NCBI RefSeq assembly: GCF_001422375.1
Contig: NZ_LMMU01000001.1
Location: 1,421,481 to 1,485,480 of the forward strand
Direction of reading: 5' to 3'
Length of the DNA stretch: 64,000 nt
DNA from: Methylobacterium sp. Leaf99
GTDB taxonomy: Bacteria; Pseudomonadota; Alphaproteobacteria; Rhizobiales; Beijerinckiaceae
Both the position numbers and the translations under genes were made by a program. How positions within the stretch are numbered: the first letter of the stretch is position 1; every line of letters begins with the position of its first letter. A model generated the notes under the pieces. That model was not told where the DNA came from. It made no database searches and worked only from the letters and a program-made list of their open reading frames with translations. Shown piece by piece: positions 1 to 64,000 of the stretch.

Positions 1-284
1 CTGTGTTGTGCATCGCACGCGACTGCTCCGAGCGCAGTTAAGCACGCAGCAGGGTTAACATTTCCTTGCCGCCGCCCTTCGCAGGGCCACGACCAGCCCC
101 CCCGTTCGCCTCCCGGGCCGCCGTCGCGTCTCGAGGCGGGCGGCAACGCTCGAAACTCAACAGCGCCATGACGGGCAGACAATAAGTCACTCATCTGATC
201 TTCCATTTAACGAAATTTTTACTAATAGTTTATAATAATATCTCAGTCTATCAAATATGAATCCGATGCCTCGGGAATCGCGCC
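1..284. other. Upstream region of the chemoreceptor gene
   Basis: No gene is recognised here. The last 100 bases (about 180-260) are markedly A/T-rich against a GC-rich background, which fits the promoter of the chemoreceptor gene that follows. I could not define clear -35/-10 boxes. Confidence 0.4.
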
Positions 285-1538
285 ATGAAAATCCGCAGGT
301 CGATACTTGGTGCATTGCGCCGAACGCACGACGTTGAACGGACCGAATTCGCGCCTCAGATCGATTCGGAGGCGGTGCTGAATGCCCTCCCGGTGAATGT
401 CCTCGTCCTGGACCCAGTCAGCGCCAACATCACCTATGCCAACCGGCGCAGCATCGAGACGATGCACGCCCTGCGGGAATACCTGCCGAGGGAGGTCGAC
501 CCCGACCGCATGATCGGGACATCGATGGACGTGTTCCACAGGAACCCCCGTCACCAGCGCAGCATCGTCGCCGACCCGTCGCGCCTGCCCTGGCGGACCA
601 AGATCCGCCTGGGTCCCAAGACCCTCGACCTGCACGTCTCGGCGGTGATGTCACAGGGCAGCTACGTCGCGGCCGTGCTGTCCTGGGCCGACGTGACGCC
701 GTTCACCGACGCGATCTCGGCGTTCGACGGCGCGATCCAGACCGCCCTCGATACCGCCGGCGGCGCGACGAGCACCCTGCGCGACTCGGCCCGGCAGGTG
801 CTGGAGAAGACGGGAGAGACCTCCCACGCCGCCGCGACGGCCGCCACCGGAGCGGTGGGCACCTCGGCCAACGTCCGCACGGTGGCCGAGGCCGTCGAGC
901 AGCTCAACGTCGCCAACGCCGAGATCACGCAGCAGATGAACCGGTCCCGCTCCGTCACCAGCGAGGCGGTGGAGGAAGCCCGCCAAGCGGTCGCGAGCGT
1001 GCGGGCCCTCAGCGAGAACTCGAATCATATCGGCCAGGTCGTCGGGATGATCGGCCAGATCGCCAGCCAGACGAACCTGCTGGCCTTGAACGCCACCATC
1101 GAGGCGGCCCGCGCCGGACCGGCCGGACGCGGATTCGCCGTCGTCGCCAGCGAGGTCAAGGAGCTCGCGGCCCAGACGGCGCGGGCCACGGACGACGTCT
1201 CGCGGCAGGTCGCGATGATCCAGACCGCGACGACCTCCACGGCCTCCACCATCGAGCGGATCGCCGGCATCATCGCCCGGATCGACGAGAGCGCCCTCTC
1301 GGTAGGGTCGGCGGTCGAGGAACAGTCGGCGACCTCCACGGAGATCCGCCGCAGCGTCGAAGAGGCCTCGGGTCGGACCGAAACGGTCAGTTCCAGCGTC
1401 GCGGCGGTGGCGAAGAGCGCGACGGATTCGGCCAGCTCGGCGCAAAGCATGCTGAGCGCGACGGCGGAACTCAACCGCGAGATCGACGCCGTGGCGGCGG
1501 CGGTCAAGCTCTTCCTCGGCGAAGTCCGCAAGATCTGA
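285..1538 (+). CDS. Soluble PAS-type methyl-accepting chemotaxis protein
   Basis: Predicted cytoplasmic chemoreceptor of 417 residues that would signal to CheA/CheW. Residues about 30-140 look like a PAS-type sensory domain ([15 protein letters not shown]). Residues about 200-400 form the long coiled-coil signalling domain, with the highly conserved hairpin tip around 246-300 ([20 protein letters not shown], then [15 protein letters not shown]). No transmembrane segment or periplasmic domain is visible, so it should sense an internal cue such as redox or metabolic state, possibly with a cofactor in the PAS pocket. The usual AGEAG at the tip is AGPAG here. It stands alone, away from other che genes; flagellar structural genes lie 10 kb downstream. 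The ligand cannot be read from sequence. Confidence 0.9.
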
Positions 1539-1642
1539 GGCGGCTCCCCCTCGAACGGAGCGCAGGCCGCATCACCGGGCCTGCGGGGCGAAAACCGGTT
1601 CGCGGCCGGGGGTGGTGCCCTATCCCGGCATCGCCCCGGCCT

Positions 1643-2089
1643 TCACGCCGCCGGCACCGGTCCGGCGGCGTCACCCTCGGGCGACAGAACGCGGCGCAGG
1701 GCATCGGGAAGGCGGATGGCCCGGCCGTCTCGCACGCAGGCGACGACGACCTCGGCCTTCACCAGGAGCTCGTCCCCGCGCCGGACCTCCTGGGCGAGAT
1801 GCATCGAGGCGCCCTTCATCGCAGCCGTCCAGGTCCGGATGTCCAGGAGGTCGTCCATTCGCGCGGGCTTGGCGTAGTCGATCACCATCCGGCGCACGAC
1901 GAAGTGCAGGCCGGCGGCATCCCGGTGCAGGTCGGACTGGTCACCGGCCAAGCCGCGCAGCAATTCGGTGCGCCCGCGCTCCATGAAGCGCAGGTAGCTC
2001 GCATGGTAGACGAAGCCGGAGAAGTCGGTGTCCTCGTAATAGACCCGCACGGGCTGACGATGGACGCCGGGGAGGTCGGTTTCGCTCAA
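1643..2089 (-). CDS. ybgC: Acyl-CoA thioesterase YbgC (Tol-Pal associated)
   Basis: A 148-residue hotdog-fold thioesterase of the YbgC/4-hydroxybenzoyl-CoA family. The signature YEDTDFSGFVYHASYLRF near residues 18-35 contains the catalytic aspartate (DTD) and the conserved YH. Family members hydrolyse short-chain acyl-CoA or act on acyl carriers linked to envelope lipid metabolism, and usually lie between ruvB and tolQ. Here the gene follows ruvB on the same strand about 37 bases later, keeping that half of the context. The next gene in that direction is a chemoreceptor on the opposite strand, not tolQ, so the Tol-Pal operon is not attached. Confidence 0.88.
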   Translation of the reverse strand: MSETDLPGVHRQPVRVYYEDTDFSGFVYHASYLRFMERGRTELLRGLAGDQSDLHRDAAGLHFVVRRMVIDYAKPARMDDLLDIRTWTAAMKGASMHLAQEVRRGDELLVKAEVVVACVRDGRAIRLPDALRRVLSPEGDAAGPVPAA

Positions 2090-2126
2090 GGGCGGCTCTC
2101 CTGTGGCGGGGCTCGAAGGGACCCCA

Positions 2127-3248
<1,122 letters not shown>

Positions 3249-3372
3249 ACGGACTCTCGGTGGGGCCCGGCGGGGCCTGCGTCCAGCAACTGTTGTCGGG
3301 GCCGATGTCGCACACCAGCCCGGATCGCGCTACATTCGCGGCGTCGGCGGATGGCCGTCGGGGGAGCTCACG

Positions 3373-3957
3373 ATGGACAACGCGTCCGCCGAGTTCGAGA
3401 GGATGGATTTCGACGACTTCGAGGAATTGCTGGCCGACAAGCCGCGCAACGAGCGCTGGGAGTTGATCGGCGGCCGCGTCGTCCGGATGATGGTCGGCGC
3501 GCGCTGGGAGCACGGACGGATCGTCCAGAACATCGCAAGCCATCTGCATCAAGGCTTTCGGGCGAAAGGATCGTCCTGCCAGACGTTTGCCGAGACGTTC
3601 TACCTGAAGAGCCGCCCCCTCGACGGGGCGTTGTTACCCGACGTTCTCGTTGTGTGCGGCGGCATCGAAGCGGGCGCCACTTCGGTGGACAATCCCACGG
3701 TGCTGATCGAAGTGGTCTCGCCCGGCACGGAAGCGCGCGACCGCCTGGAGAAGTGGCGGATCTACCAACAGCTGCCGGCCCTGCAGCACTACGTCCTTGT
3801 GGCACGGGACCGACCACACCTCGAGGTTTACGATCGGGTCGATGAAGCCTGGAGCGGCTTTCGGGTTATCGAGGGCATGGACGCGACGCTCGAACTCGTC
3901 GCGATCCAGGCGTCCCTGCCCTTGAGCGAAGTCTATTGGAGCGTCTTCGGCCCCTGA
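3373..3957 (+). CDS. Uma2-family (DUF820) putative endonuclease
   Basis: A 194-residue protein of the Uma2/DUF820 family, which has a PD-(D/E)XK restriction-endonuclease-like fold. Visible family landmarks are ERWELIGGRVV near residue 30, LLPDVLVV, PTVLIEVVSPGTEARDR and EKWRIYQQLPALQHYVLVA. I chose the ATG at 3373 because the upstream in-frame extension overlaps ruvB antisense and has no family similarity. The biological role of this widespread family is unresolved, and it often behaves as accessory DNA. It sits between the divergent ruvB and the convergent bfr, inside what is an uninterrupted ruv operon in many relatives. Confidence 0.82.
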   Translation: MDNASAEFERMDFDDFEELLADKPRNERWELIGGRVVRMMVGARWEHGRIVQNIASHLHQGFRAKGSSCQTFAETFYLKSRPLDGALLPDVLVVCGGIEAGATSVDNPTVLIEVVSPGTEARDRLEKWRIYQQLPALQHYVLVARDRPHLEVYDRVDEAWSGFRVIEGMDATLELVAIQASLPLSEVYWSVFGP

Positions 3958-3964
3958 AAAATCC

Positions 3965-3985
3965 CGCGGCGCCCGAAGCGCCGCG
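3965..3985. terminator. Bidirectional hairpin between the Uma2 gene and bfr
   Basis: A perfect 8-bp stem CGCGGCGC / GCGCCGCG with a 5-base loop lies between two convergent genes, 8 bases after one stop and 16 before the other. This is typical of a shared intrinsic terminator, although the U-tract is weak on both sides. Confidence 0.6.
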
Positions 3986-4000
3986 AGAGACCCTATCATC

Positions 4001-4498
4001 TCACTCGGCTTCGGGCGCGATGGGCTCCAGGCCGCCGATGTGCTTCTGCGCGTAGAGCGGCAGGCCGACCTGGGAGATCAGTTCGAGCTGGGTCTCCAAA
4101 AAGTCGATATGGCCTTCCTCGTCCTCGGCCAGATCCTCGAACAGGCGCTTCGACACGCGGTCGTTGATCGAATCGCAGTACTTGGCGGCCTCGAGATAGA
4201 GCGCCCGCGCCTCGGTCTCGGCGGCGAGATCGCACTCGATGATTTCCTGCACGTTCTGGCCGATCCGCAGGGGATCGAGTTCCTGCAGGTTGGGGAAGCC
4301 GTCGAGGAACAGAATGCGATCGACGAAGCGATCGGCGTGGTTCATCTCCTCAATGGATTCCTTGCGCCAGAACTTGGCCAGCTCGATGTAGCCCCAATCA
4401 TTGAGCATGCGGAAATGGAGCCAGTACTGGCTGACCGCCGTCAGTTCGCTGCGCAGTCCCCGATTGAGGTACTCGACGACCTTCGCATCACCCTTCAT
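4001..4498 (-). CDS. bfr: Bacterioferritin
   Basis: Haem-containing iron-storage protein, 165 residues. With the ATG at 4498 the numbering matches the family exactly: ferroxidase ligands Glu18, Glu51, His54, Glu94, Glu127 and His130 are all present, and Met52 is the haem ligand. An AAGGGAG ribosome-binding site lies about 9 bases upstream; an in-frame start 18 codons further up (4552) lacks family similarity. The subunit forms 24-mers that oxidise Fe(II) and store ferric mineral in the cytoplasm. The ferredoxin gene bfd lies just upstream on the same strand, so storage and release of iron are probably co-expressed. Confidence 0.96.
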
Positions 4499-4558
4499 CC
4501 GCCCATTCTCCCTTGAGGCACCGTGGCCGGAAGGGAGCGTGGCACCTCGCACAGGCGC

Positions 4559-4828
4559 TCAGGCGGCGATCCCTTCCTCCGCAGTTTGGAGCTTGACCAA
4601 ACTACAGCCCGTTGCGCAAGTCGTCGAGCACGCATGGCCGGCCTCCTCGAGGGCGGCTTGCAGGGCGTTCTGCATGATCGACCGGATGGTGCGGGCGCAG
4701 CGCCCGCATTTCGGGCTGCAGCCGAGGCAGGCCTGGACCTGGGCCGGCGTGCGGGGACAATCCGGGCCGCGATGGAGGCAGGCGCGGACCGCGTTGTCGG
4801 ACAGGACGTTGCAGGAACAGACGATCAT
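4559..4828 (-). CDS. bfd: Bacterioferritin-associated ferredoxin, (2Fe-2S)-binding
   Basis: An 89-residue BFD-like protein. The N-terminal CSC (Cys4, Cys6) and the later CGRC (Cys41, Cys44) supply the four cysteines of the [2Fe-2S] cluster in Bfd-type ferredoxins, which pass electrons to bacterioferritin to mobilise stored iron. Extra cysteines (CLGC, and CSTTCATGC near the C-terminus) go beyond the minimal Bfd pattern; the C-terminal extension is of unknown use. It is transcribed in the same direction as bfr and about 60 bases upstream of it. Confidence 0.85.
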   Translation of the reverse strand: MIVCSCNVLSDNAVRACLHRGPDCPRTPAQVQACLGCSPKCGRCARTIRSIMQNALQAALEEAGHACSTTCATGCSLVKLQTAEEGIAA

Positions 4829-5033
4829 GCGGGACCGAAACTCGCGCTGGGCATCGTGCCGTTGGGGAGGATGCCGGGGCCTAGGGCCCGACCCCTGTCT
4901 CGAACGCTAGATTAGAATCACTAGAAACTGCTGTCTTTACAGGACCTTAGAGGCCCGGGGCGAATCTGGCAATGTCCGTGCACGCCGTCAAGGGCACAAT
5001 TGCATTGGGCGCCAACGATCCCGCGCGGGCGTT

Positions 5034-5651
5034 TCAACGGGCGAGTTCGCGAAGCCCCAGCCGGATCAGGGTCTTGGCCTCGGCGCCCTCCCCCGCGCCC
5101 GCCAGCACCACCGCGATGGCGGCCGAGGCCTGCACCGGGGCATAGCCGAGATTGACCAGGGCCGAGACGGCGTCGGCCACGGGCTGGGGCGCGGAGCGGT
5201 CCTGCACGGCGCCGTTGAGGGCGATGACGGACGGATCGATGGGGGCGTAGGCCGGGGCCTTGTCCTTGAGTTCGGCGACCAGCCGGGCGGCGAGGCGCGG
5301 GCCGACGCCGGGTGCGCGCGCGACGGCAGTCTTGTCGCCGAGGGCGATGGCGGAGGCCAGAGCCTCCGGCTCCAGCACGGAGAGCAACCCGAGGGCCACC
5401 TTCGAGCCGACGCCCTGCACGGTCTGGAGCAGGCGGAACCACTCGCGCTCGGGATCGGAGCGGAAGCCGTAGAGGCGGATCATGTCCTCGCGGACATGGG
5501 TGTCGATGGCAAGGCTCGCGGCCTCGCCGATGGCGGGCATGCGCTGGAGCGTGCGGGCCGAGCAATGCACCACGTAGCCGACCCCCTGAACGTCGAGGAT
5601 CACGAAGTCCTCTCCGTAGGAATCCACGACGCCCTTCAGCTTGCCGATCAT
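5034..5651 (-). CDS. ruvA: Holliday junction DNA helicase subunit RuvA
   Basis: A 205-residue RuvA. The N-terminal OB-fold ([22 protein letters not shown]), the helix-hairpin-helix region ([18 protein letters not shown] and [19 protein letters not shown]) and the small C-terminal domain that contacts RuvB ([17 protein letters not shown]) are all visible. RuvA tetramers hold the four-way junction and recruit the RuvB motor. ruvC lies upstream on the same strand, but a PilZ gene and an oppositely oriented YceI gene separate them, so the three ruv genes cannot form one simple operon here. Confidence 0.96.
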
Positions 5652-5725
5652 GCGAAGTCTCTTATCAGAGGGGACGGGGCGGTGTCCGAGGATTGGCCGG
5701 GCGGCCCGGAGAACCGAGGGGCGAC

Positions 5726-6454
5726 ATGAAGCATGGATCCGTCACCAATCCGCAGGCGCGCACCGGCCGGACGGGCCCGAGCAGGGCGCCCCTGGGCAAG
5801 GCCGCCCTGGGCAAGGCCGCCCTGGGTAAGGCCGCCCTGCGCAGTAGCACCGTTCTCGCCCTGACGCTGCTGGGTCTCGCCGGCCCCCACGCGCAGGAGA
5901 CGCCCCCGCCGGCCCCCACCACCGACCCGACGCAGGTCCGCTCCGGGGCCTACCGCCTCGATCCGGCCCACGGCAAGATCACCTGGTCGCTCGGCCACCT
6001 CGGCTTCTCGACCTATTACGGGCAGATCACCGACGTGGCGGCGGAGGCGAGCCTCGACGCGAAGGCCCCGGACAAGAGCCGCATCAGCGTCACCGTCGGC
6101 ACGCCGAGCATCACCGGACTCAACGACAAGCTCGACGCCCACCTCAAGAGCCCGGACTTCTTCGACACGCAGAAATTCCCCACGGCGACCTTCGTCAGCA
6201 CCTCCGTCGAGCCGACCAGTCCGACGACGGCGCGGGTCAACGGCGAACTCACCCTCAAGGGGGTCACCAGACCGGTCTCGTTCGACGCCACCTTCAACCA
6301 GGCCGGGCTCCACCCCGTCGACAAGCTCTACACCGTCGGATTCGACGGGCGGGCGGTGATCAAGCGCTCGGAGTTCGGGATCACCGCCTACCTGTCGATG
6401 GTGGGCGACGAGGTGACCCTGCGCCTGGAGGGCGAGTTCAAGGCGGTACCCTGA
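5726..6454 (+). CDS. YceI-family periplasmic lipid-binding-like protein
   Basis: A 242-residue secreted protein of the YceI/polyisoprenoid-binding family. The mature part begins near [19 protein letters not shown] and continues with the lipocalin-like strands typical of the family ([44 protein letters not shown]). These proteins bind isoprenoid-type lipids in the periplasm; a specific role is not known. The N-terminal export region is unusually long and holds three copies of a 15-base unit encoding LGKAA just before the hydrophobic core. Its start overlaps the promoter side of ruvA, to which it is divergent. Confidence 0.88.
5792..5836 (+). repeat. Three tandem 15-bp units inside the YceI export signal
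   Basis: The unit CTGGGCAAGGCCGCC is present three times (5792-5806, 5807-5821, 5822-5836; the last copy has T for C at one position). Each encodes LGKAA, extending the positively charged n-region before the signal-peptide core. The unit length keeps the frame. Confidence 0.95.
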
Positions 6455-6476
6455 CGGCCGGCCGCGCCGGGCGATC

Positions 6477-7052
6477 TCAGAGGGTGATGTGCTGGTCGAT
6501 CGCCTGGGGGGCGAACGCCCTGTCGAACACCGCGCCGATCCCGTGCTCGAAGTGACGGGCGACGCGGGCCGCCGTCCGGCCGATGGTGATGGGCGCGCCG
6601 ATGGCGATCTGCACGTCGAGGGTGAAGGCGACGCCGGACGCCGAGACGTTGAGAAGCCTGGCCGGCACGATCCGGCCATCCGCGAGTTCGACGGTCACGT
6701 CGGTCTCCAGGGGCGTCACCCGGGGATGGACGCGGACGGGGGCGGTCGCCTCCTGCTGCTCCGAGAGCAGGCGCAGTTCCCGGGCGACGCTGGCGACGGC
6801 CTGCTGTTTCGCAAGGAGGCGGACGACGAAGGCGTGGTCACCGATGCTGACCACGCGGGTTTCCACGGCGCCGATATGGCGGATGTTGCAGGTCAGTTCC
6901 TCGTCGACGAGCGGGGTGGTGGCGGAGCGGAAGTGAATTCCGTCCGGGGAGACGATGTCCGTCACGGCGTAAAACTCGGAGCGATCCCGTCCCCAGCACA
7001 GGGCCGGGACGACCACCGTGTGGTGATGGGGTTTCGCGTGCGGGTGTCTCAT
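6477..7052 (-). CDS. PilZ-domain protein
   Basis: A 191-residue protein whose C-terminal half (about residues 100-185) matches a PilZ domain, with the conserved NVSASGV (D/N-x-S-x-x-G type) motif. PilZ domains commonly bind cyclic-di-GMP, but the upstream RxxxR half-motif is not clear here, so binding is uncertain. The N-terminal half resembles a YcgR-like accessory segment. I chose the ATG at 7052, which has a GTGAGAG-type ribosome-binding site; longer in-frame starts at 7079 and 7217 exist. Its stop lies close to and convergent with the YceI gene. Possible targets in the window are the flagellar motor and the Pel polysaccharide cluster, but nothing links them directly. Confidence 0.72.
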   Translation of the reverse strand: MRHPHAKPHHHTVVVPALCWGRDRSEFYAVTDIVSPDGIHFRSATTPLVDEELTCNIRHIGAVETRVVSIGDHAFVVRLLAKQQAVASVARELRLLSEQQEATAPVRVHPRVTPLETDVTVELADGRIVPARLLNVSASGVAFTLDVQIAIGAPITIGRTAARVARHFEHGIGAVFDRAFAPQAIDQHITL

Positions 7053-7267
7053 CGCTCTCACTGTGCCGCTCGCGGGCATCGTAGGATCGGGAGTCTTTCG
7101 ATCGCTCTCGCGGGATAGGAAGAGTTGTAGCGATTCCGTCGAACGACGGGCCCTTCCTCCCGGACCGGGCGCCCCCGCGGATGGGGCCTCCCAGTTCCGG
7201 GCGGCCCGAAGCGCCACCCTCAGCCCGAACCGCCAGGTGGCGTCCCGGTGCGATCAGCCCGGTGCGA

Positions 7268-7837
7268 TCAGCCCGCTTTGGCCAGGGCCGCGGCGATGCG
7301 GGCGGCGGCAAGCGCGCTCATCCCCGGCACGGGGGCATGCCGGCTCTTGAGGGCGTGGGAGGCGCGGTGGTTGGCGTGGGTGACGGCGATGGCCAGGGCG
7401 TCGGCGGCATCGGCCGTCTTGAACTCGGCCTTCGGCATCAGGAACTTCACCATGGCCTGGATCTGCACCTTGTCGGCGTGACCGGCCCCGCAGACGGTCT
7501 TCTTGACGAGGTTGGCGGCGTATTCCGACACCGGCAAACCCGCCAGCGCCGGGACCAGCAGGGCGATGGCGCGGGCATGTCCGAGCTTCAGCGTCGCCTG
7601 GGCGTCCTTGTTGACGAAGGTCTCCTCCACGGCGACCTCGTCGGGGGAAAACCCCCGGACCACCCGGCTGATGCCCTCGTGCAGCTCGCGCAGGCGGAGC
7701 GCCAGGGGCAGGTCGCCATCGGAGGTGACGACGCCGCAATCGACGTAGGCGAGCTTGGTCCCCGTGACGGTGATCACGCCCCAGCCGGTGCGGCGCAGTC
7801 CGGGATCGATGCCGAGGATGCGGACGGGAGCGGTCAT
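7268..7837 (-). CDS. ruvC: Crossover junction endodeoxyribonuclease RuvC
   Basis: Holliday-junction resolvase, 189 residues. The N-terminal [14 protein letters not shown] carries the first catalytic Asp, [21 protein letters not shown] the catalytic Glu, and [14 protein letters not shown] the last acidic cluster. The ATG at 7837 gives the standard N-terminus; a 17-residue upstream extension is possible but lacks similarity. It is separated from ruvA by the PilZ and YceI genes. Its own promoter probably lies between it and the glnII terminator. Confidence 0.96.
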
Positions 7838-7937
7838 GCGTGGTGGCCCTGGAGCGCGCGGGTCGCGCCGGCGTCGAGCGTTAGGCACATACCGTGAACG
7901 GACCGTTTCGCCAAACCCCTCCCCCCGAAATGCGAAC

Positions 7938-7963
7938 GGCGCGGCCCCGCGAAGGGCCGCGCC
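7938..7963 (-). terminator. Hairpin terminator downstream of glnII
   Basis: A perfect 10-bp stem GGCGCGGCCC / GGGCCGCGCC with loop CGCGAA lies 31 bases past the glnII stop codon. On the minus strand it is followed by a short T-containing stretch. It would insulate glnII from ruvC. Confidence 0.65.
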
Positions 7964-7994
7964 GCGCTCTGGAGGATCGGGAAAGCCGGTCGCC

Positions 7995-9035
7995 TCAGGC
8001 GGCCGCGGAGACTCCGGCGGCGGTGGGAACCGAGGCCACGGTCTTCAGGATCTGCGAGGCGATCTGGTAGGGGTCCCCCTGGCTGTTGGGACGGCGGTCC
8101 TCCAGGTAGCCCTTGTACGCGTTGTTGACGAAGCTGTGCGGCACGCGGATCGAGGCGCCGCGATCGGCGACGCCGTAGCTGAACTCGTTGATCGCCGCGG
8201 TCTCGTGCTTGCCCGTCAGGCGCATGTGGTTGTCGGGGCCGTAGACGGCGATGTGGTCGTCGAGGTTGTCCTTGAAGGCGGCCATCAGCGCCTCGAAGTA
8301 AGCCTTGCCGCCCACCGTGCGCAGGTGCTCCGTCGAGAAGTTGGCGTGCATGCCCGAGCCGTTCCAGTCCGTGGCACCCAGGGGCTTGCAATGGTACTCG
8401 ACGTCGATCTCGTAGCTCTCGCACAGGCGCTGGAGGATGTAGCGGGCGACCCACATCTCGTCGGCGGCCTTCTTGGAGCCCTTGCCGAAGATCTGGAACT
8501 CCCACTGGCCCTTGGCGACCTCGGCGTTGATGCCCTCGTGGTTGATGCCGGCGTCGAGGCAGAGGTCGAGGTGCTCCTCGACGATCTTGCGGGCGATGGA
8601 GCCGACTTCCTTGTAGCCGACGCCGCAATAGTACGGTCCCTGGGGCGCCGGATAGCCGGAAGCGGGGAAGCCGAGCGGACGGCCGTCCTTGTAGAAGAAG
8701 TACTCCTGCTCGAAGCCGAACCAGGCGCCGTCGTCATCCAGGATGGTGGCGCGCTTGTTGGAGGCGTGGGGGGTGACGCCGTCCGGCATCATCACTTCGC
8801 ACATGACCAGGACGCCGTTCTTGCGGGTCGCGTCGGGGAAGTGGCGCACGGGCTTCAGCATGCAATCGGAAGAGCCGCCCTCGGCCTGCATGGTCGAGCT
8901 GCCGTCGAAGCCCCACATGGGAAGCTGATCGAGGGTCGGGAAGCCGTCGAATTCCTTGATCTGCGTCTTCCCGCGCAGGTTGGGGACGGGCGTGTAGCCG
9001 TCCAGCCAGATGTATTCGAGCTTGTACTTCGTCAT
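7995..9035 (-). CDS. glnII: Glutamine synthetase type II
   Basis: A 346-residue eukaryote-like glutamine synthetase (GSII), which makes glutamine from glutamate, ammonia and ATP in the cytoplasm. Family landmarks include [13 protein letters not shown], the acidic [35 protein letters not shown] and [14 protein letters not shown] [19 protein letters not shown] occurs in rhizobia and relatives alongside the ordinary GSI, and is not controlled by adenylylation. The ATG at 9035 follows a GGAAGAGAG site. A sigma-54 promoter and an NtrC-like dyad lie upstream, and the small gene gstI is divergent, together giving the standard nitrogen-regulated arrangement of Rhizobiales. Confidence 0.96.
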
Positions 9036-9119
9036 CGTGAAGTCTCTCTTCCGTTCGCGGTGCGGACCACCGCCGAGCGCGGACCGTCGACCGCCCCAGG
9101 GAACTGCCGCCCTCGCAAA

Positions 9120-9135
9120 AGCATTTGCTATGCCA
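9120..9135 (-). promoter_or_regulatory. Sigma-54 (-24/-12) promoter of glnII
   Basis: Read on the minus strand the sequence is TGGCATAGCAAATGCT. It matches the sigma-54 consensus TGGCAC-N5-TTGCA with the invariant GG and GC exactly 10 bases apart. Transcription would begin near 9109, leaving a leader of about 74 bases before the glnII ATG. This predicts nitrogen-limited expression through NtrC and RpoN. Confidence 0.8.
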
Positions 9136-9208
9136 ATCAAACCTAGATCCGTTCGCCCGTCGGGACCGGCTAAGTCCCCCTTGGGATCCAGCCTTCGGAT
9201 GCGGCATT

Positions 9209-9225
9209 TGCCCAGCAATTGGGCA
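9209..9225. promoter_or_regulatory. NtrC-like enhancer dyad
   Basis: TGCCCAGCAATTGGGCA is an inverted repeat with 6-base arms and a 5-base spacer, the same geometry as NtrC sites (TGCACC-N5-GGTGCA). It lies about 90 bases upstream of the glnII -24/-12 element, a normal enhancer distance, and between glnII and gstI, so it could serve both. Confidence 0.6.
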
Positions 9226-9504
9226 TTTTGCATTGTTTTTCATCATACGATGCCCATGCCATGTTCTTGAGCAGACACAGCGAAGCATAGGCTCGATATC
9301 GGCACCTCGAAATCTCGTTTACCCCGAACGAGGATTTCCCCATCGAACTATTGCATCGCGTTTTAGCAATCGCCGGCATGCGCATATTTCCGGCAGATGC
9401 GCGTTTTATTCGCGTCAGGCCGCGCATTCCCAGGGCAGAGGGTCTATGTTGTGCTCAGCGTTCGAGCGGCGCCGTCGGTGCCGCTCCCAGGGAGACTCAG
9501 TTCG

Positions 9505-9696
9505 ATGACGCCGTCCGCCACGCGTGAGACCGCCAAGATCTACGCCTTCCCGACCGGGGGCCGCCTCGGCGCGGACCGCCGCGAGGCCAGCCGCCCGCGC
9601 GGCGAAACGAAGGCGATGCAGCCACCGGCCGCGTTCGCCGCCTGCGGCTATCATGAGGCCGCCCTGGTGGACGCGGACCGCTCGCGCAAGTCCTGA
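9505..9696 (+). CDS. gstI: GstI-type inhibitor of glnII translation (DUF2735)
   Basis: A 63-residue protein with the DUF2735 N-terminus (MTPSATRETAKIYAFPTGGR), an RGETK motif and the C-terminal GYHEAALVDADR. In Rhizobium leguminosarum a 63-residue protein, GstI, is encoded divergently from glnII and reduces translation of glnII mRNA under ammonium sufficiency. Gene length, divergent position and family all agree here, so the same role is inferred. The ATG at 9505 has an AGGGAG site 8 bases upstream; a longer reading from 9397 has no similarity in its extra part. Confidence 0.82.
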   Translation: MTPSATRETAKIYAFPTGGRLGADRREASRPRGETKAMQPPAAFAACGYHEAALVDADRSRKS

Positions 9697-9702
9697 CGGC
9701 GA

Positions 9703-10647
9703 TCAGACGCCGAAGATCGACCAGCCGAGGCGCCGGGTGAGGGTTTCGAGGGCGATCCGGCCGAGGTGGGAATTGCCCGAGGCGTCGAGGCCGGGGGACC
9801 ACACGGCGATGGAGGCACGCCCCGGCGCCACGGCCAGGATGCCGCCGCCGACGCCGCTCTTGCCCGGCAGGCCGACGCGGTAGGCGAACTCGCCCGACCC
9901 GTCGTAATGGCCGCAGGTGAGCATCACGGCGTTGATGCGGCGTGCCCGCTCCGCCGAAATCACGGAATGGCCCGTCGAGGGCATCCGGCCCGAATGCACG
10001 AGGTAACGCCCGGCCCTGGCGAGTTGCCGGCACGTCATGCTGATCGCACAGTGGTGGAAGTAGACGCCCAGGGTGAAGTCCACCGGGTTGTCGAGGACGC
10101 CGAAGGATTTCATGTAATTCGCGAGCGCGACGTTGCGGAATCCCGTGCGGAGTTCCGAGGCCGCCACCGCCTCGTCGATGGTGATGCTCGGGTCCTCGGC
10201 CAGGAACTGCATGAAGCGCAAGATCTCGCCCAACCCCTCGCGCGGCTGATGGCCCGACAGAATCACGTCGGTGACCGCGATGGCGCCGGCGTTGATGAAC
10301 GGATTGCGCGGGATGCCGCGCTCGCGTTCCAGCTGGACGATGGAGTTGAACGGGCTCCCCGATGGCTCGCGCCCGACCCGGCGCCACAGGCGGTCGCCGA
10401 CCATGCCCAGCGCCAGGGTCAGGGTGAACACCTTCGAGATGCTCTGGATCGAGAACGCCACGTCGGCGTCGCCCCCGGCCGCGACCACGCCGTCGGCATC
10501 GATGACGACGAGGCCGAAGGCGCCCGCATCGACCCGGGCGAGCTCCGGAATGTAGGTGGCGACCTCGCCCCGGTCGGGCCGCGCCCGCATCTCCTCGGCG
10601 ATCTCCCGCACGACGGCGTGCAGGTCGGGGCTGGGGCTCTGCGGCAC
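9703..10647 (-). CDS. glsA: Glutaminase
   Basis: A 314-residue serine-dependent glutaminase of the beta-lactamase-like GlsA family, which converts glutamine to glutamate and ammonia. The nucleophile motif S-x-x-K lies in [10 protein letters not shown], followed by [22 protein letters not shown], the ...NYMKSFG region and the C-terminal [11 protein letters not shown]. It is convergent with gstI and encoded beside the glnII/gstI pair, so a small glutamine-metabolism neighbourhood is formed. Length is close to the family norm (about 305-310). Confidence 0.95.
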
Positions 10648-10722
10648 GGCGGTCTCACGCGGGCTGAAGGGATTTCCCGACGCGACGCAATGAAACTGCC
10701 AAGCCCGGTCTCGACGGGAGCT

Positions 10723-11469
10723 TCAACCCGCCAGCTTCTCCATCAGGGCCTCGGACAGGGAGAAATTCACGAAGACGTTCTGGACGTCGTCCTGGTCCTC
10801 GATCACCTCGACGAGGCGCAGGAGCTTCTCGCCGGTCTCGTCGTCGACCTCGATGGTGTTCTGCGCCTTCCAGACCAGGGCCGTGCGGCGGGGCTCGCCG
10901 AAGCGCGCTTCCAGCGCCTTGGAGACCTCGCCGTAGGCGTCCTGGGCGCAGACGATCTCGTGGCCGTCCTCGGACGAGCGCACGTCGTCGGCCCCGGCCT
11001 CGATGGCGGCCTCCAGCATGGTGTCGGCATCCGCCACCTTGGCCTCGAACTCCACCACGCCGACATGGTCGAACATGAACGACACCGCGCCGGTCTCGGC
11101 GAGGCTGCCGCCGGACTTGGTGAAGGCCGAACGCACGTCGGAGGCCGTGCGGTTGCGGTTGTCCGTCTGCGCCTCGACGATGATCGCGGCGCCCCCCGGG
11201 CCGTAGCCCTCGTAGCGGATCTCGTCGTAGCTCTCGGCGTCGGCGCCCGAGGCCTTCTTGATGGCGCGCTCGATGTTGTCCTTGGGCACGTTCTCGGCGC
11301 GGGCCGCGATGATGGCGGCGCGCAGGCGGGCGTTCATGGCGGGATCCGGCAGGCCGAGCTTGGCCGCCACGGTGATCTCGCGGGCGAGCTTGCCGAACAT
11401 CTTCGAGCGGACCGCATCGACGCGGCCCTTGCGGTGCATGATGTTCTTGAACTGGGAATGGCCGGCCAT
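10723..11469 (-). CDS. YebC/PmpR-family DNA-binding or translation-factor protein
   Basis: A 248-residue member of the YebC/PmpR/TACO1 family. The N-terminus [23 protein letters not shown] and the internal [24 protein letters not shown] are diagnostic. Members have been described as transcription regulators and, more recently, as factors that relieve ribosome stalling. In many proteobacteria yebC lies next to ruvC; here it is 3 kb upstream of ruvC on the same strand, with glnII and glsA between, another sign that the classical yebC-ruvCAB block has been broken up. Confidence 0.95.
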
Positions 11470-11611
11470 GGCGTGACCTATCTCGCGAAAAAGAGCGGCG
11501 CCGGATGAGGCCCGAGCCTCCTCGACGGCGCGGGGCATCGGGAATGGGCGGCGGTTATAGGCCGGGGGCGTGCGGCGTGGCAACGCGGGCGGGCCCCGGG
11601 CGTTGACCCAC

Positions 11612-11809
11612 ATGGATATCCCCCATCACGCACCGGCCCGGGCTCCCAGGACAGCACTCGGTGGGCCGGCGTCGCCCCCGGAGGCCATCGCGAACAAACC
11701 CGTCCGCTGGGGCCGCCTCGGGCTCGTCGCTCTCCTTGGGCTCGCGGCCGGCACGATCCTCTTCCCCGCCCCGGCGGAGGGTCGTGGGAACAGGCGCCGC
11801 GGGGCTTAA
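11612..11809 (+). CDS. Possible small single-pass membrane protein
   Basis: An open frame of 65 residues with one hydrophobic segment ([16 protein letters not shown]) flanked by arginines. There is no recognisable family and no strong ribosome-binding site, and it lies in the divergent spacer between the YebC gene and motA. It could be a real small membrane protein or a chance reading frame. Confidence 0.3.
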
Positions 11810-11827
11810 GGCCCATCCAGCCCCGCG
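11798..11827. terminator. Hairpin upstream of motA
   Basis: CGCGGGGCT and AGCCCCGCG form a 9-bp stem around a 12-base loop, about 65 bases before the motA start. It may terminate any transcript coming from upstream; no clear T-run follows, so the assignment is tentative. Confidence 0.4.
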
Positions 11828-11893
11828 CAAGCCTCTCGCCTTACCTCCGCTGCCTAGCGTGACACGCGTTCACACCGGCGGAGGCCAGAGACC

Positions 11894-12766
11894 TTGGGCA
11901 TTGTCATCGGCCTCGTCATCGGAATCGGCTGCATGCTCGGCGGGTTCGTCGCCATGGGCGGGCACCTCGTGGTGCTCTGGCAGCCGTGGGAGTTCGTGAT
12001 CATCGGGGGCATGGGAGCGGGGGCCTTCGTCATGGCCAACCCGATGAAGACCGTGGTCGATTCCGGCAAGGCGAGCGTCGATGCGCTGACCGGCAAGGTG
12101 CCGAAGCGCAAGGACTACCTCGAACTCCTCGGCCTCCTCCACGCCCTCATGCGCGAGCTGAAGGCCAAGCCCCGCAACGAGGTCGAGCCCCACCTCGACG
12201 ACCCGGCGAACTCCGAGCTGTTCAAGGCCTATCCGACGGTCGCCAAGAACGCCGACCTCGTCCTGTTCATCTGCGACTACGCCCGCCTCATCCTCATCGG
12301 CAACGCCCGCGCCCACGAGATCGAGGCCCTGATGGACGAGGAGATCTCGGGCTATCGCAAGGACCGGCTCAAGCCCTACGGGGCCGTCACCATGGTGGCC
12401 GAGGCGATGCCGGCCCTGGGCATCGTCGCGGCCGTGCTCGGCATCGTGAAGGCCATGGGGGCGCTCGACCAGTCGCCCCAGATCCTCGGCGGCCTCATCG
12501 GCGCGGCGCTGGTGGGCACGTTCTTCGGCGTCTTCATGTCCTACGGCGTGCTCGCGCCGTTCGCGACCAAGATCAAGGTGATCCGCGAGAAGCAGGCCCA
12601 TGTCTACATCATCGTCAAGCAGAGCCTGCTCGCCTACATGAGCGGGGCGGTGCCGCAGATCGCCGTCGAGCACGGCCGCAAGGGCATCTCCCTCGGCGAC
12701 CGCCCCACCATCGACGAAGTCGAGAACGCCACCGTGAACGGCGGCGCCCAGCGCGAGGCCGCCTGA
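11894..12766 (+). CDS. motA: Flagellar motor stator protein MotA
   Basis: A 290-residue inner-membrane stator subunit that, with MotB, couples proton flow to flagellar rotation. Four hydrophobic segments are visible (about residues 2-20, 32-48, 170-190 and 202-222), with the conserved cytoplasmic loop (YRKDRLKPYGAVTMVAEAMPALGIVAAVLGIV). The coding frame opens with TTG, giving MGIVIGLVIGIGCMLGG after initiation; no ATG fits the family N-terminus. It begins a tight operon with fliM (2-base gap). motB is not in the window, so the stator genes are separated. Confidence 0.95.
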   Translation: MGIVIGLVIGIGCMLGGFVAMGGHLVVLWQPWEFVIIGGMGAGAFVMANPMKTVVDSGKASVDALTGKVPKRKDYLELLGLLHALMRELKAKPRNEVEPHLDDPANSELFKAYPTVAKNADLVLFICDYARLILIGNARAHEIEALMDEEISGYRKDRLKPYGAVTMVAEAMPALGIVAAVLGIVKAMGALDQSPQILGGLIGAALVGTFFGVFMSYGVLAPFATKIKVIREKQAHVYIIVKQSLLAYMSGAVPQIAVEHGRKGISLGDRPTIDEVENATVNGGAQREAA

Positions 12767-12768
12767 CC

Positions 12769-13707
12769 ATGGACACGCCAGAGGGTTCCTCCGGCCAGAA
12801 GGGGCCGAGCACCGATCTCCGCGCCCGCCTCATCGAGGCCGGCGGCCTGTCCCTCGACCGGCTGCCCATGCTCAGCGTGGTGTTCGACCGCCTGACCACG
12901 GGCTGCTCGGACAACCTCAAGCACCTCGTCGCCTCGCCGGTGCACTTCTCCCTCGGCGGCATCCAGAGCGGGCGCATCGGCGAGATGCTCGACGCCTACG
13001 ACACCAACGCCATCGCGGGTCTCTTCCACGCCCCCGAATGGGACAGCCACATCCTCGTCGGCCTCGACCGCGACTTCGTCTTCACCATGGTCGAGGTGCT
13101 GCTGGGCTCGGATGGCGGCGAGCCGCGGGTGGAGGACGAGCGCCCGTTCTCCGGCATCGAGACGCGCATCGCCCAGATCGTGCTGGAACAGGTCGGCAAG
13201 GCGCTGGAATCCTCGTTCTCCCTCGTGGCAGCCACGCCGTTCCGCCTCGAACGCACGGAGACCCGCATGGAGTTCGCCGTCATCGGCGGCCGCGGCAACA
13301 AGGCGGTGGAGGCCAAATTCCTGCTCCAGGCCCTCAACCGCAGCGGCGAGATGTTCCTCATCATCCCGCAATCGGTGATCAACCCCATGCGCCCGAGCCT
13401 GTCGAAGGTGCTCACCGTCGACTCGGCCGCCCGCGATCCGAAATGGACCCAGCAGATGGCAGCCGAGGTGCAGAAGGCCGAGGTGACCCTCCGCGCCGTC
13501 CTGGAGGAGCGCACCCTGACGCTCGGCGAGATCTCCGAGCTCAAGGTCGGCCAGGTCATCGGGCTCGACGCCACCCCCACCACCCGGGTGAAGCTCGAGG
13601 GCAACGACAGGCCGCTGTTCTGGTGCCATATGGGGCAGGCGCAGGGCTCCTACGTCCTGCGCATCGACGAAGCCATCGCCCCCGAGAAGGAAGGCCTCGT
13701 GCCATAA
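12769..13707 (+). CDS. fliM: Flagellar motor switch protein FliM
   Basis: A 312-residue C-ring component that receives CheY-P and transmits the switch to FliG. The middle CheC-like domain (SPVHFSLGG..., VDVLLGS-like VEVLLGSDGG, SGIETRIAQIVLEQ) and the C-terminal SpoA domain (EERTLTLGEISELKVGQVIGL...LEGNDRPLFWCHMGQAQGSYVLRI) are clear. The N-terminal CheY-binding segment is short and atypical, as in other alphaproteobacteria. It starts 2 bases after motA and its TAA stop abuts the following DUF6468-like frame. Confidence 0.95.
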   Translation: MDTPEGSSGQKGPSTDLRARLIEAGGLSLDRLPMLSVVFDRLTTGCSDNLKHLVASPVHFSLGGIQSGRIGEMLDAYDTNAIAGLFHAPEWDSHILVGLDRDFVFTMVEVLLGSDGGEPRVEDERPFSGIETRIAQIVLEQVGKALESSFSLVAATPFRLERTETRMEFAVIGGRGNKAVEAKFLLQALNRSGEMFLIIPQSVINPMRPSLSKVLTVDSAARDPKWTQQMAAEVQKAEVTLRAVLEERTLTLGEISELKVGQVIGLDATPTTRVKLEGNDRPLFWCHMGQAQGSYVLRIDEAIAPEKEGLVP

Positions 13708-13712
13708 CGCCG

Positions 13713-14012
13713 CTGGTTGACACCATCCTGCTCGTCGCCCTCATCGCGACGAGCGCCTGCGTGGTGCCGATGTACCTCAAGCTGAAGCGCCTCGACCGGA
13801 CCCAGGCCGAGTACGGCCGCATCCTCACCCAGTCGGGCCACGCCCTGAACCAGGCCGGCGAGGCCGTGCGCGGCTTCAGCACGGAGGGGCGGGCGATCCT
13901 GGAGGCCCTCGACGGGAAGATCGAGGAGGCGCGCGCCACCCTCTCCGCCCTGGAGGCGGGCCGGCGGGCCCTGGCGAGCGACTTCGATCGGCAGACGCGG
14001 GTCGGCGGTTGA
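13713..14012 (+). CDS. DUF6468-like membrane-anchored flagellar operon protein
   Basis: A frame of about 99 residues between fliM and fliN with an N-terminal hydrophobic helix (DTILLVALIATSACVVPMYL) followed by a long amphipathic, probably coiled-coil region (LNQAGEAVRGFSTEGRAILEALDGKIEEARATLSALEAG). Size, topology and position fit the DUF6468 proteins found in alphaproteobacterial C-ring operons, whose function is unknown. There is no ATG, GTG or TTG at the expected start; CTG at 13713 or even ATA at 13704 (overlapping the fliM stop) are the only nearby options, so the start is uncertain and the gene may depend on coupling to fliM translation. Confidence 0.68.
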   Translation: MVDTILLVALIATSACVVPMYLKLKRLDRTQAEYGRILTQSGHALNQAGEAVRGFSTEGRAILEALDGKIEEARATLSALEAGRRALASDFDRQTRVGG

Positions 14013-14085
14013 CCGCGGCATCCCTTCGTCCGACCCTGATCCCCGACGCCTTTGACCCCCGACGCCACCCCCTGACGAGCGGACG

Positions 14086-14457
14086 ATGAGCAACAGCCCC
14101 TTCGACGACGCCCCCCCGGCGGGCATCGCTCCCGTCTTCCCGAGCGTGGCGCCGGCCGCCGCCCCGGCCGCCGAGGCCCGCATCGGCGACACCCGCAACA
14201 TCGATTCGATCCTGCGCATTCCGGTCCTCATCCAGGTGGTGCTCGGCTCGGCGACCATGCCGGTGGCCGACCTGATGAAGCTCGGGCGCGGCGCCATCGT
14301 CTCCCTCGACCACCGGGTCGGCGAGCCCGTGGACGTCACCGTCAACGGGCGCGTGGTCGCCCGCGGCGAGATCGTCGTGGTGGAAGAGGACAATTCCCGC
14401 TTCGGGGTCTCCCTGACGGAGATCGTCGGCCCGGCCGATTCCGGACAGAATGGCTGA
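14086..14457 (+). CDS. fliN: Flagellar motor switch protein FliN
   Basis: A 123-residue SpoA-domain protein that forms the base of the C-ring and interacts with FliM and the export apparatus. After an Ala/Pro-rich linker (residues 8-30), the conserved core runs from ILRIPVLIQVVLGSATMPVADLMKLGRGAIVSLD to the end (NGRVVARGEIVVVEEDNSRFGVSLTEIV). Its last 8 bases overlap the start of fliG, indicating translational coupling. Confidence 0.95.
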   Translation: MSNSPFDDAPPAGIAPVFPSVAPAAAPAAEARIGDTRNIDSILRIPVLIQVVLGSATMPVADLMKLGRGAIVSLDHRVGEPVDVTVNGRVVARGEIVVVEEDNSRFGVSLTEIVGPADSGQNG

Positions 14458-15505
14458 CCCGATGAGCGTGGGCAGCGTGCCGATCCCCCAGAAATCCCCG
14501 GGACTCCCGCGCCAGCTCGCCCCCGTGGACGAGGTCGCGGACCTGCTGCTCGCCATGGGCAAGCCGGCGGCCGGCCGCCTGCTGAAGTACTTCGAGGCCG
14601 ACGAGATCAAGCGCATCACCCGCTCGGCGATGCAGCTCGGCTCCGTCAGTGCCCATCAGCTCGACACCATCGTGGATGCGTTCTCGGGCGAGTTCTCCAA
14701 CGGTGGCAGCCTCATCGGCACCGTACAGGAAGTCGAGAAGCTTCTCACCGGCCTGATCCCGGCCGCCCAGCTCGCCGAGATCCTCGCCGATGTGCGCGGT
14801 GATTCCACCCGGTCCGTCTGGGACCGGATGTCGGAGGTCTCCGAGACCGTCCTGGCGAGCACCCTCGTCAAGGAGCATCCCCAGACGGCGGCCCTGATCC
14901 TGTCGCGGATCAAGCCGGCCACCGCCGCCAAGGTGATGGCCCACCTGCCCCTGCCCCTGCGCAACACGGTGATGCGCCGGATGCTGACGTTCAAGCCCGT
15001 GGTCGACGAGATCATGCAGTCGGTCCAGCGTGCCCTGCACGAGGACTTCCTCATCAACGGCTCGCGCAATTCGGGGGCCGACACCCACGCCAAGATGGCC
15101 GACATCATCAACAAGATGGAGCGCACGCAGATCGACGACGTGCTGACGAGCCTGGGGGAATCCCGTCCCAAATCCGTGGAGATCCTCAAGGGCCTGCTGT
15201 TCACCTTCGACGACATCGTCAAGCTGGCGCCCCGCGCGCGCACCACCCTGTTCGACGCCGTGCCCAACGACCGCCTCGTCATGGCCCTCAAGGGCACGGA
15301 CGCGGAGTTCCGCACCGTGGTCCTCGGCGCCCTCTCGGCCCGGGTGAAGCGGATGGTCGAGCACGAGCTCAACGGCGGCGAGCCGGCGGCGCAGAAGGAC
15401 GTGCTGGAGGCCCGCCGCTCCATCACCGATCTCGCCATGGAGATGGCCGGGCGCGGCGACATCGAGATCAACGCCGGAGGCGAGGTTGAGCCCCTCGTCC
15501 GCTGA
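14450..15505 (+). CDS. fliG: Flagellar motor switch protein FliG
   Basis: A 351-residue C-ring protein that contacts MotA and generates torque. The N-terminal domain (VADLLLAMGKPAAGRLLKYF), the middle domain (EHPQTAALILSRIKPATAAKVMAHLP, the EHPQ motif) and the C-terminal charged torque helix (VPNDRLVMALKGTDAEFRTVVLGALSARVKRMVEHEL) are all present. The frame overlaps fliN by 8 bases; a second ATG at 14462 would remove this overlap. flhB follows after about 50 bases. Confidence 0.96.
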   Translation: MADPMSVGSVPIPQKSPGLPRQLAPVDEVADLLLAMGKPAAGRLLKYFEADEIKRITRSAMQLGSVSAHQLDTIVDAFSGEFSNGGSLIGTVQEVEKLLTGLIPAAQLAEILADVRGDSTRSVWDRMSEVSETVLASTLVKEHPQTAALILSRIKPATAAKVMAHLPLPLRNTVMRRMLTFKPVVDEIMQSVQRALHEDFLINGSRNSGADTHAKMADIINKMERTQIDDVLTSLGESRPKSVEILKGLLFTFDDIVKLAPRARTTLFDAVPNDRLVMALKGTDAEFRTVVLGALSARVKRMVEHELNGGEPAAQKDVLEARRSITDLAMEMAGRGDIEINAGGEVEPLVR

Positions 15506-15558
15506 GGGCGGCGAGCCCGTGACCGGCGAAATCACGGTCCGGCCACGCGGCCGCCCGC

Positions 15559-16617
15559 ATGTCTGACGATCAGGAGAGCAAGACCGAGGACGCCACCGAG
15601 AAGCGGGTGCGCGACGCCGTGGAGAAGGGCGACGTCCCGTTCTCCCGCGAGGCGCCGGTCTTCGCCTCGATCCTCGGGCTGCTCATCGCGCTCAGCCTCG
15701 TGGTGCGCGACGGGACCGGCCCCCTGGTCCGCGACCTCATCCCGTTCATCGACCACCCGCGCGACTTCGCCCTCGGGAACAGCCAGGACGCCGCCATGAT
15801 CCTCCAGGGCACCGCCCTGGCGGCGGCCCGGTTCCTGATCCCGATTCTGGCGATCCTGGGCGGGTGCAGCCTCGTCGCCTCCCTGGTGCAGAACGTGCCG
15901 AGCGTGGTGGGCGAGCGCATCCGGCCGCAATGGTCCAGGATCTCGCTCGCCAAGGGCTGGGGACGGATCTTCGGAAAATCGGGTCAGGTCGAATTCCTGA
16001 AATCGCTCTTTAAATTCTTGAGCGTCACCGTCGTCGCCCTGCTGCTCCTGCGCTCGGAGGGCAACAAAGCCGTGAATGCCATGTTCTCCGACCCGAGCCA
16101 GATCCCCGACCTGATCCTCACCGTGGCGATCCGCCTCGTGTCGGTGGTCAGCATCGCCACCATCGTCATCGTGGCGGCCGACCTCGTCTGGTCGCGCCTG
16201 CGCTGGCAGCGCTCGATCCGCATGTCGAAGCAGGATCTCAAGGACGAGCACAAGCAGTCCGAGGGCGATCCCCTGGTCAAGGGCCGCCTGCGGTCCATGG
16301 CACAGGACCGCTCGCGCAAGCGCATGCTCGCAAACGTGAAGAACGCCACCCTAGTCATCGCCAACCCGACCCACTACGCCATTGCCTTGCGCTATGCCCG
16401 CGACGAACAGCCCGCGCCCCTGGTTCTCGCCAAGGGCAAGGATCTCCTAGCCCTGCGCATCCGTGAAATCGCCGAGGCGAACGGCATTCCGGTGGTGGAA
16501 GACAAGCCTCTCGCAAGGTCCCTGTATGACAGTGTCGAAGTCGATCAGATGATTCCGGCGGAGTTCTACAGCGCAGTGGCCCAAGTCCTGTTCTTCCTGT
16601 TCTCGAAAGCCCGCTGA
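15559..16617 (+). CDS. flhB: Flagellar type III export protein FlhB
   Basis: A 352-residue export-gate protein. The N-terminal half has four membrane segments; the cytoplasmic domain contains the autocleavage motif NPTH at residues 269-272, at nearly the same position as in enteric FlhB. Cleavage between Asn269 and Pro270 switches export from rod/hook to filament substrates. The leader TEDATEKRVRDAVEKGDVPFSRE is typical. Its TGA overlaps the next gene by one base (TGATG). Confidence 0.96.
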   Translation: MSDDQESKTEDATEKRVRDAVEKGDVPFSREAPVFASILGLLIALSLVVRDGTGPLVRDLIPFIDHPRDFALGNSQDAAMILQGTALAAARFLIPILAILGGCSLVASLVQNVPSVVGERIRPQWSRISLAKGWGRIFGKSGQVEFLKSLFKFLSVTVVALLLLRSEGNKAVNAMFSDPSQIPDLILTVAIRLVSVVSIATIVIVAADLVWSRLRWQRSIRMSKQDLKDEHKQSEGDPLVKGRLRSMAQDRSRKRMLANVKNATLVIANPTHYAIALRYARDEQPAPLVLAKGKDLLALRIREIAEANGIPVVEDKPLARSLYDSVEVDQMIPAEFYSAVAQVLFFLFSKAR

Positions 16618-17072
16618 TGAGCGCTCGTCCCACGTTGGAATCGAGCGGCACCGAAGATGTGCTCGCAGCGGCCGAGCGCGTCTTCGCCACGGCGATCCGC
16701 GACTTCATCGCCGAACTCTGTCTCCTCGACGGCGGCATCCTCATCGGATGGGTGCAGGGCGGGCGCCACGGCAACATCGCCGACCTCGTCGCCTCCTCGG
16801 CCGAGCCGTTCTTCAAGGAGGCCACCATCGCGTATGCCGACGGGGCCGACGTGCGCTTCGACTGGGGGCGCTCGCTCACCGTGGTCCTCGACATGGAGTT
16901 CGTCACCGCGCCCGTGACGGTGTTCTTCAAGCTCGTCCTCGACGGCGTCTATGTCGGCGTCGCGATCCAGCGCATCCTGGCCGACCAGGAGGGCGACACG
17001 GGGCCGGGCTTCTGCCTCGACGGCTTCGCCAGCGCCCTCGACGGCGCCCGGATCGCCCCCGCGGCGGTCTGA
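16617..17072 (+). CDS. Uncharacterised protein coupled to flhB
   Basis: A 151-residue soluble protein with no family I recognise. It begins within the flhB stop (TGATG overlap), so it is very likely co-translated with flagellar genes. It has no signal peptide or membrane helix. The composition is mixed alpha/beta with a repeated pattern of hydrophobic strands (LDGGILIGWVQGG, SLTVVLDMEFVTAPVTVFFKLVLDGVYVGVAIQ). A role as a chaperone or accessory factor of export or the C-ring is possible from context alone. Confidence 0.75.
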   Translation: MSARPTLESSGTEDVLAAAERVFATAIRDFIAELCLLDGGILIGWVQGGRHGNIADLVASSAEPFFKEATIAYADGADVRFDWGRSLTVVLDMEFVTAPVTVFFKLVLDGVYVGVAIQRILADQEGDTGPGFCLDGFASALDGARIAPAAV

Positions 17073-17472
17073 ATCCGCCCGGAGGCGCGCGGCGCGCAGC
17101 CGCCCGGATCGCCCTCCATCGATACAACCAAGACTTGATCTCCCACCTGCTCCAATGGACTCAGGATGGGACGATCGGTGACCTATGTCAGACAGGCCAT
17201 TGACCTGCCTTCGTGCGCCGGACATGGATAGTCCAGCGGGCACGAATCACCATGCGATGAAGAACTTCGGACGAGACCGTACAGAATGCTGGACAGATAT
17301 CAGCATATTTAAGGGAAAAACTTGATTTCCCGATAAAACGAACTGTCTTCCCGAACCAATCCAAACACATCCTGGGAAAAATCGACCCGCGGCTTGGAAT
17401 GGGGAAGACGTAAACCGAATGCAAGCGATGTGTGATTGTCGGCCGGAGCCTGGTCGTCTGGGGAGGCGGTAG
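17073..17472. other. 400-base spacer between the flagellar operon and ftcR
   Basis: No credible gene was found on either strand; the minus-strand open frames have no family features. The middle part (about 17,270-17,350) is less GC-rich than the flanks and probably carries the ftcR promoter. I could not define an operator. Confidence 0.4.
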
Positions 17473-18162
17473 ATGTATATCTTGGTCGACACCCGGCAAT
17501 CGGTGAATGCCGGGTACAAGGCCAGCTTCGACCGGGAGGGCATCTCTTCCCTCGGTCTGGCGCCGGACGAGTTCGCCAACTGGTTTCAGGCCTCGTCGCG
17601 CCTCGACCGCGAAGCGATCCAGGGCTTCCTGCTGGGTGATTTCGAGGACCGGGCCAAGTGTGCCGGCGCCATCCGCAGGCTCTCCCGCGCGCCGATCATC
17701 GCGCTGAGCGACGTGCGCTCCCTCGACCAGACCCTACTGTTGTTCGAGGCCGGCATCGACGACGTGCTGCCGAAACCCGTCCATGTCCGCGAAATCCTGG
17801 CCCGGTCCGAGGCGATCTGGCGCCGGGTCAACGGCGGCGCGCCCCTGACGCCCCGCGACATGCCGCCGGTCCCCACGGACCGCCTCAGGGTGTTCTTCGA
17901 CGGGCGCGACCCCGAGGTGGACGGCGAAGCCCTGTCCCTGCCGCGCCGCGAGCGCCACATCCTCGAATGCCTCGTGCGCAACCGGGGCAAGCGGATGACC
18001 AAGACCCAGATCTACAACGTGGTCTACGGCGTCTACAGCAACGGCGTCGAGGAGAGCGTCATCGAGGGGCACGTGAGCAAGCTGCGCAAGAAGCTCGCAA
18101 CCCGCCTCGGCTTCGACCCCATCGAGGCCAAGCGTTTCATGGGCTACACGTTCGTCGGGTAG
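17473..18162 (+). CDS. ftcR: Flagellar transcriptional regulator FtcR (OmpR-type)
   Basis: A 229-residue atypical two-component regulator. Residues 1-120 form a receiver-like domain beginning MYILVDTRQSVNAGYKASFDREGI, and residues about 135-229 a winged-helix DNA-binding domain (LPRRERHILECLVRNRGKRMTKTQIYNVVYG, then SKLRKKL...GYTFVG). The N-terminus and overall length match FtcR of Brucella and Rem of Sinorhizobium, which activate flagellar genes. The phospho-acceptor region is not canonical, so control may not depend on phosphorylation. It follows the C-ring operon, as expected for this family. Confidence 0.85.
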   Translation: MYILVDTRQSVNAGYKASFDREGISSLGLAPDEFANWFQASSRLDREAIQGFLLGDFEDRAKCAGAIRRLSRAPIIALSDVRSLDQTLLLFEAGIDDVLPKPVHVREILARSEAIWRRVNGGAPLTPRDMPPVPTDRLRVFFDGRDPEVDGEALSLPRRERHILECLVRNRGKRMTKTQIYNVVYGVYSNGVEESVIEGHVSKLRKKLATRLGFDPIEAKRFMGYTFVG

Positions 18163-18703
18163 GGCCGGCGCCGGACGCACCGGACGGGTACATGCGGACC
18201 TGAACGAGACGCCCCCCCGCGGTCGTCGGCATCGGCGGGCGTGCACGGCCGGGAGGTGGCCTCGATGTCGATGGCCACGGGGCATCCCGAACCTTATTGC
18301 CGAGTCTTCTTGCGTTTGCCCCATCGACGCCGGCCGCTCGCCGCGTCGGATGGAGTCTTGATCGTCCGGCCGGCAAAGTGGCGTTCGCGAGACCGAGATC
18401 GCCCCCCTCAAACCGCGCGGTGACCGGCCCGTATCAAATCCAAAAATAGTAATAAATTCCTGTCTTATATTAGATAGATAACCCGTTTACAGGGCCGAGT
18501 TTGCTTGTTATCCAAGAGCCTACGGACGGTTCGGACCGATCTCGCTGTCGCACCATAACCCTCGGTTGCGGCACGAGATTCCGCCAATTCACGGTGGCCC
18601 GGGCTATGGGTCGCAGGCGCGCCGGACGTCCGGGTGAAAAGCGGCATCAGACCGCTCACGGAAATGGAATGGCCGCCATGCGGGTGGCTGAAGGGAGGAT
18701 GCT
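18163..18703. other. 541-base regulatory spacer before the ABC importer
   Basis: No gene is supported here. An A/T-rich block at about 18,430-18,490 contains a GntR-type half-palindrome (annotated separately) and is the likely promoter region for the downstream importer operon. This marks the left edge of the sulfonate island. Confidence 0.5.
18462..18475. promoter_or_regulatory. Putative GntR operator upstream of the ABC importer
   Basis: GTCTTATATTAGAT shares its left eight bases with the operator-like palindrome upstream of suyA (GTCTTATACAAGAC) and is itself an imperfect dyad. It lies about 230 bases before the importer ATPase gene in an A/T-rich segment. Confidence 0.55.
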
Positions 18704-19498
18704 ATGAGCTTGGCAACAAGCCTGCCATCGGACTTCACTGAGCCCCTGCTCGACGTCGATGGCGTCACACTCCGGTACAAGACGCCCCATCATCTCGTCA
18801 CGGCCACCTACCGGGTCAGCTTCCAGGTGTTTCCGAGCGACCGGTTCGTCCTGCTCGGGCCATCGGGATGCGGAAAATCCACGCTCCTGAAATCGGTCGG
18901 CGGCTACATGGCCCCGACGGAGGGCCAGATCCGCCTGAAGAATCAGGTCGTCACCGAGCCCGGACCGGACCGGATGATGGTGTTCCAGGAATTCGATCAG
19001 CTCCTGCCCTGGAAGACCGTGCGCCAGAACGTGGCCTTCGCCCTCGAGGCGTCGGGGCGCCTGGCGGGCCGCGCCGCCGACGAGCGGGCGATGCACTACA
19101 TCGACAAGGTCAACCTCAGCGCCTTCGCCGACAGCTATCCGCACATGCTGTCGGGCGGCATGAAGCAGCGCGTGGCCATCGCCCGGGGCATGGCGATGGA
19201 ACCCGACATCCTCCTGATGGACGAACCCTTCGCGGCGCTGGACGCCCTGACGCGCCGGCGGATGCAGGACGAGCTCCTGGCCCTGTGGGAGGAGACCCGC
19301 TTCACGGTCCTGTTCGTCACCCACTCGATCCCCGAGGCCATCAAGATCGGCTCGCGCATCCTGCTGCTCTCGCCCCATCCCGGCGAGGTCAAGGCCGAGC
19401 TCAACACGGCCGGCTCACCGCAGGACGTGCTCCTGCTGGAGCAACGCATCCACCAAATGCTGTTTTCCGAAGAGATCAAGGAGGCAGAGAATGTCTAG
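18704..19498 (+). CDS. ABC importer ATPase, Ssu/Tau (sulfonate/nitrate) family
   Basis: A 264-residue ATPase of the taurine/sulfonate/nitrate importer group. Walker A GPSGCGKST is at residues 52-60, the Q-loop in VFQEFDQLLPWKTV, the signature LSGGMKQRVAIARG and Walker B ILLMDEPFAALD follow. It energises uptake through the permease encoded next, whose start overlaps by 8 bases; the substrate-binding protein gene lies 840 bases downstream beyond the regulator. The ATG at 18704 has a strong GGGAGG site. Substrate is inferred as a sulfonate from the catabolic genes nearby. Confidence 0.92.
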   Translation: MSLATSLPSDFTEPLLDVDGVTLRYKTPHHLVTATYRVSFQVFPSDRFVLLGPSGCGKSTLLKSVGGYMAPTEGQIRLKNQVVTEPGPDRMMVFQEFDQLLPWKTVRQNVAFALEASGRLAGRAADERAMHYIDKVNLSAFADSYPHMLSGGMKQRVAIARGMAMEPDILLMDEPFAALDALTRRRMQDELLALWEETRFTVLFVTHSIPEAIKIGSRILLLSPHPGEVKAELNTAGSPQDVLLLEQRIHQMLFSEEIKEAENV

Positions 19499-20390
19499 GA
19501 CCGCGAAGGCCCTCGTGTCTCCCATCGTCCTGCGGCCGAGCCGCCCCGAGATCGTCCGCGACAGCGGCGGCAGCTACGGGGGCGCCATCGTCGAGAAGCC
19601 CCTCTCCACGGTCGAACGGCTCTACAACCATGCCTGGCTGCGCAAGCTCGTCATCCTGGCGGCGCTGGCCCTGATCTGGGAGGCCTACGGGCGCATCCTC
19701 GACAACGATCTCCTGTTCCCGACCTTCTCCGCCACGGTGACGGCCTTCGCCCACGGGGTCGCGGACGGGACGCTGCCGATGCGGGCCTGGGGATCGATCA
19801 AGGTGCTGCTAATCGGCTACGGCCTCGGAATCGTCCTGGCGACGGTGCTCACCGGCATCGCCATCAGCTCGCGCATCGGCACCGACTTCCTCGAGACGAT
19901 GACGTCGATGTTCAACCCCCTGCCGGCCATCGCCCTGCTTCCCCTGGCCCTGATCTGGTTCGGCCTCGGCAACGGCAGCCTCATCTTCGTGCTGGTCCAT
20001 TCCGTGACCTGGGCCATCGCCCTGAACACGCATTCGGGCTTCCTCTCGGTCAGTCGCACCCTGAAGATGGTCGGCCGCAACTACGGCCTGCGCGGCGGCA
20101 GGCTGATCACCAAGATCCTGATCCCCGCCGCCTTCCCGAGCATCCTCACGGGCCTGAAGGTCGGCTGGGCCTTCGCCTGGCGCACCCTCATCGCGGCGGA
20201 ACTCGTCTTCGGCGTCAGTTCGGGTTCGGGCGGCCTCGGATGGTTCATCTTCGAGAACAAGAACATGCTCGACATCCCCAACGTCTTCGCCGGGCTGCTG
20301 ACGGTGATCATCATCGGTCTCTGCGTCGAGAACCTGATCTTCCAGACCATCGAGCGCCACACCCTGCAGCGCTGGGGCATGCAGGCGTGA
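19491..20390 (+). CDS. ABC importer permease, Ssu/Tau family
   Basis: A 299-residue inner-membrane permease with about six hydrophobic segments. The EAA-loop region (ALNTHSGFLSVSRTLKMVGRNYG ... ILIPAAFPSILTGLKVGWAFAW) is characteristic of the binding-protein-dependent transport family of taurine, sulfonate and nitrate importers. It starts inside the ATPase gene, so the two are translationally coupled. The N-terminal 50 residues before the first membrane helix are longer than in SsuC and TauC and have no recognisable domain. Confidence 0.92.
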   Translation: MSRTAKALVSPIVLRPSRPEIVRDSGGSYGGAIVEKPLSTVERLYNHAWLRKLVILAALALIWEAYGRILDNDLLFPTFSATVTAFAHGVADGTLPMRAWGSIKVLLIGYGLGIVLATVLTGIAISSRIGTDFLETMTSMFNPLPAIALLPLALIWFGLGNGSLIFVLVHSVTWAIALNTHSGFLSVSRTLKMVGRNYGLRGGRLITKILIPAAFPSILTGLKVGWAFAWRTLIAAELVFGVSSGSGGLGWFIFENKNMLDIPNVFAGLLTVIIIGLCVENLIFQTIERHTLQRWGMQA

Positions 20391-20471
20391 CCGTCCCGGG
20401 CACAGAGCGCCCACGCGGGATCTGAAGCGACCGGCCGGGGCGGGAGCTGTCCCACCCGTCCGGAGCTCCGG

Positions 20472-21242
20472 TCAATCGAGGTCGGAGCGGTAGTGCAGCG
20501 CCGCCGTCCAGCTCTGACGGTACTCGATCGGCGCGCCCGCCAGGGACACCGCCACCCGGCGCACGAGGAGCAGGGGCGCCGCCGGCGGGCAGCCGAGGGC
20601 GGCCGCGACGGCGGCGCTCGCGCCGTCGGTGGCGATCTCGTCCCGCGCCCGCGCCACGGTCTGGCCGCAGCGGGCCTGATACAGCACGTAGATCTCCTCC
20701 AGCATCTCGGCGCCCGGCTCGGCGTGGAGTTGCGCGAACAGGTCCGCCGGCAGCGCGATGCGCTCGTAGACCATCGGGACGCCGTCCTCGCTGCGGGTGC
20801 GCAGCAGGACCAGCGCCTTCGCGCCCGCCGCCAGACCGAGCCGGGCGCGGTCCTCGGCATCGGCCCGGGCCATTCCGGCCGCGAGGACGTGGGCCACGGG
20901 GTGGAACGGCCGGCCGTCGCCGTGGACGAAGCGCAGGAAGCGGAAGCGGGAGCGATCGCTCGAGTGCGGCACCACCTGCGTGCCACGCCCGTGCTGGCGC
21001 TCCAGCAGCCCCTGCCCGACGAGATCCTCCATCGCCTTGCGGATCGTCCCGATGGAGACGCCGAGATCCGTGGCGAGCTGCGGCTCGCTCGGCAGGTAGC
21101 TGCCGGGCGTCCAGATTCCGTCCACGATCCGGCGCAGCATCAGGTCGCGCGCCTGCAGGTAGAGCGGGCGGCTCGCCAGGGGCTCGTTTTGGTGCGCAGG
21201 ATTGGGGGCGGTTCGGATGGCGTTCGGCAAGGCGCAACTCAT
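20472..21242 (-). CDS. GntR/HutC-family transcriptional regulator
   Basis: A 256-residue repressor-type regulator. Residues about 25-90 form the GntR winged helix (PLYLQARDLMLRRIVDGIWTPGSYLPSEPQLATDLGVSIGTIRKAM...GLLERQHGRGT); residues about 95-256 form a UTRA ligand-binding domain, placing it in the HutC subfamily. It is encoded divergently from the substrate-binding protein gene, and a perfect 12-base palindrome overlaps its own start codon, which suggests autoregulation. It is a paralogue of the second regulator at 32,161. The effector may be the imported sulfonate or a derivative such as sulfolactate. Confidence 0.9.
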   Translation of the reverse strand: MSCALPNAIRTAPNPAHQNEPLASRPLYLQARDLMLRRIVDGIWTPGSYLPSEPQLATDLGVSIGTIRKAMEDLVGQGLLERQHGRGTQVVPHSSDRSRFRFLRFVHGDGRPFHPVAHVLAAGMARADAEDRARLGLAAGAKALVLLRTRSEDGVPMVYERIALPADLFAQLHAEPGAEMLEEIYVLYQARCGQTVARARDEIATDGASAAVAAALGCPPAAPLLLVRRVAVSLAGAPIEYRQSWTAALHYRSDLD

Positions 21243-21250
21243 ATATATGA
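21239..21250. promoter_or_regulatory. Putative GntR operator at the regulator/SBP divergent promoter
   Basis: TCATATATATGA is a perfect 12-base palindrome overlapping the start codon of the GntR gene. It resembles the TCTTATATAAGA site near 28,050. A possible -35 TTGACA (21261-21266) with a weak TATCGT -10 follows on the plus strand, so binding here could repress both divergent directions. Confidence 0.55.
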
Positions 21251-21335
21251 CATATGACCGTTGACAGCGATCGTCCCGAGGCTATCGTGGCCCTCGGCAC
21301 CGGACCAGAGAATTCGGGCAGACGAGGAGGAACAC

Positions 21336-22355
21336 ATGGCGCTCGGCCGTCTCAATCGGCTCTGCGGAGCCGCAGCCCTCGTCACGGCGAGCCTGCTGGC
21401 CGGATCGGGAGCAGCCTGGGCCGAGGCGTCCGTCGTGCGCCTCGCCAAGCAGTTCGGCATCTCCTACCTGCCCCTCACCGTGATGGAGGAGGAGCGGCTC
21501 ATCGAGAAGCATGCCCGCCAGCAGGGGCTTGACCTGACGACCGAGTGGCTGCGCTTCACCGGCGGCTCCGGCATGAACGAAGCCCTGCTGTCGGGAAACC
21601 TCGACTTCGCCGCTGGCGGCGTCGGGCCGATGCTGACGATCTGGGGCCGCACCCGGGGCAACATGATGGTCAAGGGCGTGGCGGCCTTGAACGCCATGCC
21701 GCTCTGGCTGGTCACGGTGAATCCGGCGGTGAAATCGATCAAGGACTTCACCGAGAAGGACAAGATCGCCCTGCCGACGGCCAAGAGCTCGATCCAGGCG
21801 ATCACCCTGCAGATGGCCGCCGAGAAGGCCTTCGGACCCGGCCAGCAGGGCAAGCTCGATCCGCTCACGGTCTCCATGGGCCACCCCGACGCCCAGACGG
21901 CGATGCTCGGCGGCCGCTCCGAGATCACCGCGCATTTCGGCGCCCCGCCGTTCCAGGAGGTGGAGCTGAAGGACCCCAAAGCCCGCAAGGTGCTCGACAG
22001 CTACGACGTGCTCGGCGGGCCGCACACCTTCAACCTCGTCTGGGCGAGCAGCCGCTTCGTCTCCGCCAACCCGAAGATCGTCGCCGCCTTCCGGGGCGCC
22101 CTGGAGGAGAGCCTGGCCCTGATCAAGGCGGAGCCCAACCGGGTCGCCGCCCTCTGGATCAAGGCGGAGAACGCCAAGCTGACCGAGGCCGAAGCGGTGG
22201 ACATTATCCGCGCGCCGCAGACCGGCTGGACCAGCGCGCCCCTGAACATGCTCGCCTATCTCGACTACATGAACCGCGCCGGCCTTGTCAGCGCCAAGGC
22301 CGCCGACCAGGGCGAGCTGTTCTTCCCCGGCGCCGTCACGAAGGCGGAGCGCTGA
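21336..22355 (+). CDS. ABC importer substrate-binding protein, NMT1/SsuA-like
   Basis: A 339-residue periplasmic binding protein with a clear signal peptide (residues 1-27, ending GSGAAWAEA). The fold signature (VRLAKQFGISYLPLTVMEEERLIEKHARQQGL, LSGNLDFAAGGVGPMLTIWGRTRG, TPNPKIV-like NPKIVAAFRGALEES) places it in the taurine/sulfonate/nitrate binding group. The ATG at 21336 has GAGGAGG 6 bases upstream; a longer in-frame start at 21261 lies inside the promoter. It leads the operon with the succinate-dehydrogenase-like genes, directly linking uptake to oxidation of the imported compound. Confidence 0.9.
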   Translation: MALGRLNRLCGAAALVTASLLAGSGAAWAEASVVRLAKQFGISYLPLTVMEEERLIEKHARQQGLDLTTEWLRFTGGSGMNEALLSGNLDFAAGGVGPMLTIWGRTRGNMMVKGVAALNAMPLWLVTVNPAVKSIKDFTEKDKIALPTAKSSIQAITLQMAAEKAFGPGQQGKLDPLTVSMGHPDAQTAMLGGRSEITAHFGAPPFQEVELKDPKARKVLDSYDVLGGPHTFNLVWASSRFVSANPKIVAAFRGALEESLALIKAEPNRVAALWIKAENAKLTEAEAVDIIRAPQTGWTSAPLNMLAYLDYMNRAGLVSAKAADQGELFFPGAVTKAER

Positions 22356-22358
22356 GGC

Positions 22359-23144
22359 ATGAACGCTCCGATCCCGAACGCGGCGCTGAACGGTCGTGCG
22401 GTCGAGCCCGCGACCGGGGCGATGCTGACGGTGCGCATCCGGCGGGACGGCGGCTTTCAGACCTTCGCCGTGGCGCGGCGCCCGGCCCAGACCATCCTCG
22501 ACGTGGTCACCGAGATCCAGCGCGAGCAGGACCCGACGCTGGCCTACCGCTTCGCCTGCCGGGTCGGCATGTGCGGATCCTGCGCCATGATGGTGAACGG
22601 CCGCCCGCGCTGGACCTGCCGCACCCGGGTCGCGGCGGTGGCGGCGAGCGACGGCCTGACGCTCGAACCCCTGCGCAACCTGCCGGTGGTCAAGGATCTG
22701 GCCGTCGACATGGAGCCGTTCTTCGAGAAGTGGACGGCCGCGCACGGCGCCTTCGAGCCCGGCGATGCACCGACCGTGGACTTCGCCGTGGTGGCGCCGG
22801 ACTCGCCCGAGCGCCGGGCCGTGGATGCCGGCATCGAGTGCATCAATTGCGGGGTCTGCTACGCCGCCTGCGACGTGGTGACGTGGAACCCGGACTACCT
22901 CGGGCCGGCCGCCCTCAACCGGGCCTGGACCCTGGTGAACGACGTCCGCGACCGGGGCCGGGAGGCACGCCTCGAGGCCGTCTCGGGCGATGCCGGCTGC
23001 CAATCCTGCCACACCCACATGAGCTGCACCGAGAGCTGCCCCAAGGCGCTGGCGCCGACCTTCGCCATCGCGGGCCTCAAGCGCGAGACCGCCAAAGCGT
23101 CCCTCCGGCGGCTCGGCGCCCGTCGCTTCCGGAGGTCGGCATGA
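22359..23144 (+). CDS. Succinate dehydrogenase/fumarate reductase-like iron-sulfur subunit
   Basis: A 261-residue SdhB/FrdB-like protein. The [2Fe-2S] domain motif CRVGMCGSCAMMVNG with the later WTC is near residues 65-90; the ferredoxin-like domain has CINCGVCYAAC and CQSCHTHMSCTESCPKALAP for the [4Fe-4S] and [3Fe-4S] clusters. It would pass electrons from the flavoprotein to the membrane subunits and quinone. It starts 3 bases after the binding-protein gene and overlaps the next gene by 4 bases (ATGA). Genuine TCA-cycle sdhB normally sits with sdhCDA; its place in a sulfonate locus points to a different substrate. Confidence 0.92.
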   Translation: MNAPIPNAALNGRAVEPATGAMLTVRIRRDGGFQTFAVARRPAQTILDVVTEIQREQDPTLAYRFACRVGMCGSCAMMVNGRPRWTCRTRVAAVAASDGLTLEPLRNLPVVKDLAVDMEPFFEKWTAAHGAFEPGDAPTVDFAVVAPDSPERRAVDAGIECINCGVCYAACDVVTWNPDYLGPAALNRAWTLVNDVRDRGREARLEAVSGDAGCQSCHTHMSCTESCPKALAPTFAIAGLKRETAKASLRRLGARRFRRSA

Positions 23145-23470
23145 ACCCGCTCCTCTACGTCGCCCAGCGCGGCACCGCCGTGATCCTGGCCGTCGCCGTG
23201 GCGGTCCATCTCGGCACCATCCTGTACGCCGTGCGCGGCGGCCTCACCGCCGGGGAGATCCTCGGCCGCACCCAGGGCAACCGCGCCTTCCTCGCCTTCT
23301 ACGGTGTCTTCGTCATCGCGGCGGCGATCCATGCGCCCATCGGCCTGCGCAGCATCCTGCGCGAGTGGACGGGCTGGCGCGGGCGTTCCCTCGACGGCGC
23401 GATGCTCGCCGTCTCGGCGCTCCTGGTCGTCCTCGGGCTGCGCGCCGCCCTCGCGGTCTACATCGCATGA
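23141..23470 (+). CDS. SDH/FRD-like membrane anchor subunit, first
   Basis: A 109-residue integral membrane protein with three hydrophobic helices (about residues 12-31, 50-68 and 87-107) and buried histidines (AVHLGT, AAAIHAPIGLRS). Size, topology and placement directly after the iron-sulfur gene fit a membrane anchor of a succinate-dehydrogenase-type complex, which binds haem b and quinone. It overlaps both neighbours by 4 bases. Sequence similarity alone is modest, so the call rests on context as well. Confidence 0.8.
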   Translation: MNPLLYVAQRGTAVILAVAVAVHLGTILYAVRGGLTAGEILGRTQGNRAFLAFYGVFVIAAAIHAPIGLRSILREWTGWRGRSLDGAMLAVSALLVVLGLRAALAVYIA

Positions 23471-23841
23471 ATGCCGGGACGCAGGCGGCCCCCCTGCCCC
23501 GGCGCGTCGCGGCGCGCCCGCGCGCCGGCCTTGCCGCCGCCCTCCTGCACCGCCTGTCAGGCATCGCCCTCGCGCTGTTCCTGCCGATGCACTTCATCGC
23601 CCTCGGGACCGCGCTGCAGGGGGCCGACCGCCTGGAGAGCTTCCTCGGGCTGACCCATAACGGCTTCGTGCGCACGGCCGAATGGGGCCTCGTCAGCGCG
23701 CTGGCCCTGCATCTCGTCCTCGGACTGCGCGTGCTCGCCATCGAGTGGTTCGCCACGCGCGAGCGGACGGCGCTCATGGTCTCGCTCTGCGTGGCGGCGG
23801 CTCTGGCGGTCGGGCTCCTGTTCCTGCTCGGCGGCGCCTGA
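23467..23841 (+). CDS. SDH/FRD-like cytochrome b membrane subunit, second
   Basis: A 124-residue protein with three membrane helices. It carries the SdhC-type motif LLHRLSGIALALFLPMHFIALG near residues 26-47 and a further histidine in ALHLVLGLRVL near 80, suitable for haem b ligation and quinone binding. It overlaps the preceding subunit gene (ATGA) and is followed 40 bases later by the hydratase alpha gene. With the two genes before it and the flavoprotein downstream, it completes a four-subunit quinone-linked dehydrogenase. Confidence 0.86.
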   Translation: MNAGTQAAPLPRRVAARPRAGLAAALLHRLSGIALALFLPMHFIALGTALQGADRLESFLGLTHNGFVRTAEWGLVSALALHLVLGLRVLAIEWFATRERTALMVSLCVAAALAVGLLFLLGGA

Positions 23842-23881
23842 CCCTCGGCCCTTCCGCCCCCAACCCCCTAAGGAGACCGGC

Positions 23882-24754
23882 ATGGACCTCGATCTCTCCG
23901 AAGTCGAAGCCTTGTGCAGGGACCTCTACGTCCGTGCCCTGAAACTCCTGCCCCCCGACATCAAGGCGGGCTTCGCCGACCTGGCGCGGGAGGAGACCAG
24001 CGCCACCGGCCGGGCGATCCTCGGCACCATGGTCGAAAACATCGCGGTGGCCGAGCGCACGCGCAACATCCTGTGCCAGGACACCGGCATTCCGATCTAC
24101 AACGTGGTGATCGGGCGCGACGTGCGCTTCGACGGCGCCGACCTCAAGGCCGCCATCCGGCGCGGCTGCGCGCGCGCCACCACCGAGCATTCCCTGCGCT
24201 CCTCCGTGGTCCACCCGATCACCCGCGTGAACGAGCAGACCTCCTGCGGCATCCGCGTGCCGATCATCCATGTGGATTTCGACGACCGGCCCGAGACGGT
24301 CGCGATCGAGATGATCCCGAAGGGGTCGGGCTCGGAGAACGGCTCGTTCCTGCAGATGCTGCTGCCCTCCGACGGCATCAACGCGGTCAAGCGCTTCGTC
24401 ATCGACCGGGTGATCGAGCTCGGCGGCCGCGTCTGCCCGCCGACCATCGTGGGCGTCGGCATCGGCGGCACCTCGGACCTGTGCATGCACCTCGCCAAGG
24501 TGGCGGCGACCCGCAAGCTGCGCACCGCCTGTTCCGACCCCGACGGCGCCCGGATCGAGGCGGAGCTGTCGCGCGCCGTCAATGAGCTCGGCATCGGGCC
24601 GCAGGGGCTCGGCGGGCGCTCCACGAGCTTCGCCGTCCATGTCGAGATCGCCGCGACCCACATCACCCAGAATCCGGTGGCGGTGAACATCCAGTGCCAT
24701 TCGGCCCGCCGCGCCCGAGCGACCTTCACGCCGGGCGGCATCGCCTTCGACTGA
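23882..24754 (+). CDS. Class I fumarase / L-tartrate dehydratase-type hydratase, alpha subunit
   Basis: A 290-residue protein of the TtdA/fumarase N-terminal family. The cluster cysteines appear in NILCQDTGIPIYNVVIG, GRVCPPTIVGVGIGGTSD and NIQCHSARRA, giving the oxygen-sensitive [4Fe-4S] hydro-lyase centre. The family reversibly hydrates C4 trans-dicarboxylates or dehydrates tartrate. Lying between an SDH-like complex and sulfolactate genes, the enzyme is inferred to hydrate 3-sulfoacrylate to 3-sulfolactate. The beta subunit follows after a spacer made almost entirely of 19-base repeats. Confidence 0.92.
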   Translation: MDLDLSEVEALCRDLYVRALKLLPPDIKAGFADLAREETSATGRAILGTMVENIAVAERTRNILCQDTGIPIYNVVIGRDVRFDGADLKAAIRRGCARATTEHSLRSSVVHPITRVNEQTSCGIRVPIIHVDFDDRPETVAIEMIPKGSGSENGSFLQMLLPSDGINAVKRFVIDRVIELGGRVCPPTIVGVGIGGTSDLCMHLAKVAATRKLRTACSDPDGARIEAELSRAVNELGIGPQGLGGRSTSFAVHVEIAATHITQNPVAVNIQCHSARRARATFTPGGIAFD

Positions 24755-24819
24755 TCTAAACGTCCGCGACTGATCCAAGCGTCCGCGACGGATCCAAGCG
24801 TCTGCGACTGATCCAAGCG
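24751..24819 (+). repeat. Tandem 19-bp repeat between hydratase alpha and beta genes
   Basis: Units start at 24751, 24770, 24789 and 24808 (last one partial): CTGATCCAAGCGTCCGCGA is the commonest form, with two to three substitutions among copies. The alpha-gene stop codon lies in the first unit and the array fills most of the 85-base gap before the beta gene. Confidence 0.93.
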
Positions 24820-24839
24820 GCCTCCGGGAGGGCAGGACC

Positions 24840-25445
24840 ATGCACCACGTTCTCGACATGCCGATCGATGCCGCGCGGGCGCGCGCCCTGCGGATCGGCG
24901 ACACCGTCACCCTGCGCAAAACCCTGTTCGGCATCCGGGACGCGACCCTGATCCACATGTTCGACCAGGGCCGCCGCACGCATCTCGACCTGTCGGGTCA
25001 CGCCATCATCCACACGGCGCCCAACGTCCACCGCGTGCCGGTCTCGGCCGAGGCCCCCGTCGGCTACGCGCCGTTCTGCATCGGCACCACCACCTCCATG
25101 CGGATGGAGCGCTTCACCGACGCCCTGATGCGGCGGGAAGGCGTGCGCCTCATCGTCGGCAAGGGCGGCATGGGCCCGAAGACCCTCGACGCCTTCGCCG
25201 AACAGGGCGGCGCCTACCTCGCCATCGTCGGCGGCGCCGCCGCCCTGGAGACCACCTGGATCGAGCGGATCGAGGACATCGACCTCGACGACCTCCACCC
25301 CGAGAGCCTGTGGAAGTTCGCGATCCGCGATTTCGGGCCCCTCCTCGTCGGCATGGATTCCCACGGCGGATCGCTCTTCGCCGAGGTCCAGCGCGACGTC
25401 GCGGGCCGGCGCGACGCCATCATCGAGAGCCTGGGAGCCACCTGA
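24840..25445 (+). CDS. Class I fumarase / L-tartrate dehydratase-type hydratase, beta subunit
   Basis: A 201-residue TtdB/fumarase C-terminal family protein. Motifs include the LSGHAIIHTAP region, GTTTSMRMERF (commonly GPTTSxRM in the family), VGKGGMGPKTL and SLWKFAIRDFGPLLVGMDSHGGSLF. It looks closer to TtdB than to the single-chain fumarases. The proline-to-threonine change in the GPTTS substrate loop could reflect a different acid group on the substrate, but this is only suggestive. Its stop overlaps the flavoprotein start by one base. Confidence 0.9.
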   Translation: MHHVLDMPIDAARARALRIGDTVTLRKTLFGIRDATLIHMFDQGRRTHLDLSGHAIIHTAPNVHRVPVSAEAPVGYAPFCIGTTTSMRMERFTDALMRREGVRLIVGKGGMGPKTLDAFAEQGGAYLAIVGGAAALETTWIERIEDIDLDDLHPESLWKFAIRDFGPLLVGMDSHGGSLFAEVQRDVAGRRDAIIESLGAT

Positions 25446-27175
25446 TGCGGGCTGACCTCACCACCGTCGAGACCGACATCCTCATCCTGGGCTCCGGTGG
25501 GGCGGGCCTGTTCGCGGCGCTTCATGCCAAGAAGACCGCGCCCGACCTCGACGTCACCGTCGCGGTGAAGGGCCTGCTCGGCAAGTGCGGCTGCACCCGC
25601 ATGGTCCAGGGCGGCTACAACGTGGCCCTGGCGCCGGGCGATTCCGTCGAGCGCCACTTCATGGATACGATCGAGGGCGGCAAGTGGCTCAACGACCAAG
25701 CCCTGGCCTGGACCCTGGTGACCGAGGCGCAGGTCCGCATCCGCGAACTCGAGACCGAGCTCGGCTGCTTCTTCGACCGCAATCCCGACGGCAGCGTCCA
25801 CCAGAAGGCCTTCGCGGGGCAGACCTTCGACAGGACCGTGCACAAGGGCGACCTCACCGGCATCGAGATCATCAACCGCCTGTCCGAACAGGTCTGGCGC
25901 CGCGACGTCCGGCGCCTCGAGGACCACCGCGCCCTCGACCTGATCCCGGCGGCGGACGGGTCCGGCCTCGCCGGCGTGCTCATGCTCGACATGCGCACCG
26001 GCATCCCCGCGCTCGTGCGCGCCAAGGCGACCCTGCTGGCCACGGGCGGCGGTCCGACCATGTACAGGTTCCACACGCCGTCCGGCGACAAGACCTGCGA
26101 CGGCCTCGCCATGGCGTTGCGCGGCGGCCTTCCCTTGCGCGACATGGAGATGGTGCAGTTCCATCCCACCGGCCTCCTCGCCGGCGCGGGCACCCGGATG
26201 ACCGGCACGGTGCTGGAGGAGGGATTGCGGGGCGCGGGCGGCTGGCTGCTCGACGCCACCGGCGAGCGCTTCATGCATCACTATGATCCGCGCGCGGAGC
26301 GGGCGACCCGCGACGTCGTCAGCCGCTCGATCATGCGGCGCATCCGCGACGGACAGGCCAGCCCGAACGGCGGCGTCTACCTCCAGATGAGCCATCTCGG
26401 CCCCGACGACGTCCGGCGGATGTTCAAGGGCATGGTCGAGCGCTGTGCCGATTGCGGCTTCGACCTCGCGGGCGGGCGCGTCGAGGTCATCCCGACCGCC
26501 CATTACATGATGGGCGGGGTCGCCTTCCGCCCCGGCTGCGGCACCGAAGTACCGGGCCTCTACGCCGCCGGCGAGGATACCGGCGGGGTCCACGGCGCCA
26601 ATCGCCTCGGCGGCAACGGCGTCGCCAATTCCACCGTGTTCGGGGGCCTCGCCGGCGCCGCCATGGCGCGCGACATCCGGAGCGTGACAACCCTGGCCGA
26701 GCCCGATCCGAACGCCATCGAGGCCGGCCTTGCGCGTGCCTTCGGTCCCCTCGGGCGCCCGTCCGAGAACCTCGAATCCATCCGCGAAGCCCTCTACGCG
26801 ACGATGTGGGACGATGTCGGCATCCTGCGCGACGCCGCCGGGCTGGCCCGGGCCGGCGCCCGCCTCGACGACCTCGCCGGGGCCGTCGCCCGGGCGGGCG
26901 TCGCGGACGGGGACCGCCGCTACAACCTGACCTGGATGGACCGGCTGAACCTCGAGAACCTCGTCCTCGTCAGCAGGTCGATCTGCGCCGCCGCCCTGGC
27001 CCGCACCGACAGCCGTGGGGCACATTTTCGCGAGGATTTCCCCGACACCTCGGACCTCGCGACCTCGCACTACACCGTCGTGCGGCAGGGCGACCCCACC
27101 CTCGACGTCACCCTGGAGCCCGTTGCCTTCACGCATGTGCGTCCCGGCGAATCCCTGCTCGACGCGGCGGCCTGA
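25445..27175 (+). CDS. SDH/fumarate reductase-like flavoprotein subunit
   Basis: A 576-residue flavoprotein. The FAD-binding LILGSGGAGLFAALHA is at residues 13-28; substrate-site residues of succinate dehydrogenase are conserved in FHPTG, in the TRDVVSRS arginine, in PTAHYMMGG and in HGANRLGGN, and the C-terminal SDH domain is complete (DSRGAHFREDFPD). Two differences stand out. Cys50 occupies the place of the histidine that covalently carries FAD in SdhA, so FAD is probably non-covalent. The loop after HPTG is about six residues longer and has VLEEG where SdhA has VTEG. With the three genes at 22,359-23,841 it would form a complete complex. Inferred substrate: 3-sulfopropanoate. Confidence 0.92.
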   Translation: MRADLTTVETDILILGSGGAGLFAALHAKKTAPDLDVTVAVKGLLGKCGCTRMVQGGYNVALAPGDSVERHFMDTIEGGKWLNDQALAWTLVTEAQVRIRELETELGCFFDRNPDGSVHQKAFAGQTFDRTVHKGDLTGIEIINRLSEQVWRRDVRRLEDHRALDLIPAADGSGLAGVLMLDMRTGIPALVRAKATLLATGGGPTMYRFHTPSGDKTCDGLAMALRGGLPLRDMEMVQFHPTGLLAGAGTRMTGTVLEEGLRGAGGWLLDATGERFMHHYDPRAERATRDVVSRSIMRRIRDGQASPNGGVYLQMSHLGPDDVRRMFKGMVERCADCGFDLAGGRVEVIPTAHYMMGGVAFRPGCGTEVPGLYAAGEDTGGVHGANRLGGNGVANSTVFGGLAGAAMARDIRSVTTLAEPDPNAIEAGLARAFGPLGRPSENLESIREALYATMWDDVGILRDAAGLARAGARLDDLAGAVARAGVADGDRRYNLTWMDRLNLENLVLVSRSICAAALARTDSRGAHFREDFPDTSDLATSHYTVVRQGDPTLDVTLEPVAFTHVRPGESLLDAAA

Positions 27176-27213
27176 GGCGATCCCGCGCACCGCCGGGACC
27201 GGGCGGGCGCGGG

Positions 27214-27957
27214 TCAGTGCAGCAGGCCGGGGAGTGCCAGGGCGGTCGTCGTGATGCCGATGGCGGCGAGCAGGGCGAGCACGATCGATCGGAACCGGCG
27301 CTGGTCGATATGGCCGAACAGCGACAGCCCGGCCAGCACGCTCACGAGGACGATGGGGAGCCCGAGGGCGAGATCACCCATCAGTTCGGGCGGGAACGGA
27401 TTGAACACGGCCAGGATCGCCAGGGACCAGATTTGCAGGACCAGGGTGAAGCTCTGGTAGACGGCGCGCTGCATGCGCGGTTCCCAGCCGCGCACGAGGC
27501 TCCAGGCGGTGGGAAGCGCTCCCGACAAGCCGGCGATGCCGCCGAGGATGCCGCCGAGGAACCCGACCGCCCCGTCGCTCCAGGCGTTGCCGAACGACAC
27601 ACGATAGTCGCTGCGCAGCATCGCCACGACGGCGCTGTACAGGATGAGGAAGATCCCAATGAGCACCTTCACCAGTTCGGGGTTGAGGTCCTGCAGGAGG
27701 TAGATCCCGATGGGCGCCCCGACGAGCCCGGGACCGATCATGGCGAGTGCCGTGGCGCGCGGCGGCAGGGTCCGCAGCCGAAGCACCGACAGGGCCTGAG
27801 AGAGGATGCTGCAGGTGAGCACCAGCGCCGTCGCCTCGATGGGCGCCCGGATCGACAGCAGGGTGCCGGAGGCCACCAGCGCGAAGGCGAAGCCCGTCAG
27901 GCCGGACACGAGACCTGCGCAGCTCAGGCACAGGACGATCTGGAGGGTCTCGCTCAC
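27214..27957 (-). CDS. TauE/SafE-family sulfite/sulfonate exporter
   Basis: A 247-residue membrane protein with about eight hydrophobic helices. The two half-repeats of the TauE/SafE (TSUP) family are recognisable: LVSGLTGFAFALVASG near the N-terminus and GFLGGILGGIAGLSGALPTAWSL in the middle. Family members export sulfite or organosulfur anions. I chose the GTG at 27957, because the longer reading to 28149 runs through the promoter and operator. It is divergent from suyAB, which releases sulfite, so disposal of toxic sulfite is the probable role. Confidence 0.85.
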   Translation of the reverse strand: MSETLQIVLCLSCAGLVSGLTGFAFALVASGTLLSIRAPIEATALVLTCSILSQALSVLRLRTLPPRATALAMIGPGLVGAPIGIYLLQDLNPELVKVLIGIFLILYSAVVAMLRSDYRVSFGNAWSDGAVGFLGGILGGIAGLSGALPTAWSLVRGWEPRMQRAVYQSFTLVLQIWSLAILAVFNPFPPELMGDLALGLPIVLVSVLAGLSLFGHIDQRRFRSIVLALLAAIGITTTALALPGLLH

Positions 27958-28049
27958 GATGCGCCTCTGGCTCCTCGGCCGCCGACGGCACGCGGGAGCG
28001 GTGCGGGCGGTGTCGATCGCGAGCAGGACGACGTCGTGATCGATATTGG

Positions 28050-28061
28050 TCTTATATAAGA
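28050..28061. promoter_or_regulatory. Putative GntR operator, exporter side
   Basis: TCTTATATAAGA is a perfect 12-base palindrome about 93 bases upstream of the exporter start codon. It is the best-conserved member of the set found in this island and is similar to known HutC-type operators built on a TATA-centred dyad. Confidence 0.65.
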
Positions 28062-28220
28062 ATGATGCCCGATCAAGTGCGCCTGTGGTACCGGACAGAT
28101 GCGTGCACCGTAGGCGCTCACCTAGGCGCGATTTGTCATTTTTTTGCATCCCGTTCGGCCGCTCATGCGGCCCGGGCGGAACGACGCGGTGCTTCCTCGA
28201 TTGACGCGTCGAACTATGCT

Positions 28221-28234
28221 GTCTTATACAAGAC
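28221..28234. promoter_or_regulatory. Putative GntR operator upstream of suyA
   Basis: GTCTTATACAAGAC is a 14-base dyad (only the central step is imperfect) located 47 bases before the suyA start codon, where a bound repressor would overlap the promoter. Confidence 0.65.
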
Positions 28235-28280
28235 TCAGTCGCCGCAAAGAGCCGACGGCTTCATCAAGGAGGACCCCGGA

Positions 28281-28598
28281 ATGAATAGTCACGCCGGATC
28301 GGGCGAGGGGCGCACGAAGCCGCACCTTCTCGCGCATAGCCCGCTGGACAACGTCGCCGTCGCCGTCATCGAAGGTCTCAGGGCCGACACCGACGCACTC
28401 GGCGTCATCACGGAGGATGATTCGACCTTCGCGGTGAACGTCCGGCACGACATCCCGATCGGCCACAAGGTGGCGCTCACCGACCTGAAGGCCGGCGATA
28501 CGGCCATCAAGTACGGCCAGGATATCGGGAAGATCATCAAGGACGTCGCCAAGGGCGAGCACGTCCACGTGCAGAACCTCAAGACGAAGCGCTGGTGA
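28281..28598 (+). CDS. suyA: (2R)-3-sulfolactate sulfo-lyase, small subunit SuyA
   Basis: A 105-residue SAF-domain protein of the altronate-dehydratase (UxaA) N-terminal family: [23 protein letters not shown] start, [29 protein letters not shown] in the middle. SuyA and SuyB together cleave 3-sulfolactate to pyruvate and sulfite. Splitting of the UxaA architecture into a small and a large gene is the Suy arrangement. The ATG at 28281 follows AAGGAGG. suyB follows immediately. Assignment as Suy rather than a hexonate dehydratase rests on the neighbours (slcC, comC, sorAB, exporters). Confidence 0.88.
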
Positions 28599-28623
28599 GG
28601 TGGCGATGCCCGGAGAGAACATC

Positions 28624-29886
28624 ATGAACGTCCCCGAGACCACCTCCCCCTTCGTCGGCGGAGCCCCCGACCAGTTCGCCACCACGGCCCTCGGCTCCGG
28701 CCGCGCCTCCGCGGATACCAAGGCCGCCACCTTCATGGGCTGGCGCCGCGAGAACGGCCGCGTCGGCGTGCGCAACCACGTCGTGCTTCTGCCCCTCGAC
28801 GACCTGTCGAATGCCGCCTGCGAGGCCGTGGCCAACTCCATCAAGGGCACGATGGCCCTGCCGCACGCCTATGGCCGCCTGCAGTTCGGCGCGGATCTCG
28901 ACCTCCACTTCCGCACCCTGATCGGCATCGGCTCGAACCCGAACGTCGCGGCCGTCGTGGTCATCGGCATCGAGGACCAGTGGACCAACCGGATCGTCGA
29001 GGGCATCGCCAAGACCGGCAAGCCCGTGGTCGGGTTCGGCATCGAGGGCCACGGCGACATCGCCACCATCGCCAAGGCCAGCTACCAGGCCAAGCGCTTC
29101 GTGCAATGGGCGACCGAACTGCCCCGCGAGGAATGCCCGATCGCCGACCTCTGGATCTCGACGAAATGCGGCGAGTCCGACACCACCACCGGGCTTTCCT
29201 CCTGCCCCACCGTGGGCAACCTCTACGACAAGCTGATCCCGCAGGGGATCTACGGCGTGTTCGGCGAGACCTCGGAGATCACCGGCGCCGAGCACCTCTG
29301 CCGCGAGCGCGCCGCCACGCCCGAGATCGGCGACAAGTGGTTCGCCATGTGGAAGTCCTACCAGGACGACGTCATCGAGGCCCACAAGACCGACGATCTC
29401 TCCGATTCGCAGCCGACCAAGGGCAACATCCTCGGCGGTCTCAGCACCATCGAGGAGAAGGCACTCGGCAACCTCGAGAAGATCGGCCACGACAGCCGCT
29501 TCATCGACGCGCTCCAGCCGGCGGAGGCGCCCGCCAAGGGGCCCGGCCTGTACTACATGGACACCTCGTCGGCGGCCGCCGAATGCATCACCCTGATGGC
29601 GGCGGCGGGCTACGTCGTCCACACCTTCCCCACCGGCCAGGGCAACGTCATCGGCAACCCCATCGTCCCGGTGATCAAGATCACCGGAAACCCGCGCACG
29701 GTCCGCACCATGGGCGAGCACATCGACGTCGACGTCTCGGGCGTGCTCACCCGGGAGATGACCATCCCGCAGGCCGGCGACGCGCTCATCGACATGGTGG
29801 TCCGGACGGCGAACGGGCGTCTCACGGCCGCCGAATCCCTCGGCCACCGTGAGTTCGTGATGACGAAGCTGTACCGCAGCGCCTGA
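28624..29886 (+). CDS. suyB: (2R)-3-sulfolactate sulfo-lyase, large subunit SuyB
   Basis: A 420-residue UxaA C-terminal-family protein: [27 protein letters not shown] at the start, cysteine-containing [21 protein letters not shown] in the middle, and the C-terminal [21 protein letters not shown]. It is the catalytic partner of SuyA in desulfonation of sulfolactate. Three in-frame starts are possible (GTG 28600, ATG 28606, ATG 28624); I chose 28624 because GGAGAG lies 6 bases before it. A strong hairpin follows the stop. Confidence 0.9.
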
Positions 29887-29900
29887 CGGGCGGGCTCGCG

Positions 29901-29927
29901 CGCCGCGTTCCGATCCGGAACGCGGCG
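29901..29927 (+). terminator. Hairpin terminator after suyB
   Basis: A perfect 12-bp stem CGCCGCGTTCCG / CGGAACGCGGCG with a 3-base loop starts 14 bases after the suyB stop. The T-rich tail is poor (TCTCCCGTTC), so termination may be partial and allow read-through into slcC. Confidence 0.65.
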
Positions 29928-30062
29928 TCTCCCGTTCGGACAGGCAGCGCCGTACCCGCCCACGATCGTGGATAATCGGCCGCGACGGCCCCTCGCACCA
30001 TGCCTCCCCTCGCCAAGCAGAGCCGAAGCGCCATGCCGACGACAGAAGCCTCCCAGGGTCGC

Positions 30063-31004
30063 ATGCCGAAGATCGTCATCAGCGAATTCATGGACGAAGC
30101 CGCCATCGCGGCCGAACTCGGCGGGTTCGCAACCCTCTACGATCCGGGCCTCGTCGACCGGCCCGCCGACCTGATGGCGGCGCTGGCGGGCGCGGACGCC
30201 CTGGTGGTCCGCAACCGCACGCAGGTGACCGCGGCGCTCCTGGCCGCCGCACCCGACCTCAAGGTGGTCGGACGCCTCGGGGTCGGTCTCGACAACATCG
30301 ATCTCGCGGCGTGCGGCGCGCGCGGCGTCGCGGTCTATCCCGCCACCGGCGCCAACGACGTCGCGGTCGCCGAGTACGTCATCGGCACGGCGATGCTGCT
30401 CCTGCGCGGCGCCTACGGCGCGACCGACGCGGTGGCGGCGGGAACCTGGCCGCGCAACGCGCTGATGGGCCGGGAGATCTCTGGCAAGCGCCTCGGCCTC
30501 GTCGGCTTCGGCGCCATCGCCCGCGAGACCGCGCGCCGCGCCGTCGCCCTGGGCATGCAGGTCGCGGCCCACGATCCCCTCCTGCCGGCCGACGATCCGG
30601 CGTGGCGGCCGGCCTACGGCACGATCGCGCGCCTGGATCTCGACGCCCTCCTCGCCGGCAGCGACGTGTTGTCCCTGCACGTGCCGCTGACGCCCGAGAC
30701 GCGGGGGATGATCGATGCGCGGGCCCTCGCCCGGATGCCGGCCGGGGCCGTTCTGATCAACGCCGCGCGGGGCGAGGTGGTCGAGGTCGCCGCGGTGGCG
30801 GCGGCCCTGCGCGGCGGACATCTCGGCGGGGCCGCCCTCGACGTCTTCCCGCAGGAACCCCTGGACGCGGCGGCGGGCGCCGTGTTCCGGGACCTGCCCA
30901 ACCTCATCCTGACTCCGCACATCGCCGGGGTGACGCGGGAATCGAACGTGCGCGTCTCGGCCGTCACGGCGCAGGCCGTGCGCCGTCACCTCGCCGAGGG
31001 CTGA
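30063..31004 (+). CDS. slcC: Probable (S)-sulfolactate dehydrogenase SlcC
   Basis: A 313-residue D-2-hydroxyacid dehydrogenase family enzyme. Landmarks are VVGRLGVGLDNIDLAAC, the NAD-binding GKRLGLVGFGAIARETARRA near residue 140, the catalytic Arg in LINAARGEVVE, Glu in FPQEPL and His in LTPHIAGVTRES. In sulfolactate degraders SlcC oxidises (S)-sulfolactate to sulfopyruvate, which ComC reduces to the (R)-isomer used by SuyAB. I chose the ATG at 30063 (MPKIVISEFMDE); starts at 30000 and 30033 would add 21 or 11 residues. comC follows at once. Confidence 0.8.
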   Translation: MPKIVISEFMDEAAIAAELGGFATLYDPGLVDRPADLMAALAGADALVVRNRTQVTAALLAAAPDLKVVGRLGVGLDNIDLAACGARGVAVYPATGANDVAVAEYVIGTAMLLLRGAYGATDAVAAGTWPRNALMGREISGKRLGLVGFGAIARETARRAVALGMQVAAHDPLLPADDPAWRPAYGTIARLDLDALLAGSDVLSLHVPLTPETRGMIDARALARMPAGAVLINAARGEVVEVAAVAAALRGGHLGGAALDVFPQEPLDAAAGAVFRDLPNLILTPHIAGVTRESNVRVSAVTAQAVRRHLAEG

Positions 31005-31009
31005 AAGCC

Positions 31010-31999
31010 ATGACGACCCTGACCCTCGCCGAAGCCCACACCCTCGTGGCCGATGCCCTGGTCCGCTGCGGGACGCTGCCGCCCGCGGCACGGAGCGTCG
31101 CCCGGGCCCTCGTCGGCGCCGAGGCCGACGGACTGAAGGGCCACGGCCTCTCGCGGGTGGCGTCCTACGCGGCACAGGTCCGGGCCGGGAAGGTGGTGGG
31201 CGACGCGGCGGTCGCGACGACGCGGGCCCGGCCCGGCCTCCTCGCGGTGGATGCCGCCCACGGCTTCGCTTATCCGGCCCTCGACGCGGTCATCGAGCAG
31301 CTTCCGCCGATGGTCCGGGACCAGGGCATCGCGGCGGCCGGCATCCGCCGCTCCCACCATTGCGGCGCGGCGGGGCGGCCCGTGGAGGCCCTGGCCGAGG
31401 CCGGTCTCGTGGCGATCCTGTTCGCCAACACCCCGGCGGCCATGGCGCCCTGGGGCGGGTCGCGGGCGGTGTTCGGGACCAACCCCCTTGCCTTCGCCTG
31501 TCCCCTGCCCGGGCGCGCGCCCATCGTCATCGACCTGTCCCTCTCGAAGGTGGCGCGCGGCTCGATCATGGCCGCCCGGCAGCGCGGCGAGGCCATTCCC
31601 GAGGGCTGGGCCCTCGATGCCGAGGGCCGGCCGACGACCGATCCGGGCGCGGCCCTGAAGGGCACCATGGTGCCCCTCGGCGATGCCAAGGGCACCGCGC
31701 TCGCCCTGATGGTGGAGCTGCTCGCCGCCGGCCTGACGGGCGGGCGCTTCGCCGCCGAGGCGAGCTCGTTCCTCGATGCCGAGGGCGATCCGCCGGGGAC
31801 CGGCCAACTCGTCCTCGCCATCGCGGCGGATGCGTTCGGGCCCGGCGCCCTAGCCCGGTTCGCCGATCTCGCGGGCTCCATCGAGGCGCAGGACGGGGCG
31901 CGCCTGCCCGGCGCGCGCCGCCTCGCCCTCCGGACCCGGGCCGAGGCCGAAGGACTCACCGTCCCGGATGCCCTCGTGGCCGAGATCGGGGCGCTCTGA
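31010..31999 (+). CDS. comC: Probable (R)-sulfolactate dehydrogenase ComC
   Basis: A 329-residue protein of the Ldh2/malate-L-sulfolactate dehydrogenase family, which has its own NAD(P)-binding fold. Conserved features are EADGLKGHGLSRV, the catalytic His region AAGIRRSHHCGAAGRPVE, APWGGSRAVFGTNPLAFA and GDAKGTALALMVELLAAGLTGG. The family includes ComC, which interconverts sulfopyruvate and (R)-sulfolactate. It starts 5 bases after slcC, matching the slcC-comC pairing of known (S)-sulfolactate racemising pathways. Confidence 0.85.
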   Translation: MTTLTLAEAHTLVADALVRCGTLPPAARSVARALVGAEADGLKGHGLSRVASYAAQVRAGKVVGDAAVATTRARPGLLAVDAAHGFAYPALDAVIEQLPPMVRDQGIAAAGIRRSHHCGAAGRPVEALAEAGLVAILFANTPAAMAPWGGSRAVFGTNPLAFACPLPGRAPIVIDLSLSKVARGSIMAARQRGEAIPEGWALDAEGRPTTDPGAALKGTMVPLGDAKGTALALMVELLAAGLTGGRFAAEASSFLDAEGDPPGTGQLVLAIAADAFGPGALARFADLAGSIEAQDGARLPGARRLALRTRAEAEGLTVPDALVAEIGAL

Positions 32000-32160
32000 C
32001 CATGAAGGCCGCCATCCCGAGCGGATTTCGTCCCAGGCCTCCGGCCCTCCGGGTCGACCGATTGCCCGGAGCCGGGCTCGGCTTTAACGAAGAACGGGAC
32101 ACCGTGCTGGGAAACCTCTCCTTTCCTCCTCCCACGCCCGGGGAGCAGCGGTGCACCGAC

Positions 32161-32889
32161 ATGGAACGCACAGGTGGCAATGCGGTCGGCTTCCGGCCGC
32201 TCTATCGACAGGTCTACGACACGCTCCTGCGCCGCCTCGCCGATGCGGTCTGGCAGCCGGGCCAGATCCTGCCGAGCGAAGGCGTGCTCGCCGCCGAACT
32301 CGGCGTCAGTCAGGGGACGGTGCGGAAAGCCCTCGACGCGCTCACCGCCGACAGCCTCCTGGTGCGCCGCCAGGGGCGCGGCACCTTCGTGGCCGAGCAC
32401 GACGACAAGCAGAGCGTCTTCCGCTTCTTCAAGCTGAGGCCCGACGGGGCGGTCGCCGGGACGCCGTCGAGCCGCGTCGTCTCCATCGCGGAGGCCGCCG
32501 CCACCCTCGACGAGCGCGACCGGCTCGCCCTCCTGCGCAACGCGCGCGTGGTGCGGCTGGAGCGGGTGCGCTCCCTCGACGGGCGCGTCTGCCTGTTCGA
32601 GACGATCACCGTCCCGTCGAGCCTGTTTCCCGGCATGGCCGGGATGGCGCTTCCGAACACGCTCTACAGCCTCTACGCGACCCGGTTCGGCATCACGATC
32701 GCGACGGCGCACGAGCGCCTGAAGGCGATCGCGCTCAGCCCCGACAAGGCGGATCTGCTGGGCAAGCCGGCGGGAACCCCGGTCCTCGAAGTCGACCGCG
32801 TCGCCGTCGATCTCGAGGACCGCCCGGTGGAGTGGCGCCTGTCGACCTGCCTCACCGAGGACATCCATTACGCCTCCGTCCTGCGATGA
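32161..32889 (+). CDS. Second GntR/HutC-family transcriptional regulator
   Basis: A 242-residue HutC-subfamily regulator with an N-terminal winged helix (PLYRQVYDTLLRRLADAVWQPGQILPSEGVLAAELGVSQGTVRKAL) and a UTRA effector domain. It is clearly a paralogue of the regulator at 20,472. An upstream in-frame ATG at 32002 would add 53 residues with no family similarity, so 32161 is preferred although its ribosome-binding site is not strong. It lies between comC and sorA on the same strand and may be co-transcribed with them. It might sense a different pathway intermediate, such as sulfolactate, or oppose the first regulator. Confidence 0.88.
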   Translation: MERTGGNAVGFRPLYRQVYDTLLRRLADAVWQPGQILPSEGVLAAELGVSQGTVRKALDALTADSLLVRRQGRGTFVAEHDDKQSVFRFFKLRPDGAVAGTPSSRVVSIAEAAATLDERDRLALLRNARVVRLERVRSLDGRVCLFETITVPSSLFPGMAGMALPNTLYSLYATRFGITIATAHERLKAIALSPDKADLLGKPAGTPVLEVDRVAVDLEDRPVEWRLSTCLTEDIHYASVLR

Positions 32890-32927
32890 TCGCGCGGAGG
32901 TCGCCAGCGGGACATGGAGATTCCGGG

Positions 32928-34133
32928 ATGATCGGGACCGATCGCAGAACGCTCCTGAGGCAGGCCGGGGCCGGGCTTCTCGGTGCCGCCCTCGCACCCT
33001 TCGCGGCCCGGGCCGGCGAGGCCGTCACCCTGCCCTTCGGCAACGGCGAGCGCCCCCTCGTGGCCTATCCGGGCAAGCGCCCGCTGCTGCAGATGACCGC
33101 GCGGCCGCCACAGCTGGAGACGCCGTTCGCGGTCTTCGACGCGGGCGCGATCACCCCGAACGACGCCTTCTTCGTGCGCTATCACCTCGCCGACATCCCG
33201 ACCTCCATCGATCCCGACAGCTTCCGCCTGACGGTCGCGGGGCATGTCGATGGGCCGGTCTCGCTGTCCCTCGCCGAGCTCAAGGCGATGCCGAACGCCG
33301 AGATCGTCGCGGTCAACCAGTGCTCGGGCAATTCCCGCGGCTTCGTCGAGCCCCGCGTCGCCGGCGGCCAGCTCGCCAACGGCGCCATGGGCAATGCCCG
33401 CTGGACGGGCGTGCCGCTGAAAGCCGTGCTCGACCGCGCCGGCGTGAAGGCCGGCGCGGTGCAGGTCGTGTTCGGGGGCCTCGACGGCCCGGTCCTCCCG
33501 GAAACCCCGGACTTCGCCAAGGCGCTCGCCCTCGATCACGCCCGCGACGGCGAAGTGATGCTGGCCTGGGCCATGAACGGGGAGGATTTGCCCTGGCTCA
33601 ACGGCTATCCCCTGCGCCTCGTGGTCCCGGGCTTCTACGGCACCTACTGGGTCAAGCACCTCGACGCGATCACGGTGCTGGACAAGCCCTACGAGGGCTT
33701 CTGGATGAAATCGGCCTATCGCATTCCCGACACGGCCTGCGCCTGCGTCGAGCCCGGCCAGACCCCCGAGGCCACCGTGCCGATCAACCGCCTGACCATC
33801 CGGTCCTTCGTGACGAACCTCGCCGACGGGGCCACGATCCGGGCCGGACGGACGGACCTGCGCGGCATCGCCTTCGACGGCGGCTCCGGCATCGCGGCGG
33901 TCTCCGTCTCCGTCGACGACGGCCGCACCTGGACCGGGGCGATGCTCGGGCCCGATCTCGGGCGCTATTCCTTCCGGCCCTGGACCCTGTCGGTCGACCT
34001 CCCGGCCGGTTCGCACGCCCTCCGGGTCCGGGCGACGGGCAACGACGGGGGCGTCCAGCCGATGGCCGCGCGCTGGAACCCACCGGGCTACATGCGCAAC
34101 GTCATCGAGACCGTCCGCGTGCGGGCAGCGTGA
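32928..34133 (+). CDS. sorA: Sulfite dehydrogenase, molybdopterin subunit SorA
   Basis: A 401-residue periplasmic sulfite oxidase-family enzyme. The N-terminus (DRRTLLRQAGAGLLGAALAPFAARAGE) is a Tat-type signal. The molybdenum-ligating Cys132 lies in VNQCSGNSRGFVEP, followed by GARWTGVPLKAVL-like NARWTGVPLKAVLD, YPLRLVVPGFYGTYWVKHL, and a C-terminal dimerisation domain. It oxidises sulfite to sulfate and passes electrons to a c-type cytochrome, encoded next. This is the expected final step after SuyAB. The ATG at 32928 was chosen; an earlier in-frame ATG (32886) would put 14 extra residues before the Tat motif. Confidence 0.92.
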   Translation: MIGTDRRTLLRQAGAGLLGAALAPFAARAGEAVTLPFGNGERPLVAYPGKRPLLQMTARPPQLETPFAVFDAGAITPNDAFFVRYHLADIPTSIDPDSFRLTVAGHVDGPVSLSLAELKAMPNAEIVAVNQCSGNSRGFVEPRVAGGQLANGAMGNARWTGVPLKAVLDRAGVKAGAVQVVFGGLDGPVLPETPDFAKALALDHARDGEVMLAWAMNGEDLPWLNGYPLRLVVPGFYGTYWVKHLDAITVLDKPYEGFWMKSAYRIPDTACACVEPGQTPEATVPINRLTIRSFVTNLADGATIRAGRTDLRGIAFDGGSGIAAVSVSVDDGRTWTGAMLGPDLGRYSFRPWTLSVDLPAGSHALRVRATGNDGGVQPMAARWNPPGYMRNVIETVRVRAA

Positions 34134-34144
34134 GGGCAGCCAGG

Positions 34145-34519
34145 ATGACGATGCGTTCTCAGACGATCCTGCCGGCGAGCCTCGGGTTGTTGGCAACTCT
34201 GGGGGTCTTGGTGAGTATGGGGGTCTTGGCGAGTATGTGGGTCTTGGCGAGCCTCCCCGCGATCGCCGCGCCGCGGACCTACGAACTCCCCAAACCGACG
34301 GCAGCGTTGCGGCCGGCGGCCGGCCGGGAATCCGGGTTCGAGGCGGCCCAGGCCAATTGCATGACCTGCCATTCCGTCGACTACATCGCCATGCAGCCGC
34401 CGGGGAAGGGTGTTGCGTTCTGGACCAGTGAGGTGACGAAGATGACGAAGGTCTATCACGCCCCAATCAACGAGGCCGACGCCAGGGCCATCGCGGATTA
34501 CCTCGCCGCGGCGTACTAG
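34145..34519 (+). CDS. sorB: Sulfite dehydrogenase cytochrome c subunit SorB
   Basis: A 124-residue periplasmic monohaem c-type cytochrome: CMTCH at residues 72-76 and the axial Met in a short C-terminal helix region (VTKMTKVYHAPI). It follows sorA by 11 bases, as in SorAB systems, and carries electrons to the respiratory chain. The signal peptide is unusual: its hydrophobic core is built from three 18-base repeats (LGVLVSMGVLASMWVLAS). Confidence 0.88.
   Translation: MTMRSQTILPASLGLLATLGVLVSMGVLASMWVLASLPAIAAPRTYELPKPTAALRPAAGRESGFEAAQANCMTCHSVDYIAMQPPGKGVAFWTSEVTKMTKVYHAPINEADARAIADYLAAAY
34201..34254 (+). repeat. Three tandem 18-bp units in the sorB signal peptide
   Basis: Units at 34201-34218, 34219-34236 and 34237-34254 follow the form GGGGGTCTTGGCGAGTAT with one to four substitutions. 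They encode the hydrophobic core of the SorB signal peptide, and each unit adds or removes six residues in frame. Confidence 0.93.
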
Positions 34520-34620
34520 GGCACGCTTTCGAAGACGTGGAGACCGGTTCATCGCAAACCGGCATGGCTCTCCACCTCGGGGGCAGAATGGATGACCCGC
34601 TCCGATTTCAGTCGGCGGAT

Positions 34621-34863
34621 TTAGAGGATGGCGGTGATGAAGGCGGCGACCTGCGCATGAGCATTCGCGACCATCTGCGCCACGGGCTCGTCGGCGAAGT
34701 AGATCCGGCCCGCCGTCAGGGTCGCGGCGATCAGCCAGAATCCGATCAGAGCGACGCTGCGCGCGCGCCGGTCACCCGTCGCGGACGGGCCGTGGCAAGC
34801 GATCTCGACGGGTTCGCCGAACGGATCGAAGGCCATCGCCGGCTGGTCGCTACGCTTGCTCAT
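34621..34863 (-). CDS. Small single-pass membrane protein
   Basis: An 80-residue frame beginning MSKRSDQPAMAFDPFGEPVEIACHGP, with one hydrophobic segment (SVALIGFWLIAATLTAGRIYF) and a C-terminal tail. It has the look of a conserved short hypothetical protein, but I do not recognise a family. It lies on the opposite strand in the gap between sorB and the sulfate exporter gene. The ribosome-binding site is weak. Confidence 0.5.
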   Translation of the reverse strand: MSKRSDQPAMAFDPFGEPVEIACHGPSATGDRRARSVALIGFWLIAATLTAGRIYFADEPVAQMVANAHAQVAAFITAIL

Positions 34864-34997
34864 ACGCTTAGATGTCGCGCTTCGGGCTCGCTCGATCAAT
34901 GGATGCGTTTTGCGAAGATGTCCGCGGGCGGAGAGTGTTGTTCTCCGGGGGGCGGGACACGCAGAAGTTCCTTCCTCGTGCCTCAAGGGAAGGCACC

Positions 34998-36119
34998 ATG
35001 AGCGCCAAGGGCCTCGCGACGGCACGCGCCGGGACGGCGCAGCCGAGGATCGCGTCCGGCAAGATCGCCTCGCTCCTGCCGGGCATCCTCGTCTGCCTCG
35101 CCGTGACCCTGGCGTCCCTGGCCGTGCAGGCGATCGAGGAGCGCGCCACGGGCCATCCCTACATCGAGGCCCTCGTCATCGCGATCCTGCTCGGGATCGC
35201 CCTGCGCACCGTCTGGAGTCCGGGCGAGCGCTTCCGGGCCGGCATCGCGTTCTCGGCCAAGCAGGTTCTGGAACTCGCCGTCACCCTGCTGGGCGCCTCC
35301 GTCAGCCTCGGCGCCATCGTCGCGTCGGGGACAAGCCTTCTCGTGGGCATCGTCGCCACGGTGGTCCTGGCGATCGTCGCGAGCTACGCCATCTGCCGGG
35401 TCCTCGGCCTGCCCGCCCGGATGGCGATCCTGGTGGCCTGCGGCAACGCCATCTGTGGCAACTCGGCCATCGCCGCCGTGGCGCCGGTGATCGGGGCCGA
35501 CAGCAAGGACGTGGTCGCGGCCATCGCCTTCACGGCCGTCCTCGGCGTGCTGATGGTCCTGGGCCTGCCCCTGTTCATCCCCCTCGTGGGCCTGTCGGAG
35601 CACCAGTACGGCACGCTCGCGGGCCTCACGGTTTACGCCGTGCCGCAGGTGCTCGCCGCCACGGTCCCGGTCGGCATCCTGGCGACGCAGGTCGGCACCC
35701 TGGTCAAGCTGGTCCGCGTCCTGATGCTCGGGCCCGTCGTGGTCGCGTTCTCGTTCATCGCGCCCTACCTGCCGCCGGAGGGCGCATCTTCCGGGCAGGG
35801 GGCGTCTTCCAAGAAAGACGCATCCCCGAAGGGCAGGCCCGGACGCCTCGGCTTCTTCAAGATCGTGCCCTGGTTCATCCTCGGCTTCCTGGCGCTCGCG
35901 ACCCTGCGCTCCCTGGGGATCGTCCCGGACGCGGCCACGCCGCCGATCACCCGGCTGGCGGGCCTGCTCACCGTGGTGTCGATGGCGGCGCTCGGGCTCG
36001 GCGTCGACGTCCGCGTGCTGGCCCGGGTCGGCGGCCGGGTGACCCTGGCGGTGACCGGCTCGCTGATCGTCCTCCTCGCCGTCAGCCTGTCGCTGATCTG
36101 GGCCTTGCGGATTTCGTAA
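34998..36119 (+). CDS. YeiH-family (UPF0324) putative sulfate exporter
   Basis: A 373-residue membrane protein with about ten hydrophobic helices. Family motifs include LVIAILLGIALRTVW, ELAVTLLGASVSLGAI, ILVACGNAICGNSAIAAVAPVIGA and AVPQVLAATVPVG. The family is annotated as a putative sulfate exporter and is repeatedly found beside taurine and sulfonate degradation genes. A Gly/Ser/Lys-rich stretch (about residues 260-280) marks a cytoplasmic loop. I chose the ATG at 34998, which has an AAGGGAAGG site; the longer reading from 34872 is not supported. It would remove sulfate produced by SorAB or sulfite directly. Confidence 0.88.
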   Translation: MSAKGLATARAGTAQPRIASGKIASLLPGILVCLAVTLASLAVQAIEERATGHPYIEALVIAILLGIALRTVWSPGERFRAGIAFSAKQVLELAVTLLGASVSLGAIVASGTSLLVGIVATVVLAIVASYAICRVLGLPARMAILVACGNAICGNSAIAAVAPVIGADSKDVVAAIAFTAVLGVLMVLGLPLFIPLVGLSEHQYGTLAGLTVYAVPQVLAATVPVGILATQVGTLVKLVRVLMLGPVVVAFSFIAPYLPPEGASSGQGASSKKDASPKGRPGRLGFFKIVPWFILGFLALATLRSLGIVPDAATPPITRLAGLLTVVSMAALGLGVDVRVLARVGGRVTLAVTGSLIVLLAVSLSLIWALRIS

Positions 36120-36166
36120 TCATCGTCCGCCCTTCGTGCGCCTGTCACCGTGGAAGCGGATTGGAA

Positions 36167-36298
36167 TCAGGGACGTCGCCGCGCGGAGGGCCGGTACCAG
36201 CAGCCGGCCTCCTTCAGTACCCAGAACCCGATGCGGACATAGGCAACCCACACCAGAAACTGGCGGCGGATGCCGGTCGGGGCATGATCGTCGGTCAT
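36167..36298 (-). CDS. Possible 43-residue protein
   Basis: The minus strand from the ATG at 36298 encodes MTDDHAPTGIRRQFLVWVAY followed by VRIGFWVLKEAGCWYRP and a short Arg-rich tail. It has a hydrophobic, Trp-rich helix with sensible composition and codon use for this genome. The ribosome-binding site is weak and no family is recognised. It could be a small membrane-associated peptide or a chance frame. Confidence 0.3.
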   Translation of the reverse strand: MTDDHAPTGIRRQFLVWVAYVRIGFWVLKEAGCWYRPSARRRP

Positions 36299-36680
36299 GA
36301 CTGGATCCCACGTGCACTGTCGTTGCCGGAGAACCACCTAGTATTTTGGTACTAGTACAGAAGGGCGATGCCGCCCCGCCGCCTTCACGATTCTGTGGGA
36401 GGCGACGGGATCGTTCCCCCCGTGGTGGTGTCACCCGCCGGATGGCCATCGGTGGTTGCCGGGCGGGGTCCGGTTGCGACGGCCAATCCGGAACCGACGA
36501 GAATCCCCGGCGATCGACGCGATGATGGTCCCGCGCAACCTCCCGGAGGCGCGGCCATCCGGAGAAGGGCGCTGACGCGGATGTCCGTGTTTTTCCTGAA
36601 ACTCACGGCTTTCCTTGCGCGTACCACCCGGATCACGCGCAATGGCGGGGAGGAAAAACGTATTGCCAGATGCCGAGCCA
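36299..36680. other. Spacer without a supported gene
   Basis: No gene is supported. An inverted repeat CTAGTATTTTGGTACTAG (36338-36355) stands out because it is A/T-rich in a GC-rich region; it could be an operator for the small minus-strand frame. The rest shows nothing I can name. Confidence 0.35.
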
Positions 36681-36887
36681 ATGGCTGTGGAAGAGACCCT
36701 CACCCCACGGCGATCCTACCGCGCCATCACCCGGAACGGCGACGGCCAGATCGTTCACGTACGGGACATCCAGGCAGGCAGCGACGCGGAAGCGATCGGG
36801 ATCGTCACCGAAAGGGATGTCGACGGTCGCACCGACCTCTATGACGAGAATGGCCTCGTCCAGCGCTTCGACACGCAGGCGACGTAG
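36681..36887 (+). CDS. Short hypothetical protein
   Basis: A 68-residue soluble protein (MAVEETLTPRRSYRAITRNG at the start; acidic C-terminal half DVDGRTDLYDENGLVQRF). The composition is balanced and coding-like but I recognise no family. Start sites at 36642 and 36615 in the same frame are possible. There is no close neighbour on the same strand, so no operon context helps. Confidence 0.5.
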   Translation: MAVEETLTPRRSYRAITRNGDGQIVHVRDIQAGSDAEAIGIVTERDVDGRTDLYDENGLVQRFDTQAT

Positions 36888-37235
36888 TCGGGAACCGCCC
36901 GGCGACTTCGATCACGGCCGTCGCCGAGGGCCGGCATAGGCGGGGCCGTCCCGGCTCCGGGACGGACCTTCGCCCCCGATCGAACCCATCGCCGTTCCGG
37001 GAACTTTCGTTCCCCGGGGGACAGCTGGATTGGAAGTCACACCCGCGGGGCTCATGGTCGATCTGCTGGCCCATGGGTATGCGTTGGAAACGGCGCCCCC
37101 CCCCGGGGAGTCTAGGCGCAGAGTGAAGCGGAACGACCGAATTTACGCGAACCGCCCGTAGCCCGAATCTTTGTAGGGTCCGTCAGGTCTCGGAGGGGGC
37201 GACAGGGCTGTGTTGCCATGGCCCCCTCCGGCCGA
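36888..37235. other. Spacer without a supported gene
   Basis: About 350 bases between two short genes in convergent orientation. I see no credible reading frame, clear terminator or repeat here. Confidence 0.4.
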
Positions 37236-37433
37236 TTACGCCTCGGCCTCGGCATCGTCCGCGTCGAGGATCGTCTCCAGATCGCCCGTCAGCGCTTCGA
37301 GTTGCTCGGATGTGGCGACGATCTTGAACTTGGTGCCATCCTCAGCCTCGACGGCGATCTCCACGTGATCACCGACCCTGGCAGCCAGGGCCTGCTTGAG
37401 GGTGTAGCTCGTGACGTCTTTGTTCGCTGCCAT
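37236..37433 (-). CDS. Short conserved-looking hypothetical protein
   Basis: A 65-residue acidic protein (MAANKDVTSYTLKQALAARV... VATSEQLEALTGDLETILDA). It has an excellent AGGAGG ribosome-binding site 5 bases before the ATG at 37433, which strongly favours translation. It is probably a small beta-barrel-like fold by its strand pattern (GDHVEIAVEAEDGTKFKIVATSE). Function unknown. Confidence 0.7.
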   Translation of the reverse strand: MAANKDVTSYTLKQALAARVGDHVEIAVEAEDGTKFKIVATSEQLEALTGDLETILDADDAEAEA

Positions 37434-37613
37434 ATGGGCCTCCTGCATCGGCAGCGGGTAACGCGAGGCGGGGCCTCGAAGGCCCTGCGACAGAACCTCA
37501 CGCGCTCACCCGGCCGATGCTTTTCGAGGCCGCCGTTTTCCCCGGGCTGAAGAATCCCGTCGCCCGCATCCCCGTGCCGGGTTGGCGTGTCCCGGGAGAC
37601 GGCTACGGGCGCG

Positions 37614-37883
37614 CTACCACCCGCCGCCCCCCCTCATGCTTCGCTGCCGGCAGGTTCGACCCATATCCTCATAGCCTGCGGGGCAGCGACGAACGCACGC
37701 CCCGGCGGCATATTTCAGCGGTGGCCGGCAGGCTCGACTGAAGCGCTGTTCCTGGAACAGAAAGTCTTTGGCCGGGCTCTGCGCCGCGGCCGGGCCGGAG
37801 AGGGCCACCGGCAACGCACCGGCGATCCCGAGAACGGCCGCGCAGGACAGACGGGCCATGTGTCGTCGCAGATAAGATGGCAT
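37614..37883 (-). CDS. Small secreted cysteine-containing protein
   Basis: An 89-residue protein with a clear signal peptide (LSCAAVLGIAGALPVALSGPAAAQ) and a mature part with four cysteines (RACRPPLKYAAGACVRRCPAGYEDMGRTC), likely forming two disulfides in the periplasm. The start at 37883 removes an 11-residue extension seen in the longer frame. No family is recognised; there are no informative neighbours. Confidence 0.6.
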   Translation of the reverse strand: MPSYLRRHMARLSCAAVLGIAGALPVALSGPAAAQSPAKDFLFQEQRFSRACRPPLKYAAGACVRRCPAGYEDMGRTCRQRSMRGGGGW

Positions 37884-38112
37884 CCCGTTCCGGTCTCCTA
37901 GAGGTCTCTTGTCCAACGCTGCCGTTGTGCCGGAGCGGGACCCGACCGCAACCGGACGTTTCGGGAGGCACCCCCGACCCCGTCCGCCCTCGCGGAGCGG
38001 GTCGGACGAGACCGGTGCAAATCGCGCGTCAGGCGTTCAACCCGAGAGCGCCTTTCCGTGACAGCCCCGCATCTTCGGGGGCGGGATCCGCCCCCGCTTC
38101 GGCGGACAAGGT

Positions 38113-38388
38113 TCAGCGGGTCGGAGAACCGGCCCCCTTGCCGGCCGATCCAGGGGAGGAGCCGGAGCCCGCATCGTTCGCCCCAGTGCTGTTCGCCGTC
38201 CCGGAGCGGCTCTTGTCACCCGTCGAGGGGCCGCTTCCGGCGGCACCCGGGGAGGAGCCTGCGCCCGCATCGTTGGGGCCCGTGCTGTTCAGGGTGCCCG
38301 ATTTCGTGGTTCCCGATCCGCCTTCGGCCGCGATGGCAGCCGAGCCCAGGACCAAGGTGGAGGCGAGGACGAGTGCGATGGCCTTCAT
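38113..38388 (-). CDS. Small secreted Gly/Ser-rich protein
   Basis: A 91-residue exported protein: signal peptide MKAIALVLASTLVLGSAAIAA, then a low-complexity mature part built from two related segments (GTLNSTGPNDAGAGSSPGAAG and SGTANSTGANDAGSGSSPGSAG). An AGGGAG ribosome-binding site precedes the ATG at 38388. Such short Gly/Ser/Asn-rich exported proteins are common in Methylobacterium-like genomes, but the function is unknown. Confidence 0.68.
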   Translation of the reverse strand: MKAIALVLASTLVLGSAAIAAEGGSGTTKSGTLNSTGPNDAGAGSSPGAAGSGPSTGDKSRSGTANSTGANDAGSGSSPGSAGKGAGSPTR

Positions 38389-38892
38389 GGTGTTTCTCCC
38401 TGATGTTGGCGCGCGGAACGCAGAGGGTAACGTCACGCCGAGTCGCGACGTTCCGGCGCACGCGATGAGGCTCGGCCCAAGCGACGGGACCAGACCGCGA
38501 CAAGACTGATTCGCTGGATTCTGAAGTTCTGTACTCGGCTCATGACTTGACGAAGACCCGGGGTCGAGCCTGCGGCGCCGGCGTCTTCATGCAAACGTCA
38601 CGGCACGAAACTATTCGCATCGGACGCTTCAGTGTTTCTGGGGCAGGCCATCTCTCGGCTTTCGCGCCGGGGGACGGCCCTTCGGCCGCGTGAGTTCGCG
38701 GGACGTCTGCCGGTCCCCGGCGCCGTGTTGTCTGGAATGCCCGGTCCGGAGTGTCCGCATGATCCCGACGCTGCAAGCCCCCGCGGTCGATCCACGGCTC
38801 CGGGCTTGGTCCGACACCCCGGCGGCCCCCGACGCGAAGCCGGCGACACCCCCTCCCCTCAGCGCGCCTTCACGACGGAGACCCCGCCGGTC
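38389..38892. other. 504-base spacer before the secreted phosphatase gene
   Basis: No credible gene. The upstream in-frame extension of the following gene (to 38632) lacks family similarity and ends in Arg/Pro-rich noise. The promoter of the phosphatase gene is expected here but no boxes are obvious. Confidence 0.4.
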
Positions 38893-41463
38893 ATGACCTA
38901 CACGCTCCAGATCCTGCACGCCTCCGACTGGGAAGCGGGCCTGCTCGCCACGCAGCGTGCGGCGAACTTCGCCGCCATCGTCGACAAGCTCGAGGACGCG
39001 ACCCCGAACTCCATCACCCTCTCCACGGGCGACGGCTGGATCCCGAGCCCGTTCTTCATCGCCGGCGCCGATCCGCAGCTCGCGGCGACCTATAACGGCG
39101 TCTACAACCAGCTCTACGGACTCACCGGGGCTGCCGCCTACACCAGGCTCGCGCCGTCCGTGGGCCGGGCCGACGTCACCATCCAGAACATCGTCGGCGT
39201 CCAGGCGGCGGTGTTCGGCAATCACGAGTTCGATTCCGGCCCAACGGAGGTCGCCAACATCATCGGGGCCAATCTCGGCGCCGCGCCGGGCAACGCCGAC
39301 GACACCTGGGTCGGCGCCCAGTTCCCCTATCTCTCCACGAACCTGAACTTTTCGCGGGAAGCGGCCTTGTCGGGCCTCGTCAACCCGAACGTCTCGAATG
39401 CCACCTTCGCGCAGACCGGACCGGCCTCGACCCAGACCGGCACCGGCGCCGACAAGATCGCCCGATCCGCCATCCTGGTGGAGAACGGCGAGAAGATCGC
39501 CTTCGTGGGCGCCACCACCCAGGTCGAGCCGCTGCTGACGACCCTCGGCAACGTCACGGTGGACGGCTTCGACGGCCGGGACAACATCCCCCTGCTGGCC
39601 CAGCAGATCAACGCCGAGATCGACCGGGTGCTCGCCGCCAATCCCGACGTGAACAAGGTCATCGTCGGCACCCACCTGCAGCAGCTCGCCAACGAGCAGG
39701 CCCTGGCCCCGCTCCTGCGCAACGTCGACGTGCTCATCGGCGGCGGGTCGCACACCTTGCTGGCCGATGGCGACGACCGGCTGCTCTCCGGCGACACGGC
39801 CGCCGGCGCCTACCCGCAATTCCACACCAATGCCAGCGGCCAGACCCTGGTCCTCGTCAACACCGCCTCCGAGTATTCCTACGTGGGCCGCCTCAACGTC
39901 ACCTTCGACGACAAGGGCAACATCCTTCGCGATTCGGTGAACCCGGCCACCAGCGGGGCCGTGGCGGTGGACGACGCCACCGTCGCGGGGCTCTACGGCT
40001 CCACCGCCGCCGCCTTCACCCCCAGCAGCAAGGGCTTCCTCGTCCGCGAGGTCATCGAGGGCCTCGACGTCAACAACGACGGCGTGCAGGAGACCGCCGG
40101 CATCGCCGACGTCATCCGCGCCCAGGACGGCAACATCCTCGGCCGCTCCAACGTCTACCTGGAGGGACGGCGCGGCGAGGTCCGCACGGAGGAGACCAAC
40201 CTCGGCGACCTGACGTCGGACGCGAACCTCTGGTACGCCAAGCAGTTCGACGCCGGCGTCACGGTCTCGATCAAGAACGGCGGCGGCATCCGCGACTCCA
40301 TCGGGTCGTTCTCCACGTCAGGCGGCGGCACCAGTGAGCTTCCCCCCGCGGCCAACCCCTCGGCGGGCAAGCAGGCCGGCGACATCTCGCAGCTCGACGT
40401 CACCAATTCGCTGCGCTTCAACAACAACCTCGCAATCGTCACCGTCACGGCCTCGGAGCTGGAACGCGTCCTCGAGCACGGCGTCGCGGCGGTGGCAGCG
40501 GGCGCGACGCCCGGACAGTTCACCCAAGTCGGCGGGATCTCCTACAGCTTCGACGCGACGAAGCAGGCTCAGACCCACTGGTCCTGGGACACGAAGCTCG
40601 TCGGCTCCGTCCACGACCTGAGCTTCAAGGCGGACCCCTTCGCCGACATCGACGGGGCGTTCACCGCCACCGTGAAGGCGCGCTTCGACGACCTCGATGC
40701 CGGCGCCTGGCAGCGCGTCTACGATTTCGGCAACGGGCCCGATATCGACAGCGTGTGGCTCGGCCAGGTCGGCACCTCGAGCGACATGCAGTTCTCCGTC
40801 GTGAACGGGGGCAAGGTCGGGCAGGTGATCGCCAAGAACGCGATCGTGGAGGGCAAGGAGGCCACCTGGACGACCAGCGTCAACGAGGCGGGCTGGATGC
40901 GCCTGTTTAAGGACGGCGCCGTGGTGGCCGAGGGACAGGGCCTCGTGCCGAGGGACGTCGACCGCGCCAACGAGTTCGTCGGCAAGTCGAACTGGTCCGA
41001 CGTCAAGCCGTTGGTCGGCAAGGTGAGCGACCTCGTGATCACGCCGCACAAGGCCATTCCGGAGATCGACGGCGCCTTCAAGATGTTCGCCGAGGTCCGG
41101 TTCGACGATCTCGACAGCGGTTACTTCCAGCGCGTCTTCGACACCGGCAACGGCGCGGACAGCAACAACATCTGGCTCGGCCAGGAATGGAACGGCGACG
41201 ACATGGTGTTCGAGATCCTCACCGGATCGACCAAGCACCGGATCACCGCGCCGGATACGATCGTGGAGGGCGAGATGGCGAAGTGGCAGGCCAGCGTGGA
41301 CGAGTCCGGCTACATGCGCCTCCTCAAGAACAGCGCACTGGTCGCCGAAGGACAGGGCGCGGTGCCCCTCGACGTCGTGCGCACCAGCGACCTGATCGGC
41401 AAGTCCAACTGGTCGCCCGACGGCGCCCTGGTGGGTCAGATCAACGAGCTGATCTTTATATGA
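38893..41463 (+). CDS. Large secreted metallophosphatase/5'-nucleotidase with duplicated C-terminal domain
   Basis: An 856-residue protein. Residues about 1-300 form a calcineurin-like metallophosphatase domain (LQILHASDWE, AAVFGNHEFDSGP with the metal-binding GNHE, KVIVGTHLQQL). Residues about 330-560 are a 5'-nucleotidase C-terminal domain (VYLEGRRGEVRTEETNLGDL, VSIKNGGGIRDSIG). Two tandem repeats of about 138 residues follow (from about 573 and 711), each starting with a DGAF...ARFDDLD..RVYDFGNG-like block and resembling concanavalin/LamG folds. No N-terminal signal peptide is visible, so type I secretion is likely; such a system is encoded 1.4 kb downstream. Probable role: scavenging phosphate from nucleotides outside the cell. 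Confidence 0.88.
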   Translation: MTYTLQILHASDWEAGLLATQRAANFAAIVDKLEDATPNSITLSTGDGWIPSPFFIAGADPQLAATYNGVYNQLYGLTGAAAYTRLAPSVGRADVTIQNIVGVQAAVFGNHEFDSGPTEVANIIGANLGAAPGNADDTWVGAQFPYLSTNLNFSREAALSGLVNPNVSNATFAQTGPASTQTGTGADKIARSAILVENGEKIAFVGATTQVEPLLTTLGNVTVDGFDGRDNIPLLAQQINAEIDRVLAANPDVNKVIVGTHLQQLANEQALAPLLRNVDVLIGGGSHTLLADGDDRLLSGDTAAGAYPQFHTNASGQTLVLVNTASEYSYVGRLNVTFDDKGNILRDSVNPATSGAVAVDDATVAGLYGSTAAAFTPSSKGFLVREVIEGLDVNNDGVQETAGIADVIRAQDGNILGRSNVYLEGRRGEVRTEETNLGDLTSDANLWYAKQFDAGVTVSIKNGGGIRDSIGSFSTSGGGTSELPPAANPSAGKQAGDISQLDVTNSLRFNNNLAIVTVTASELERVLEHGVAAVAAGATPGQFTQVGGISYSFDATKQAQTHWSWDTKLVGSVHDLSFKADPFADIDGAFTATVKARFDDLDAGAWQRVYDFGNGPDIDSVWLGQVGTSSDMQFSVVNGGKVGQVIAKNAIVEGKEATWTTSVNEAGWMRLFKDGAVVAEGQGLVPRDVDRANEFVGKSNWSDVKPLVGKVSDLVITPHKAIPEIDGAFKMFAEVRFDDLDSGYFQRVFDTGNGADSNNIWLGQEWNGDDMVFEILTGSTKHRITAPDTIVEGEMAKWQASVDESGYMRLLKNSALVAEGQGAVPLDVVRTSDLIGKSNWSPDGALVGQINELIFI

Positions 41464-41469
41464 GGGCCC

Positions 41470-41499
41470 GCCGCTCCGGGCGCCGTCGCCCGGAGCGGC
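41470..41499 (+). terminator. Strong hairpin after the phosphatase gene
   Basis: A perfect 13-bp stem GCCGCTCCGGGCG / CGCCCGGAGCGGC with loop CCGT starts 6 bases after the stop codon. It is the longest perfect terminator-like hairpin I saw in the window. Confidence 0.75.
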
Positions 41500-41739
41500 T
41501 CCCGTCCAGGCCGGACCTCGCGCGGGTGATGTGTCCCGGTGCGGGGTCCGGAGCGCGAAGGCGGTTCCGTGACATGCGGATCGAGTCGGCGCCCGATCCG
41601 GACGCCGAACATCAACGCACCGCCGGAGCGGCGACGCGTTGTCGCCGGCTCCCGCGACGCGCGATGCCGGTCATGGGCTCCGTTCGAGCGACCGGACCGT
41701 TCGCCGCCGCGAAATCGGGGGCGGCCGGCGGAACGACGA

Positions 41740-42384
41740 TCAGGAGCCGATATGCAATTCGAATGACTTGAGGGCCAGTTCCGTCCTGTTTCGAACCTTG
41801 AGCTTCTTCATGATGCTTCGGATGTGGACCTTGACGGTGCTCTCGCACATGCCGAGATCGTAGGCGATGATCTTGTTGGGGCTGCCTTTCCGTATCGCCG
41901 TGATGATCGCGGCTTGCCGGGGCGTGAACGGCAGGCTGACAACGGGTGGCGTGGGTAGACTCGGATTGGTCTTCTGCGCCGTGATCACGCTGTCGGGGGG
42001 AACATAGGACCCGCCCGACAGGATCAGGCTGATGACGCCGTTGAGGATGCGGAGATTAGAACTCGTCGGGAGAATGCCCCGTGCTCCGAGCTCGAACACC
42101 TTGATGGCCGCATCGGCGCCGGCCGTATCGCAGATGACCAGAACCGGGCAGGATCGGCACGCGCCGTGCAGGACGGTCAGGTCGGCGACGATGTCGAGGT
42201 GGCTGCTTCCCCAGAGTATGATGAGGTCGCAACCGCGCGTCGAGACGAGGTCGGCGCAGCCCTCCACGGACGGCAACGTTTCCACGTCGTAGGCCCACGA
42301 TCGCATAGCTTGGGCAAGACAATCCCGAATGAACGCGCGGTTGTCGATGAGAACGACCATTCGCGGATCGGGTCTGTCCATCAT
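41740..42384 (-). CDS. LuxR-type response regulator
   Basis: About 214 residues. The N-terminal half is receiver-like (MVVLIDNRAFIRDCLAQAMRSW, LIILWGS, CPVLVICDTAG, LGARGILPTSSNLRIL) and the C-terminal LuxR helix-turn-helix is clear (LPFTPRQAAIITAIRKGSPNKIIAYDLGMCESTVKVHIRSIMKKLKVRNRTELA). The phospho-acceptor is not typical: tryptophan/glycine replaces the expected Asp near LIILWGS, so it may be phosphorylation-independent. The start is uncertain; in-frame ATGs at 42441 and 42600 would lengthen the N-terminus. It lies between the secreted phosphatase and the type I secretion genes and may regulate either. Confidence 0.82.
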   Translation of the reverse strand: MMDRPDPRMVVLIDNRAFIRDCLAQAMRSWAYDVETLPSVEGCADLVSTRGCDLIILWGSSHLDIVADLTVLHGACRSCPVLVICDTAGADAAIKVFELGARGILPTSSNLRILNGVISLILSGGSYVPPDSVITAQKTNPSLPTPPVVSLPFTPRQAAIITAIRKGSPNKIIAYDLGMCESTVKVHIRSIMKKLKVRNRTELALKSFELHIGS

Positions 42385-42616
42385 GCCGGATCCGGGCCCC
42401 GCAGTACCGGTCCGCGGCCCCTGGTTGCCCCCATGTCCCATCGACGGACCGAGATCCACCTTATCGGGGGGAAGCGCCCTGGGCGGGCCCGCTTCCGGCT
42501 TTGCAATGGCCTTCACGGCCGACGTTTCGAGGAAGATTCCGGCGCACATCTCGCAATTGAGACTCCAATGAACCAATATTCGATACAGCAATTCTGACAC
42601 AGTCGAGCTGAAAGTA

Positions 42617-42657
42617 AATCATGTTTTTGTTGAAAACCTCAACAGTAATCATGTTTT
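42617..42657. promoter_or_regulatory. Paired direct repeats upstream of the LuxR gene
   Basis: The 11-mer AATCATGTTTT occurs at 42617-42627 and again at 42647-42657, exactly 30 bases apart (about three helical turns), flanking a small dyad GTTGA-AAACC-TCAAC (42629-42643). The whole block is A/T-rich. This looks like a regulator binding region for the LuxR gene. Confidence 0.5.
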
Positions 42658-42827
42658 GGCGAAAAGATTAATTTCCTATTTTGGCACGATGCAATTGAGT
42701 TTCAACATTTTTGAGCATCCAATAAGAATGAATACCGAACGAATGCTGGAGACGTCTCACTGAGCGGGTCGGAATGGCACGTCATGCCCGACCGTGCCGG
42801 TAATGTCCCGCAGATACGAGCCGGAGT

Positions 42828-44171
42828 TCAGCGCTCACGCCAGGCCTTGGCGATCTGATCGGTGAGGGGCTTCGTCAGGTAGCTCAGGACCGAGCGGTCA
42901 CCGAGCTGCATGTAGGCCTCCACCGGCATGCCGGGCACGAGGCGCAGGGATCCGAGACGGGCGGCTTGGTCCGGCGGCAGGCGGATGCGGGCGGTGTAGT
43001 GGCTCAGCCCGGTCTTCGGGTCGGTGGTCACATCCGCCGAGACCCGCGCCACGACCCCGTCGATCTCCGGCGTCGTGCGCTGGTTGAAGGCGGCGAACCG
43101 CAGGATCGCCGCCTGGTCGAGGCGGACGTTGTCGATGTCCTGGGGCTGGATCTTCACCTCGACGGCGAGCTGGTCGGCCTCAGGAACGATGAGCATGGCG
43201 GGTTCCGAGGGCGTCACCAGGCCGCCGATGGTGTGCACCGTCATCTGGTGCACGGTGCCGTCCTGGGGCGAACGCATGTCAACGCGCTTGAGCTGGTCCT
43301 CGGCCGCGACGCGCTTCTCCACGGCTTCCGACCATCGGCCCCGGATCTCGGCCAGATCCTTGCCGACCTCGGAGCGCATGTCGCCGTCGATCTGCAGGAT
43401 CTGGAGCTCGGTCTCGGTGATCTTGCCCCGGGCCGAGGCCGTCGCGGCGACGAGCTGGCCGCGCTCGCCGTCGAGGCGCGCCGCGTCGCGCTCCAGGGCG
43501 TTGACCCGGGCCAGGGAGACCAGGTTCTTGCCGTAGAGCTCGCGCACGCCCTTCAGCTCGTCGGTGATGAGGCTGATCTCGTGCCGCTTGGCCCCGGCCT
43601 GCTCCGTGAGGCCCTTGATCTCCTCGCGCAGCTGGAGGATGCGCTCGCGCAGCTGCGCCTTCTGGCCCGCGCGGCCCGCCACGCGGGCGGTGAACAGCCG
43701 GGCCTCCCCGTCGATGAGGTGGGCCACCGAGGGGTCGGTCGCCCTGCGCGCCGCGAGGTCGGGCGGAAACCGGACCTCGGCATGGCCGTCGCGCTCGGCC
43801 TCGTCGCGGGCCCGGCGCGCCGCGAGTTCGTCGAGGGCCTTCAGGACGATGTCGAGGTTGGCCCGGACCTGGGTCGCGTCGAGGCGGATCAGCACGTCGC
43901 CGGCCTTGACCCGTGCGCCCTCGCGCACCCGCAATTCACCGACGACACCGCCGGTGGGATGCTGGACCTTCTTCACGTCGGATTCGACCACGAGCTGGCC
44001 CGGCGCGATCACCGCGCCCGAGATCTGCGTGACGGTGGCCCAGCCGCCGACGCCCACCACCAGGGCCGCGCCGAGGCTGAGGCTGAGGGCGAGGTGGCCG
44101 TGGATCGAGCCGTGGGCGGTCGAGGGGCCGAGGGCCGCGGCAGGGGCATTGAGACGAACGATATGGGTCAT
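42828..44171 (-). CDS. Type I secretion periplasmic adaptor (HlyD family)
   Basis: A 447-residue membrane-fusion protein of the HlyD/PrtE/PrsE type. One N-terminal membrane helix (LALSLSLGAALVVGVGGWATV) is followed by the lipoyl-like GAVIAPGQLVVESDVKKVQHPTGGVVGELRVREGARVKAGDVLIRLDATQ, a long coiled coil (about residues 150-300) and the C-terminal beta-barrel (RSPQDGTVHQMTVHTIGGLVTPSEPAMLIVPEADQL). It links the inner-membrane ABC exporter to an outer-membrane TolC-like channel not seen in the window. It overlaps the ABC gene by a few bases (ATGA-type). Confidence 0.93.
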   Translation of the reverse strand: MTHIVRLNAPAAALGPSTAHGSIHGHLALSLSLGAALVVGVGGWATVTQISGAVIAPGQLVVESDVKKVQHPTGGVVGELRVREGARVKAGDVLIRLDATQVRANLDIVLKALDELAARRARDEAERDGHAEVRFPPDLAARRATDPSVAHLIDGEARLFTARVAGRAGQKAQLRERILQLREEIKGLTEQAGAKRHEISLITDELKGVRELYGKNLVSLARVNALERDAARLDGERGQLVAATASARGKITETELQILQIDGDMRSEVGKDLAEIRGRWSEAVEKRVAAEDQLKRVDMRSPQDGTVHQMTVHTIGGLVTPSEPAMLIVPEADQLAVEVKIQPQDIDNVRLDQAAILRFAAFNQRTTPEIDGVVARVSADVTTDPKTGLSHYTARIRLPPDQAARLGSLRLVPGMPVEAYMQLGDRSVLSYLTKPLTDQIAKAWRER

Positions 44172-45910
44172 CACGCACTCTCCCGCAGGGCGCCGACGGC
44201 GGGTCGGGCGTCGGATGGAACGGAGGCCGGCCGCAACACGCTCTTCAGGATCTCGTCCTTCGGCCCGAAGGCCTGGGCACCGCCCTCGGCCATCATCAGG
44301 ATGAGGTCGACGGCGGCGAGGGCCGAAGGGCGGTGGGCGACGACGACGCAGATGCCGCCGCGCCGGCGCACCCCGAGGATCGCCTGCGTCAGGGCGTTCT
44401 CGCCCTCCGAATCGAGGTTGGCGTTGGGCTCGTCCAGGATGACGAGGAAGGGGTCGCCGTAGAGGGCACGCGCCAGGCCGATGCGCTGGCGCTGGCCGGC
44501 CGAGAGGCCGGCGCCGCCCTCGCCGATGCGGGTGTCGTAGCCCTCGGGCAGGCGCAGGACGAGGTCGTGCACGCCGGCCGACCGGGCGGCGGCGATCACC
44601 GCCTCCGCGGGGGCCGCCGGATCGAAGCGGGCGATGTTCTCCGCGATGGTGCCGGCGAACAGCTCGACCTCCTGGGGCAGGAAGCCGAGATGGGGCCCGA
44701 GCTCGCCCGTCGACCATTGATCGAGGGCGGCCCCGTCGAGGCGGACCTTGCCGCGGAAAGCCGGCCACACCCCGACGACGGCGCGCACGAGGCTCGACTT
44801 GCCCGAGGCCGAGGGGCCGATGATGCCGAGCCCCTGGCCGGCCCGAAGCGCGAAGCTGACGTCCCGGACCACGGGCACCGGGGTCCCGGGCGGGGCGACG
44901 CTGATGCTCTCGACCTGCAGGGACCGGACCGGGGCGGGCAGCGCGTGGCGCGCCCGACCGGGCGGCAGGGCGGCGAAGAGCTCCGACAGGCGGGCCCAGG
45001 ACTGGCGGGACTGGACGAAGCCCTTCCAGTTGACGATGGCGAGCTCGGCCGGGGCAAGCGCCCGGGCGACGAGGATCGAGCTCGCGATGATGATCCCGGC
45101 CGAGGCCTGGCCGTTGATGACGAGCCAGGCGCCGAGGGCCAGCACCCCCGATTGCAGGGCCATGCGGAACACCTTCGACACGGCCCCGAAGCCCCCGACG
45201 ATGTCGGAGGTCCGCTGCTGGGCCTGCATGTAGTCGCGGTTGGCCCCGGCCCAGCGGGTGGCGAACCGCTCCTGCATGCCCATGGCGGCGAGCACCTCGG
45301 CGTTGCGGCGCCCGGCCTCGGCGAGGCCGTTGCGGTGCAGGCCGTGTCCGGTGGCCGTCCGCGCGGGTCCACGGGTGGCACCGTCCGTGAGCAGGCCGAT
45401 GATCGCGAGGGCGACGGCCCCCACCAGGGCGGCGACCCCGATGAGGGGATGGAACAGGAAGCAGATCACGAGGTAGATCGGCATCCACGGCAGGTCGAAG
45501 AAGGCGGACGGGCCGGTCCCGCCCAGAAATCCGCGCAGCTGGTCGAGGTCGCGCAGGGGCAGGAGGCCGTCCCCCTGGGTGCTGCCCTTGAGGGGGCTGC
45601 GCACCACGATGTCGAAGACCCGCGCGCTCAAGGCCTCGTCGAGGGCGGCGCCGACGCGGGTCAGGATGCGGGAGCGCAGGGTCTCGAGGGCGCCCTGGAA
45701 GGCGTAGAGCACGAGGGCCAGCAGCATCAGGCCGACGAGGGTCGGCACGGAGCGGCTCGGGATCACGCGGTCGTAGACTTCCAGCATGAAGAACGAGCCC
45801 GTGAGGTAGAGCACGTTCACGAGGCCGCTCATGGCGCCCACCCCGATGAACGCCATGCGGCACCGGGACAATGCCGAGGCGAGCTCGGCCGAGTTTCGGT
45901 CCTTCGTCAT
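44171..45910 (-). CDS. Type I secretion ABC transporter (PrsD/PrtD type)
   Basis: A 579-residue fused permease-ATPase exporter. The N-terminal half has six membrane segments (LVNVLYLTGSFFMLEVYDRVIPSRSVPTL, ... FFDLPWMPIYLVICFLFHPLIG); the ATPase half has Walker A IGPSASGKSSLVRAVVG, signature LSAGQRQRIGLARALYG and Walker B FLVILDEPNANLD. There is no peptidase domain, as in PrtD/PrsD exporters of RTX-type proteins. Probable clients are the large signal-less proteins at 38,893 and 57,537. I chose the ATG at 45910 over a start 12 codons earlier. Confidence 0.93.
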   Translation of the reverse strand: MTKDRNSAELASALSRCRMAFIGVGAMSGLVNVLYLTGSFFMLEVYDRVIPSRSVPTLVGLMLLALVLYAFQGALETLRSRILTRVGAALDEALSARVFDIVVRSPLKGSTQGDGLLPLRDLDQLRGFLGGTGPSAFFDLPWMPIYLVICFLFHPLIGVAALVGAVALAIIGLLTDGATRGPARTATGHGLHRNGLAEAGRRNAEVLAAMGMQERFATRWAGANRDYMQAQQRTSDIVGGFGAVSKVFRMALQSGVLALGAWLVINGQASAGIIIASSILVARALAPAELAIVNWKGFVQSRQSWARLSELFAALPPGRARHALPAPVRSLQVESISVAPPGTPVPVVRDVSFALRAGQGLGIIGPSASGKSSLVRAVVGVWPAFRGKVRLDGAALDQWSTGELGPHLGFLPQEVELFAGTIAENIARFDPAAPAEAVIAAARSAGVHDLVLRLPEGYDTRIGEGGAGLSAGQRQRIGLARALYGDPFLVILDEPNANLDSEGENALTQAILGVRRRGGICVVVAHRPSALAAVDLILMMAEGGAQAFGPKDEILKSVLRPASVPSDARPAVGALRESA

Positions 45911-46009
45911 GCCCCGCCTCCTCTTGAACGATATCCGGACCGCCATCCGCTCTCGGACAGCATTGCGTTCAGCGAACTACGTATTTATACTATAGCAAAT
46001 CAAACACTA

Positions 46010-46933
46010 TCAAGCTTTCGGGATAGCGTCTAGAAGCTTTACTCCGATGAACGGCGTCATTCCAAGTTTTTTGAGCTGAAATCTACATTTGAGCTTTGAA
46101 AAGTACGTATCGGCATACTCGATCGCCAGGATCGGAAGGCCGTGCGCCTGGGCCTTGCGCAGGTAGTTCAGACTCCACTGCACGTCGGCGTCGGAATTGG
46201 CCTGGCCCGGACCGTGCAGGTTGTAGAGCAGGCTTTCCTTGCTCACGGCGTCGATGGCGGCGAGGTAGGTCTGGCTGAGGAGCAGGGGCTCGGCGTTCTG
46301 TCCGACGACGAGAAACCCGGGACGGCGCGCGCGTCCGCGGTCCGAGACGGCCTTCACCAGGGTGATCATCGCCTCCTGCGCCCGCAGGCGTTGATCCGGC
46401 CAGTCGCCGTAGGCATCGACCCTGTCGAGGAACACGCCGTCGAACCCGGCCTCGAGGATGCGGTCGAGCGTCCCGCCGGGGCCCAGGAGCATGTCGCGCC
46501 AGGCCGGATGCCAGAACCGCACGGCGAAGCTGCCGGGCCAGTTGGCGTTCTCGGGACCGAGCCAGGGTGGCGGGTGCTGGCGCCAATCCGCCTGCCAGTA
46601 ATCCCGGTAGCTTTCCGCCTCGCCGATGCTGACATAGGCCAGGACGAGGCGCCGGCCACCATCGGGCTTGCGGCGCAGGAGGGCCGTCTGCGCTTCGGTC
46701 AGGGGTTTTCCCTGGACCACCGGATCGAGGACGATGAGATCGAGGGGCGAGCGCGCCACCGCGTCGAGGTCGATGTTCTGATACTGGCAGCCCCACCGCT
46801 CGACATCGAGGCCGCCGAGCCGGGCCGCCGGCCCCGGTCGCATGACCGCGCCCGTGGCACCGCCGCCGACCAGGGCGGCGGTGCCGAGGCCCACACTCAT
46901 CAACAGGGCACGGCGGTTGAACTGGATCATCAT
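46010..46933 (-). CDS. GH114-like (TM1410/MJ1477 family) secreted glycoside hydrolase
   Basis: A 307-residue secreted protein with a Tat- or Sec-type N-terminus (NRRALLMSVGLGTAALVGGGATGAVM) and a TIM-barrel of the endo-alpha-1,4-polygalactosaminidase type: CQYQNIDLDAVARSPLDLIVLD, VLAYVSIGEAESYRDYW, FDGVFLDRVDAYG with the acidic catalytic region, and GQNAEPLL. The N-terminal hydrolase domain of PelA in Pseudomonas belongs to a related fold and acts on partially deacetylated galactosaminoglycan. Here it is a separate gene at the end of the pel block, so it probably is the detached PelA hydrolase. Confidence 0.82.
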   Translation of the reverse strand: MMIQFNRRALLMSVGLGTAALVGGGATGAVMRPGPAARLGGLDVERWGCQYQNIDLDAVARSPLDLIVLDPVVQGKPLTEAQTALLRRKPDGGRRLVLAYVSIGEAESYRDYWQADWRQHPPPWLGPENANWPGSFAVRFWHPAWRDMLLGPGGTLDRILEAGFDGVFLDRVDAYGDWPDQRLRAQEAMITLVKAVSDRGRARRPGFLVVGQNAEPLLLSQTYLAAIDAVSKESLLYNLHGPGQANSDADVQWSLNYLRKAQAHGLPILAIEYADTYFSKLKCRFQLKKLGMTPFIGVKLLDAIPKA

Positions 46934-47036
46934 GGCCGGATACCCCTGAAACGGACGCCTGGACCGGACTTCGACGCAACGGGCGGATTCGTGTGGCGAC
47001 TGACTTCGAGACTCACTTCGAGATTCACTTCGAGGC

Positions 47037-48401
47037 CTACTTGGCGACGAACCGTTCGCCGGCCGGGCCCGTCCGGCATTTGGCCGTGCAGACCCGCAGG
47101 ACGTCGCCCGGTTCGAGGAGATCGGTTTCCCGGGCACTCAGGGTCTCGAAGCCGTCGGCGGTGGCGCGCAGGATCTCGAACACCACGCCGGCGGTCTCGG
47201 AATCCCGGCCGGGAGGGCTCGCGAATTCCTGCATCGCCGCCGTCGCGCTCAGGACCGCGGCGGCGCGCTCGGCGTCCCGCACCTCGGCCGCCGCGCTCGC
47301 GAGGTCGCGCTCCAGGGTGAGACGGCGGTCGAGATCGGCCTGGACCACGCCCTTGCGGGCGGCTTCGAGGCGCTGCTCGGCCTGGAGCAGGCTGATCTCG
47401 ATGTCCCGGCGACGCCCCTCCATATCGACGAAGTCCCGCCGCACGTCCGCGACCCGCTCGTTCTCGACGACCTGGCGCGTGAACAGGGCCTCCATCATTT
47501 TCAGGCGTTCGCCGCGGACCTTGATCTGGGCGTCGTAGCCCGTCCTGCGTTGCTTGATGAGTTCGATCTCGTCGACGAGGGCGGCGATGGTCGCGTCGCG
47601 CGTGGCCCGGACGCTGCCGGCGTTCTGGGCCCGCAGCCCCGCCATCCGTGCCTCGGCCGCGACGAGCCCGTCGATCCCGGCGAGGTGGCGCAGGGCGTCG
47701 ACCGACTTCGCCAGGGGGGTGCCGTCGCGCTCGGCCGTCAGGGCGGCCATGCGGACGAGGGACGTCTTGACCCGCTCCCGGGCGGCGTCGCGGCGATCGA
47801 GCTCGCGGATGGTCTCGATGGCGGGGTTCGACGCCGACGTGGCGAGGTCGCCGCCGGCGAGCGCCGCGGCCTGGACGACGATCATGCCGGGGGAGATCGG
47901 ATAGGCCCCCGGCGAGCGGACCGCTCCGACGACGTAGACGGGCGAGCGCTGCACGAAGGCGATCGTGATGCTGGCCGTGCGCTGGTAGGTGCGCGTGAAC
48001 GCCTCGCCGAGGTCGGTCCGGAAATCCTCCATCGACCGCCCGCCGGCGGTGATCTGGCCGAACAGGGGGAAGGTCACCACACCGCCCGCCTCGACGCCGT
48101 ACTCGCCGGACAGGTCGAGGCGCGGATAGGCGGTCTGGACCATGGGCGGTGATCCGGCCTCCTTGCCGGCCGGGGCGGTGGCGGCGTCGGAGACCTCGAT
48201 GGTCTCGAAGAGGGTGATCTTCAGGCGGTCGCCGACGTGGAGCAGGTTCCTCGGGGTCCCCTCCGCCACGGCCGGACCGGCGGCGAGGGCCGCCGTGACG
48301 ATCCAGGCCGCCGAGACCTGCAGCGCCGCGACCCGGGCCACCGAGACCCATGCGGCGGCGCGGGCCGTGCGTGCGATGCGGCGTCTCCAAGAATAGATCA
48401 T
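47037..48401 (-). CDS. Wza-family polysaccharide export protein
   Basis: A 454-residue exported protein. After a signal region (residues 25-47) the polysaccharide-export (PES) domain is seen in LHVGDRLKITLFETIEV, YGVEAGGVVTFPLFGQITAGGRSMEDF, and SBB-like VYVVGAVRSPGAYPISPGMIVVQAAALAGGD. A long coiled-coil segment (about 200-400) resembles exopolysaccharide exporters of alphaproteobacteria. It may supply the outer-membrane channel in place of the PelB barrel, although Pel systems normally use PelB and PelC. Confidence 0.82.
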   Translation of the reverse strand: MIYSWRRRIARTARAAAWVSVARVAALQVSAAWIVTAALAAGPAVAEGTPRNLLHVGDRLKITLFETIEVSDAATAPAGKEAGSPPMVQTAYPRLDLSGEYGVEAGGVVTFPLFGQITAGGRSMEDFRTDLGEAFTRTYQRTASITIAFVQRSPVYVVGAVRSPGAYPISPGMIVVQAAALAGGDLATSASNPAIETIRELDRRDAARERVKTSLVRMAALTAERDGTPLAKSVDALRHLAGIDGLVAAEARMAGLRAQNAGSVRATRDATIAALVDEIELIKQRRTGYDAQIKVRGERLKMMEALFTRQVVENERVADVRRDFVDMEGRRRDIEISLLQAEQRLEAARKGVVQADLDRRLTLERDLASAAAEVRDAERAAAVLSATAAMQEFASPPGRDSETAGVVFEILRATADGFETLSARETDLLEPGDVLRVCTAKCRTGPAGERFVAK

Positions 48402-48430
48402 GATCCCCTCCCGTGATGTGGCCAATGGGT

Positions 48431-49828
48431 TCAGACCGCGGACCGCGTCGCGCTCCCGACGAAGGTGCGGTGATTGATGCTGCGCAGGATGGCGAGAAGC
48501 GCCCCGAGGGCGGAGAAGCCCAGGACGATGCAGGCGATCATGTAGCCGGCGGCGGCGAGCCCGAGATCGAACCGCGAGAACACCACCGTCAGGACGCCGA
48601 GGCAGGCGACGAACGCGACCTGCAGGGCGGCGTAGAGGCGCGTGGCGTCGAAGTAGATGAGGATCGCCGAGCAGGTCATGAACAGGAACTGGAAGAGGGC
48701 TCCCGTCGCGCCCATGCGAAAGAGGGTCAGTTGCTGGAATTCGAGACCGAACGCCTCGATGATCGCCGGGGCCGTCAGGAGAACGATGGTGCAGAGCGCG
48801 GTCTGGATCAGGATGATGCCGGTCAGCGTCTTGATGGTCTCGTGCCGGAGGATCGATTCCTTTTCCAGAATTGTCTTCAGGGTCGCGTGCTGGTCGATGG
48901 CCCGGAAATAGGTTCGGTAATTCTCGAAGAACGTCGTCTCGACGCTGGTGACGAACAGGGCGAGCGCCGGAACGACGGTGAGGCTCGCGATGAACATCGG
49001 GGCATCGTAGAGGGGCGCGTGGATGAGTCCGATGTCGAGGCGCTCGCCGTAGCCGCTGAACCACATGACCCACTTGTCGATCCAGACGCTGAGCCCGCTG
49101 GCGAAGGCGCCGAGCGCGAGGGCGGGGCTGATCCGCACCCGCTGGACGACGCGGGCGGTGACGGGGCCGAGGGCGCGGCACGGGGCCGTGAAGGTCGCCA
49201 TGAACCGCGCCGTCAGGCACACGAAGACCACGAGGAAGCCGAGGGCGAAGCCCAGCATCATCGCGACGGCGCCGAGCTGGCAGAAGGCCGCCGCGATCGC
49301 CAGGGTGGTGCCGACCGCGAGTCCGAGGACGAAGCCGATCGTCACCTGGAGGTAGTCGCGCATCGCCCCGCAGAACACGAGGGCGACCCAGACCATGGCG
49401 ACGAGCTGGGCGCTGGCGATGCCCGCCAGCGCCACGGGGGCCGACGTCGCCATGACGACGCAGAACACGAGGGCGCCGAGCCCCAGGGTCAGGGCGCTGC
49501 CGGCCAGCATCGTCAGCAGGAACAGGGCGCGCACGTCGTCGTAGCGCCTCAGGAAGAGGTCGTCGGCGAGAACCCGCGTGCCGATCATCGTCACCGGCGT
49601 CGTCGCCACGAGGGAAATCGAGAAGACGTAGACGAGGAGCACCCGGAAGGTGGCGAGCTCCTCTTCCCCGATCACGCCCCGGGTGACCTCGCTGATCATC
49701 AGGATGACGAGGACGGTGTAGAGCCAGGGGCCGGCCGCCACGATGGCCGCGTGGACGATGGCCGCCATGGGCCCGAGGAGGTCGTCGCGGCGCCCGAGGC
49801 GGCGCAGCTCGAATCCGATGCCGGCCAT
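48431..49828 (-). CDS. pelG: Pel exopolysaccharide membrane protein PelG
   Basis: A 465-residue polytopic membrane protein with about 12 hydrophobic helices. The start MAGIGFELRRLGRRDDLLGP and the later IHAPLYDAPMFIASLTVVPALALFVTSVETTFFENYR are characteristic of PelG, which is distantly related to MOP-type polysaccharide flippases. With PelD, PelE and PelF it forms the inner-membrane synthase that polymerises and translocates the polymer. It begins 3 bases before the end of the pelF reading frame spacing (stop of pelF at 49831), so the two are coupled. Confidence 0.93.
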   Translation of the reverse strand: MAGIGFELRRLGRRDDLLGPMAAIVHAAIVAAGPWLYTVLVILMISEVTRGVIGEEELATFRVLLVYVFSISLVATTPVTMIGTRVLADDLFLRRYDDVRALFLLTMLAGSALTLGLGALVFCVVMATSAPVALAGIASAQLVAMVWVALVFCGAMRDYLQVTIGFVLGLAVGTTLAIAAAFCQLGAVAMMLGFALGFLVVFVCLTARFMATFTAPCRALGPVTARVVQRVRISPALALGAFASGLSVWIDKWVMWFSGYGERLDIGLIHAPLYDAPMFIASLTVVPALALFVTSVETTFFENYRTYFRAIDQHATLKTILEKESILRHETIKTLTGIILIQTALCTIVLLTAPAIIEAFGLEFQQLTLFRMGATGALFQFLFMTCSAILIYFDATRLYAALQVAFVACLGVLTVVFSRFDLGLAAAGYMIACIVLGFSALGALLAILRSINHRTFVGSATRSAV

Positions 49829-49830
49829 GG

Positions 49831-51369
49831 CTAGGACGCCCTCCGGGCGGCGTGATCGCCCGACAGCTGGAGTAGGTCCGCGTAGGTGCGGCGATAGGCG
49901 TCGAGGGCATCCTGCGACGCGTAGTACCGGCGCACCCGCGTCCGCAGGGTCTCGCCGCAGGCGTGCCGGAAGGCCGCGTCGCCGAGGAGGCGCCCGACGG
50001 CCCCGGCCGTCTGCTGGGGATCGACGAGGGCCGTCACCAGGCCGCCGGCCCCGAGGCCCGGGGACTCGTCGGAGCGCCCCTCGAGGATCTCGCGGCAGGA
50101 CCCGACATCGGTGGCGACGCAGGGGATTCCCGCCGCCCCCGCCTCCAGGATGACGAGGGGCTGGGCCTCGCTCAGGCTCGTCAGGACCACCACGTGGATG
50201 CGCGAGAGGTAGGCGACGATGTTGACCGCACCGGTGAAGACGACGGTATCCGCGAGGCCGCATTCCGCGACGCAGGCCTCGCATTCGGCGAAGTACGCCG
50301 GGTCCTCGTCCGTCGGCCCGAGGACCAGGGCCTGCAGGGTGGGAAAGCGGGTACGCAGGATCGCCGCCGCCTCGATGTAGGACTTCACGTCCTTGATCGG
50401 GACGACCCGCCCGATGAGGGCGATGGTGGGGGGGGCTTCGGCGGCGGCCTGCGGAAGGCCCTCGAAGCGGGCGACGTCGATGCCGTTGGGGATCACCGCC
50501 AGGCGCTCGCCGGGCGCCCCGAGGGCGCGCTGGAGGCGCTGGTTGTCCTCGTAGAGGGTCACGATCCGGGTGCAGGCCTGGTAGCAGATCAGGGCCTGCG
50601 CCTCGAAGACCTGCATCCAGATGTCCCGGAGGTCGACCCGGCCGTCGTCGAGGTCCATGCCCTTGTCGACGGTATCGCAGATCCACTCGGCCATGAGGAT
50701 CTCGACGCGGCGCTCGTTGGTGTAGATGCCGTGCTCGGTGATGAACGCCGGCGATCCGGTCTCGATCACGGCGCGGGCCGCCAGCAGGCCGGCGTACCCC
50801 GTGGAGATCGTGTGATAGACGCGGGCACGCGGCAGATCGGAGACCAGCACCGCGAACAGGCCGCCGAACAGGGCGCGCCACGCCCAGAAGAAGTGCAGGA
50901 AGGAGGCGTGCGGCATCAGCCGCTCGTACATCCGGCACGTCAGCCGCCACGACAGGGGCGAGACCATCAGGGTCTGGATGGTGAAGGCGTTGCGCGGATC
51001 GGCGACGAGCCGCACCAGCCTCTGGAAGGCGGCGAGTCCGCCCCCCGTCACGAGCAGGATGAAGGCGTCGGCCAGCGCCTCCTCCATGCCCTCCGGCCGC
51101 GCGGCGTCCCGGCACGACGCCGTCTCGAACGGCCGGTGGAGGGGAAGGCAGCGGAAATCGACGACGTTCGCGGGCAGCTGGTAGCGCGGCTCGCGCGGCG
51201 CCGTGTCGGCGACGATGGCGACGATGGCGAAGGTGAGGTGGGGATGGCCCTTGATGAGCCAGTCGACCCAGGTGGAGACCCCCCCCGGCACGAACGGATA
51301 GCAGCCTTCGACGATGACGCAGACATCCGCCTCCGGCGGTGTCGCGCGGGGCCTAGCGAGGAAGGGCAT
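49831..51369 (-). CDS. pelF: Pel glycosyltransferase PelF
   Basis: A 512-residue cytoplasmic GT4 glycosyltransferase. The N-terminus ADVCVIVEGCYPFVPGGVSTWVDWLIKGHPHLTF is highly characteristic of PelF, followed by ITEHGIYTNERRVEI and the donor-site region LTSLSEAQPLVILEAGAAGIPCVATDVGSCREIL. It builds the GalNAc/GlcNAc-type polymer from UDP sugars. The first part overlaps the end of pelE by 17 bases. The ATG at 51369 gives the family N-terminus; a longer frame from 51546 is a shadow of pelE. Confidence 0.94.
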   Translation of the reverse strand: MPFLARPRATPPEADVCVIVEGCYPFVPGGVSTWVDWLIKGHPHLTFAIVAIVADTAPREPRYQLPANVVDFRCLPLHRPFETASCRDAARPEGMEEALADAFILLVTGGGLAAFQRLVRLVADPRNAFTIQTLMVSPLSWRLTCRMYERLMPHASFLHFFWAWRALFGGLFAVLVSDLPRARVYHTISTGYAGLLAARAVIETGSPAFITEHGIYTNERRVEILMAEWICDTVDKGMDLDDGRVDLRDIWMQVFEAQALICYQACTRIVTLYEDNQRLQRALGAPGERLAVIPNGIDVARFEGLPQAAAEAPPTIALIGRVVPIKDVKSYIEAAAILRTRFPTLQALVLGPTDEDPAYFAECEACVAECGLADTVVFTGAVNIVAYLSRIHVVVLTSLSEAQPLVILEAGAAGIPCVATDVGSCREILEGRSDESPGLGAGGLVTALVDPQQTAGAVGRLLGDAAFRHACGETLRTRVRRYYASQDALDAYRRTYADLLQLSGDHAARRAS

Positions 51370-52369
51370 CGCGGGTCGCTCCGGGGCGGGCGGGGATGGG
51401 GGTCGGACGGCCGACCACGCGGTGCAGGTCGCGCGCGCGGGCCAGTTCCATGAGGCATCGGATGCGCAGGGCGTCCTCGTCGGGCGAACGGGCGCGCGTC
51501 GCCTCCAGGGCCGCGCGCAGCTCGTCCCAGCGTCCGAGGCCGGCAAGGAGCCCGAAGACCTGCCGGCGCAGGGGCCTGTCGTCCGGCCGGTCCCGCAGGC
51601 CGGGCCGGCAGAGTCCGAGGGCCGCCTCGCGCGCGATCGTGCTCTCCGAAGGGTCGAGGAATCCGCTGTCGGCGAGGAGGGCGAGGCGTTCGGCCCGGGC
51701 GGGATCGGCGTCGGCGGGGTCCCCGGCGTTCGGGCAGACCTTCCCGAACTCCGCCCGCAGGGCCGTGCGCAGCTTGACCGAGACGGCGGCGGCGTGGACG
51801 CGGATGCTGGGCTCGGCGCTGCACAGGGCCTTGCGCAGCAGGAGCCGGTACTCGGGGAAGTAGGACAGGCCGATCAGGCCGAGCAGGGCCTGCTGCTGCG
51901 CCAGGGGACCGTCGAGGACCGTATGGAAGCGGGCGACGGCGTCGGGGCCGGGCCGCCGGGCCCGGCCGTCGACGATGCGGTCGTAGAGGGCCTCCGCCCG
52001 GTTCAGGTCCGGCGCGCCCGAGATCCGCCGGTACCAGACCGCGAGATCCGAGGCGGGCACGTTCGTCCGCACCAGCAGGGCATAGAGGACGAAGGTCGCC
52101 AGGGTCCCGAACGGGCCGGCGCCGGCGCTGAGCAGCGTCACCACGACGAGGAACGTCTGGTCCCCCGCGAAGGCCGGACGCGCCGTCGCGACGAAGAGGC
52201 CGAGGTTGAGGCCATGCCCGACCAGGGCCGCCGGGCCGCTCAGGTCTCCCACGAGGAAGCCCGCGAGGACGAGGGCGTCGACGGCGAGGAGGAGGATGAG
52301 GGCCGACGTCGCCCGGGGCGTGAGCCGTGCGGTGAACGGGATGGCGGGGACGGTCTCGATGCCCGTCAT
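51353..52369 (-). CDS. pelE: PelE-like membrane/TPR protein
   Basis: A 338-residue protein with two N-terminal membrane helices (ATSALILLLAVDALVLAGFLVG, then TFLVVVTLLSAGAGPFGTLATFVLYALL) and a helical repeat domain in the rest. Topology, size and position between pelD and pelF match PelE, which stabilises the PelDEFG synthase. Primary sequence conservation of PelE is low in general, so context carries much of the call. It overlaps both neighbours. Confidence 0.8.
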   Translation of the reverse strand: MTGIETVPAIPFTARLTPRATSALILLLAVDALVLAGFLVGDLSGPAALVGHGLNLGLFVATARPAFAGDQTFLVVVTLLSAGAGPFGTLATFVLYALLVRTNVPASDLAVWYRRISGAPDLNRAEALYDRIVDGRARRPGPDAVARFHTVLDGPLAQQQALLGLIGLSYFPEYRLLLRKALCSAEPSIRVHAAAVSVKLRTALRAEFGKVCPNAGDPADADPARAERLALLADSGFLDPSESTIAREAALGLCRPGLRDRPDDRPLRRQVFGLLAGLGRWDELRAALEATRARSPDEDALRIRCLMELARARDLHRVVGRPTPIPARPGATRDALPR

Positions 52370-53472
52370 GGCGCATGCCCGGCGTGGCATTCGGCGACGG
52401 CCGCGCGCTGCGACGCCACGGACGCCGTGGCGAGGTCGCGGATCTCGCGGGTGCAACGGACGATCACCGCCTCCGGAACCTGCCGGTCGAGACGCTCCCC
52501 GAGGGCGCCCGCGATCAGCGCCACCGCCTCCGCCGTCGCATCCCGCAGGCGATGCAGGGGCAGGGTCTCGATGACGAGGAGGCCGTGGCTGCCGCCCCGC
52601 CAGGCCCGCGGAACCGAGCAGGCGTAGACGCCGAGACCGTCGAGGAGCTCGGCCTGCGACGCGTCGAAGACGCTGAGGACGGCCATCTGCCGGTGGGCGA
52701 TGGCGTGGACGGAGCCGACCTTGAAGACCGTCTCCACGGTCAGGCGCCCCGGCGTCGCCTCGTCGCGGCTCCCGAGGGACGCGGCGACGTCGTCGCCCTC
52801 GACCCGGTAGAACGTCCACGCGGCGCTCCCCATCCAGCGTTCGATGCCGGACCGGAGGAGGGGAAGCGGCTCGGCGGACGGCCCCCCGCGCAGGGTGCTC
52901 AGCGCCTCCACGGCGGCCTCGACGGACGAAACCTCCGCGGTCGCGACCTTGCGCTCGCAGCGGGTGAGCTCCTCCTGCAGGTCGAGGGCGTAGGACCCGA
53001 TGGTGTCGCGCTGCGTCTCCGCCAGGACCAGGCGGTCGTGGATCGACCGGCGGTCCTTGATCTCCCGGCTGCGGAGGCCGCCGACCACGAGGGCGCCGAT
53101 CATCCACAGGACCGGTTCACGCCAGGTGCGCAGGGAATAGGCGAAGTAATCCTCGGTCCCGGACTGGGCCGGCCATCCGACGACCCAGCTCAGGCAGGCC
53201 GCGAAGGCCGCCACGAGGATGCCGCTCGCACTCCCGTACTGTACGCTGATCAGGATGACGGGAATCCAGAACGGATGCGGCGCGATGCGGGCGAGGGATG
53301 CGGGGCCGGGGATGATCCATTCGACGATGAGCAGGATCACGAAGATCAGGCCCGCCTCGTAGCGGCCGCGAACGGAGAACAGGGACGCGGCGACGTCGCG
53401 CGTCAGGAACCGGAGGAGGGTTGCGGCGCCCGCGGCCCGCAGGGGCGTGACGGAATCGACGGACCATCTCAT
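52366..53472 (-). CDS. pelD: PelD-like GAF-domain membrane protein lacking a GGDEF domain
   Basis: A 368-residue protein. Four membrane helices lie in residues about 40-135 (EAGLIFVILLIVEWIIPGPASLARIAPHPFWIPVILISVQYG...), then a short coiled coil (about 145-180), then a GAF domain to about 320 (RSGIERWMGSAAWTFYRVEGDDVA ... GGSHGLLVIETLPLHRLRDATAEAVALIAGALG). Pseudomonas PelD is about 455 residues and ends in a degenerate GGDEF domain that binds c-di-GMP; no such domain fits here. Control of this synthase by c-di-GMP is thus doubtful or uses another site. Confidence 0.82.
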   Translation of the reverse strand: MRWSVDSVTPLRAAGAATLLRFLTRDVAASLFSVRGRYEAGLIFVILLIVEWIIPGPASLARIAPHPFWIPVILISVQYGSASGILVAAFAACLSWVVGWPAQSGTEDYFAYSLRTWREPVLWMIGALVVGGLRSREIKDRRSIHDRLVLAETQRDTIGSYALDLQEELTRCERKVATAEVSSVEAAVEALSTLRGGPSAEPLPLLRSGIERWMGSAAWTFYRVEGDDVAASLGSRDEATPGRLTVETVFKVGSVHAIAHRQMAVLSVFDASQAELLDGLGVYACSVPRAWRGGSHGLLVIETLPLHRLRDATAEAVALIAGALGERLDRQVPEAVIVRCTREIRDLATASVASQRAAVAECHAGHAP

Positions 53473-54845
53473 CGCGTCGCCCGCCCCGTCAGGTTCGCAT
53501 CGGCAAAATTCGACCGTCGCACGCTCACCCGGCCGATCTCGGCGCCGAGATCGCGGTGCGACGCCTGCAGGCCGGCCGGCAGATCGCCCCGGCGCCGGAC
53601 CTCGTCGAGGATCTCGAAGCCCCGCAGCGGTCCGAAAGCCGTCCGCAGCAGGCGGGACCAGTCGAGCTGCTCCGGGACGGACAGCGCGCCGGGCTCCGCC
53701 GTGGCGAGCAGGTGCTGCGCCAGGGACCGGCGCCCCGTCGCCAGGGCAATGCGCGCGCCGAACACCGGCCGCTCGCGCAGGAGCTCCATGGCCAGGGGCG
53801 GCTGGAGCGCGAGGACGACTCCATCGCCAAACTGGCTCGCGAGGGCCTCGGCGAAGGTGGCCTGCGCCGCGGTCTCGGCCGGTCGGGCACGCAGTCGGGC
53901 GAACGCGCCCCAGAGGTGGGCCGGGCGTCCGAAGCGTGCGGCGACCTCGACGAAGCTCTGGACCTCCTGCACCGTGAGGCGGGTCTCCGGCCAGGGCCAG
54001 TCGGCGAGGACGGCATCGGCCGCCCCGCGGGCGCCCTGTTCGCCCAAGGATTTCGCGAGATACAGGCCGCCATCGGGGTGCAGCGCCGCGCTGGTCCGGG
54101 CCAGGCGCGCGGCCACCTCCATCGGCGCGTGGCGGGCCAGGCGCAGGGTGAACCGCGTCGCGAGCCACGGCTTCTTCCAGAGGGCGAGCCAGCCCTGCGC
54201 CCGCCGGGCGGCCTCGGCGTGATGCCCGCCCTGGACCAGCAGGGTGAAGAGCAGGGTGCGGCTTCGCTCGCCATCCCCCGCCGCGGCCTCGTCGGCCCGC
54301 TTCAGAACCGAGATGGCCTCGGCGTCGCGTCCCTCGGCGGCGAGCAGTTCGGCGAGGCGCTGGACCTGATCGGAATCGAGGGACAGGGCCCGGTCATAGG
54401 TCTGGAGGACGGCCCGCTCCTCGGCGAAGCGTCCGGCATACCGGTGCAGGGCGGTGAGGCGGGCCAGGGTCTCGCGGGTCGGTCTCGCCTGGAGACGGGC
54501 CGCCAGGGCCTCGGCGAGGCCGTCGGGGTCCTCCGATCCCTCGTAGCGGTTCACGAGCCAATCCAGGGCCGCCGTGTCGTCGGGGCGGGCGAGGCGATAG
54601 AGCTCCATGGTCTCGGTCGCACGGGCCGGGTCGCCGAGGGCGTCCTGGAGATGGGCGAGCGTCATCAGCATGTGCGGCGTCGCCCGCCCGTCGGCCAGGA
54701 CCGTATCGATCTCCCGGGATGCCTCGGCCCGGCGGCCGTCCCGGATCAGCGTCGCGATGCGCTCTTCCGGCCCCGATTGCGCGAGGTAGCCGGCGGCGAG
54801 GCAGATCGCCACGATGACCGCCAGGAGAATGCGGGCACTCGTCAT
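53469..54845 (-). CDS. TPR protein of the pel cluster (PelB-TPR-like)
   Basis: A 458-residue protein with an N-terminal signal or anchor (ARILLAVIVAICLAAGYLA) and about ten helical tetratrico-like repeats. In canonical Pel systems PelB combines such a TPR region with a C-terminal 16-strand outer-membrane barrel and recruits PelA. The barrel is absent here, so this protein would provide only the periplasmic scaffold. It overlaps pelD and the deacetylase gene by 4 bases at each end. Confidence 0.78.
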   Translation of the reverse strand: MTSARILLAVIVAICLAAGYLAQSGPEERIATLIRDGRRAEASREIDTVLADGRATPHMLMTLAHLQDALGDPARATETMELYRLARPDDTAALDWLVNRYEGSEDPDGLAEALAARLQARPTRETLARLTALHRYAGRFAEERAVLQTYDRALSLDSDQVQRLAELLAAEGRDAEAISVLKRADEAAAGDGERSRTLLFTLLVQGGHHAEAARRAQGWLALWKKPWLATRFTLRLARHAPMEVAARLARTSAALHPDGGLYLAKSLGEQGARGAADAVLADWPWPETRLTVQEVQSFVEVAARFGRPAHLWGAFARLRARPAETAAQATFAEALASQFGDGVVLALQPPLAMELLRERPVFGARIALATGRRSLAQHLLATAEPGALSVPEQLDWSRLLRTAFGPLRGFEILDEVRRRGDLPAGLQASHRDLGAEIGRVSVRRSNFADANLTGRATR

Positions 54846-57238
54846 CGCGTCGCCTCCGCCGTGGCCACGCGCCGGATCTCGACGCCGAGGGGGGCGATCC
54901 CCGCCACCGGAATGCTGAAGCTGAGCCGCCCGTCGACGGACGGGGCGACCTCGGCGCTCCAGAGATCCTCCCCGTTGCGGCGGGCGATCACCCGGTAGGC
55001 CCCCGCGGGCACGCCGTCCCAGGCGAAGTCGCCCGGACCGAACCCGCTCGCCTCGTAGCGCCAGTCCGCGCCGGACCGAACGACCTGCCACAGCCGCCAG
55101 CGTGCATCGGCGAGGGAAACCACCGCGGGGGCCGGGCCCGCCCCCGTCCACAGGACCACCCGGGCGGGCTCCACGGCGCGGTCGAGGGCGACGTAGAGGG
55201 CGTCGCCGTGACGGGTCCGCCCGATCACCCCGACGGAGCGGGACAGGTCGACGTCGATGGCCCCGGCGGCGTCGAAGCGGACGGTCTGGACGGCGCCGCG
55301 TCCGGCGACGCTCCAGGCGCCGTCCCCCAGGGCGTCGATGGCGACACCGGGGAAGTCCTGCGCCAGCTCGGCGTAATCCGCCGCCGTGATCGGCGCCACG
55401 GGCGCGGTGCGCGCCTCGGCGAGATGGGCCTGGACCTCGCGCAGGGCCGGCTGCTTGCCGAGGGACGCGAGGTGATAATGCAGGCTCGAGCCCTTCAGCC
55501 GGCGCGGAATCTCGGTGTTCAGGGCCGTGGTGCGCAGGCCCCGCAGGGCGGCCACCATGGGACGCCACGCCTTGGACCGGGGCAGCTCGTCCGAGGCGAC
55601 GGCGTAGGTCTGCCGCTCGATCCCGACGGGGCGCGCGATCGGCGCGAGATGGCTGACCGAGGGATAGCCCGGATCGAGGCGGCTCTCGCCGCCGTTGATG
55701 TTGAGGAGCCCGAGGCGGCGCGTCGCCGCGATGGCCCCCTCGAACGGTTGCGCGTCCCCGGTCCATTGATAGAGCCGGATCGACTTGTCGGCCGGCAGGA
55801 GGGTGCGCGCCGTGGCGAGGGCGGTCTCGGTCTCGATGCGCAGGTCGAAGGGGAAGCGGAAATACTCCCGGGGCAGATCGCGCCCGCCGGCGACGTGACT
55901 GTCGATGGCGGTGCCGTATCCCGCCAGATCGAGGAGCCGGCGCAGGCCGAACCGGTCCTGCGGGGCGTCGGCCGTGACCGCCGCCGTCTCCGCGGCCCGG
56001 TTCGCCTCCGCGAAGAACGCCCAGCGGTGCGGCCGGGTGTAGGACGCGACGCCGGCTTCGACGTTCGGGCTCGACCAGATCTGCCGCACGAGGTCCGTCG
56101 GCGTGGCGTTGCCGCCGAGCAGGGGATCGAGGTCGCCCGGCGTCACGGCCAGGGTGACCGGCAGGTCGGGATAGGCCAGGACGATCTCGTTCAGGAACAC
56201 CTGCGGAACCAGAACCGGCTCCTGCTTGCGGGCGACGATGACGTCGTTCAACCCGTCGCTGTCGACGTGATGGAAGTAGAGCCGCCGCCCGGACACCGTG
56301 GTGACGTCGGGGATCGGCCAGGGCTCCGACCGGAGCGCCCGGGCGAAGAAGGCGAACGGGTCGATGAGCCAGCGCGACCGTCCGAGGCCGCCATCCTCGA
56401 CGATCTCGAAGCCCGATGCGGCGTAGCCCCCGCGCGGACCCGTGGCGACGACGACGCTCGTCCCGCCGCCCTCGCGCCTGGGAATCGTCAGGTGCAGCCA
56501 GGGCTCGACGTCGGACCGCATCGCCGTGACGACGTCGTAGGTCGGCAGGACCGGATCGAGGCCGCGCTCGAACGCGGTCAGCCGCTTCGATACCGGGACG
56601 GCTTCGGTGCCGAGGGTGAGCTCGATGGCGCGCCGCTCGTGGCGGAGACCGAGTTCGGACAGGACGGCGTTGATGGCCGGATGGTCGTCCGACCAGAACG
56701 CGCCGCCGGTCGATCCGAGGATCACGACGCGGCGGGCCGAGCGCGCCGCGATCCTCGCCCAGGCGAGGTACGGCCCGCGCGCCGCGGGCGGTGCGGCGAA
56801 CCAGGTCAGGATTCCGGCGTAGCGCGCCACCGCGCCGGGCTCCGGCAGGGGATCGCGCACGTCGCGGTACACGACCGCGTAGCCGAGATGGTTGAGGACG
56901 ACTTCGGCGTACTTGTGGATCCGCGTCCGGTCCGGCGCCTGTTCTTGCGCCCCGTCGTACAGGGCGAGAATCTCCCTTGCAACGATCTCCTTGGCGACGG
57001 TCTCCTTGGCGACGGTCTCCTTGGCGACGGTCTCCTTGGCGACGATCTCCCCGGCGACGGGAGCGGCGGCGGCGGGCATCGCGGCGAGCGCGGCCCCCGC
57101 CAGCCAGACGGCGCAGGCCGGGGTCATCAGTGATCCGGCGATCCGCGAACGAAGGTCCCGTGCGCCCCTCCGGGAGCCCATGCCCAGTGCGACGGCCCTG
57201 TGCGGAGGGAGCCGGCCCCCATCGCTCGCACCTTTCAC
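54842..57238 (-). CDS. pelA: PelA-like polysaccharide deacetylase
   Basis: A 798-residue exported protein. After a signal region (residues about 38-60) comes a six-fold VAKET repeat, then a Rossmann-like segment (GYAVVYRDVRDPL, RRVVILGSTGGAFWSDDHPAINAV) and the deacetylase domain with the metal-binding YFHHVDSDG at 321-329. The later HVAGGRDLPREYFRFPFDLR region contains the C-terminal part of the deacetylase. The N-terminal hydrolase domain of Pseudomonas PelA is missing; a separate gene at 46,010 encodes a suitable hydrolase. GTG at 57238 is chosen because GGAGGGTGAT lies directly before it. First gene of the minus-strand pel block. Confidence 0.85.
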   Translation of the reverse strand: MKGASDGGRLPPHRAVALGMGSRRGARDLRSRIAGSLMTPACAVWLAGAALAAMPAAAAPVAGEIVAKETVAKETVAKETVAKEIVAREILALYDGAQEQAPDRTRIHKYAEVVLNHLGYAVVYRDVRDPLPEPGAVARYAGILTWFAAPPAARGPYLAWARIAARSARRVVILGSTGGAFWSDDHPAINAVLSELGLRHERRAIELTLGTEAVPVSKRLTAFERGLDPVLPTYDVVTAMRSDVEPWLHLTIPRREGGGTSVVVATGPRGGYAASGFEIVEDGGLGRSRWLIDPFAFFARALRSEPWPIPDVTTVSGRRLYFHHVDSDGLNDVIVARKQEPVLVPQVFLNEIVLAYPDLPVTLAVTPGDLDPLLGGNATPTDLVRQIWSSPNVEAGVASYTRPHRWAFFAEANRAAETAAVTADAPQDRFGLRRLLDLAGYGTAIDSHVAGGRDLPREYFRFPFDLRIETETALATARTLLPADKSIRLYQWTGDAQPFEGAIAATRRLGLLNINGGESRLDPGYPSVSHLAPIARPVGIERQTYAVASDELPRSKAWRPMVAALRGLRTTALNTEIPRRLKGSSLHYHLASLGKQPALREVQAHLAEARTAPVAPITAADYAELAQDFPGVAIDALGDGAWSVAGRGAVQTVRFDAAGAIDVDLSRSVGVIGRTRHGDALYVALDRAVEPARVVLWTGAGPAPAVVSLADARWRLWQVVRSGADWRYEASGFGPGDFAWDGVPAGAYRVIARRNGEDLWSAEVAPSVDGRLSFSIPVAGIAPLGVEIRRVATAEATR
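56971..57060 (-). repeat. Six tandem 15-bp units at the PelA N-terminus
   Basis: Six consecutive 15-base units, commonest form (plus strand) TCTCCTTGGCGACGG; the middle three are identical and outer ones diverge by one to four bases. They encode VAKET repeats just after the signal-peptide region of the deacetylase. Confidence 0.95.
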
Positions 57239-57536
57239 ATCACCCTCCGCCGCTCAACGACGGCCAAGGTACGCACGCAAGGGGAGTACGTGCCATGTAT
57301 CAAAAGGCGTAGGCCGTTAACCATTAAGGTTTATATTGCTAACGAATTATTAACGTGCTCTAAAAATCCAGTAATGCCACAAGAAGAATAGATCGTCGTT
57401 AGTCTCGAAGACAGGAGATGACGACGCCTCCCGCCTGCGTATTGGCGGAGAATGATTACCGACAATCTCTCGGCGAGATCACATCTACTTTCAGCAGTCG
57501 ATGCACGATGGAACGCGTCGCACCCCGGAGGACGAG
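57239..57536. other. Divergent promoter region between pelA and the secreted deacetylase gene
   Basis: About 300 bases with no gene. The part around 57,300-57,400 is A/T-rich and probably holds promoters for both directions. I see no strong operator palindrome. Confidence 0.5.
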
Positions 57537-60500
57537 ATGGCACACGTGATCGACGGCATCCTTGGCGACTGGACGAAGAACGAGCGGATCGATCTGCCGG
57601 GCAAGGGGACGCCAGGCTTCTCCGTCTACGGAACCTCGGAGGGAGGATCCTACGTCTTTGCCCTCCAGGCCCCCGGCGCGCTTCTCACCAACACGACGCT
57701 GTGGCTGAACACGGACCGGAATGCGACGACCGGATTCCAGTCTTACCCCGGAGCCGGCACGGGCGCCGAGTATTACGTCCTCTTCCATCCAGACGGAAAT
57801 CTTTATCTCTACCCCGCCACTGCCTCAGGTCCGACCGGAACATTTACCAAGCTGGAATATACCTTTTCAGATGACCGCAAGACCGTCGAGTTCGCCGTCC
57901 CGCATGCCTTGCTCACTCCGGGCGATACCGATTTTGACCTCGATCTCAAGGTCAATATCAATTATAGCGACGCAGCGGGGTCCAAGGCGCAGGCCATTCC
58001 GGGCGACTTCCTGACGGCCCCCCTGACCGTTTACGATTCACCGGCCCCGCCAGCCGACGCGCATAAGATCGGCATCGTCTATTCCGCGACTACGGCAGCG
58101 CAGTATTTCGGCGGCACGCCCGCCGGTCTCATGGCCTATTCGCAGCTCTTCATGGCGGCCCAAAATCAGGCTGTAGCCGCCGGCCTGTCGTTCGACGTCC
58201 TGTCCGAGGGCGATCTGACGAACCTCACCAAGCTCGCCGGATACGATACCCTGGTGTTTCCGTCGTTCGGCAACGTGAAAAAGACCGAGGTCGCGAATAT
58301 TCAGGACGTCTTGACCGAAGCCGTCTATAAATATGGCATCAATCTCATCACCGCCGGTAACTTAATGACTAATGACGAGGACGGAATTGCTCTAAACTCC
58401 GACGCCTATGCCCGCATGAAGACTCTTCTTAACCTAGAGCCCGGCGGCAACACGGGCACCGTTGCCATCGCGGTCAGGGCGAACGACCTGTCGAACCCGA
58501 TGATCGAGGGCTATAGCGCCGGTGAGACGATCCACAGCTACGCCAGCATGAACTCCAACTATTACAAAAGCGCCGATGGCACGGATGTGAGCCACATCGC
58601 GACGATGTCATTCGGCTCAAGCAGCGCCGATGCGGTGATCGGCACGCAGACCGGCGGCCGCAACGTCCATTTCGCCAACGAGAGCTTGCTCGGCGACAAC
58701 AACATGCTCCAGCACGCGCTGGATTACGTCGAGAAACCGGCGGCGGGGCCCGAACTCAGCCTCAAGATCAGTCGTGCCGCCGCGGTCGTGGCCTCGCGCT
58801 CCGACATGGACCAGGCCCAGGAAATCGACGACGTCAACGGTGGGGCGGCACCGAAAGACGGAATCTACGACAAGATGATTCCGATCCTTCAGCAGTGGAA
58901 GACCGACTACAATTTCGTCGGATCGTACTACATCGACATCGGCAGCAATTCGCCCGATCAGACGACGAACTGGGCCGTATCCGCCCCGTATTACCAACAG
59001 ATGCTCGCCATGGGCAACGAGATCGGCTCCCATACCATTTCGCATCCGGCGGATACGAACGTCCTCCTCAAAGACAACCCCACTCTGTTCGCGAAAGAGT
59101 TTTCCGAATCGAAATCAATCATTGAAGCCGAACTCAAGATCAACGTCGCTGGCGCGGCGGTTCCAGGCGCACCGGAGTTCCTGCTAACGGCTCAAGCGAT
59201 CGAACAGTACTATACCTACGTCACCGGCGGCACGACGCTGATCGGCGCGGGCTATCCTGGCGCGATCGGGCATCTCACGCCCGGGGACAGCAAGGTCTAC
59301 ATCGCCCCCAACGTCTCGTCGGATTTCACCCTTATCGGCTACCAACCGGATCCGAACCTTCCACCGAGGACAGCCGCCGAAGCGAGTGCAATCTGGCAAC
59401 AGGAGTTCAAGACCCTCAGCGCCCATTCGGACCTGCCGGTGATCGTCTGGCCCTGGCACGATTACGGCGTGACGGAATGGCCCTCCGACGGGGTCGCGTC
59501 CAAATATTCGACCGCCATGTTCACGAGCTTCATCGACACCGCCTACAATGCCGGCTCGGAGTTCGTCACCCTAGCCGACCTCGCCGAGCGCATGAGCGCC
59601 TTCGACACCGCCACGTTCAATTATCAGTTCGACGCCACCGCGAACGCCGTCACGGCAATGGTGGGCTCGACCAGTGCCGGCAAGTTCGCCCTCGACCTCG
59701 GAAACGCCGCGACGATCAGGAGCGTCGTCAATACTGCGGATGGCACTGCCTACTACGCCTACGACGCCAACAGCGTGTTCGTCGACAAGGACGGTGGCAC
59801 CTTCCAGATCAATCTTGGTCCGACCCCGGACGACGTCACGCACATCACCAAGGTGGCCGACCGCGGGGATCTCGTCAGCGTCAGCGGCAATGGGACCAAC
59901 CTGGACTTCACGATGGTCGGCGAAGGCAAGGTCCTGGTCGACCTCGTCGATCCCAAAGGACGGCCCGTGGTCGTGCAGGACAACGGGGTCACCATAACCG
60001 ACCCCAAGAAGGTGAGTCTCAACGGCGACAAGCTCCAGATCGATCTGACCGGCCTCGGCCAGCACAAGGTCAGCGTCACGCTGGGTTCGCCCCCGGTCGC
60101 GACCAACCACGCACCGACGGTCGCCAACCCGCTCGTGGGCGCGGTCAAGGAGGGCGACGCGAGCGCCGGCTTCAACCTGCTCGCGGGCGCCACCGATCCG
60201 GATGCGAACGAGACCACTACCCTCGCAGTCAAAAACCTCACCTACACCATCGATGGGGTCGCCGCGGCGAAGATTCCGGATGGCCTCACCTACAACGAAA
60301 CCACCCGCACACTCACCGTCGATCCCAAGCACGCCGCTTTCGATCCGCTCCCGCAGGATGTCCCGCGGGTGCTCGTGGCCAGCTACGACGTCACCGACAT
60401 CCATGGGGCGAAAGCCAGCCCGACCCAGACCCTGACCTTGACGGTGACCGGCACCAACGATGCGCCCAAGGTCGCCGGCGCACTCGCGACCTTGGTCACC

Positions 60501-62606
60501 AAGGGCGAAACGAGCCCCGGCTTCGATCTGCTCACCGGGGCCAGCGATCCGGACACCGGCGAAACACCCACCCTGGCCGTCAAGACCCTCGTCTACGCCG
60601 CCAAAGGCAGCACGGCCTGGGCGGCGCTTCCGGAGTGGATGACCTACGATGACGGGACCCACAAGCTGTCCGTCAATTCCAACCACGCCGCCTTCGCGTC
60701 CCTGACGGCGGGCACCGAGCAGGCGTTCGACGTCGGTTACGACATCACGGATACCCACAGCGCCAGCGTCCACCAGACCCTGACCCTGACGGTCAAAGGG
60801 GCAGGCACCGTGACGCCTCCGGTGACACCCCCGGTCACGCCTCCCGTGACCCCGCCGGTGACGCCGCCCGCCCCGTCGGGTCCGTCGTCCCCGGCCAGCA
60901 ACCAAGCGCCCCTCGTCGCCGGCCCGCTGACGGCTTTCGTCATGGAGGACGCCTCCCCGCCCGATGGCTACGACCTGATGGCGGGTGCCAGCGACCCCGA
61001 TGCCGGCGAGACAAAGTCCCTCACCGTCGAACACCTCGTCTTCTCCACGGATGGCGGCACGCCTTCGGAAATGGCCCCGAAAGGGCTGCACTACGACGCC
61101 GCCACCCACATGCTGACCGTCGATCCGTCCGACGCGGCCTTCGATGCCCTCACCGCGCAGGACAAGCGGGTGATCGTGGCGAGCTACGACGTCACCGACA
61201 TCCACGGTGCCAAAATCCAGCAGACGCACACCCTGACGGTCATGGGCGTCGACGTCGTCACGATGCCGGGGACGGAGCCGCCCGCCCCGCCCTCGACCCC
61301 CCCGGATCCGGCCCCGATTCCCTCGGGTCCGTCCTTGCCCCCGCTGGTGACCCCGTCCCAGCCCGCCAACGCCGCGCCCGTGGCCGTCGCTGATTTCGGC
61401 TCCGGCGTTGCCTACAAGTCCAACGCCACCGGCAACGTGCTGTCCAACGACAGCGATCCGAACGGCGACGCCCTGCACGTGGGCGCCGTCCAATTCGGCA
61501 ACGGCGTCGCGGTGGCCCTGCCCGACTCCGGCACCGCCCAGGTGATGGGCCAGCACGGCACCCTCACGATCGCGGCCAACGGCGAGTATCGCTACGTCGC
61601 GGCCTCGGCCGGCAGCGATGCGTTCACCTACGCGGCCGTCGATCCGGGCGGCCTCGGGGCCCAAGCGACTTTGCGGATCGACAGTACCCAATCCGCCTCC
61701 AATGCGAACGAATCCTTCGCGTTCAAGCTCGGCGAGGCGTCCTTCGACTTCCGTCACGGTCACAGCGTGATGACGGCCCCGGACGGGACGGTGACGGATC
61801 TCACGGGCGTCGGCACCATCACGTTCGCCGACGGCACGGTCCAGGTGCGGGACGGCCAGCCCGGGGTCGACGACCTGTACTACGCCGCCCGGAACCTCGA
61901 CGTCTGGCAGGCCGGGATCGACCCCGACCAGCACTATGCGCAGAACGGCTGGCGCGAGGGCCGGAACCCGAACGCGGAGTTCTCCACGAGCGGATACCTC
62001 AACGCCAATTCGGATGTGGCGTCGGCCGGCTTGAATCCGCTGCAGCACTACAACGAGTATGGCTGGAAGGAGGGGCGGAGCGCCGGCCCGGGCTTCTCGG
62101 CCGAAGCCTATCTCGCGACGAATCCGGACGTCGGCGCAGCGGGCCTCAACCCCCTTCAGCACTACGAGGAGTACGGCAGGGCGGAGGGCCGGTTCGCCTT
62201 CCCCGGTGCCGTCACGGCCGCCAACGGTCACGAAATCCACGGCGACTTCGACGCGACCTACTACCTGGCCCGGAACCCCGATGTCGCAGCCGCGGTGCCG
62301 GCCAACCACGACCCCGAGGGCTACGCCTTCCAGCACTACAACACCTACGGATGGCACGAGGGCCGCGATCCGAACGCGTTCTTCTCCACCGACGGCTACC
62401 TCGCCGCCAATCCGGACGTCGCGGGGCTGGGCCTGAATCCCCTCCTGCATCAGGAGGAGATGGGATGGCGCCAGGGACGCTCCTCCGGGACGGCGTTCGA
62501 CAACAACGCCTATCTGGCGGCCAATCCCGACGTGGCGGCGGCGCAGATGGACCCCCTGCAGCACTACCTGCAGTACGGCATGGCGGAAGGCCGGCACCTC
62601 GCCTGA
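57537..62606 (+). CDS. 1689-residue secreted multidomain polysaccharide deacetylase-like protein
   Basis: Domains in order: CBM9/DOMON-like N-terminus (VIDGILGDWTKNERIDLPG), a Rossmann/amidotransferase-like domain (about 176-400), a NodB-like deacetylase region (about 420-660, with the GSHTISHP metal-site motif), cadherin/VCBS-type repeats (about 850-1240) ending LTVTGTNDAP, a Pro-rich VTPP linker, a further Ig-like domain (about 1280-1385) and six C-terminal repeats of about 45 residues (Y-L-A-x-N-P-D-V-A...L-N-P-L-Q-H-Y...G-W-x-E-G-R). No signal peptide, so type I secretion is likely. The GGAGG before 57537 decides the start. It is divergent from pelA and shares its deacetylase theme, so a role in modifying or anchoring the polymer outside the cell is inferred. 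Confidence 0.86.
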   Translation: MAHVIDGILGDWTKNERIDLPGKGTPGFSVYGTSEGGSYVFALQAPGALLTNTTLWLNTDRNATTGFQSYPGAGTGAEYYVLFHPDGNLYLYPATASGPTGTFTKLEYTFSDDRKTVEFAVPHALLTPGDTDFDLDLKVNINYSDAAGSKAQAIPGDFLTAPLTVYDSPAPPADAHKIGIVYSATTAAQYFGGTPAGLMAYSQLFMAAQNQAVAAGLSFDVLSEGDLTNLTKLAGYDTLVFPSFGNVKKTEVANIQDVLTEAVYKYGINLITAGNLMTNDEDGIALNSDAYARMKTLLNLEPGGNTGTVAIAVRANDLSNPMIEGYSAGETIHSYASMNSNYYKSADGTDVSHIATMSFGSSSADAVIGTQTGGRNVHFANESLLGDNNMLQHALDYVEKPAAGPELSLKISRAAAVVASRSDMDQAQEIDDVNGGAAPKDGIYDKMIPILQQWKTDYNFVGSYYIDIGSNSPDQTTNWAVSAPYYQQMLAMGNEIGSHTISHPADTNVLLKDNPTLFAKEFSESKSIIEAELKINVAGAAVPGAPEFLLTAQAIEQYYTYVTGGTTLIGAGYPGAIGHLTPGDSKVYIAPNVSSDFTLIGYQPDPNLPPRTAAEASAIWQQEFKTLSAHSDLPVIVWPWHDYGVTEWPSDGVASKYSTAMFTSFIDTAYNAGSEFVTLADLAERMSAFDTATFNYQFDATANAVTAMVGSTSAGKFALDLGNAATIRSVVNTADGTAYYAYDANSVFVDKDGGTFQINLGPTPDDVTHITKVADRGDLVSVSGNGTNLDFTMVGEGKVLVDLVDPKGRPVVVQDNGVTITDPKKVSLNGDKLQIDLTGLGQHKVSVTLGSPPVATNHAPTVANPLVGAVKEGDASAGFNLLAGATDPDANETTTLAVKNLTYTIDGVAAAKIPDGLTYNETTRTLTVDPKHAAFDPLPQDVPRVLVASYDVTDIHGAKASPTQTLTLTVTGTNDAPKVAGALATLVTKGETSPGFDLLTGASDPDTGETPTLAVKTLVYAAKGSTAWAALPEWMTYDDGTHKLSVNSNHAAFASLTAGTEQAFDVGYDITDTHSASVHQTLTLTVKGAGTVTPPVTPPVTPPVTPPVTPPAPSGPSSPASNQAPLVAGPLTAFVMEDASPPDGYDLMAGASDPDAGETKSLTVEHLVFSTDGGTPSEMAPKGLHYDAATHMLTVDPSDAAFDALTAQDKRVIVASYDVTDIHGAKIQQTHTLTVMGVDVVTMPGTEPPAPPSTPPDPAPIPSGPSLPPLVTPSQPANAAPVAVADFGSGVAYKSNATGNVLSNDSDPNGDALHVGAVQFGNGVAVALPDSGTAQVMGQHGTLTIAANGEYRYVAASAGSDAFTYAAVDPGGLGAQATLRIDSTQSASNANESFAFKLGEASFDFRHGHSVMTAPDGTVTDLTGVGTITFADGTVQVRDGQPGVDDLYYAARNLDVWQAGIDPDQHYAQNGWREGRNPNAEFSTSGYLNANSDVASAGLNPLQHYNEYGWKEGRSAGPGFSAEAYLATNPDVGAAGLNPLQHYEEYGRAEGRFAFPGAVTAANGHEIHGDFDATYYLARNPDVAAAVPANHDPEGYAFQHYNTYGWHEGRDPNAFFSTDGYLAANPDVAGLGLNPLLHQEEMGWRQGRSSGTAFDNNAYLAANPDVAAAQMDPLQHYLQYGMAEGRHLA
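60810..60869 (+). repeat. Five 12-bp units encoding a VTPP linker
   Basis: Five consecutive 12-base units of the form GTGACGCCTCCG, differing mainly in wobble positions, encode (VTPP)5. They form a proline-rich hinge between repeat domains of the secreted protein. Confidence 0.9.
61866..62603 (+). repeat. Six protein-level repeats at the C-terminus of the secreted protein
   Basis: Each copy follows the pattern (YL-A/N-x-N-P/S-D-V)...(NPLQHY)...(GW/YG)-x-EGR. The DNA is too diverged for a simple nucleotide repeat, so these are old duplications held by selection. Similar blocks end many type I-secreted proteins of methylobacteria; their exact role is not established. Confidence 0.85.
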
Positions 62607-62624
62607 CCTTCGCGGGTGATCCCC

Positions 62625-62658
62625 GGGTGGGCGGGCCGTCATCGGCCCTCGCCCACCC
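62625..62658 (+). terminator. Hairpin terminator before glmS
   Basis: GGGTGGGCGGGCCG pairs with CGGCCCTCGCCCACCC around a TCAT loop, with a two-base bulge. It lies 19 bases after the stop of the secreted protein gene. Confidence 0.65.
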
Positions 62659-62810
62659 GGCGGCCGGCCCGTGAACAGGGGCGGAACGCGCGCCCCGAGG
62701 GCCCCGCGGGATGGCGCCCCGGGGAAGGACGCCCGACCGATTCGACGACGATGCCCGCCGGCGATCGCCAACGGGGTCGGCGACCTGCAACACAACTGGG
62801 GGAGCGTGTC

Positions 62811-64000
62811 ATGTGCGGCATCGTCGGGATCGTCGGTCGGACTTCCGTGGCGGATTCCTTGGTCGAGGCCCTGCGGCGGCTCGAATACCGCGGCTACGAT
62901 TCGGCCGGCATCGCCACCCTCGAACGGGGACGCCTGGTGCGGCGCCGGGCGGAGGGCAAGCTCGCCAACCTGGAGATGAGCCTGCGCGACGAGCCCCTCG
63001 GCGGGTCCATCGGCATCGGCCACACCCGCTGGGCCACGCATGGGCGGCCCACCGAAGCCAACGCCCACCCGCACGCCACGGCGCGGCTGGCCGTGGTCCA
63101 CAACGGCATCATCGAGAATTTTCGCGAGCTGAAGGCCGAGCTGCAGGGCTTCGGAATCCGCTTCGAGAGCGAGACCGATACCGAGGTCGTGGCCCAGCTC
63201 GTCAGCCGGGAGATGGACAAGGGTCTTGAGCCGGAGGACGCGGTGGCCGCCGCCCTGCCCCGCCTGCACGGCGCCTTTGCCCTCGGTTTCATCTTCGCCG
63301 GCTACGACGACCTGCTCATCGGCGCCCGCCACGGCGCGCCGCTGGCCATCGGCTTCGGCCAGGACGAACTCGGAACGCGCGAGACCTATCTCGGCTCAGA
63401 TGCCTTGGCGCTCGCCCCCTTCACAGAGGAGATCACCTACCTGGAGGAGGGCGACTGGGCGGTCCTGTCCCGCGCCGGCGCCGAGATCCGCGACATCGGC
63501 GGCGCCGTGGTCGAGCGCCCGCGCCAGCGTATCGTCGCCCAGGCCTATCAGGTCGAGAAGGGCAACCATCGCCACTTCATGGGCAAGGAAATCTACGAGC
63601 AGCCCGAGGTCGTCGGCCGCACGCTCGCCCATTACGTCGACCTCGCGCGCAGCCGCATCGTCCTGCCCGCAGACCTGCCGTTCGATTTCGCGCGGTTGAC
63701 CCGCCTCTCCATCACCGCCTGCGGCACCGCCTACTATGCCGGCCTCGTCGCCAAGTACTGGTTCGAGACCCTGGCGCGCCTGCCCGTGGAGATCGACGTC
63801 GCCTCGGAGGCCCGCTACCGCGAGCCGCCCCTGGACCGCGACGGCCTCACCCTGGTGATCTCGCAATCGGGCGAGACCGCCGACACCCTGGCCTCCCTCC
63901 GCTACGCCAAGGCCCAGGGCCAGCACACCCTGGCGGTGGTCAACGTGCCGACCTCCACCATCGCCCGCGAGGCCTCCGCCGTGGTCCCGACCCTGGCCGG
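62811..64000 (+). CDS. glmS: Glutamine-fructose-6-phosphate aminotransferase GlmS (cut by window end)
   Basis: N-terminal 396 residues of GlmS, which makes glucosamine-6-phosphate from fructose-6-phosphate and glutamine. The catalytic Cys2 begins the protein (MCGIVGIVG), with the amidotransferase motifs RLEYRGYDSAG, GHTRWATHG and VVHNGIIENF. The first SIS sugar-isomerase domain starts at about 290 (SITACGTAYYAGLVAKYW, ISQSGETADTLASLR). The gene continues beyond 64000. The amino-sugar it supplies feeds UDP-GlcNAc and, potentially, the Pel polymer made by the neighbouring cluster. Confidence 0.95.
   Translation, partial: MCGIVGIVGRTSVADSLVEALRRLEYRGYDSAGIATLERGRLVRRRAEGKLANLEMSLRDEPLGGSIGIGHTRWATHGRPTEANAHPHATARLAVVHNGIIENFRELKAELQGFGIRFESETDTEVVAQLVSREMDKGLEPEDAVAAALPRLHGAFALGFIFAGYDDLLIGARHGAPLAIGFGQDELGTRETYLGSDALALAPFTEEITYLEEGDWAVLSRAGAEIRDIGGAVVERPRQRIVAQAYQVEKGNHRHFMGKEIYEQPEVVGRTLAHYVDLARSRIVLPADLPFDFARLTRLSITACGTAYYAGLVAKYWFETLARLPVEIDVASEARYREPPLDRDGLTLVISQSGETADTLASLRYAKAQGQHTLAVVNVPTSTIAREASAVVPTLA

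Follow-up and report, generated by a model that had tools for sequence, protein, structure and literature searches.

Predicted catabolism of 3-sulfopropanoate via sulfoacrylate and sulfolactate, encoded by a conserved gene island of Methylobacterium sp. Leaf99

Which substrate is served by a succinate dehydrogenase (SDH)-like complex and a fumarase-like hydratase that are encoded among genes for sulfonate import, sulfolactate cleavage and sulfite oxidation? This question is raised by a 19-gene island in Methylobacterium sp. Leaf99, at positions 18704-36119 of the 64-kb stretch of DNA that was analyzed (the window), with counterparts in many other bacteria. Profile searches with NCBIfam and Pfam models recovered every gene named in a first-pass annotation of the island, each where it had been placed. 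Two GntR/UTRA regulators, absent from that annotation, were also found in the island. Features are given below as window positions, strand and assignment.

18704..19498, +, ABC importer ATPase, Ssu/Tau/nitrate type (PF00005)
19491..20390, +, ABC importer permease (PF00528; SaoP/SsuC/TauC-like, below cut-offs)
20472..21242, -, GntR/UTRA regulator 1 (profile matches)
21336..22355, +, sulfonate-type periplasmic binding protein (SsuA_fam, below cut-off)
22359..23144, +, SdhB-like iron-sulfur subunit of the predicted 3-sulfopropanoate dehydrogenase (dhsB, 192 bits, cut-off 88)
23141..23470, +, SDH membrane anchor 1 (PF01127, Sdh_cyt)
23467..23841, +, SDH membrane anchor 2 (PF01127, Sdh_cyt)
23882..24754, +, class I fumarase-like hydratase alpha, predicted sulfoacrylate hydratase (PF05681)
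24748..24819, no strand given, 19-base tandem repeat, 3.8 copies, between the hydratase genes
24840..25445, +, class I fumarase-like hydratase beta (PF05683)
25445..27175, +, SdhA-like flavoprotein, catalytic subunit of the predicted 3-sulfopropanoate dehydrogenase (FAD_binding_2 and Succ_DH_flav_C)
27214..28149, -, TauE-type sulfite/sulfonate exporter (PF01925 from residue 72)
28281..28598, +, SuyA, sulfolactate sulfo-lyase small subunit (SAF domain; synteny)
28606..29886, +, SuyB, sulfolactate sulfo-lyase large subunit (GD_AH domains)
30000..31004, +, SlcC-like (S)-sulfolactate dehydrogenase (2-hydroxyacid dehydrogenase match)
31010..31999, +, ComC-like (R)-sulfolactate dehydrogenase (best NCBIfam match L-sulfolactate dehydrogenase, below cut-off)
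32161..32889, +, GntR/UTRA regulator 2, predicted palindrome binder (profile match)
32928..34133, +, SorA sulfite dehydrogenase (over curated cut-off)
34145..34519, +, SorB cytochrome c subunit (over curated cut-off)
34998..36119, +, YeiH-type putative sulfate exporter (PF03601, over cut-off)
18462..18475, unstranded, operator-like palindrome, 2 mismatches, about 230 bases 5' of the importer ATPase gene
21238..21251, unstranded, operator-like palindrome, 3 mismatches, between regulator 1 and the SDH-like operon
28049..28062, unstranded, operator-like palindrome, suy promoter copy 1, 1 mismatch
28221..28234, unstranded, operator-like palindrome, suy promoter copy 2, no mismatch

The gene overlaps described earlier were real: 8 bases between the importer ATPase and permease genes, and 4 bases each between the iron-sulfur subunit and anchor 1 and between the two anchors. 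In addition, the last base of the hydratase beta (FumB) stop codon was the first base of the flavoprotein (Flav) start codon, a 1-base overlap. The best NCBIfam match of the importer ATPase was a taurine ATPase (202 bits, below the cut-off of 357), and the periplasmic binding protein scored 71.2 bits, below its curated NCBIfam cut-off of 163.5.

The conserved module probably imports 3-sulfopropanoate and converts it via 3-sulfoacrylate and 3-sulfolactate to pyruvate and sulfite, the latter then yielding sulfate. In this proposed pathway, the predicted Ssu/Tau-type importer would bring in 3-sulfopropanoate, which is likely oxidized to 3-sulfoacrylate by the SDH-like membrane complex. The fumarase-like hydratase likely adds water to give 3-sulfolactate, SuyAB likely splits 3-sulfolactate into pyruvate and sulfite, and SorAB would turn sulfite into sulfate. 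We infer which substrate is used, which two front-end reactions take place and in which direction they run; the observations in support are gene content, linkage, co-occurrence, an operator motif common to both halves, catalytic residues that remain intact and an active-site change specific to the family. Fumarase stereochemistry, if kept by the hydratase, would give (R)-sulfolactate, the form used by SuyAB. With (R)-sulfolactate as product, SlcC and ComC would handle (S)-sulfolactate of other origin, or serve a hydratase with the opposite handedness. The pathway would be a sulfur copy of two steps of the citric acid cycle, from succinate via fumarate to malate.

As the first-pass annotation had claimed, the SDH-like complex was complete, and the flavoprotein, an SdhB-type iron-sulfur subunit and two Sdh_cyt membrane anchors, encoded together, reproduced the architecture of complex II. 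The best NCBIfam family of the flavoprotein was the fumarate reductase TfrA (505 bits, below the cut-off of 718). By its predicted architecture the complex is SDH-like, but it was not filed as a succinate dehydrogenase. Several relatives of the flavoprotein, among the 120 listed of 8000 scored proteins, carry the database name L-aspartate oxidase. This identity was rejected for the flavoprotein itself, which scored 343 bits with TIGR00551 (cut-off 452.75) and is encoded beside an SdhB-like partner and anchors.

In an alignment of 91 flavoproteins, which included that of the window, the catalytic His240, Arg289, His353 and Arg387 were retained in every sequence; in E. coli SdhA numbering, we take the catalytic residues to be His242, Arg286, His354 and Arg399. 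(The alignment left out search-hit loci L084-L106, matches spanning less than 85% of the query and any translation interrupted by a stop; the organism's own SdhA, L120, was counted apart.) A family signature comprised Cys50 and Glu258 (Thr to Glu) in 91/91 sequences and an inserted loop beside the active site, with Arg251 in 90/91 and Lys in one. At the position of the covalently FAD-linking residue, presumably His45 of SdhA, all 91 had Cys instead of His. In enzymes of the SDH/fumarate-reductase group, losing the covalent FAD link impairs succinate oxidation, and the Cys at this site makes the direction and potential of the predicted dehydrogenase less certain. Together with the TfrA score, it could suit a reductase in a reversed front end, in which sulfolactate is dehydrated and sulfoacrylate is reduced to 3-sulfopropanoate as an electron sink. 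Such a role is very improbable, as the importer, SuyAB and a cytochrome-c-type sulfite dehydrogenase fit complete oxidation in an aerobe, and Methylobacterium is aerobic.

Hydratase alpha scored 294.6 bits, over the cut-off of 276 for 'fumarate hydratase', and hydratase beta 144 bits, below the cut-off of 264 for tartrate dehydratase. The alpha and beta domains were encoded by two genes and three Cys were conserved, as in two-subunit class I enzymes. The likely cluster ligands Cys65, Cys185 and Cys272 were present in 60/60 alpha sequences of the window's kind; the three conserved Cys of class I hydratases are presumably the cluster-binding residues. Elsewhere in the genome, contig C8 encoded a separate SDH flavoprotein and a FumC (749.6 bits, above its cut-off); this genome gave no further class I fumarase match. 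Because of this separate SDH flavoprotein and FumC, the SDH-like and hydratase genes of the island are extra copies.

Of 585 relatives found, the 80 best were studied as related loci; 38 of these were of full length, and many were truncated by a contig end. Genes were counted by tblastn, with identity thresholds set by the analyst, on DNA within 10 kb of each locus, because the ORF caller missed many genes in this GC-rich DNA. On the fetched DNA, suyA or suyB was found in 36 of the best 80 loci (22/38 full-length), and suy, slcC or comC in 45 (23/38 full-length). An orthologue of SuyB (best match of at least 65% identity, counted by eye) occurred in 73 of the 80 carrier genomes, in some as partial matches at contig ends only; none was found in the other seven, four of which had Xsc over cut-off. 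The gene set is conserved across genomes. The first-pass annotation had named normally unlinked SDH-like and suy halves as evidence that would refute the proposal; instead, the halves were linked, co-occurred across genomes and were interleaved, for example as a same-strand run of suyAB, complex, importer, FumAB, Flav, slcC and comC in L031, L046 and L060.

These data bear on whether the SDH-like and hydratase genes handle a dicarboxylate that carries no sulfonate group, such as succinate or methylsuccinate, and are only neighbors of a sulfolactate cluster. That all SDH catalytic residues are kept and that hydratase alpha exceeds a fumarate hydratase cut-off would suit such a substrate, as would the 16 of the best 80 loci (6/38 full-length) whose fetched DNA held none of the sulfonate genes sought, and the TctC-type binding proteins and DctA found in 25 and 10 of the 80 loci, respectively. 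We nevertheless consider it unlikely in view of the interleaved gene orders in distant lineages, the linkage and co-occurrence including SuyB in most carrier genomes, the operator common to both halves, the Ssu/Tau-type importer in the island, and the organism's own SDH and FumC elsewhere.

Co-occurrence was also examined in 398 sampled genomes of the phylum, with 3-4 candidates scored per genome. Flav was found in 11 genomes (E <= 1e-150), SuyB in 15 (E <= 1e-100) and Xsc in 26 (over cut-off). Flav and SuyB occurred together in only 5 of the 11 carriers, and SuyB without Flav in 10 genomes, as expected if the Flav part is a front-end module. SuyB or Xsc was present in 11/11 Flav carriers versus 26/387 non-carriers; these statistics ignore relatedness, the 11 carriers representing eight genera, with five from one family. 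All ten Flav-positive, SuyB-negative, Xsc-positive genomes had a match of at least 144 bits to the sulfopyruvate decarboxylase alpha subunit, seven of them exceeding the cut-off of 147.95. Such a match was found in 3/10 control genomes with Xsc that lacked both Flav and SuyB; these controls were the same-class members of 16 such sample genomes, and the six omitted were of the same order (two) or phylum (four). Another exit from sulfolactate thus appears usually to be present where SuyB is missing; 3 of 13 SuyB-negative carriers had neither SuyB nor Xsc.

Alternatively, the substrate might be a different sulfonate, for instance sulfosuccinate or a sulfoalkanoate with a longer or branched chain, which on oxidation and hydration would yield sulfolactate or release sulfite directly. 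The importer and the TauE and SorAB genes suit any sulfonate, and more than one entry compound is hinted at by a TPP enzyme that joins the cluster in relatives (25 loci), in Methylobacterium with a second binding protein; comparison with NCBIfam, Pfam and PDB gave this enzyme no clear function. This alternative is improbable given that SuyAB, SlcC and ComC point to a C3 sulfolactate intermediate, as do, again, the sulfopyruvate decarboxylase-like genes with Xsc in 10/13 SuyB-negative carriers; 3-sulfopropanoate is the simplest compound from which these two steps would yield sulfolactate.

Among 74 loci in which the alpha subunit was near-complete, 14 combined the same complex with another class I hydratase (33-36% identical), so that a second pairing of the predicted dehydrogenase with a hydratase exists. 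On the plasmid of Pseudomonas sp. MPC6 (L159), an operon FeS-anchors-Flav-FumA2-FumB2 is followed by a gene for a CoA-acylating (methyl)malonate-semialdehyde dehydrogenase, and the stretch also holds TauE, YeiH, cytochrome c and sulfite oxidase genes. No suyAB was found in this stretch, and in the SuyB search, which for MPC6 covered the plasmid, this plasmid was absent from the 13 that matched. One 3-sulfopropanoate dehydrogenase might thus work with two hydratases, the second of which, in lineages without a sulfo-lyase, would hydrate the sulfonate-bearing carbon, with spontaneous loss of sulfite and formation of malonate semialdehyde. If true, this would be desulfonation through hydration, without a dedicated C-S lyase, but we regard it as doubtful. 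By tblastn, the (methyl)malonate-semialdehyde dehydrogenase was full length in two fetched loci (L159 and L113) and partial at the end of L019; that L113 is the sole full-length case besides L159, and comes from a genome with both SuyB and Xsc, counts against the malonate-semialdehyde route.

SorAB oxidizes sulfite by family definition; SorA (691.4 bits, cut-off 600) and SorB (120.9 bits, cut-off 93) were encoded adjacently. YeiH scored 122.5 bits with NCBIfam, below the cut-off of 232.6. The TauE frame from 28149 probably extends too far at the N-terminal end, with the true start further in, since the Pfam match covers it only from residue 72 and a palindrome lies inside the N-terminal codons. 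SuyA and SuyB had no curated model of their own among their matches and were assigned by Pfam domains and synteny. SuyB was 77% identical to a protein of Paracoccus versutus pTAV3, whose gene shares its region with SlcC-, ComC- and HpsN-type genes. The adjacency of suyA, suyB, slcC and comC, together with a sulfite exporter, is that of the sulfolactate sulfo-lyase pathway. ComC scored 164.6 bits against 500 for its best NCBIfam model, L-sulfolactate dehydrogenase; this model may be narrow, and ComC is treated as a likeness rather than a proven member. According to the parts consulted of two reports, SuyAB cleaves (R)-sulfolactate and SlcC and ComC form a two-enzyme racemase via sulfopyruvate (PMC12421959, PMC11131964).

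The palindromes that had been described as shared were found as GTCTTATAYAAGAC, with at most 3 mismatches, at 18462, 21238, 28049 and 28221; the rest of the 64 kb contained no further site. This corresponded to 8 strand-matches, versus a mean of 0.75 in 100 shuffles, none of which reached 8. Over the whole genome, at most 2 mismatches gave 11 matches versus 13 for a reversed control, with no excess; confinement to the island held only for sites with 0-1 mismatches. The motif precedes both the SDH-like and the suy half. A site at the position equivalent to 18462 was present in L005, L006, L007, L009 and L011 (0-2 mismatches), and variants occurred near the equivalent of 21238 in L004-L007 and L009. 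In L139 and L140 the motif was also at the suy half, though the SDH half sits on a different contig, and in L121 and L122, from sample genomes without a Flav match, it lay between the regulator 2 gene and suyA. GntR regulator 2 likely controls both halves via these putative operators.

Roseovarius nubinhibens uses Xsc and CuyA and is not known to use SuyAB. The first-pass annotation knew of no described pathway of this kind. As regards intermediates this does not hold: Chen et al. (2024; PMC11489063) cite a Konstanz thesis by Jutta Mayer in which R. nubinhibens degrades homotaurine via 3-sulfopropanoate, sulfoacrylate and sulfolactate, the same intermediates as in the route predicted here. As regards genes it stands, in that the citing passage names none. 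This separate proposal counts in favor of the prediction that 3-sulfopropanoate is broken down via sulfoacrylate and sulfolactate. In the parts of the sources consulted, 3-sulfopropanoate is described as arising from homotaurine (PMC11489063, PMC5320631) and, in gut fermenters, from sulfoquinovose via DHPS (PMC11489063). No homotaurine aminotransferase or 3-sulfopropionaldehyde dehydrogenase was found within the island, or as a fixed partner among ten annotated recurrent neighbour families. Bacterial breakdown of 3-sulfopropanoate is stated to have 'not previously been reported' (PMC11489063), a 2026 review calls its mechanism in Bilophila wadsworthia unclear (PMC12890257, as far as consulted), and a search of the open-licence literature found no gene set for it. 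New are the assignment of genes to the route, the module's conservation and how widely it occurs; the route itself is partly known. With a defined set of genes and a flavoprotein signature that is diagnostic, this capacity could be found in genomes and metagenomes.

Among known systems, sulfolactate mineralization shares SuyA, SuyB, SlcC, ComC, TauE and the expected reactions with the island (PMC12421959, PMC11131964); in the part consulted, SlcC/ComC-SuyAB with TauE is cited for Chromohalobacter salexigens and Paracoccus pantotrophus and proposed for P. wurundjeri (PMC12421959). In contrast, the window has no upstream DHPS or sugar module, and predicted entry is via the SDH-like complex and the fumarase-like hydratase. 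HpfXYZ of Enterococcus gilvus involves the same compound and enzymes related to succinate metabolism, but, in the account consulted, makes and excretes 3-sulfopropanoate, a role opposite to that predicted for the island (PMC11489063). With complex II and fumarase the island shares the architecture, the four catalytic residues and a class I hydratase with three Cys, whereas it has Cys for the FAD-linking His, the Thr to Glu change and the inserted Arg loop, and is a second copy, in a sulfonate gene context, beside the housekeeping SDH and FumC. It would offer a clear example of enzymes of the citric acid cycle being turned to a sulfur analogue.

Nineteen genes make up the Leaf99 island, 17 on the plus strand and two on the minus strand. 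They encode a sulfonate-type ABC importer, a four-subunit complex resembling succinate dehydrogenase (SDH), a two-subunit class I fumarase-like hydratase (FumA and FumB), SuyAB, SlcC, ComC, SorAB, two exporters (TauE and YeiH) and a pair of GntR/UTRA regulators. Features with window positions are:

14450–16617, upstream of the island: genes whose translations we take to be FliG-like and FlhB-like flagellar proteins
18704–36119: the island
24748–24819: 19-base tandem repeat (3.8 copies) separating the two hydratase genes
32161–32889, plus strand: GntR/UTRA gene of regulator 2

The island genes would close a route from 3-sulfopropanoate via sulfolactate to pyruvate, sulfite and sulfate. We infer its first two steps from protein family, gene context and sequence signature; its final steps rest on known families. 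The importer would take up 3-sulfopropanoate, probably from the medium, since an importer is present and no homotaurine genes were recognised within the island. Elsewhere in the 4.65-Mb host genome, another contig encodes a separate SDH flavoprotein and FumC, and a search of this genome for a further class I fumarase gave no match besides the island copy. Among the best 80 of 585 relatives of the island flavoprotein, the closest named ones were from Methylobacterium. A laboratory strain, M. radiotolerans JCM 2831, has the island on plasmid pMRAD01.

The first-pass annotation had counted it against such a pathway if the SDH half (complex and hydratase) and the suy half (SuyAB, SlcC and ComC) were normally unlinked. 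Of 585 loci encoding a flavoprotein relative, the best 80 (66–91% identity) were compared, and the halves were often linked in them. The fetched DNA carried suyA or suyB in 36 of the 80 loci and a suy, slcC or comC gene in 45; for the 38 full-length loci, these numbers were 22 and 23, respectively. None of the sulfonate genes looked for occurred on the fetched DNA of 16 of the 80 loci. A SuyB orthologue was present in 73 of the 80 genomes (38/40 and 35/40), some copies being partial at contig ends. Gene order varied by lineage, with a constant gene set: importer, complex, hydratase, suyAB, slcC and comC formed a single same-strand run in loci L031, L046 and L060, the SDH half preceded the suy half in the window and in L005–L006, and the suy half lay on a different contig of the same genome in L004, L007 and L008.

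Other neighbours recurred. A TPP-dependent enzyme (2-hydroxyacyl-CoA lyase/acetolactate synthase-like), not encoded in the window island, accompanied the flavoprotein gene in 25 of the 80 loci (including L004–L007, L009, L010 and L160, 13724–15349); in Methylobacterium, its gene is followed by that of a second sulfonate-type binding protein. A sulfatase-family gene was located beside the complex and hydratase genes in L039, L048, L057, L080 and L081. Metagenome-assembled genomes L049, L032 and L080 are labelled Mesoflavibacter, Cytophagales and Bordetella parapertussis, labels that may be wrong; their gene versions resemble those of other proteobacteria.

Base rates were estimated from 398 genomes drawn evenly from the phylum. 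Of these, 11 encoded the flavoprotein (spanning 8 genera, with five from one family), 15 SuyB and 26 Xsc; the flavoprotein and SuyB occurred together in 5. SuyB or Xsc was encoded by all 11 flavoprotein carriers, as opposed to 26 of 387 non-carriers (Fisher 1e-11, own genome excluded and kinship ignored). For SuyB alone, the corresponding numbers were 4 of 10 and 10 of 387 (Fisher 2e-4, with the same exclusion and likewise ignoring kinship). Ten genomes encode SuyB and lack the flavoprotein, the asymmetry to be expected of an SDH half that serves as an optional way into sulfolactate metabolism.

An alternative exit from sulfolactate is provided by sulfopyruvate decarboxylase and Xsc. In 10 of 13 SuyB-negative carriers (7 from the 80 loci and 6 from the sample), Xsc exceeded the cut-off, and all 10 showed a sulfopyruvate decarboxylase alpha match of at least 144 bits, 7 of them over the cut-off. 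Only 3 of 10 controls, taken from the 16 sample genomes with Xsc that lacked flavoprotein and SuyB, reached 140 bits (Fisher 0.003). In genome G127, the decarboxylase gene is situated approximately 3.4 kb from the flavoprotein gene. Carriers G024, G071 and G079 showed neither SuyB nor Xsc over the cut-off. A mandelate-racemase/muconate-cycloisomerase-family gene accompanied the complex in L017, L019, L063, L064 and L083, joined in four of these five loci by a glyoxalase-like gene. For L017, L063 and L064, the genome encodes Xsc and no SuyB.

The palindrome GTCTTATAYAAGAC occurs upstream of the importer operon, upstream of the SDH operon and twice upstream of suyA, and nowhere else in the 64-kb window. 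Throughout the host genome, all sites with at most one mismatch fall inside the island; with up to two mismatches allowed, the matches showed no excess (11 versus 13 in a reversed control). Relatives carry the palindrome at corresponding positions, and in two genomes with the halves on different contigs the suy half has it too; before the SDH half of L004, only a weak variant was present. Since the palindrome also lies between the regulator 2 gene and suyA in sample genomes L121 and L122, which have no flavoprotein match, it is likely to be the operator of a sulfolactate regulator, shared with the SDH half.

Two kinds of hydratase accompany the one dehydrogenase. A near-complete alpha subunit was encoded at 74 loci: 60 of these have the window type, usually upstream of the flavoprotein gene, and 14 a second class I hydratase (FumA2–FumB2, 33–36% identical), mostly shortly downstream; the three cysteines of the alpha subunit are retained in 60/60 and 14/14, respectively. 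The second kind occurs on plasmids of, for example, Paracoccus versutus, Sulfitobacter sp. S190 and Pseudomonas sp. MPC6. On P. versutus pTAV3, approximately 30 kb hold the importer, complex, second hydratase, YeiH, TauE, ComC-, SlcC- and HpsN-type genes, and suyAB. HpsN, a DHPS dehydrogenase, most closely resembles histidinol dehydrogenase according to the relevant passage of PMC11131964, which suggests that 'HisD' genes in 6 of the 80 loci also serve a sulfonate role. On a conjugative Pseudomonas plasmid (L159), a CoA-acylating (methyl)malonate-semialdehyde dehydrogenase gene (13409–14899) immediately follows FumA2–FumB2, with no suyAB in the same stretch.

Alignment with E. coli SdhA and FrdA (window protein numbering) showed that the catalytic residues His240, Arg289, His353 and Arg387 are retained in all 91 flavoprotein family members. 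Equally invariant (91/91) are Cys50, in place of the FAD-linking His, and Glu258, in place of the Thr adjoining the active-site Glu, a change that adds one negative charge. A loop inserted between His240 and Glu259 reads TR(M/I)TGT in nearly all members, its Arg251 being conserved in 90 of 91 (Lys in one). None of these changes (Cys50, Glu258, Arg251 loop) is present in the host's own SdhA. An additional arginine close to a substrate carboxylate site could suit a sulfonate. Cys50 speaks against the covalent flavin usual in SDH, the main biochemical uncertainty of the proposed reading. Remoter flavoprotein relatives (47–54%) occur in plasmid records H15–H17, namely Rhodococcus jostii RHA1, where a SuyB relative lies approximately 20 kb away, and two haloarchaeal plasmids.

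Bacterial degradation of 3-sulfopropanoate is described as previously unreported in the pertinent section of Chen et al. (2024; PMC11489063), which also mentions a thesis that names intermediates for Roseovarius nubinhibens, namely sulfoacrylate and sulfolactate. In the corresponding section of a 2026 review (PMC12890257), its breakdown by Bilophila is left open. No genes for 3-sulfopropanoate breakdown were found in published open-licence literature among the matches listed. We therefore regard the island as a combination of known sulfolactate exits with a new, widespread entry module built from relatives of SDH and fumarase, 3-sulfopropanoate being the counterpart of succinate as sulfolactate is that of malate.
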